IMG/VR virus record: IMGVR_UViG_3300038701_001310
Coordinates: 1-21,614 of that record
DNA length: 21,614 nt
Source: a virus
Reading direction: 5' to 3' (one strand)
Numbering within the stretch: position 1 is the first letter of the stretch; the number at the start of each line of letters is the position of its first letter. Under the pieces are notes generated by a model. The model was not told the origin of the DNA and ran no database searches. It worked only from the letters and a program-made list of their open reading frames with translations. A program made the translations under genes and the position numbers. Shown here piece after piece: positions 1 through 21,614 of this stretch.

Positions 1-435
1 AGAACTGAAGGTGTATCTTATTCAACAGGCAGATCTGTTCTGGTTGAAGATCGGGATATGTATCGGTGTTTCCAACAATTCTTGATTGATCGTGCGATGC
101 TGCCTGTGTTTCACAAATGGGTACGGATGATCAGTATGGTGTCAGACGTTATCCCGCCCAGTAGGGTTGAGGTGATAGAAGATGCCGTCAAGTATCGACC
201 AAGAGGATGGGATTGGATCGATCCTTCCAAAGAAGTCAGTGCCAACGCAGAAGCCCTTGAGACACGTCAAACCAGTTATTCGCGCGTTGCCGCAGCACGC
301 GGTTTAGACCGAGACGAACTGTTTGATGAAATAGAGGATGACTTGCAAGCAATGGCGGATCGGGGCATAGCTCCGAAGGAAAAAGTGCCAGAAATGCCCA
401 AGATGCCCGGGCTACCCGATCCAGACGAGGAATAA
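1..435 (+). CDS. Portal protein, lambda family, C-terminal part (5' end outside window)
   Basis: The reading frame is open from base 1, so only the last 144 residues are visible. The portal forms the dodecameric ring at the capsid vertex through which DNA is packaged and the tail attaches. Visible segments that match the end of lambda-type portals are GVSYSTGRS near the window edge, the region MYRCFQQFLIDRAMLPVF, and the block W.WIDPSKE..AN..AL ending in T..SRVAAARGLD, where this family usually has a ..T....A..G.D motif. The last 25 residues are acidic and proline rich, with MPKMPGLPDPDEE at the end; this MPG motif recurs in other proteins here. The gene ends four bases before the protease-capsid start, consistent with one operon. 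Portal identity is well supported by pattern and position; the role of the tail peptide is unknown. Confidence 0.85.
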   Translation, partial: RTEGVSYSTGRSVLVEDRDMYRCFQQFLIDRAMLPVFHKWVRMISMVSDVIPPSRVEVIEDAVKYRPRGWDWIDPSKEVSANAEALETRQTSYSRVAAARGLDRDELFDEIEDDLQAMADRGIAPKEKVPEMPKMPGLPDPDEE

Positions 436-439
436 GACA

Positions 440-2296
440 ATGACTAAAGCTATTCTTTCGCAAAGGAAAGATCAAAGCAACGTCAGCAGCAGGTTAGATT
501 CCTGTAAAAGCTCTGTTCGTGCCAAGCAGAACGGCAATCTTGTGGTCCCGGTTTCTTCGGAACTGGCCGTGAAGACATGGCGCGGTAATGAAATTTTGCT
601 GCACGACTCAAAAGCTGTTGACCTTGACTTCATTGCCAGTGGCAACGCGCCCCTCTTGTACATGCACAACAGGTATGAACAGATTGGCGTGATTGAAAAT
701 GCTTATCTGGAAGGAAAGCGCCTGTACGCAGAAATTCGTTTCTCGAATAATCCGCGTGCGCAAGAAATTCGTCAAGATGTTGAAGATGGGATCGTTACCA
801 ACGTTTCCATTGGTTATCGGATTGACGAATACAAAACCTCTGATGATTCCGATGATTATGAGGTAACCCGATGGACGCCACATGAAGTGTCGTTCGTTTC
901 CATTCCGGCTGATAAAACAGTCGGCGTTGGCCGTAACTTACAGGAGAACACTATGGCCCAGATGCCCGGTCTCGAAGAAGATCAGGAGACGGACGAACAG
1001 CGTTCGGAACGTCTTGAGAAAGAAATCAATGAAATCAATGCTCTTGCTACAGAGCATAACATGAGCGACGTTGCCCGCTCGTACATCAAGGGCCAGCTTG
1101 AGCGCGGCGATGAGCCAAAACTTGCTGTATTCCGGGGCATCGCACGTTCAAAGTTGCCGGAGGATACTCCTCTCAAGGCGACTGATATCGGCATGACCGA
1201 TCAAGAACAGAAGCGTTTTTCTGTTGTCTCGGTTATGCGAGCACTCGCTGACGGTGACTGGAAGGGTGCTGAGTTTGAACGTGAGGCCATGAACGCTGCC
1301 GAAGAAAGCTCGGAACGTGGCACTCAACACGGTGGTGTGTTGTTCCCTACGGACATCATGAACCGTTGGGGTGATTTTGACATTGACGGTAATTCTTATC
1401 GCACACATGCCAATTCAAATCAGATGGGAGCCGCACTTGATGGCATCCGTGCCGCGCTCGCCACTTCGGGCAACGCAAACATTCTGACAACTGATCACCT
1501 TCAGGCGCGCTTTATTGATAACTTGCGCAATGCCTCATCTGTTCTTCGGGCAGGTGTGACCATGTTGCCGGGTCTCGACAGTGATGTCGAAATTCCCGGT
1601 GGTGATCAGAACATCGCCGCCGCGTGGTTGGCTTCGGAAGATGCGAACGTTGCGGAGAGTAACCCAACCTTCCGCAAAGTCACCTTGTCTCCTAAAGATC
1701 TTGGTGCGTTCACTGACATGACCCGCCGGATGCTTCAGCAATCGACAATCGCCCTTGAGGCGTATGTTCGGATGCAGATGATTGACGCACTTCGGATTGC
1801 CATTGATTTGGCCGGACTTTACGGCACCGGAGCTAACGGTCAGCCGGAAGGTATCGCCAACACAACCGGCATTGGTAGTGTGACTTTCGATGATGCTGGT
1901 TTTACCCCATATCCTTCTCGGGATGAGATCATTGATCTGCGTACATCGATTGCCGACACAAACCGTGGCCGTGGGGTTACCCATATTGGTAACTCTGACA
2001 TGGTTGGTGCTTTGCAGAAGACGAAAGTTGATGCTGGTTCCGGCGTGTTCCTGATGGGCGACAGCGCTGACCGTCTGGTTGGTAACCCGTTCATCGAATC
2101 CAATCAGGTTGTTGACGGAGATCTCTTCACGGGCGTCTGGGTGGATCTCATGCTTGGTATGTGGGGTGGCATTGAACTTGCACGTTCTACAGAAGCCAAG
2201 TTCCTCTCTGGTGGTATTCGCTACCGGGTCATCCAAACGGTTGATTACGCGGTTTCGCGTGTCGGTTCGTTTGCTCTGGGTAACGACGGTTCTTAA
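440..2296 (+). CDS. Prohead protease fused to HK97-fold major capsid protein
   Basis: A 618-residue fusion. Residues 30-170 form a prohead protease of the U35 family: His76 in LLYMHNR and Ser123 in TNVSIGY are the likely catalytic pair, and the family's ending PHEVSFVSIPADKTVGVGR lies at 147-165. Residues 172-300 are charged and helical, like the scaffold (delta) segment that is cleaved away. From about residue 300 to the end is the HK97-type shell domain, with blocks such as VLFPTDIMNRW, ALRIAIDLAGLYGTGANGQ and PEGIANTTGI. The protease would cut the scaffold inside the prohead. A strong internal start at 953 would allow a separate 447-residue scaffold-capsid product, expected to be needed because hundreds of shell subunits are required. 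An MPGLEED motif begins the scaffold part. A terminator follows at 2320. Fusions of these two genes occur in other phages. Confidence 0.9.
   Translation: MTKAILSQRKDQSNVSSRLDSCKSSVRAKQNGNLVVPVSSELAVKTWRGNEILLHDSKAVDLDFIASGNAPLLYMHNRYEQIGVIENAYLEGKRLYAEIRFSNNPRAQEIRQDVEDGIVTNVSIGYRIDEYKTSDDSDDYEVTRWTPHEVSFVSIPADKTVGVGRNLQENTMAQMPGLEEDQETDEQRSERLEKEINEINALATEHNMSDVARSYIKGQLERGDEPKLAVFRGIARSKLPEDTPLKATDIGMTDQEQKRFSVVSVMRALADGDWKGAEFEREAMNAAEESSERGTQHGGVLFPTDIMNRWGDFDIDGNSYRTHANSNQMGAALDGIRAALATSGNANILTTDHLQARFIDNLRNASSVLRAGVTMLPGLDSDVEIPGGDQNIAAAWLASEDANVAESNPTFRKVTLSPKDLGAFTDMTRRMLQQSTIALEAYVRMQMIDALRIAIDLAGLYGTGANGQPEGIANTTGIGSVTFDDAGFTPYPSRDEIIDLRTSIADTNRGRGVTHIGNSDMVGALQKTKVDAGSGVFLMGDSADRLVGNPFIESNQVVDGDLFTGVWVDLMLGMWGGIELARSTEAKFLSGGIRYRVIQTVDYAVSRVGSFALGNDGS
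942..955 (+). promoter_or_regulatory. Internal ribosome binding site and start for capsid without protease
   Basis: AGGAG at 942-946 is followed by six bases and then an in-frame ATG at 953-955, codon 172 of the fusion. This is the ideal spacing. It sits exactly at the junction where the protease domain ends (VGVGRNLQEN) and the scaffold segment begins (MAQMPGLEED). Initiation here would give a 447-residue scaffold-capsid protein ending at 2296. The position at a domain boundary makes chance less likely, but use of the site is inferred. Confidence 0.65.
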
Positions 2297-2319
2297 CTCT
2301 TAATCGAGTTACCCTACCT

Positions 2320-2358
2320 GACCGTGTACGGCGTTAATTTCGTACACGGTCTTTTCTT
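2320..2358 (+). terminator. Rho-independent terminator after the capsid gene
   Basis: GACCGTGTACG at 2320-2330 and its perfect complement CGTACACGGTC at 2341-2351 form an 11 bp stem with a 10-base loop. It is followed by TTTTCTT at 2352-2358. It lies 23 bases after the capsid stop, inside an operon whose next gene starts at 2381. It probably ends a share of transcripts so that capsid mRNA exceeds that of the downstream tail genes. Confidence 0.85.
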
Positions 2359-2380
2359 CAGCAATATAAGGTAAACCAAA

Positions 2381-2695
2381 ATGGCTATCGATGTGAAAAC
2401 CGGGGAAGACCCCAAGCTCAAAAACGTCCGCGCTCTGCATCAGATTGTTGTAGCAGGCACGGTTGTTGTTGTCGGTCAGGTGATGACAAAATCTGACTTC
2501 CCAACCAAGTCAGCATATCTCAATCTTCTTCACATGAACAAACCTCGCCTTGAGGAAACCAACGACGCACCGGGCCTTTATGAGAAGGTTGGTGGTGAGT
2601 GGAAGAAGCCCGCACCCGCCAAAGCTCCTGCCAAAGCTCCTGCCAAAGCTCCTGCCAAAGGCAAGGGTGGCAAGATGCCGGGTGCTGAAGACTGA
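2381..2695 (+). CDS. Small head-associated protein with Lys/Ala/Pro tail (function unknown)
   Basis: A 104-residue protein in the position that lambda uses for gpFI, between the capsid and head-joining genes. Residues 1-75 look like a small folded beta-rich domain (VRALHQIVVAGTVVVVGQV, then YLNLLHMNKPRLEE). Residues 78-95 are four PAKA-type repeats encoded by a 12-base tandem repeat, and the protein ends GGKMPGAED. A flexible basic tail beside capsid genes would suit contact with DNA or with other head proteins, but this is inference. AAGGT at 2368-2372 provides the ribosome binding site. It follows the terminator, so it is expressed by readthrough or from an unseen promoter. I do not recognise a named family. 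Confidence 0.7.
   Translation: MAIDVKTGEDPKLKNVRALHQIVVAGTVVVVGQVMTKSDFPTKSAYLNLLHMNKPRLEETNDAPGLYEKVGGEWKKPAPAKAPAKAPAKAPAKGKGGKMPGAED
2612..2659 (+). repeat. 12-base tandem repeat, four copies, encoding PAKA units
   Basis: One diverged copy GCACCCGCCAAA (2612-2623) is followed by three identical copies of GCTCCTGCCAAA (2624-2659). It is in frame and adds four residues per unit to the small head protein. The identity of the copies suggests recent expansion by slippage. Confidence 0.9.
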
Positions 2696-2697
2696 TC

Positions 2698-3012
2698 ATG
2701 CCAGCATCATTCATCACTGATGATCTTGATGTAATCCTCGGTTCCTCAGATTTTGGGGAACCGAGTGGTTCCGTTGTGTGGCAAGGCACAACCGTAACCG
2801 TGGCCATATTTGATCAGGAAGATGTTCAGGCGGAACTCGGCGAAGGTACAGGTCAGATTGTAAACTCACTCAAGATAACCGGAAAGTCTTCTGATTTTGA
2901 CGGCATCGCTGATGGCGATTCTCTCAGAGTTAGAAGTGTGACGTACACGGTTAAGCACTGGTTAGATGACGGTGAAGGTGTCATCGAAATATACTTGGCG
3001 GATGAAAACTGA
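2698..3012 (+). CDS. Head-tail joining protein, gpFII-like candidate
   Basis: A 104-residue acidic protein. Its layout resembles phage head-tail attachment proteins of the lambda gpFII type (Phage_attach family): an opening DDLDVILGSSDFGEPSGSVV, then a GTTVTVAIFD strand, a variable middle, and the closing G-D-S-L-R-V...YTVKHWLDDGEG...IYLADEN. These sit on the portal/connector and present the surface to which the finished tail binds. Its place just after the capsid genes and before the tail terminator and tube matches the lambda order. It starts two bases after the previous stop, and its TGA shares a base with the next ATG, implying translational coupling. The family call is from pattern and position. 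Confidence 0.6.
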   Translation: MPASFITDDLDVILGSSDFGEPSGSVVWQGTTVTVAIFDQEDVQAELGEGTGQIVNSLKITGKSSDFDGIADGDSLRVRSVTYTVKHWLDDGEGVIEIYLADEN

Positions 3013-3470
3013 TGGTTCATGTACGTACACAGATAAGAACTCTTGCCAAACAGGCGCTTGAGGCCGAGTTAGATCCACTGGTTTACACGGTGTTTTCATC
3101 TCGTACATACAGAAGAAACACCTCTTCGGGGAAAGCACTTGTAGACATACAGTTTACGAACGATCAGCAACAAGAACCGGCGACACAAGGTTCTGATAGA
3201 GATCACGTTGCCAGCCTTTATGTTCGTGTGCAGCGATACGGGCATGAAAATGAAATTGACGATCAGTTGGACCAAGATGAACTGAACGTTGTTGCGGCAC
3301 TCAACACCGTTGACTGGTCTAACATACTGGAAATGACCGAGCGACTAGAGCCGTTGCAGGTTAATTTTGCAGATGACGAATCGGGTGCAGAGATTATCGC
3401 TGCTCTGATAATAAGGTTTGATCTGGACTACAGGATTGACCTTGATAACCCTGAAACCCCGCTGGAATAG
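3012..3470 (+). CDS. Tail terminator / tail completion protein candidate
   Basis: A 152-residue protein with an opening helix (VHVRTQIRTLAKQALEAEL), then beta-rich segments (LVDIQFTND, ASLYVRVQRYG), an acidic DELNVVAALNT helix, and a final strand ALIIRFDLDYRID. This alpha/beta plan and its location directly before the tail tube gene fit the tail terminator group (lambda gpU or gpZ position), which caps the tube and joins it to the head. The start overlaps the preceding stop by one base (TGATG). No catalytic motif is visible. An alternative is another neck component such as a gpZ analogue. Confidence 0.55.
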   Translation: MVHVRTQIRTLAKQALEAELDPLVYTVFSSRTYRRNTSSGKALVDIQFTNDQQQEPATQGSDRDHVASLYVRVQRYGHENEIDDQLDQDELNVVAALNTVDWSNILEMTERLEPLQVNFADDESGAEIIAALIIRFDLDYRIDLDNPETPLE

Positions 3471-3479
3471 GAGATAATC

Positions 3480-3875
3480 ATGGCACGGGTGAGTGGACAC
3501 AAAGGTTTTGCTGAAGTCGGCGCCAATGAAATTGGTGAGCGTATCAGCTTTGAACTTGAAACATCTGTGAACGAACTTGAAGGTTCTACACAGGGCAATG
3601 ACTGGACAGATACAGACCCGGGGCAACTCAGTGCTTCCGGCACCATTGAAGTTTACTATGACTATACCGATGCTGGTCAAACGGCTATGGTTGTAGGTGC
3701 AACTGTTGCACTGAAGCTCTACCCTGCCAGCAAGACCGACACCCTTGAAGAAATCAGCGGTAACTTTCTGGTGACTTCCAAAAGCCAACCCGTCCCTGTT
3801 GGTGATAACGTAAAGGTTACTTACGGTATCAAAAACAAAGGGACAATCACCAGCGCTGCTTACAGTAGCCCATAA
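3480..3875 (+). CDS. Major tail tube protein
   Basis: A 131-residue protein with the features of siphophage tube subunits: GTIEVYYDYTDAGQTAMVVGATVALKLYP in the middle (residues about 57-86), followed by EEISGNFLVTSKSQPVPVGDNV and a final KNKGTITSA. Subunits stack as hexameric rings around the tape measure protein to form the DNA channel. AGGAG nine bases upstream of the ATG is one of the best ribosome binding sites of the operon, as expected for an abundant protein. It precedes the frameshifted chaperone pair and tape measure gene, the canonical order. Confidence 0.85.
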   Translation: MARVSGHKGFAEVGANEIGERISFELETSVNELEGSTQGNDWTDTDPGQLSASGTIEVYYDYTDAGQTAMVVGATVALKLYPASKTDTLEEISGNFLVTSKSQPVPVGDNVKVTYGIKNKGTITSAAYSSP

Positions 3876-3889
3876 CACGGAGTAAAAGA

Positions 3890-4255
3890 ATGACTGATAT
3901 TGATGCACTTCTCAGGGAGGAAGTTGGTTCTGTAGTTGGTACAAAAACCATTATGGAACTCGGCGGTGAAGACGTGGAAATGTTTGGCTCGCCACTCACA
4001 ACAGCCGATATCGAAAATGTACGAAAATCTTGGCCTGATTTCACAACGAACCCTTCCCCGGGCGGAATGGTTCATCTGATCATCAAACGAGCCAAAGACA
4101 CAAACGGAAATGCGGTGTTCAAGCAAAATCACCGAATGTTCCTTGAAAAACTACCAATCGAAAAGATTGTCACCGCGTTCAATGATCTGTTCGGTGAACA
4201 CCTCGATGAGCTAAATCTCGATGAGGATGACCTGACTGAAAAAAAGTCAAGCTGA
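3890..4255 (+). CDS. Tail assembly chaperone, short form (gpG-like)
   Basis: A 121-residue protein ending DDLTEKKSS. It lies between the tube and tape measure genes and ends on a slippery site, the hallmark of the lambda G/GT pair. The segment MELGGEDVEMFGSPLTTADIENVRKSW is followed by a region naming a folded N-terminal domain shared with the long form. Such chaperones bind the tape measure protein and recruit tube subunits; they are absent from the virion. GGAG upstream of the ATG provides the ribosome binding site. Sequence similarity to a named family was not established; the call rests on position plus the frameshift. Confidence 0.85.
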   Translation: MTDIDALLREEVGSVVGTKTIMELGGEDVEMFGSPLTTADIENVRKSWPDFTTNPSPGGMVHLIIKRAKDTNGNAVFKQNHRMFLEKLPIEKIVTAFNDLFGEHLDELNLDEDDLTEKKSS

Positions 4256-4401
4256 GGTCGAATGAATACACTCTGGTTTGTTGGCAAATTGCATATGCCT
4301 TCGGCCTAGATATACATTCCGTTCTCAGATGGCCTATCTCAAGAGTAAACGAGTGCTTGGCATTTTTTGCAATCAGAGCAGAGGATAAAGATAACGGATG
4401 A
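3890..4401 (+). CDS. Tail assembly chaperone, long form by -1 frameshift (gpGT-like)
   Basis: Ribosomes that slip back one base on A AAA AAG (4240-4246) continue from 4246 in the -1 frame, which stays open to TGA at 4399-4401. The product is about 170 residues: 119 from the short form plus 51 new. The extension contains YTLVCWQIAYAFGLDIHSVL and WPISRVNECLAFFAIRAEDK, a W..........E.LAF...R pattern typical of the T part of gpGT. The -1 frame has no good independent start, which supports frameshifting over a separate gene. Its stop overlaps the ATG of the tape measure gene (ATGA at 4398-4401). The long form is expected to be a minor product that tethers the tube protein to the tape measure. Confidence 0.85.
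4239..4246 (+). promoter_or_regulatory. Programmed -1 ribosomal frameshift site, A AAA AAG
   Basis: Seven A then G, with the zero-frame codons AAA (4241-4243) and AAG (4244-4246). This is exactly the efficient bacterial heptamer used by dnaX. The zero-frame stop follows three codons later at 4253. Inspection found no strong stimulatory stem directly downstream. Confidence 0.85.
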
Positions 4402-6419
4402 AGGGTGTAGTCTTCAACTTCAACGCTAGGAACCGTGCAGCACCAGCACAGGCTTCCTTTAACTCAGGCATGAAGAAAACCGAGACGCAGACCAGATCTG
4501 CGTCTCAGGCACTCAAGAACTTCACGTTGCGTGCCGCTGGCTTCAAGAAACAAATGCAGGGTGCCGAGATGGTCACGAACAAAGTGACCAGAGCAAACGG
4601 CTCAATGATGCGTGGTATGAGCATGAACCGGCGCGTCATTCAAGGCGTAGGTATGCAGGTGTCTGACTTCGCCGTACAGATGGCCGGTGGTCAAAACGCC
4701 ATACTTGCGTTCACTCAAAACGTACCGCAAGTTGTTCAAATGTTTGGCGCTTGGGGCGGCGTACTTGCCGGTTTGATCACCGTACTTGGTACACTGACTT
4801 TGGTTCTTTATAATTCCGGGGGTGCTATAAATGACCTCCTGCCCATGACTGGTGTACTGAGAAGTGATTTCGAAGCACTGGGCCGGATTGTAAATGACGT
4901 TAAAGAGATCTTCTTTGACTTCGCTAATTTGGTGGTCAACAACCTCGACGTAATACTCATATCCGTGACCATCCTTGGCACTTACATGGCTGGCAAATGG
5001 GTCTTCTCGTTCATTGCCGCCAAGGGTGCTGTGATGTCACTAGTTGGCGCACTGAACTTCCTTAAAGCCGCACTGATAAAGACAGGTATGGGTGCACTGA
5101 TCGTTCTTTTGGGCTATGCGGTTGAAAGGACACTGGCTCTGAAGCAACAGATAGGTGACACTGGACAAACCTTTGCGCTCTTGAGCGAGGTTGTTCGTGA
5201 AGCTCTTTCAAACATTCGTCAGTACCTTGAAGCTCTTTTGTATTTTAACAGTGGTGTCTGGTTGGCGATATTTTCAGTTGCCACGGACAAGCTCGCGGAT
5301 CTCGTGAACTGGACAAAAGATATCTTTCTTAACAAGATGATCGGCGCGTTCGTTGGGATGGGCGGTGTTATTGTCGGCATCTTTGAAGGTTTGTGGGTAG
5401 GGATACGGAACGCTTTCGCAGAGGGTTGGAACGCAACAGTAGATGCGCTGACAGGACCGATCAGTAAGTTTGAAGAAAAGATAGTTTCTTTGCGTCGTCG
5501 CCTCGGCATCAAGATAGACTATGAGCCGATGGACTTTAGTGGTGCAAAGATTGACATAAACGAAAGTGCTCAAATCGGCACGCGGATAAAAGAGAATTTT
5601 GAGAAGGCTTTCAATCAAGATTACATAGGTGATTTGGGACAGGATCTCAAAGGCATCTCTCAGGAAGCCGGGCGTGCGTCTGAGAACATGATGACGGCTG
5701 GTAACAATATAATTGAGGCTGTTGTCCAAGTCTCACCAAAACTTCGTGAACTGATGGAGCGAATGAGGGCTATTAAGGAAGAAAGCATAGACATACGAGA
5801 TGTATTTGGTTCGGGCAAAGAAGATGAAGAAGGTGGCGGTAAAGACAAAAAGGGCGGCGACCCCTTCGGGCTTGGTCAAATAATGCGCGGCATTAAAGAC
5901 ATGGTTTCTGAGGCCAAGAAGGCCGCAGAGGAAGTCATGTCGAAGTTTGAAGAAATGCAGAACGCTATAAGCCAGACGATGTTGCAATCCTTCAAGGGTG
6001 TACTGAGTGGTACAGAGAGTATCGGTGATGCTGCTATAAAGGTTCTCGATTCAATCATCGAAAAAACTATCGATCTACTCATGCAACCTATCTTCGATGA
6101 GATAGCCGGTAACATCTCAGGTAACATATTTAAGTCTGTAGGCGGCGGCATAAACGGCAGTGGCGGGTTTTTTCCGTCTTTCGACGGTGGTGGCTACACC
6201 GGCAAAGGTGTGAGGGCTGGTGGTCTGGACGGCAAGGGCGGTCGCATGGCTATCTTACACCCCAACGAGACCGTCACGGATCACAGCAAGGGTGACGGCA
6301 CCTCCGGTCCTACAACCGTGAACATCAACCTGAACGGTGTGACTGACTTTGAATCATTTGAAAAATCTCGCCGTCAACTCAAGGCTGAGGCCGCATTGCT
6401 AGCTAGGAGCGTAGGCTGA
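4398..6419 (+). CDS. Tail tape measure protein
   Basis: A 673-residue protein, the longest of the tail assembly section. It sets tail length, fills the tube and is released into the cell envelope at infection. Hydrophobic stretches lie at about 115-138, 184-209 and 211-242, as expected for membrane insertion. The middle (about 360-560) is helical and charged with a Gly/Lys/Asp linker (GKEDEEGGGKDKKGGD). The C-terminal FDGGGYTGKGVRAGG...GRMAILHPNETVTDH is the recognisable ending of many siphophage tape measures. Using the usual rule of about 0.15 nm per residue, the tail would be near 100 nm (an estimate). The start overlaps the stop of the frameshifted chaperone. The N-terminal MKGVVFNFNARNR is basic. 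Confidence 0.9.
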   Translation: MKGVVFNFNARNRAAPAQASFNSGMKKTETQTRSASQALKNFTLRAAGFKKQMQGAEMVTNKVTRANGSMMRGMSMNRRVIQGVGMQVSDFAVQMAGGQNAILAFTQNVPQVVQMFGAWGGVLAGLITVLGTLTLVLYNSGGAINDLLPMTGVLRSDFEALGRIVNDVKEIFFDFANLVVNNLDVILISVTILGTYMAGKWVFSFIAAKGAVMSLVGALNFLKAALIKTGMGALIVLLGYAVERTLALKQQIGDTGQTFALLSEVVREALSNIRQYLEALLYFNSGVWLAIFSVATDKLADLVNWTKDIFLNKMIGAFVGMGGVIVGIFEGLWVGIRNAFAEGWNATVDALTGPISKFEEKIVSLRRRLGIKIDYEPMDFSGAKIDINESAQIGTRIKENFEKAFNQDYIGDLGQDLKGISQEAGRASENMMTAGNNIIEAVVQVSPKLRELMERMRAIKEESIDIRDVFGSGKEDEEGGGKDKKGGDPFGLGQIMRGIKDMVSEAKKAAEEVMSKFEEMQNAISQTMLQSFKGVLSGTESIGDAAIKVLDSIIEKTIDLLMQPIFDEIAGNISGNIFKSVGGGINGSGGFFPSFDGGGYTGKGVRAGGLDGKGGRMAILHPNETVTDHSKGDGTSGPTTVNINLNGVTDFESFEKSRRQLKAEAALLARSVG

Positions 6420-7141
6420 TGTCGCAGATTGATCTTTTACTCCCTCTTACGGTTAGACCCGGCTTCATGGGTGCACCTACGTTCAACACCTCTGTTGTAC
6501 AACTTAGGGGCGGGGCGGAGTACAGAACATCTTTGTGGGCTAATCCCCTGAGAATGTACGAGGTTGGTTTTAATTCCCGTACAGCCGAAACCGTTATCGA
6601 TGAGCTGATAACCTTCATTCTTTTGACGAAAGGTTCTCTTTATACGTTCAGGATGCGTGACTGGTCAGACTATAAGGCCGATGAGACAATCCTTGGTGCC
6701 GGTGACGGGACAATCAATTACTTCCGGCTGTATAAGGATTATGATTCCTATCGCCGTAGAATTGTGTATCCTTCATTGGATAATATGAAGGTTTACTTGG
6801 ATTCAGATCTGGCAGACCCAGACAGCTACTTTATTGATCAAGATAACGGTACGGTAGTTTTTGCAACACCGCCCGCTTCTGGGGTTACAGTATCTTGGTC
6901 TGGCGAATTTTACGTGCCCGTCAGGTTTTCTGATGATTCAATGGACATCATCATGAGCTACAGCAAGTATGGGCATACTGGTAGCATTTCGATCAAAGAA
7001 GTGAGGACCAGAGAAAACATCTCGACTGATGTTTATGATGACATCATCGAAATAATCACAGTGTACGGCAGAGAAAGTTTGTCAGACTTCTTTGACGTGC
7101 TGGATATTCATATAAATGAGAAATGGAGACTGTCATGGTGA
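6419..7141 (+). CDS. Distal tail protein, DUF2460 family (GTA gp12-like)
   Basis: A 240-residue protein that caps the tube and starts the baseplate. The family pattern is clear: LYTFRMRDWSDYKADETILGAGDGTINYFRLYKDY (about residues 79-113), then a R.IVYPSLDNMKVYLD strand, the VDQ-like FIDQDNGTVVFATPPASGVTVSW block, and FYVPVRFSDDSMDI. In gene transfer agents this protein precedes the DUF2163 hub gene; here a tailspike gene lies between them. It begins with a one-base overlap (TGATG) and its end overlaps the tailspike gene by 7 or 19 bases depending on the start used. Confidence 0.9.
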   Translation: MSQIDLLLPLTVRPGFMGAPTFNTSVVQLRGGAEYRTSLWANPLRMYEVGFNSRTAETVIDELITFILLTKGSLYTFRMRDWSDYKADETILGAGDGTINYFRLYKDYDSYRRRIVYPSLDNMKVYLDSDLADPDSYFIDQDNGTVVFATPPASGVTVSWSGEFYVPVRFSDDSMDIIMSYSKYGHTGSISIKEVRTRENISTDVYDDIIEIITVYGRESLSDFFDVLDIHINEKWRLSW

Positions 7142-10100
7142 TATCACTCAGTGATCTGGAAACTAAAATCGGGGAAGCTGACGAAAACCTTGATCGTCTG
7201 AATGATGCGGTCAACGGAGCATCTGGTAACTTCACAGATAGTTCCGGTAATCCGGTTGCGAATCTGAACAAGAGATTGGAAGATGTTGGGTATCTTACGC
7301 CAGTTGATTTTGCCAGCGGTCTGAACGTCACTGACGCGTCTTTCACCGTCATCTACAATGAAGAGACGTACAACGCCAATCCGGCGAGTATTCCGTTCAT
7401 CACAACCGCCACATTTGATCCTAGTCAATGGGTGAGACCGGTAATCATCGAAGAAGCTGAAGCGGCTCGTGATGCTGCACAGGCTTCGGAGACGGCAGCT
7501 TCCGGGCATGAGACTGCCTCTGCCTCGAACGCCACCATTGCTTCTAATGCAGCTACAGTCGCCTCCGAAGCCGCTGGTTTTGATGAGGTTGAGGCTACTA
7601 AAGCCGCAGGTGACGCTGCCGCTTCCGGCTATGCTGATGGCGCTCTTGTTCTCATCATTACTGATGAAACGAGGGGCAACGCCTCAACAATCTATCGTGA
7701 AGATACCGATGCGCTGGTCTTTGTGCGATACTGGACAAGAGAGCGTATCCTTTACGTTGATTCAGTGAACGGTCTCGACACAAACGATGCTCTGACACCA
7801 AGCACCGCCGTACTTACCCTGAGTAAAGCGGTATCACTCATGAGAGACGGTGAGGTGTTGCGTCTGGTTGGCGGGTCCGGTTGGCGTGAGAAGTTGGACG
7901 TGTCGTCGCTGGAGGGTTGCGTCATTGAATGTACAGGAGGTGGAGCGAAACCTTGGATTTCGGCGCGTGATGTACAGTCTTCCTTTACGCAGGTTGGGTC
8001 AACTAGTGTTTACAAGTTTGATGTGACCTACCCGGCTGTAGATCCGCAAAGGGGTTATCCGGCAATCTTCGAAGACGGAGTGAGACTGGAAGAATATCTT
8101 GATACTGACTTGACGGCTACCGATGAGACGACCATCGGGGCTGAGTTACCAGCCGGTGCCTTTTTCTTTGCGGGTCCGGGTGATTACGATGCTGGTTGGT
8201 CCGCTGGCACAAAGACTTATTATGTCCGAGCGTCCGATAGCGGAAACCCGGCATCCAACGGTAAAACGTATGAGTTCCCCAACCGTGACTATGCTTTTGA
8301 GCCGGGCGCAAATCTTCTTCGGGACTTTAATTATGTCTACGGACTTTCTCACAATGGTTTGCCGAAGGGTCCGGCGAGTGGGCCTGCCGCTGAGTTAGTA
8401 AATCTTATGGGGTTTGACCCTGCCCGGCATGGTACGTTGCTGACTAATGCAGTTCTCACTGGGTGTTCCGTGGTCGGGCACAACCCCTTGAGGGGTGGTG
8501 GCAGTTTCCACTCTAACCCCGAAGCTCTTGCTCAAAATATCACTTGGCGTAACCTCAAGGCGATTGGTGGTCCACGTACAGCCTTAAATGCGGGACGACA
8601 AGCACATGGTTTTTATACTCACGGTGGCTTTGGTGGTCCTTCGATACGTGAGAAAACAACACTGATCGATTGCTACGGCGAAGGTGTTGCGAACCTGACT
8701 GAGTTTACAGATACAGACGAACTTGTTTGCATACGACTGAAGGGTAGAGATTGCGCAAGTTTGAACGGTGAGGACTCCGCCGACATTCAGACTTACTATG
8801 CTTTGGACTTCATCGGTGGCCTAGGGGTTGATGCGGTTTCTAGGCCAATTCTTTCGGCACCGGCCACTACGCACAAGTTTTTGGCGGGATCTTATGTTGA
8901 CGTGTTTGCGCAGCAACTTGTTTTTGGTAACACAGGCATCGGCAAAATCATTGCAGAAGACAGTACATTGATCATGAGACCGGCGGCAAAAGCTGGTAAC
9001 GAAGCGTATTTCTTTATTGCGAATGGGTCAACGGACATCGGTGAGATTGACATCAAGCGGTGTGTGCTGATTTGCGCCGGAGCAAAAGGCCTGGACGATT
9101 TTGTTCGTTGTGGTGTACTGACGACAATCAACGTTGACGAAACGTTGATCATTGGGAACCACAACGAAGATCCCGTTCTTCGCATTACTGGTGGCGATGT
9201 TGGTTTGAGTACAAGAAACGGCGCAGGCAACAGAGTTCTTCAGATCAGTGAAACCCGAGCCATTCAGCGAGCATCGGACGGCAAGTTGTCTATCAAACGA
9301 GGGGCTTACGAACCGGGTGCTGATATATACTTCGGTGCGGCATCTTCCCCGGGTGCCACACAACCTAGAACTAGCATCTTAGTCGGTGATAAAATCGCAC
9401 AACAGAACGCGTCGGTATCACCTAACGATAGTGCTTTTAGATTGGTGTACACACCAACCGAAATTCTTCGTGCTGTTGCATTTTGCGCCGACACAACAAC
9501 ATCAGACAGCAGGTTCATTGCTGTAGGTGACAATGGACTCATTCTGAGATCAACCAACAACGATGGGGACGATTGGGAGGTTGTCGGTGCCGGGATTACT
9601 TCTGAAGACTTGTTGGCGGTACATTCCGCCGGTGCTGTTGATACTGGCGAGGTCGTTGCTGTTGGCACTAACGGCGCGGTTCTGTTGTCTACTGACTATG
9701 GCGCAACTTGGGCTACAGCCACTACACCCGGTACCACAAGAACGATGAGAGGTGTTGCGTCTGACGGAACGAGCTGGTTAGCGTGCGGAGACGAAGGCCG
9801 GGTCATCACATCATCAGACGGTGACGTTTGGGCAGAGACGACACAGGATTCTGACGTAAATTATTACGCAGCGTTCTATAGCACCCTTCTTTCGACATGG
9901 ATGATCGGTGGTGATGAGAACTCGACGGCAGATGCGGAACTTCGTACAAGCACTGATTTGTCAACTTGGACACAAAGGGCTGTAGGTACCAGAAATCGCA
10001 TTGTTGCTTTCGGTGAGAATGATACACTCGACACTCTGTTGATTGCTTTCTATCAAATTGAGCAAGATGACGCCACATTCGCTTATTCTGATGATGGTGC

Positions 10101-10338
10101 GACTTGGACAATCAGTGAGGAAACGGTACCGTTTCAAGTTAATGATCTAGCTCATGGTGGTGAAGGAAACCAATATATACGACAAGGGTATATTGCCGCT
10201 GGTGAAAGTCAGTATGTAGGCATCAGTCAGGCTGGTACAGGACCGTGGGCGTTGAAAGAGACCTTGAACCCTGAGACAATCGGCCAGATGGTCAACCCGA
10301 CATACGATGCTGCGTTTGCGGAGAATACTCACCTATGA
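7135..10338 (+). CDS. Tailspike/tail fibre: coiled N-terminus, beta-helix, Asp-box propeller
   Basis: About 1067 residues. The ATG at 7135 is preferred because GGAGA (7125-7129) sits six bases upstream; the in-frame ATG at 7123 has no good site. The N-terminal part has an Ala/Ser-rich trimeric coiled segment (EAEAARDAAQASETAASG, about 105-150). From about residue 204, ILYVDSVNGLDTNDALTPST opens a right-handed beta-helix like those of polysaccharide-binding or -degrading tailspikes, running to about 720. From about 775 there are Asp-box repeats of a beta-propeller: STNNDGDDW, STDYGATW, SSDGDVW, STDLSTW and SDDGATW at roughly 40-50 residue spacing. It probably recognises, and perhaps cleaves, surface glycans. 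Insertion between the DUF2460 and DUF2163 genes is unlike the GTA order. It ends by ATGA overlap with the next gene. Confidence 0.85.
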   Translation: MVISLSDLETKIGEADENLDRLNDAVNGASGNFTDSSGNPVANLNKRLEDVGYLTPVDFASGLNVTDASFTVIYNEETYNANPASIPFITTATFDPSQWVRPVIIEEAEAARDAAQASETAASGHETASASNATIASNAATVASEAAGFDEVEATKAAGDAAASGYADGALVLIITDETRGNASTIYREDTDALVFVRYWTRERILYVDSVNGLDTNDALTPSTAVLTLSKAVSLMRDGEVLRLVGGSGWREKLDVSSLEGCVIECTGGGAKPWISARDVQSSFTQVGSTSVYKFDVTYPAVDPQRGYPAIFEDGVRLEEYLDTDLTATDETTIGAELPAGAFFFAGPGDYDAGWSAGTKTYYVRASDSGNPASNGKTYEFPNRDYAFEPGANLLRDFNYVYGLSHNGLPKGPASGPAAELVNLMGFDPARHGTLLTNAVLTGCSVVGHNPLRGGGSFHSNPEALAQNITWRNLKAIGGPRTALNAGRQAHGFYTHGGFGGPSIREKTTLIDCYGEGVANLTEFTDTDELVCIRLKGRDCASLNGEDSADIQTYYALDFIGGLGVDAVSRPILSAPATTHKFLAGSYVDVFAQQLVFGNTGIGKIIAEDSTLIMRPAAKAGNEAYFFIANGSTDIGEIDIKRCVLICAGAKGLDDFVRCGVLTTINVDETLIIGNHNEDPVLRITGGDVGLSTRNGAGNRVLQISETRAIQRASDGKLSIKRGAYEPGADIYFGAASSPGATQPRTSILVGDKIAQQNASVSPNDSAFRLVYTPTEILRAVAFCADTTTSDSRFIAVGDNGLILRSTNNDGDDWEVVGAGITSEDLLAVHSAGAVDTGEVVAVGTNGAVLLSTDYGATWATATTPGTTRTMRGVASDGTSWLACGDEGRVITSSDGDVWAETTQDSDVNYYAAFYSTLLSTWMIGGDENSTADAELRTSTDLSTWTQRAVGTRNRIVAFGENDTLDTLLIAFYQIEQDDATFAYSDDGATWTISEETVPFQVNDLAHGGEGNQYIRQGYIAAGESQYVGISQAGTGPWALKETLNPETIGQMVNPTYDAAFAENTHL

Positions 10339-11240
10339 CTGTAAATCAGCAATTACTTGACCATCTGTCTACGGGTTGTACCACCACTTGTTTCGTATGG
10401 GTCATAACCAAGACAGACGGTGTACGCATTGGTTTCACGGATCATGACAATGACATCGAATTTGACGGGGTTACGTGTTTTGCCTCACCCGGCATGAAAT
10501 CAACCAGATACGCAAAGTCATTATCTCTCAACGCAGATGATGTAGAGATTGACGGTGCTATCGATGGCACTGTCATTACTGTCTCGGATCTCAGAAAGGG
10601 ATTGTACGACAACGCGGATGCCAAACTGTATCTGGTCAACTGGTCTGACACCACTCAGTCACATATGATGACATCGGGCAACTTCGGCAATGTGATCGAA
10701 AAAGATGAGGGCAGGTTCAGTACAGAGTTCCTGTCTAAATCCGTTGTCATGTCCCAACCAAAAGGCCGGACATTTCAAAGAACCTGTCAATGGAAGCTGG
10801 GTGATTCAAAATGCGGTGTGGATCTCGACACTTCCGCCTTCAAGCTGGAATCAACGGTCACCTCTGTTACGGGTACTGATTTCACGATCTTTGGCGCTTC
10901 GGCCTTCGAAGACGGTTGGTTTGATCTAGGTAAACTGACCGTAGACGGAAATCTTGTAATGGACATACGAGAACATAAGGGTGATATCATATCCACTTGG
11001 CGGCAACCCCCCGTCGCTATTTCAGCCTCAGCCCCCGTGATCATCCTCGCAGGTTGCAAACAGTCTATCGCAGTGTGCTCTGGTAAATTTGATAATGCCT
11101 TACGTTTCGGCGGCTTCCCATATGTACCCGGGACAGATCGTCTCGTTTCTTATCCGATCAGGGGTCAAGAACCACATGACGGCGGGTCTTTGATTAACGA
11201 GGGTACGGCTTTGTCTATCTCTGGTCAGGGCACAAACTGA
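10335..11240 (+). CDS. Baseplate hub protein, DUF2163 / BR0599-like (GTA gp13-like), likely iron-sulfur
   Basis: A 301-residue protein. The N-terminal half has DUF2163 features (CFVWVITKTDGVRIGFTDHD, FASPGMKSTRYAKSLSLNADDVEIDGAI). The C-terminal part has RTCQWKLGDSKCGVDL and GCKQSIAVCSGKFDNALRFGGFPYVPG. Cys151 and Cys160 (C-X8-C) and Cys241 and Cys248 (C-X6-C) match the spacing I recall for the 4Fe-4S ligands of lambda gpL, a related tail tip protein; here about 80 residues separate the pairs. The protein links the distal tail ring to the large hub protein. It starts by ATGA overlap and ends by TGATG overlap with the peptidase gene. Confidence 0.88.
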   Translation: MTVNQQLLDHLSTGCTTTCFVWVITKTDGVRIGFTDHDNDIEFDGVTCFASPGMKSTRYAKSLSLNADDVEIDGAIDGTVITVSDLRKGLYDNADAKLYLVNWSDTTQSHMMTSGNFGNVIEKDEGRFSTEFLSKSVVMSQPKGRTFQRTCQWKLGDSKCGVDLDTSAFKLESTVTSVTGTDFTIFGASAFEDGWFDLGKLTVDGNLVMDIREHKGDIISTWRQPPVAISASAPVIILAGCKQSIAVCSGKFDNALRFGGFPYVPGTDRLVSYPIRGQEPHDGGSLINEGTALSISGQGTN

Positions 11241-11671
11241 TGTCAGATGTTTCGGCCATAGCTAGGAAATGGATCGGTACCCCATATAAACATCAGCACG
11301 CTACGTTTCAGCGAGGTTGTGATTGTCTAGGTTTGGTCAGAGGTGTGTATAAAGATATTTTCGGTCAAGAACCAGAGATTCCACCACCTTATAGTCCAAC
11401 ATGGCGTGAGACCGGTAAAAAAGAGTTCATGTTAGATGCTGCCAGAAAACATCTGGTTGAGACTGATGAGATAAAACCGGGCGTGGTGCTGATGTTTCGC
11501 ATGGCCCCAAATGTCATCGTGAAGCATTGTGGAATAATGGTCACACATGATCGAATGGTGCACGCATACGCACGTTCTAGAAAAGTAATAGAGCATCCTT
11601 TGGTTGCTTATTGGAAAAACAAGATAGCAGGGCGGTTTGAATTTCCGTTGGTGAATCATGTCGGGGACTGA
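11240..11671 (+). CDS. NlpC/P60 cell wall peptidase of the tail tip (GTA gp14-like)
   Basis: A 143-residue cysteine peptidase expected to open peptidoglycan for DNA entry. Cys29 in RGCDCLGLVRGVY is the nucleophile in the family's D-C-x-G context; His96 in VIVKHCGIMV is the likely general base and His108 in RMVHAY the third polar residue. There is no signal peptide, as fits a virion component assembled into the tail tip. It lies between the two hub genes, the conserved GTA order, and overlaps the next gene by 14 bases. Confidence 0.9.
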   Translation: MSDVSAIARKWIGTPYKHQHATFQRGCDCLGLVRGVYKDIFGQEPEIPPPYSPTWRETGKKEFMLDAARKHLVETDEIKPGVVLMFRMAPNVIVKHCGIMVTHDRMVHAYARSRKVIEHPLVAYWKNKIAGRFEFPLVNHVGD

Positions 11672-14600
11672 AGGTTTTTGGGTAAATCTGGCAATTAACG
11701 CCAGTATATCAGCGTCACTGACATTGCTTCAGCGTGCCTTGACGCCCGACACCGTTTTGAGACGCGAGGGTCAACGTCTAGGTGAAACACAAGTCTTGGG
11801 GTCAAACGAGGCCGCTGTTATCCCACGGCTGTACGGATCTCATCGTATTGGTGGTCAGATGATATGGGCGACACGGTTTAATGAAACCATCGTCAAAGAA
11901 GAAGTGAATGTTGGTGGCAAAGGTGGGCCACGGACTACCGCTGAAACTACAGAATACCTCTATGACGTTTCGTTTGCTATCGGACTGTGTGAGGCTGATG
12001 GTGAAGTAAAACTTGGACGCATATGGGCTGATGGCAAACCGATGGATCTGAGGGGGGTGACCTACAGGTTCTATGACGGATCTCAAGTTTTAGCAGATCC
12101 GAAGATTGAATCTATCGAGGGTGAAGATCTGACACCGGCTTATACCGGCACATGCTATATTGTTTTTGAATCTCTGCCACTGAAGAACTATGGTAACAGG
12201 GTGCCGCAAATCACCGTTGAGGTCATCAGAAGGCTTACTACTGCGCCAGACACCGACATGGAAGTTGCTCTGCAATCGGTGAACTTCATACCCGGCACAG
12301 GTGAGATGGTTTATGCTACGCGTACCTATTTTTCTGAGAATGGGGAAGGTGACGCGATAGCGGAAAATCAGAACAGCTCGTCGGCCAGATCTGATATGAC
12401 AACCTCCATCGAGCAACTGAGGGAAAGACTGCCGAACGTCGATAGTGTGTCACTGGTTGTTTCTTGGTTTGGTAGTTCACTGGATGCTACAACGTGTACG
12501 GTCAAGCCGAAGGTCGATAGTTCCACCAAAGTGTTCTCACCACAGGACTGGACAGTATCAGGGGTACGAAGGGCTGATGCTGACGTAGTGTCTTCCTATG
12601 AAGGCTCACCGGCTTTTGGTGGCACACCTTCGGACATCTCGATAAGAGAGGCTATTGAAAGGTTCAAGGTCAACAACTGGAGAGTTGTATTCTATCCGTT
12701 CCTGCTGATGGATTTTGATGGTTACCCGTGGCGTGGTGAACTTGTCGGCGACCCGTCTAATTTTCTGGGTACTGCACAACCTTCTGATTTCTCACCTTGG
12801 GTTTCAGAGATAATGGACTACACTGGTCCAGATGAGTTTACTTGGCGTCGAATGATACTGAGTTACGCAAACTTGGTCAGTGATTTATTCGAGGCTGGTG
12901 ACGTGTTCCTCATCGGCAGTGAGATGAGAGGTTTGACCGAGACCAGCACGGCTTGGGCAACTGCAATGAACCAGTTGATCACTGATGTTAAATCGATGTT
13001 GCCCGCTGGCGTTCTTGTTTCCTATGCGTCTGACTGGTCAGAGTACGATCATGACAACCTCTCTACGTTTTGGCCGAACGCTGACTTTGTAGGCATAGAT
13101 TACTACATGCCGCTTACGGACTGGCGAACAAGTGATGATGAGAATTACACGCTAGATCACTTCAAATCAGGCATCGTCAGCGGTGAGTATTGGGATTATT
13201 TCTACGCCTCAGAACAGGATCGTACGGATAATGTTCGCACACCGATAACCCAATCACAGTTTCAGCAAAAGAATATCAGATATTGGAGAGACAACAACCA
13301 GCCGGGAAAAGAGATCTGGTTTACCGAATTTGGATGCGGGGCCATTGATAAGGGCGGGAACCAGCCGAACGTGTTCTTCGACCCCAAGTCCACAAGCTCT
13401 GGAACCCCTTGGTTCTCTGACGGTAGCCGAAATGATGCTGTACAAAGACTTTATATCGAAGCAATGTTGGCTTATTGGGAAGAAGACGGTCTAGTTGATC
13501 CACGAAATATGTTCGTGTGGACTTGGGACGCCAGACCTTACCCAACATTCCCGTACAAAGCTATAAATCTGTGGGGCGATTCAGAACGTTGGTCTACGGG
13601 TCATTGGATCAACGGGCGGCTTGACGTATTCAAACTGTCAGACGTTGTGACGGAACTTGCGAAGGAGGCGGGTTACGCTGAAGAAAACATAAACGTTGCG
13701 GATCTGAAAAACAATACAACTCTTATCCAAGGTATGTTGGTTACAGGTGTCACTGCGTATAGAGACACAATCCTCAATCTGATGAATTGTTTCTTGTTTG
13801 ATGTATATGAAGACGGCGAAGATCTCATATTCGTCAGACGGGTCAACCCGGAGAGTTTTGATCTGACCGTAGACGACATGATATACAAGAACGAGGGTGA
13901 GACCTATAGTATCGCAAGAACGCGCGAGACGGATCTCCCTGACCGTACCAAGATAACCTATATCGACCCCAACCGTGACTATAACGAAGCTGCCGTGGAT
14001 GGTCACACAGTCACCGGCACCTCTGATCGTGTCATGCAGTTTGATGCACTGGCGCTTATCTCTAATTCATACGCAAGGGGTCTTGCTGACGTTCTCACGC
14101 AGGAGTCGTGGATCGGCAGGGATCATTTAAGATTTACCTTACCGTTCGCCAATTCTGAGACAGGTGACGTATTCTTCGGCATAGAGCCGGGACATGAATT
14201 TGAGATATTCGACAGAACGTTCCGTGTGAACCACATAAGTGTAAGTTCTACCGATATTGAAATTGATGCCAAAGGTTTTGAATCCTCAATCTACGAACTG
14301 GTTGCGCACACCCTTGAGACCGCCAGTGTGGAAGGCACAGCTTCCTTTGGATCGTCCCTGCTTGAGTTTGCGGAATTGCCGTTGTTTGTTGAGACGGACC
14401 CAAACCACTGGTCACCGAGGATTTATGCAAGACAGAACCCGTGGCCGGGCAAGGTCGATATCTACAGAGACGACGGTTCCGGCGGATATAACCTGAATAC
14501 ATCTCTGCCACTACCCGCACAGATTGGCGTACTGACTGAAGATTTCCCTTCCGGTAAACTATGGGTTTGGGATGATGACAGCGAGCTTGTTGTTAGAATG

Positions 14601-16034
14601 TTCAACAACAGCGCAAACCTGTCATCGATGAGCGACCTTTCGGTTTTGAACGGTGCCAATGCTGTTGCTGTTCTCACACCTTCAGGTGAATGGGAAGTTC
14701 TTCAGTATGCCAACGCAACCTTAAATTCTGACGGTACTTATACGTTGACGCGACTGTTGAGGGGGCAACTCGGGACAGAACCTTATATGGGAGATCCGAC
14801 ACCTTCCGGGTCACGTTTCATCATATATGACACGGAATCGTTTGGTGTAATACAGAGTACGATAGATTCCTTGGGAGTTCCGCAGAATTTACGATACGGA
14901 CCCGGCACGTTTGAAGTTTCTGACGAAAGATACAAGGACGTGACGGTGACACCACAGGGTGTTGCGTACAGACCATATGCACCAGTTTCTCTGAAGGTTG
15001 AACAATCTGGTTCAGACTTAGTTCTCTCTTGGATACGACGAACACGATTTGGTGGCGATAGCTGGACGGTTCTGGAAGTTCCGTTGAGTGAGGAAACGGA
15101 AAGCTATTCTGTAGACATACTTGACGACAATGGTGATGTTATCCGAACATTAACCTCAACCACTCCCACACTAACTTATGGTTCCACAGATATTGTTTCT
15201 GACTTTGGCGGATCTAGAACGTCAGTGGAGTTTAACGTCTATCAGATAAGCAACGTGTTCGGTCGAGGATCTGCCGGTGAGTTCCGGTTTGACGCTCTGC
15301 CTGACCCCGAACCGGAGCCGGAACCAGAAGACACCCCCACTGAGGTAATTCTAGATGAGACGCCCACTGCGTTTTATGTAGTGAATGACCTAACCTCACT
15401 GTCAATCAATACAGACGGTACGGGTGGTCAACCTTCTATCGGAGATCTTGTTGGTCGAGTAGACGATCTCAGCGGCAACGGGTATCACCTTGTTGCACAA
15501 TCGGATGCCGCAAGGGGAACGCTACAGCAAGATAGTGACGGCAGTTACTACATTCAGTCTGATGGTAGCACCACCTTCTACAAGCCTGCTATCACACTCG
15601 CACTTTCATCGACCTTCAGTCACGTAGGTGTCTGGAAAGATGACGGTAGTAACAATCGCAGACCTTATACACCATCCTTTAACTATCAGAACGCACTTCG
15701 TGCCTACTCTGATGGTTACAGAACATACGACGATGACGGAAGTTCAATAGTTGAAGTCGCGTCTGGTGACCCTCAGACAAAGCACGTACTTGCTGAAGTC
15801 AGGGGTAGTAATAGCAATCTCACCGCGTATATCGATGGTACTGGGGGAATGACTATAGACCCCTATGACATGGGAGCTACTGAAGGTCTGGCGATATTCT
15901 CTCAGAGAAATGACATCGCGGCCTCGGGTATCCAAGGTAGATTCTATTCTGGAGCATGGTGGCAAGCCCGTGCACTATCGGGTATAGTCAGAGGCCAGAT
16001 GGAAGTACAATTCACAGCACTCAACGGAGTATGA
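11658..16034 (+). CDS. Giant hub protein with GTA TIM barrel and lectin-like C-terminus (GTA gp15-like)
   Basis: A 1458-residue protein. Residues 1-250 are the hub region with a hydrophobic start. Residues about 255-665 are a glycoside-hydrolase-like GTA TIM barrel: Glu422 in FLIGSEMRGLTET and Glu557 in WFTEFGCGAIDKG are placed as catalytic acid and nucleophile, followed by NQPNVFFDPKS. Residues about 740-900 match the phage tail_3 region (LRFTLPFANSETGDVFFG). About 1105-1212 is a fibronectin III-like domain, then a Pro/Glu linker (PDPEPEPEPED, near 1215) leads to a 230-residue ending with LSGNGYHLVAQ and a jelly-roll (LamG-like) look. It likely forms the tail tip trimer, contacts the host and may act on envelope sugars. 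The added lectin-like end seems phage specific. Confidence 0.9.
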   Translation: MSGTEGFWVNLAINASISASLTLLQRALTPDTVLRREGQRLGETQVLGSNEAAVIPRLYGSHRIGGQMIWATRFNETIVKEEVNVGGKGGPRTTAETTEYLYDVSFAIGLCEADGEVKLGRIWADGKPMDLRGVTYRFYDGSQVLADPKIESIEGEDLTPAYTGTCYIVFESLPLKNYGNRVPQITVEVIRRLTTAPDTDMEVALQSVNFIPGTGEMVYATRTYFSENGEGDAIAENQNSSSARSDMTTSIEQLRERLPNVDSVSLVVSWFGSSLDATTCTVKPKVDSSTKVFSPQDWTVSGVRRADADVVSSYEGSPAFGGTPSDISIREAIERFKVNNWRVVFYPFLLMDFDGYPWRGELVGDPSNFLGTAQPSDFSPWVSEIMDYTGPDEFTWRRMILSYANLVSDLFEAGDVFLIGSEMRGLTETSTAWATAMNQLITDVKSMLPAGVLVSYASDWSEYDHDNLSTFWPNADFVGIDYYMPLTDWRTSDDENYTLDHFKSGIVSGEYWDYFYASEQDRTDNVRTPITQSQFQQKNIRYWRDNNQPGKEIWFTEFGCGAIDKGGNQPNVFFDPKSTSSGTPWFSDGSRNDAVQRLYIEAMLAYWEEDGLVDPRNMFVWTWDARPYPTFPYKAINLWGDSERWSTGHWINGRLDVFKLSDVVTELAKEAGYAEENINVADLKNNTTLIQGMLVTGVTAYRDTILNLMNCFLFDVYEDGEDLIFVRRVNPESFDLTVDDMIYKNEGETYSIARTRETDLPDRTKITYIDPNRDYNEAAVDGHTVTGTSDRVMQFDALALISNSYARGLADVLTQESWIGRDHLRFTLPFANSETGDVFFGIEPGHEFEIFDRTFRVNHISVSSTDIEIDAKGFESSIYELVAHTLETASVEGTASFGSSLLEFAELPLFVETDPNHWSPRIYARQNPWPGKVDIYRDDGSGGYNLNTSLPLPAQIGVLTEDFPSGKLWVWDDDSELVVRMFNNSANLSSMSDLSVLNGANAVAVLTPSGEWEVLQYANATLNSDGTYTLTRLLRGQLGTEPYMGDPTPSGSRFIIYDTESFGVIQSTIDSLGVPQNLRYGPGTFEVSDERYKDVTVTPQGVAYRPYAPVSLKVEQSGSDLVLSWIRRTRFGGDSWTVLEVPLSEETESYSVDILDDNGDVIRTLTSTTPTLTYGSTDIVSDFGGSRTSVEFNVYQISNVFGRGSAGEFRFDALPDPEPEPEPEDTPTEVILDETPTAFYVVNDLTSLSINTDGTGGQPSIGDLVGRVDDLSGNGYHLVAQSDAARGTLQQDSDGSYYIQSDGSTTFYKPAITLALSSTFSHVGVWKDDGSNNRRPYTPSFNYQNALRAYSDGYRTYDDDGSSIVEVASGDPQTKHVLAEVRGSNSNLTAYIDGTGGMTIDPYDMGATEGLAIFSQRNDIAASGIQGRFYSGAWWQARALSGIVRGQMEVQFTALNGV

Positions 16035-16035
16035 C

Positions 16036-16485
16036 ATGCCAACCGATGTTCTAAAGTTACCACTTATCGCGGCTGATCAGGCACAAAAGCACGTCACCGC
16101 AAATGAAGCCACAGAGGCGCTTGATGACATCATCAGCACTTGGCAACAGTCTAGGTGGACCACGGGTACCATCGCTTCTGATGTTCTTACGCCTCTGTCC
16201 AGTAGCGTTCAGGTGCGGACAGAGGGCGCGGCATCTTCTGACGGCATCACGTCAATAGTTGTGCCTACACAGCCATATGACACAGGAAGTCCGGCGTCGA
16301 AGATAGATGGTGCGGAGATCACCCTGAAAGGCTTCGATGGTGAAACCGTGACCATCACTGCGGGATCTACCATAAAACTAGGCGCGGCCACCCGTGTACT
16401 GTCTAATGAATATGACACGCTAAGGCTGAAGTATCACGAAACCGACGATGTTTGGATTGAGATCGGCTTCACCACGATCAGTTAA
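16036..16485 (+). CDS. DUF2793-type tail protein
   Basis: A 149-residue protein. The opening LKLPLIAADQAQKHVTANEATEALDDI is the DUF2793 signature, found in alphaproteobacterial phage and GTA-like tail clusters next to the TIM-barrel gene. Residues 35-149 are a beta-rich domain. It may decorate or complete a fibre at the tail tip; the exact role is unknown. GGAG at 16026-16029 with six bases to the ATG. It is the last gene of the late operon, and its TAA overlaps the stop of the convergent gene. Confidence 0.85.
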   Translation: MPTDVLKLPLIAADQAQKHVTANEATEALDDIISTWQQSRWTTGTIASDVLTPLSSSVQVRTEGAASSDGITSIVVPTQPYDTGSPASKIDGAEITLKGFDGETVTITAGSTIKLGAATRVLSNEYDTLRLKYHETDDVWIEIGFTTIS

Positions 16486-16802
16486 TCAGGCTCAAGAGCT
16501 ATCTTGAGTGCCTGTAGCAATTCGTAAGTGATCTGAGAGGTGTAGGATTCAGATTTGAACACCGCACCTACCAAACCGTCTGTTATGGCCGCACTTGGAT
16601 CACCGAAGTCTTCCGAACATGCCTGTAAAAGTGACCTAGCGGCAATTTCAATTCTGTCAGATCTCGTGTGCCCGTTTGAATCTGGCCGTTCACAGCTAGG
16701 TGGATCTGGGTCATTTCTGTCCCAACGTTTTCCGCAGTATGAGCAAAAATACTCATCGCCTTCTACCCGGACTGTGGGGTGTTTCTTCTTTTCTAATGTC
16801 AT
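16482..16802 (-). CDS. Small Cys-rich, possibly zinc-binding protein
   Basis: A 106-residue protein. Residues 19-46 hold YFCSYCGKRWDRNDPDPPSC and a later His, a CxxC knuckle with further Cys/His that could bind one zinc ion. The remainder is helical (RIEIAARSLLQACSEDFG, SQITYELLQALKIALEPD). No named family is recognised. GAGGT at 16810-16814 (complement) gives a seven-base spacing to the ATG. It is the last gene of the leftward operon. A regulatory or host-interaction role is plausible but unproven. Confidence 0.7.
   Translation of the reverse strand: MTLEKKKHPTVRVEGDEYFCSYCGKRWDRNDPDPPSCERPDSNGHTRSDRIEIAARSLLQACSEDFGDPSAAITDGLVGAVFKSESYTSQITYELLQALKIALEPD
16488..16513. terminator. Possible hairpin at the convergent operon ends
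   Basis: CTCAAGA (16491-16497) and TCTTGAG (16502-16508) form a perfect 7 bp stem with loop GCTA. AGG/CCT can extend it past a two-base bulge. It lies between the two opposing operons, but neither strand has a U-run after it, so a terminator role is weakly supported. Confidence 0.35.
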
Positions 16803-16804
16803 GA

Positions 16805-16948
16805 TCAGTACCTCAAGTATGTGTAAGCCGCAGCAACGGCGAGTTGTAGGAACATAACCACCAAAACCAAAAATACCCCATTCATCGGATGACTCTTTCT
16901 CGACCGCATCCCCTTATGCAGTTGGGAAGGTTTGTACTTCTTCTTCAC
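16805..16948 (-). CDS. Small single-span membrane protein, 47 residues, GTG start
   Basis: The - strand reads GTG AAG AAG AAG TAC from 16948 to a TGA at 16805. The N-terminal part is strongly basic (MKKKYKPSQLHKGMRSRKSH) and residues 24-42 (VFLVLVVMFLQLAVAAAYT) form one hydrophobic span, ending YLRY. AGGA sits five bases before the GTG, which overlaps the preceding TAG by one base (TAGTG), a classic coupled start. The stop lies two bases before the next ATG. It fills an otherwise empty gap exactly. It resembles small phage membrane proteins of unknown role; a holin would usually be longer. Internal ATG starts at codons 14 and 22 are alternatives. Confidence 0.6.
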   Translation of the reverse strand: MKKKYKPSQLHKGMRSRKSHPMNGVFLVLVVMFLQLAVAAAYTYLRY

Positions 16949-17577
16949 TAGATTCCTGGCATCCTAGTAGACAAAGCACCCGGCATCGCGGGCTGTGACG
17001 GGGGGTCTCGATCTACGATATCGAGGCCGGGCATTATAGGTTGCAACGGAGGATCTCTATCAACCACACCAAGACCCGGCATCACGGGCGGTGAGGGGGG
17101 TGATTCTATGCCGGGCATTGTTGGCTCATCGTCACCGTGCAGTCTTCTGACAATAGCCCAAGAAAGAGCCTTGCGGATTGTGTCAGCGGTAGAGTTCAGG
17201 ATGACAGGGTACTTGGCCGTATTGTCGCCAAAACTTCCGATGATCGGACCCCTGAAGATCACTAGTCGATATTGATCCTTCATGGTTGCGGTGTATGTGG
17301 CGTTGGGGTTCGTCATAATGACGACACTGTGAACGTCACCTTCTTTTAGCACAGCATCCAGTTCACGGAATAACTCAGGATCATCGCCTTCACTGAACGG
17401 AACTTGCGAACGTCTAAGTATTTCACGAAAGACTTCGGTGACGTTATCTGCATGATAAACCAACGTCTCATCATCACGCTTATGATAACTCACGGTGAGA
17501 TGATCTCTTTCCCGATAGATAAACATCTTTGTACTGTGACGTACAAAAAACCCTTCAAGTGATTCAATCAATCGCAT
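16948..17577 (-). CDS. Unknown protein with repeated MPG tail
   Basis: A 209-residue protein. Residues 1-147 look like a compact alpha/beta domain (MFIYRERDHLTVSYHKRD, VHSVVIMTNPNATYTATM, YRLVIFRGPIIG, a final helix TIRKALSWAIVRRL). Residues 150-209 are disordered and carry five MPG motifs at 154, 166, 182, 198 and 206, with a 16-residue repeat (MPGLGVVDRDPPLQPI then MPGLDIVDRDPPSQPA), ending TRMPGI. The folded part is not recognised. It begins within the last 10 bases of the polymerase gene, so it is coupled to it and may act with it in replication. AGGAA lies nine bases upstream of the ATG. The same motif ends the ssDNA-binding protein and the portal. Confidence 0.8.
   Translation of the reverse strand: MRLIESLEGFFVRHSTKMFIYRERDHLTVSYHKRDDETLVYHADNVTEVFREILRRSQVPFSEGDDPELFRELDAVLKEGDVHSVVIMTNPNATYTATMKDQYRLVIFRGPIIGSFGDNTAKYPVILNSTADTIRKALSWAIVRRLHGDDEPTMPGIESPPSPPVMPGLGVVDRDPPLQPIMPGLDIVDRDPPSQPAMPGALSTRMPGI
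16969..17121 (-). repeat. Degenerate 16-residue repeats (48-base period) with MPG motifs
   Basis: Coding repeat at the C-terminus of the 209-residue protein. The two best units share VVDRDPP/IVDRDPP and MPGL. Codons for MPG vary between copies (cca gga, ccg ggc, ccc ggc, ccg ggt), which points to selection on the peptide rather than on DNA. Confidence 0.7.
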
Positions 17578-19463
17578 ACCAATAATTTCCTTGCTTCTTC
17601 GATGTAGTACAACCAGTTGACGTTATCCCAACGAAAATTCTCTATTTCGTTGGTGATGGTCACGGTCCAGCCCGCTTGAACGCTCATATGACGCTCCCCG
17701 GCTTCTCGTTTTTTAGGTAGTGGTGGCATAACTTTAGTCAGCGAGCTTCCGTCAGTGGACACATAATAACGTGTGGTGTTTTGTATTTGCTTATCACCAT
17801 GTATGAGTTTGCTAGTGCGAGGTATCTTTGCGGTGAGTTGGAAATCCCACGGATTTCTGTGTCTCATGATAAATTTGTCTACCGGTTCACCAGTAATATG
17901 AAAAGCCTCGGCGGCCTTTCGAGAAACCAGATTAGAATGATCTTTGTGCCACGGTAGTTCTCTAGTGTAGGGATCTTCATTGGCCGTGATGTAGGCGTAT
18001 GCACCGATTCTTTTGATTGACCCGTCATCCTTGACCGCAGCATAAGAATTAACGTCTCTGATGAACATTGATTTGTACCGTACACTCTCAAGTTCAAGAC
18101 CGGTGTAGTCCTCCCACATTTTGCATATGTGGTTCATATATTCTACGGCTTTTTTTCTGACCCTGACGGTAAGACCATCGGTATTCATTTGTATGAGTTG
18201 TATATCCGAGTACCTATTGTTCCCCTGATCATAAAGCAACCATTCGGCCAACATGCACAGAAATAGTTGCCCACTCAGGGTTATACTCATGGTGTACTGA
18301 GAATCATAGAAGATGCTGAAAGGTTGATTGCTATCACCGTACACACCGTTTAGTGCCAGTTTAAGCATGGCGTTTTCGGCAGTTTTCTTCGCGTAACCTT
18401 TTCGCATTTCGTACACTTCTTTGTAGATAGCGCAGAAATGTTCAGACAGATGAGCCGGGTAAAGGTTACCCGTGATTGCAAGGTTAGGATAATAGGACGC
18501 TACGTCCCAATCCCAAATTTCCCACTCATCATCTTCGTGCACGGCTGTTTTCTTGAGTGAGCCGTGAATACCGCCGGTTCCGAAGTGACAATCAAAACCA
18601 TCCACAGTAGCGATCAGTTTTTTGAATACACCCTTCGTTTCTACTATTTGCTGTTGTGATAGCCAAGAACGTACACGTTCAAATTCAGGATGCCGATATT
18701 TAATCTTCGGGCTGATACAGACACCAAGATTGATGGAACCTCTTATTGTTTGTTCGGGGTTCCGGTACTCATCATAACACTGAATACCGGCCTCAATCAA
18801 CTTCATCTCAAAGAACTTCTTACCGATCTTGGTGTCATTGAAGTTCAGTACATCACCCATCTTGGGATACTTTTCGGCCAACTCATCTCTAAAGTTGATC
18901 TGATCGATAGACTTCTTGTAAAAGTCTACAGTCTCCGCAACGTCCCGGCAGTTATATTTTATGACCTCGTTCATCTCATGGTCAGTGAGTAACTGGTCAG
19001 GCGGGTACGGAAGATCTTGTACCCTTTTGGATCTCATATTGATGGCAAGTTTTTTTAGACTGGTTGACTTGGCCATGTTATCAAAATGGTGGATGAGGAA
19101 CAAATCGCCCTGTGTGATTATCCTTTGCCTCGGCCAGAGGGTAAAAGCGTTTCGCTCTTGAGACTGAAAGATGGCCTGTGCGAGCGCATAGGCGTCTTCA
19201 GACCTGAACGTGCCTTGTTCTTCAAAAGCTAACAGGAGCCTTTGCACGATGGGCCAGTCAAAATGAATGTTGTTAAATCCAAAAAGTCTAGCACCCCGCT
19301 TTTCAAGTTCTCTAAGGAACCATGCTAGTTGTGCTGACTGATCTATCCTCGCCGACACTTCGAAGATCCATCGTGTGCCGGTTTCGATATGTACAAAGAC
19401 AACCGAAAACATGTTCTTGTACGTTTCGATGTCGTAGGCGTAATCTTTTGACAGATTGCTCAT
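17568..19463 (-). CDS. Family B DNA polymerase with 3'-5' exonuclease
   Basis: A 631-residue replicative polymerase. The exonuclease (1-180) has motif I YDIET (Asp11, Glu13), motif II FNNIHFD (Asp69) and motif III YNCRD (Tyr170, Asp174). The polymerase part has motif A DWDVASYYP (Asp320, Ser323, Tyr325), motif B KLALNGVYG (Lys368, Asn372, Tyr375) and motif C QMNTDG, where Asn427 replaces the usual first Asp of DTD while Asp429 is kept. It is compact for family B and shows no obvious protein-priming insertions. It should copy the phage genome together with the adjacent ssDNA-binding protein. The ATG at 19463 has AAGGG nine bases upstream. It overlaps the next gene by 10 bases. Confidence 0.88.
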   Translation of the reverse strand: MSNLSKDYAYDIETYKNMFSVVFVHIETGTRWIFEVSARIDQSAQLAWFLRELEKRGARLFGFNNIHFDWPIVQRLLLAFEEQGTFRSEDAYALAQAIFQSQERNAFTLWPRQRIITQGDLFLIHHFDNMAKSTSLKKLAINMRSKRVQDLPYPPDQLLTDHEMNEVIKYNCRDVAETVDFYKKSIDQINFRDELAEKYPKMGDVLNFNDTKIGKKFFEMKLIEAGIQCYDEYRNPEQTIRGSINLGVCISPKIKYRHPEFERVRSWLSQQQIVETKGVFKKLIATVDGFDCHFGTGGIHGSLKKTAVHEDDEWEIWDWDVASYYPNLAITGNLYPAHLSEHFCAIYKEVYEMRKGYAKKTAENAMLKLALNGVYGDSNQPFSIFYDSQYTMSITLSGQLFLCMLAEWLLYDQGNNRYSDIQLIQMNTDGLTVRVRKKAVEYMNHICKMWEDYTGLELESVRYKSMFIRDVNSYAAVKDDGSIKRIGAYAYITANEDPYTRELPWHKDHSNLVSRKAAEAFHITGEPVDKFIMRHRNPWDFQLTAKIPRTSKLIHGDKQIQNTTRYYVSTDGSSLTKVMPPLPKKREAGERHMSVQAGWTVTITNEIENFRWDNVNWLYYIEEARKLLVCD

Positions 19464-19521
19464 GTGAAATTGCCCTTTGCACCCTTGACCATTCTTTTTG
19501 CCAAAGTTCCTCGTCTGTCAT
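19312..19521 (-). CDS. Possible leader ORF overlapping the polymerase start
   Basis: A 69-codon frame beginning MTDEELWQKEWSRVQRAISH, with GAGGG five bases before its ATG, a better site than that of the polymerase. The first 20 residues look protein-like, but the rest lies in a shifted frame inside the polymerase gene and looks like out-of-frame sequence. It may be a short coupled leader or be untranslated. Its ribosome binding site lies inside a perfect inverted repeat, which hints at control. Confidence 0.25.
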   Translation of the reverse strand: MTDEELWQKEWSRVQRAISHEQSVKRLRLRHRNVQEHVFGCLCTYRNRHTMDLRSVGEDRSVSTTSMVP

Positions 19522-19562
19522 TTCACCCTCATATAGCTATCAGTTAACCATATGAGGGTGAA
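19522..19562 (-). promoter_or_regulatory. Perfect 13 bp hairpin covering a ribosome binding site upstream of the polymerase
   Basis: TTCACCCTCATAT (19522-19534) and ATATGAGGGTGAA (19550-19562) are perfect complements with a 15-base loop. On the leftward mRNA the second arm contains GAGGG and ends directly against the ATG at 19519-19521. The stem would hide that site. It starts 14 bases after the ssDNA-binding protein stop. There is no U-run, so it is unlikely to be an intrinsic terminator. It could balance ssDNA-binding protein against polymerase, protect the upstream mRNA end, or bind a regulator as duplex DNA. Confidence 0.75.
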
Positions 19563-19575
19563 TCTTTATGAAACG

Positions 19576-20601
19576 TTAAGTTCCGGGCATCCCGGGCATT
19601 GAAGGTCCACCAGCGGCACCCGGCATCCCTTGAGGTTGCCCTTGGGGTTGAACAGCACCCGGATTACCATGAAGGATCTGAGTATGTGGCTGAGCTTGTG
19701 GTTCAGTACCGGATACAGTCCCATGCTGTGCAGGCATAGACTGTACGGGTTGTGTATGGGCAGGTGCCTGATGCTGTTGGACCGGGGCACCTTGGGGGTT
19801 TCCCACAGGCATCCCTTGAGGTTGCCCTTGCGGCATAGCGCCCGGCATCCCTTGAGGTTGTCCTTGTGGCATAGCGCCCGGCATCCCTTGGTGTGAGACA
19901 GGTTGCTGCATGGCAGCTTGTCCAACAGGTTGTTGGGCACCACCGGGCATCCCCTGTTGTGCCGCAAGTGTTCCCACTGGTGTATGAGATGCACCGGGGG
20001 GTAGCACGGCCTGACGATCCGCAAAGGCATCAGAAGCCTTCTGGCCACCAGCAATGGCATCACCATAACCCAACAGACGAATGGCCACCGGGTTCATGTA
20101 GACACCGGCTGTATCATCCACGTTGCCGTTAGGTTGGCTGTTGAACTTCACTTCCATGAAGTCTCCGCGCTTGATGTCAGACAACGGAATTTCCTGATAC
20201 TCCCAATTACAAGCGCTGACCACGAAAGAAGTATTGAACTTGATGATCCAATGGCCCCTGATGTATTCAGGAGTTTCCTTCGGTTGCCCCTTGTCATCAT
20301 ATCGTTGGGCGTCACCGTCTTCGATTTTCCAAGCAAACTTATCTGCACCCAAGCCTTGGTTGATTTGTGCCATGACGGCAGGTGCGTGAGCATATCCCTG
20401 ACTGGCCATATTGAAGATAGCGTTGATCAAATCTGTCATCGCCGGGTCAGTTTTTGGCACAGCAAGTGCGTAATAGAAACGTTGCTTGTCTTCAGGGATT
20501 GGTTTGTTGTAGTAATCCTTATCTTGTTTTTCCGTAAGCGAACCGCTTACAAATCGCCCTGCGGGCGTAAACATGTTTTCCAATTTTACGGTAGCGTTCA
20601 C
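19576..20601 (-). CDS. Phage ssDNA-binding protein (DUF2815-like) with long low-complexity tail
   Basis: A 341-residue protein. Residues 1-185 form the DNA-binding domain: KLENMFTPAGRFVSGSL, RFYYALAVPKTDP, GHWIIKFNTSF, GDFMEVKFNSQPNGN and AGVYMNPVAIRLLGYGD resemble phage ssDNA-binding proteins of the DUF2815/gp2.5-like group (OB fold). Residues about 200-341 are a disordered tail rich in Gln, Pro, Gly and Met with 12-residue repeats (GMPGAMPQGQPQ) and six MPG motifs, ending SMPGMPGT. In other ssDNA-binding proteins such tails recruit partners; here the ending is not the usual acidic tip. The start is GTG at 20601 with AGGAG eight bases upstream. It lies between the nuclease/Acb2-like genes and the polymerase. 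Confidence 0.8.
   Translation of the reverse strand: MNATVKLENMFTPAGRFVSGSLTEKQDKDYYNKPIPEDKQRFYYALAVPKTDPAMTDLINAIFNMASQGYAHAPAVMAQINQGLGADKFAWKIEDGDAQRYDDKGQPKETPEYIRGHWIIKFNTSFVVSACNWEYQEIPLSDIKRGDFMEVKFNSQPNGNVDDTAGVYMNPVAIRLLGYGDAIAGGQKASDAFADRQAVLPPGASHTPVGTLAAQQGMPGGAQQPVGQAAMQQPVSHQGMPGAMPQGQPQGMPGAMPQGQPQGMPVGNPQGAPVQQHQAPAHTQPVQSMPAQHGTVSGTEPQAQPHTQILHGNPGAVQPQGQPQGMPGAAGGPSMPGMPGT
19808..19890 (-). repeat. 36-base tandem repeat in the ssDNA-binding protein tail
   Basis: Units begin at 19808, 19844 and 19880 (third partial), each starting GGCATCCCTTG on the + strand. Each adds 12 residues (GMPGAMPQGQPQ). A related single copy begins at 19622. Near identity of the units suggests recent duplication. 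Confidence 0.85.
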
Positions 20602-20629
20602 TGAATTTTCTCCTGTCAGTGGTTGATGA

Positions 20630-20815
20630 TCACAGTTGGTTCATGATGTGACGTTGTGTCCTCATCACAGCATCTTCAATGTGCGTGTTCGCAATCGCCA
20701 AATCTCGGGAAGCGAACCTGATGGTTCCTTTTTCTGTACCACCGATTGTATGAAGAAGATCGATCAGTTCCTTGGCCTTCTTCTCAAGAGCTTGCCTTTC
20801 CTCCTGTTTAGTCAT
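20630..20815 (-). CDS. Small helical protein resembling the Acb2/Tad1 hairpin family
   Basis: A 61-residue protein predicted as two helices: residues 1-22 (MTKQEERQALEKKAKELIDL) and 35-61, joined by a Gly/Thr turn (TIGGTEKGT). The second helix has SRDLAIANTHIEDAVMRTQRHI, matching the S-R-x-x-L-A-x-T-x-[LI]-E-[DE]-A-x-M pattern I recall from small phage proteins grouped with Acb2/Tad1. Those proteins sequester cyclic nucleotides made by CBASS or related host defences. The call is from pattern memory, not a search, and such short helical proteins are easily confused. It overlaps the nuclease stop (ATGA) and has a very strong GGAAGGAAGGAA ribosome binding tract, so high expression is expected, as suits a sponge. 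Confidence 0.5.
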   Translation of the reverse strand: MTKQEERQALEKKAKELIDLLHTIGGTEKGTIRFASRDLAIANTHIEDAVMRTQRHIMNQL

Positions 20816-21614
20816 TTCCTTCCTTCCTTCCTTTCAAAGAGCTTTCGGTAATAGTCAGGACCAACCGCTCTTATGCGGTGATCGGTACGAGGCTGTTCGG
20901 TAAATCTCTTCAAGAGATCAATGTCAGCACCTCGCCTTTCAGCTTCCGCCACCGTGATCGTCTTTTCTTCGATGATCGGAATACCAATGAGTGCCGATAT
21001 TTCCTTCGGTTTCATTGACTTTATGAATCGTCTCTGTCCGACACCTTGTTCTGAGACATAGCCGGGTAAAACCTCACCTCGGCCAATTCTGGCAATAGCT
21101 TCTGTCTTAATAGCTTTGCGTCTACTGACGATCAACGATTCAGCTTCTTCAAGAAACTTTAGTTCTGTGCACAACTGTTCTCTGGTCAGGTGGTGTATGG
21201 TAGCACCTCTGATAGCATCATAGTTCTGGTAGTTGGCCGATGCGTTCTCTGGACATATACCAGCGGCGGGACAATATCTGCAATGCTTACCGGGTGTCCT
21301 GACGGGATCTTCCTCAAAGCACATTAGACCTGCGGTTTCGATCTGTGATACGAATGTCATCAGTTCGTCTACAGTGATTTCCCAAGTGCGATGGATACCG
21401 TGAGGGTGGGAAGATCTCGGTTGATAAACCCCAATCACAACCTTGTTGATCGTGACGTTCCCTTTAAGCAGCAATCTGACGATGGCCCCGGCATAAATAG
21501 CAATTTGGGTATTCAGGTACGGCTCAACGATGTCATATCCATACTTGAGATCGTCAACGTGCAGCACACCGTTATTGAGAACCGCATAAGCATCAGGCGT
21601 ACCCTGAATAAATC
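20812..21614 (-). CDS. PD-(D/E)XK nuclease, Cas4/RecB-like, DUF2800-type (5' end outside window)
   Basis: The frame remains open to the right edge, so 266 residues are visible and the start lies outside. Catalytic motifs are GTPDAYAV (metal-binding Asp) and LHVDDLKYG (D-x-K), followed by NTQIAIYAGAIV, as in RecB/Cas4-like nucleases. Then GKHCRYCPAAGICPE gives C-X2-C-X5-C, the pattern of the C-terminal Fe-S ligands in Cas4 and AddB; a fourth Cys would be expected in the missing N-terminal part. The C-terminal 120 residues are helical. Phage proteins of this type take part in recombination or end processing beside ssDNA-binding proteins. It is the first visible gene of the leftward operon, coupled to the Acb2-like gene. 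A shorter frame from GTG at 21567 would lack the first catalytic Asp and is not the true start. Confidence 0.8.
   Translation of the reverse strand, partial: FIQGTPDAYAVLNNGVLHVDDLKYGYDIVEPYLNTQIAIYAGAIVRLLLKGNVTINKVVIGVYQPRSSHPHGIHRTWEITVDELMTFVSQIETAGLMCFEEDPVRTPGKHCRYCPAAGICPENASANYQNYDAIRGATIHHLTREQLCTELKFLEEAESLIVSRRKAIKTEAIARIGRGEVLPGYVSEQGVGQRRFIKSMKPKEISALIGIPIIEEKTITVAEAERRGADIDLLKRFTEQPRTDHRIRAVGPDYYRKLFERKEGRK
20816..20830 (-). promoter_or_regulatory. GGAA-repeat ribosome binding tract
   Basis: The leftward mRNA reads AAGGAAGGAAGGAA directly before the ATG at 20815, giving several overlapping Shine-Dalgarno registers. The same bases encode the nuclease C-terminus (KEGRK). Confidence 0.6.

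Follow-up and report, generated by a model that had tools for sequence, protein, structure and literature searches.

Clamp-binding or PIP-box peptides represent a single short motif common to unrelated replication proteins, whereas encapsulin cargo-loading peptides and the capsid-targeting sequences of T4 are short terminal tags which work with a phage-type shell. In the C/Nu3 system of phage lambda, the scaffold is produced from an internal start within the protease gene. Among the single-stranded DNA-binding proteins (SSBs) of phages, the C-terminal tail of T7 gp2.5 is implicated in contacts with the polymerase and the primase-helicase, and an acidic C-terminal tail is present in Enc34 ORF6 and other T7-type SSBs (PMC5686142). 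Phage proteomes are seldom scanned for motifs common to unrelated proteins, and our literature search for an MPG or LPG motif in conjunction with phages, or for shared phage tips, retrieved nothing. Here we analyze a viral contig of 21,614 nucleotides (IMGVR_UViG_3300038701_001310; hereafter, the window), in which proteins of replication and of head assembly carry the same three-residue tag.

A first-pass annotation of the window had listed MPG tripeptides in five proteins and estimated that fewer than one copy should occur by chance. Both points hold. All 14 copies are present in these 5 proteins and none was found in the remaining proteins of the window, whereas shuffling each protein separately (7,023 residues in total) yielded a mean of 0.73 copies and a maximum of 6 in 2,000 trials. 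Two disordered, repeat-rich tails also far exceed their own shuffles, that of the SSB, with six copies versus 0.39, and that of a 209-aa protein, with five versus 0.13; the three single copies, in the portal, the capsid protein and a small head protein, jointly have a probability of about 0.009. As also claimed previously, the codons vary among the copies. Furthermore, replacements of Met by Leu employ five different Leu codons, so we rejected an explanation at the level of DNA or RNA: the motif is under selection at the peptide level.

The SSB (341 aa; 19576..20601, minus strand) is assigned by profile to the Gp2.5/Enc34-type family (PHROG 7011, 1.5e-57), its match to the Pfam family Enc34_ssDNA-bd (PF10991) being below the cutoff. 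Unlike the acidic tails of T7 gp2.5 and Enc34-type SSBs, however, its disordered tail is rich in Pro, Gly, Met and Gln. The six MPG copies lie within positions 19582..19950 of the minus strand (19942-19950, 19876-19884, 19840-19848, 19618-19626, 19591-19599 and 19582-19590), the last two at the very end of the protein (SMPGMPGT). This arrangement resembles the bacterial SSB-Ct (...DDDIPF), likewise a short peptide that closes a disordered SSB tail and at which partner docking would be expected, but the acidic stretch and the terminal Pro-Phe are missing, and the tag, which is uncharged and contains no Phe, is carried by many proteins other than SSBs, including head proteins. Most SSB tails of the relatives retain it, with tips such as GMPGM, LPGQR and MPGIGQ. 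Given that these tails are generally rich in Pro, Gly and Met, their internal repeats may in part reflect drift.

The 209-aa protein (16948..17577, minus strand), encoded after the polymerase, appears to be a low-similarity member of a family of dsRBD-like proteins. Single-sequence scans with this protein detected no relatives in viral contigs or phage records, and alignments were required for the assignment. For one relative, an a-b-b-b-a fold is predicted; a profile search of the family against the PDB yielded only spurious low-complexity matches (haemoglobin, designed repeats). The five MPG copies occupy positions 16954..17118 of the minus strand (17110-17118, 17074-17082, 17026-17034, 16978-16986 and 16954-16962), and the last of them ends the protein (RMPGI). 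The dsRBD-like post-polymerase proteins of the relatives keep the tag, which is better conserved than the remainder of the sequence and hence offers a route to small, fast-evolving families of this kind.

In the head module, the small head protein (104 aa; 2381..2695, plus strand) has no match to Pfam or PHROG families and no confident match in a fold search; it was recognized by its conserved position after the capsid gene and by alignment. A folded N-terminal part is followed by an Ala/Lys/Pro-rich linker and the C-terminal tag (KMPGAED; MPG at 2675..2683). Across the aligned relatives, the linker varies in length, while [ML]P is found in 16 out of 16 sequences and the Gly in 14. The ends include MPGAED, LPGAK, MPGVK and LPGGTT, and the suggestion that the motif in head proteins is followed by acidic residues is therefore not a rule.

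The capsid protein (618 aa; 440..2296, plus strand) is a fusion of an S78-type prohead protease, a scaffold and the major capsid protein (PHROG 617, major head protein, 1e-111; Pfam Peptidase_S78 and Phage_capsid). Here too, a single-sequence scan of viral contigs found no relatives and alignments were required. Its MPG (962..970) is located at the protease/scaffold junction, where the Pro and Gly are invariant within an indel-rich linker; [ML]PG occupies this junction in 16 of the 19 capsid proteins of the window clade. The motif starts three codons past an in-frame ATG (953-955) which is preceded by a Shine-Dalgarno sequence, AGGAG (942-946), and is therefore probably close to the N-terminus, at residue 4, of a nested product comprising scaffold and capsid (MAQMPGLEEDQ...). 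All relatives examined possess a ribosome-site-like sequence and an ATG directly upstream of the motif region, and in one of them (L155) the second half of the capsid protein is a separate, overlapping open reading frame beginning with the nested-start Met. The putative start within a protease-encoding gene is reminiscent of lambda C/Nu3, although the nested product in this case would be fused to the capsid protein and would carry the tag near its N-terminus. By contrast, the MPG near the C-terminus of the portal (403..411, plus strand) is found in only 1 of 16 portals, that of the window; it is probably incidental or lineage-specific and was dropped from the conserved set. Thus, loss of the motif from close homologs, which would have spoken against a common tag, is observed for the portal, but not for the small head protein, the capsid protein, the SSB or the 209-aa protein family.

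Comparison with relatives whose capsid proteins are about 50-60% identical to that of the window, using our own gene calls for uncultured contigs, revises the motif itself. Terminal enrichment over shuffled sequences is confirmed, but the selected form is [ML]PG rather than MPG: it is present in 38 of 627 C-terminal 12-mers, compared with a shuffle mean of 4.5 and a maximum of 12, and each of the other residue classes before PG occurs at most 4 times. In 33 of the 38 cases, 1-3 residues separate the motif from the C-terminus, typically a hydrophobic or small residue followed by the stop. The carriers are the small head protein (12/16), the SSB (8/13) and post-polymerase proteins; nearly all of about 30 other core families have no C-terminal copy. 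Additional copies reside in the linkers of replication family 14 (8 of 11 genomes) and of the small terminase (4/10), and in some GapR and primase proteins. We excluded two LPG occurrences that lie in folded parts, TMLPGL of the capsid fold (residue 376) and RALRTLPGK of the helicase family, as well as the non-conserved N-terminal MPG of some Hc1 proteins. A conserved motif embedded in variable disordered context and shared by unrelated families is the hallmark of a short linear docking motif. Drift of Pro/Gly/Met-rich tails combined with chance single copies would account for the low-complexity, partly repeated SSB tails; it is strongly disfavored by the order-specific excess over permutations, by conservation in unrelated families and by a new genome in which the tags were located where predicted (see below).

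The first-pass annotation had offered three readings of the tag: that it docks to a common partner, that it directs replication proteins into the prohead, and that the prohead protease cuts at it. The last of these could explain the motif at the capsid junction and in the small head protein, and the protease is indeed encoded in the same capsid fusion. However, most proteins bear the motif 1-3 residues from the end, such that no substantial piece would be removed, and rather than being confined to head proteins it is present in the SSB, GapR and primase; moreover, the portal family lacks it while an unrelated head has it. Cleavage is accordingly a very improbable function. The docking reading is the best supported of the three, given that unrelated families keep the tag and that the tag seems to go with the replication module, not with the head. 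Roseobacter phage CRP-811 shares head families with the window but has a different replication module and a classical DLDDDIPW tip, and its whole proteome contains no [ML]PG. Conversely, Sinorhizobium phage HMSP1-Susan combines a replication module like that of the window with an unrelated head, and it tags its SSB, its primase (YRMPGM) and, within that head module, a small post-capsid protein. Consistently, 15 contigs with distant capsids lack both the polymerase and the tags. Because the tagged capsid proteins form one clade, this contrast between modules is partly confounded by descent.

The distribution among hosts raises the question of whether the receptor could instead be a protein of the alphaproteobacterial host, such as a chaperone or a replication factor. 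The tag is found on SSBs from Rhizobium, Sinorhizobium and Sedimentitalea phages, whereas the SSBs examined from Salmonella, Vibrio, Acinetobacter and Edwardsiella phages are untagged. Yet CRP-811, which also infects an alphaproteobacterium, is devoid of tags, and a search of 61 Rhodobacteraceae genomes for host clients of the K[ML]PG[ML]-stop form returned only a prophage and one 46-codon frame, making a host receptor rather unlikely. The five or six copies in the tails of the 209-aa protein and the SSB, together with the known or predicted nucleic acid binding of several clients, might alternatively indicate a multivalent sticker that, instead of occupying one pocket, draws its carriers into a condensate or a replication compartment. 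In many clients, however, the motif occurs just once and at a constant spacing from the C-terminal end, an arrangement that fits a pocket more readily than a weak sticker, and we regard this possibility as improbable.

We therefore lean towards [ML]PG being a short linear motif by which otherwise unrelated replication and head-assembly proteins would dock into the same pocket of one receptor. Judging from the sequences compared, the receptor would most likely be one of the replication-module proteins (polymerase, DUF2800-type nuclease, SSB or helicase). Other polymerase clades have tips of their own: in a sister clade, the SSB ends in GLP[SP]F and the nuclease in [LIV]P[SA][FW] (48/59), and in a third clade the respective ends are PSFA and PSFF/ISFF; in the window clade, the nuclease has no shared tip. 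The DNA polymerase (631 aa; 17568..19463, minus strand; PHROG 1252, 7.5e-181) occurs in all of the tip-sharing groups and itself never carries the tip, which makes it the leading candidate and, by elimination, possibly the receptor. The tagged small head protein and the tagged N-terminus of the scaffold-capsid product would then bring proheads to the replication machinery or, in the opposite direction, the receptor to the prohead; the tag might conceivably also be a cue importing replication proteins into the prohead. More tentatively, a phage hub, perhaps the polymerase, could read the tag on replication factors, the small terminase, the scaffold-capsid protein and the small head protein, tethering prohead assembly or packaging to the replisome, with each polymerase lineage using its own version of the tip.

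The tag might thus be a functional counterpart of the SSB C-terminal tip or of PIP-box-like peptides, from which it differs in sequence and in that its clients include capsid and terminase proteins. As for encapsulin cargo and T4 capsid-targeting peptides, the likeness extends to short terminal tags, but here the shell proteins themselves are tagged and the tag follows replication rather than the head. A clade-bound, three-residue tag that joins two modules, and may couple DNA replication with the assembly of heads, allows new tagged proteins to be predicted from sequence. The receptor, if found, would provide a direct handle on the coupling of replication, packaging and head assembly in small tailed phages, as well as a compact peptide-receptor pair usable as a tool.

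The predictive value of the motif is evident from an out-of-sample scan of 2.9 million viral contigs with K-M-P-G-M-stop as the only query. This search recovered a new contig (G044) with tags at all five predicted sites, namely, the SSB (3 copies), the post-polymerase protein, family 14, the capsid junction and the small head protein. Phage RHph_TM3_3_9, in turn, carries tags on the SSB and GapR. The head tags are lost in some genomes (for example, G020), and elsewhere altered forms of the tag are encountered, including MPSG/LPSG (G021), MPI (L153) and MPA (G032).

The first-pass annotation had reported a Met-Pro-Gly (MPG) tag shared by the portal, the capsid protein, the small head protein, a 209-aa protein and the single-stranded DNA-binding protein (SSB). 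All 14 copies were found at the reported positions, against 0.73 expected when each protein is shuffled, and in the tails of the SSB and the 209-aa protein the MPG count far exceeds each tail's own shuffles. The window is an entire IMG/VR viral record (21,614 bases); genes cross both of its ends, and it is therefore likely a piece of a larger phage genome. Its plus strand encodes the portal end, a fused protease/scaffold/capsid protein, the small head protein, and connector and tail genes, and its minus strand a DUF2800-type nuclease, a small Acb2/Tad1-hairpin protein, the SSB, a DNA polymerase, the 209-aa protein and a 106-aa protein. Lying between the nuclease and the SSB, the hairpin protein (61 aa, 20630-20815, minus strand) hits PF24729 (1.8e-9), the Acb2/Tad1 hairpin domain, whose family counts anti-CBASS nucleotide sponges among its members.

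Relatives of the polymerase and the capsid protein, gathered from viral contigs and genomes, show the tag to be real and broader than first described: Leu may replace Met ([ML]PG), and more proteins and other phages carry it; the portal drops out. The motif occurs in 38 of 627 predicted C-terminal 12-mers (shuffle mean 4.5), in 33 cases 1-3 residues before the end. The Leu residues use five different codons, and the Pro and Gly residues four apiece; judged by this codon usage, what is kept is therefore the peptide. About 30 other core families lack a C-terminal tag, the exceptions being one unassigned family and the portal of the window. A literature search found no description of such a motif.

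Among replication and nucleic-acid proteins, most SSB tails carry the tag at the end or inside. The identity of proteins encoded after the polymerase to the first sequence of their alignment is only about 19-33%, and still the tag columns rank with the best conserved; the second half of the 209-aa protein aligns to this family at low identity. For the post-polymerase protein of contig G044, an α-β-β-β-α fold is predicted (mean pLDDT 79); its best fold match, of modest significance (E 0.005, TM about 0.55), is the yeast Rnt1p dsRBD. In family 14, replication proteins encoded upstream of the nuclease, 8 of 11 genomes have [ML]PG in a linker, and genome G017 encodes a GapR homologue (Pfam PF10073, 8e-30) and a Zn-ribbon-like protein that both end in LPGM. 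In a prophage of a known host, Sedimentitalea xiamensis, the SSB ends in AGMPGM and the post-polymerase protein in RKMPGM.

In the head module, the linker between the protease and scaffold parts of the capsid fusion varies in length and sequence among relatives of about 50-60% identity; in a five-way alignment P and G are invariant and preceded by M or L. The tag is kept at this junction in 16 of 19 capsid proteins of the window's clade, several with near-identical linkers, and is missing from G005, G020 and G021. All 16 aligned members of the small head protein family, encoded after the capsid gene, end in [ML]P, 14 of them with G, behind linkers of greatly differing length; a fold search gave the small head protein no confident match. 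In G020, this protein is tandemly duplicated (7697-8207) with neither copy tagged, and the junction tag is lost as well. Four of ten small terminases carry [ML]PG, likewise in a linker. Every relative examined has a Shine-Dalgarno-like sequence and in-frame ATG where the capsid linker begins (AGGAG-AACACT-ATG at 942-955 in the window, giving MAQMPGLEED), upstream of the tag where the linker is tagged. The second half of the fusion is a separate overlapping ORF beginning at this Met in one relative (L155), and the halves are likewise separate ORFs in G005. A nested scaffold-capsid product is thus probable, and given the conserved start the main scaffold-capsid product probably carries the capsid tag close to its N-terminus.

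A scan of 2.9 million viral contigs for K-M-P-G-M-stop returned only about ten real in-frame protein ends, at least two from this phage group (L376 and L402) and possibly a third (L385). L402, on contig G044 and picked by motif alone, has tags at all five predicted sites: the SSB, family 14, the capsid junction (RQMPGV), the small head protein (AVMPGATK) and the post-polymerase protein, the last being the scan match itself, so that four are independent of the search.

Of the three roles first proposed, the preferred one is that the tag docks onto a shared partner; it is unlikely to be a cleavage site for the prohead protease, and may serve as a cue for carriage into the prohead. Roseobacter phage CRP-811 shares the head families but has a different replication module; its SSB ends in DLDDDIPW and none of its annotated proteins contains [ML]PG. 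The polymerase is absent from fifteen contigs whose capsid proteins are more distantly related, and in these both the junction and the small head protein are untagged. Conversely, in Sinorhizobium phage HMSP1-Susan the replication module is this one but the head is unrelated (PHROG 264 capsid), and the tag is on the SSB, the primase and a small protein encoded directly after the capsid gene, while Rhizobium phage RHph_TM3_3_9 tags its SSB and GapR. This distribution suggests that the docking partner belongs to the replication module, a comparison confounded by descent because the tagged capsid proteins form one clade. A sister clade of polymerases (about 43-49% identity) has SSBs, identified by their position before the polymerase, that end in GLP[SP]F[LFM]; of 59 nucleases in it, 48 end in [LIV]P[SPTA][FWY]. 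In a third polymerase clade (L010-L017, L023) the SSB tip is PSFA and the nuclease tip PSFF or ISFF. Sharing of tips is thus, by these termini, a habit of this replication module, the tips being lineage-specific. Three families, polymerase, nuclease and SSB, are common to the window clade and most of the sister clade; tips occur on the SSB in both clades and on the nuclease in the sister clade, which by elimination would leave the polymerase as the candidate receptor.

In the sister clade (L074-L147) the nuclease tip shared with the SSB takes the form [LIV]P[SA][FW]L, and some nuclease ends (DDIPSFL) resemble the host SSB C-terminus. Phage-encoded GapR (DUF2312) homologues, several adjoining the SSB gene, are found in G017 (19820-20110), G003, G006, G019 and G021; those of Agrobacterium phages 7-7-1, Milano and OLIVR4 (L328, L329, L414) bear an extra tail, GIPMPS[GVA]KK, resembling a tag variant. 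SSB tails of the window (minus strand, about 19645-19690) and its relatives contain a second conserved motif shortly before the tip, PHTxIL-x-GP, exemplified by PHTQILHGN, PHTGILAGP and PHTAILTGP, and by PAYPAIL in Agrobacterium phages.

Follow-up and report, generated by a model that had tools for sequence, protein, structure and literature searches.

How the maturation protease is dosed and brought into proheads is a question of current interest in phage assembly. In phage HK97, the protease gp4 is a separate protein that is encapsidated, and the delta domain points into the prohead. The lambda genes C/Nu3 and the herpesvirus genes UL26/UL26.5 are nested protease-scaffold genes, as is also seen in phage Mu. 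In Mu, an in-frame internal start with a Shine-Dalgarno sequence (SD) in the head-protease gene gives rise to a shorter product, which is C-terminal and has sequence in common with the protease protein, and the same arrangement has been proposed for the Mu-like phage PaMx73 (PMC4378225). In the MD8-type phages, the protease, scaffold and capsid functions are united in a single gene (PMC8508860), for which that paper reported no internal start. The published descriptions of the PHROG 617 fusions (including PMC10892653) present one propeptide or one fused gene and are silent on a second start. Protease-capsid fusion is therefore already known, as are internal starts in protease genes that give a scaffold (known in Mu and proposed in Mu-like phages); an internal start that gives a scaffold-capsid precursor within a fused gene was not found described in the open-access literature.

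We analyzed a stretch of viral DNA of 21,614 nucleotides (IMG/VR record IMGVR_UViG_3300038701_001310, here called the window) and found that a frame on its plus strand, at 440-2296, runs uninterrupted for 618 codons. The prediction that protease and capsid occupy one frame was confirmed by Pfam, which placed both domains inside it: Peptidase_S78 at residues 68-164 (37.4 bits, gathering cut-off 21) and Phage_capsid at residues 352-615 (126 bits). The PHROG 617 profile covers residues 38-616 (E 1e-111), assigning the product to the PHROG 617 family of protease-capsid fusions. The residues H76, S123 and E149 do not vary in either of two alignments (17 and 42 sequences) and are candidate catalytic residues; together with the Pfam score, they predict that the protease domain belongs to the S78 prohead protease family. 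An AlphaFold2 model computed from an alignment of 42 sequences (mean pLDDT 78.8) comprises the protease at residues about 30-165 (527-934, plus strand, also supported by Pfam and the alignments), a disordered linker at residues 168-182, helices at residues 185-290 (992-1309, plus strand), a low-confidence disordered stretch at residues 311-356 (1370-1507, plus strand), within which the maturation cleavage site likely lies, and the capsid domain at residues 357-618 (1508-2293, plus strand). The capsid part belongs to the HK97-fold capsid proteins, as judged from its Phage_capsid domain and from its PDB matches, the best of which were phage R4C (8gta, the top match), RcGTA and HK97, and by analogy the helical domain may be likened to the HK97 delta domain. 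The locus thus resembles HK97 gp4/gp5 in having an S78-type protease upstream of an HK97-fold capsid protein with an N-terminal delta-like scaffold, whereas in HK97 the protease and the capsid protein are separate genes. The PHROG 617 fusions of Jilinvirus, Hapunavirus, Foxunavirus, Cronusvirus and others share its family, domain order and length.

To place the fusion among its relatives, several searches were compared. Single-sequence searches with the window protein as query brought up no relative in viral or genome contigs, so a close relative was lacking for comparison. Among phage records there were 53 full-length matches, all below 60% identity and each covering at least 80%, and in the 23 of them that were examined the fusion is annotated as a single capsid gene. 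Profile searches of viral and bacterial contigs gave over a thousand candidates, and the best 80 from each, 160 loci ranked by a two-domain query, all contain a single open frame spanning both domains. When the capsid part alone was used as the query to seek split protease and capsid genes near the family, none was found, and all 75 relatives whose upstream sequence reached far enough to judge were fused. Because the relatives are equally fused, loss of a stop codon through a sequencing error is excluded as the source of the single frame. Split genes turned up only in distant relatives, such as Cellulophaga phage phi39:1, in which the protease and capsid genes are separate and adjacent. The fusion therefore probably derived from such a state, and the absence of a split gene among the 75 determinable relatives indicates that it is not recent. 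Some homologues from Roseobacter and Synechococcus phages (L002, L012, L013, L018 and L024) carry about 150-300 extra residues N-terminal to the protease, and these fusions are 794-975 amino acids long.

The full-length start at 440 is served by an SD-like GAGG (427-430, plus strand) that lies 9 bases 5' of the ATG and overlaps the end of the portal gene; its duplex energy is -5.9 kcal/mol. An internal SD, AGGAG (942-946, plus strand), is followed by the spacer AACACT (947-952) and by an ATG (953-955, plus strand) encoding M172 of the fusion. The original prediction of AGGAG, six bases and ATG at the domain junction is thus exact, with M172 lying in the disordered linker. This ATG is in frame with the first one, 513 bases or 171 codons downstream, and the predicted product of 447 residues would extend over 953-2296 on the plus strand. 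From its translation and the structure model, this product consists of the delta-like scaffold and the capsid, and the description of the short copies as capsid-only does not apply. In having an SD and an in-frame start at the protease-scaffold boundary, conserved in relatives, the window resembles systems of the Mu I/Z and lambda C/Nu3 type. In those systems, however, the short product is the scaffold alone and the capsid protein is encoded by a separate gene, whereas here the frame runs through the capsid to 2296 and the predicted short product joins the scaffold to the major capsid protein.

The internal SD, at -7.4 kcal/mol, outdoes that of the full-length start and is among the strongest of the window's genes. 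Given the encoded residues, an SD this strong at the site has a probability of about 0.21; it is therefore unexceptional for its amino acids, and the case rests on conservation. RNA folding predicted a hairpin at 923-966 (plus strand) whose 16-base loop (936-951) contains the SD and whose stem contains the ATG, the unpaired probability of the ATG being about 0.01. The fold of 893-1012 (120 bases) gave a z of -2.44, and the RNA around this internal start was more structured than the gene average. This is opposite to the trend of the family, in which the RNA around the linker start is unusually open (-8.2 vs -15.7 kcal/mol, p 1e-15). The internal start had been called perfect, which is overstated for a site whose ATG is predicted to be paired, and the idea that the window's own site is optimal was rejected on this ground. 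Initiation at 953 may depend on ribosomes arriving from upstream and opening the hairpin, and the predicted hairpin could regulate internal initiation.

To analyze the conservation of the linker start, we used 91 non-redundant fused representatives at <70% identity and took as the reference point the conserved motif VGxGR, which ends the protease. An in-frame ATG was present within 60 codons after this motif in 89 of the 91 representatives, and the other two (L109 and L177) have a GTG behind AAGGAG plus six bases. All 91 thus have an in-frame start, and conservation in relatives with the same fusion, by which the original prediction itself proposed to be judged, was found. Since L109 and L177 have exchanged the ATG for GTG and kept AAGGAG, it is the capacity to start, not the methionine, that is preserved. 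In the fusions from the phage records first examined, a Met stands directly before the delta region in 23 of 23, and the linker start is present throughout the PHROG 617 fusions. The linker is otherwise unalignable across homologues, and the start site is retained down to about 30% identity. The residue after the linker Met is P, S, T, A or G in 56 of 89 representatives (p 5e-5), an enrichment of residues that favour Met removal. The cyanophage-type homologues (S-LBS1 and S-CBS1/3; L004, L012 and L013) retain the linker ATG without any SD, possibly owing to weaker SD use in cyanobacterial hosts.

To evaluate selection at the nucleotide level, the first linker ATG of each gene was taken blind to its SD, and the same amino acids recoded with each gene's own codons served as the control. 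The results showed that an SD of -4 kcal/mol or stronger stood at the first linker ATG in 83% of cases, compared with 48% under synonymous recoding. Mean SD strength differed from the recoded control by a z of about -8, a value that was reached in 0 of 2000 trials and that overstates independence, as all z values here do, because the homologues share a phylogeny; the excess still held at the stricter identity cuts of 50, 42 and 38% (43, 14 and 10 sequences). The same test on ATGs of the capsid part gave a z of +4.3, of opposite sign, indicating that SDs are avoided there. When 50-codon windows were scored for an in-frame ATG whose SD reached -6 kcal/mol, 53% of the linkers of the 91 homologues were positive, compared with about 6% for the capsid part and 2.5% for the protease part; in the other two frames of the linkers, an ATG with a strong SD was found in 4% and 0%. 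At -12 to -10, the K, E or Q codon has G as its third base in 46 of 58 cases (28 expected), whereas the other K, E and Q codons of the linker avoid G and end in A. The SD core is found in each of the three codon phases and is translated as KE, EE, QE, RS, RD, GA or GS.

These results bear on the possibility that only the full-length polyprotein is made, assembles in that form and cuts itself twice, first at the protease-delta boundary and then ahead of the capsid domain, the SD-like bases being a by-product of a conserved charged linker peptide, possibly a cleavage motif. The annotation of phage Murka treats the fusion as one propeptide (PMC10892653), and linkers often carry KE or EE before the M, whose GAG and AAG codons look like an SD. 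The SD is, however, stronger than recoding of the same peptides allows, the third base of the -12 codon shifts to G at that codon only, different dipeptides encode the SD in three phases, and the two homologues with GTG in place of ATG still have AAGGAG; we therefore regard a polyprotein alone as improbable. As the main driver, a conserved cleavage peptide was rejected by the recoding test, the codon third base and the variety of phases. The signals at synonymous sites are those of a putative translation start and not of a peptide motif, and, as far as sequence can tell, the internal start is very likely functional.

A second alternative is that the site is a relic, separate genes having been joined by the loss of a stop codon with the old capsid start left unused. 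The separate adjacent genes of the distant phi39:1 would agree with such a history. Nevertheless, the site survives to about 30% identity in a linker that cannot otherwise be aligned, selection is seen at its synonymous positions, and 0 of the 75 determinable relatives are split, all of which makes an idle relic very hard to credit. Comparison of sequences establishes the fusion, the location of the predicted start in the linker and the selection at the nucleotide level. The proposal that one gene gives both the fusion and a shorter product is well supported by the conservation of the start and by SD strength above the synonymous-codon expectation.

We consider it likely that two in-frame starts give a 618-residue fusion and a 447-residue delta-capsid precursor, with a minority of fusion copies carrying the protease into the prohead. 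Initiation at 440 would produce the protease-delta-capsid fusion, and initiation at 953, directed by the conserved SD in the flexible linker, would produce the delta-capsid precursor, from which the bulk of the shell would probably be built. By means of their delta and capsid parts, a few full-length subunits would join the short ones in the assembling shell, their N-terminal protease pointing inward; since the HK97 delta domain faces inside, a protease N-terminal to it on minority subunits would end up inside and so be carried into the prohead. Cleavage of both forms by the protease near residue 344 would then free the protease itself and the delta part and leave one mature capsid protein. 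We infer the making of both products, their ratio, their co-assembly and the cleavage site; plausibly, the fusion directs the protease to the prohead interior and the ratio of starts sets its dose. In the virion structure of R4C, a member of the family, the modelled capsid chain comprises residues 362-629 only, in 415 copies, and residue 362 is equivalent to residue 344 of the window protein. The protease and the scaffold are thus absent from the virion model, which contains the HK97 part only, and two precursors would have been invisible to virion proteomics. Both precursors would mature to the same protein, which would explain virion studies without two forms.

It is also conceivable, though rather unlikely, that both products are made and the capsid part of the fusion is clipped early, so that free protease enters the prohead and the internal start only raises the capsid yield. 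HK97 gp4 offers a precedent for a separate encapsidated protease, and the disordered linker could be cut early; against this, every determinable relative keeps the fusion, which fits a role for physical linkage. If a minority of fusion subunits does carry the protease, its dose would be set by two start sites within a single gene and tunable by silent changes. For a large family of phages, the databases would then list the capsid precursor in its long form only, and any expression or assembly study that starts from the annotated frame would attach a protease to each subunit.

The MD8-type genes differ in that their protease is ClpP-like, with a fold unrelated to S78. We found that they too keep an SD and an ATG downstream of the protease, at a position that does not shift among relatives as far apart as about 60% identity; since the peptide around the site is itself conserved and the set is smaller, this observation is supporting, not decisive. 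In a Helicobacter prophage fusion, AAAGGAGG was observed ahead of the linker ATG. We lean slightly toward a general rule by which tailed phages that join protease, scaffold and capsid keep a second start after the protease, one message giving both the carrier and the bulk precursor. The S78 and the ClpP-fold proteases would represent at least two origins of such an arrangement, which would have been missed since maturation trims both products alike. The conserved linker start of MD8 is M220. In MD8-type genes (L269 and its relatives L325-L349), a very strong SD (AAGGAGGAG) stands before an ATG inside the ClpP-like domain of MD8 (M185) as well as before this linker start.

Two further observations were made in the window. 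The minus-strand frame at 17568-19463 encodes a protein of 631 amino acids that by inspection only resembles a family-B DNA polymerase (DWDVASYYPNLA); no Pfam model matched it at 1e-3. The tripeptide MPG occurs 14 times in 5 of the 20 window proteins, compared with 0.65 expected, mostly near protein ends (400-435, 956-970, 2675-2692, and 16948-17577 and 19576-20601 on the minus strand). It is found at the C-terminus of the portal protein, at the C-terminus of the protein encoded at 2381-2695 and in the tails of two minus-strand proteins, and also at residues 4-6 of the predicted internally started capsid product.
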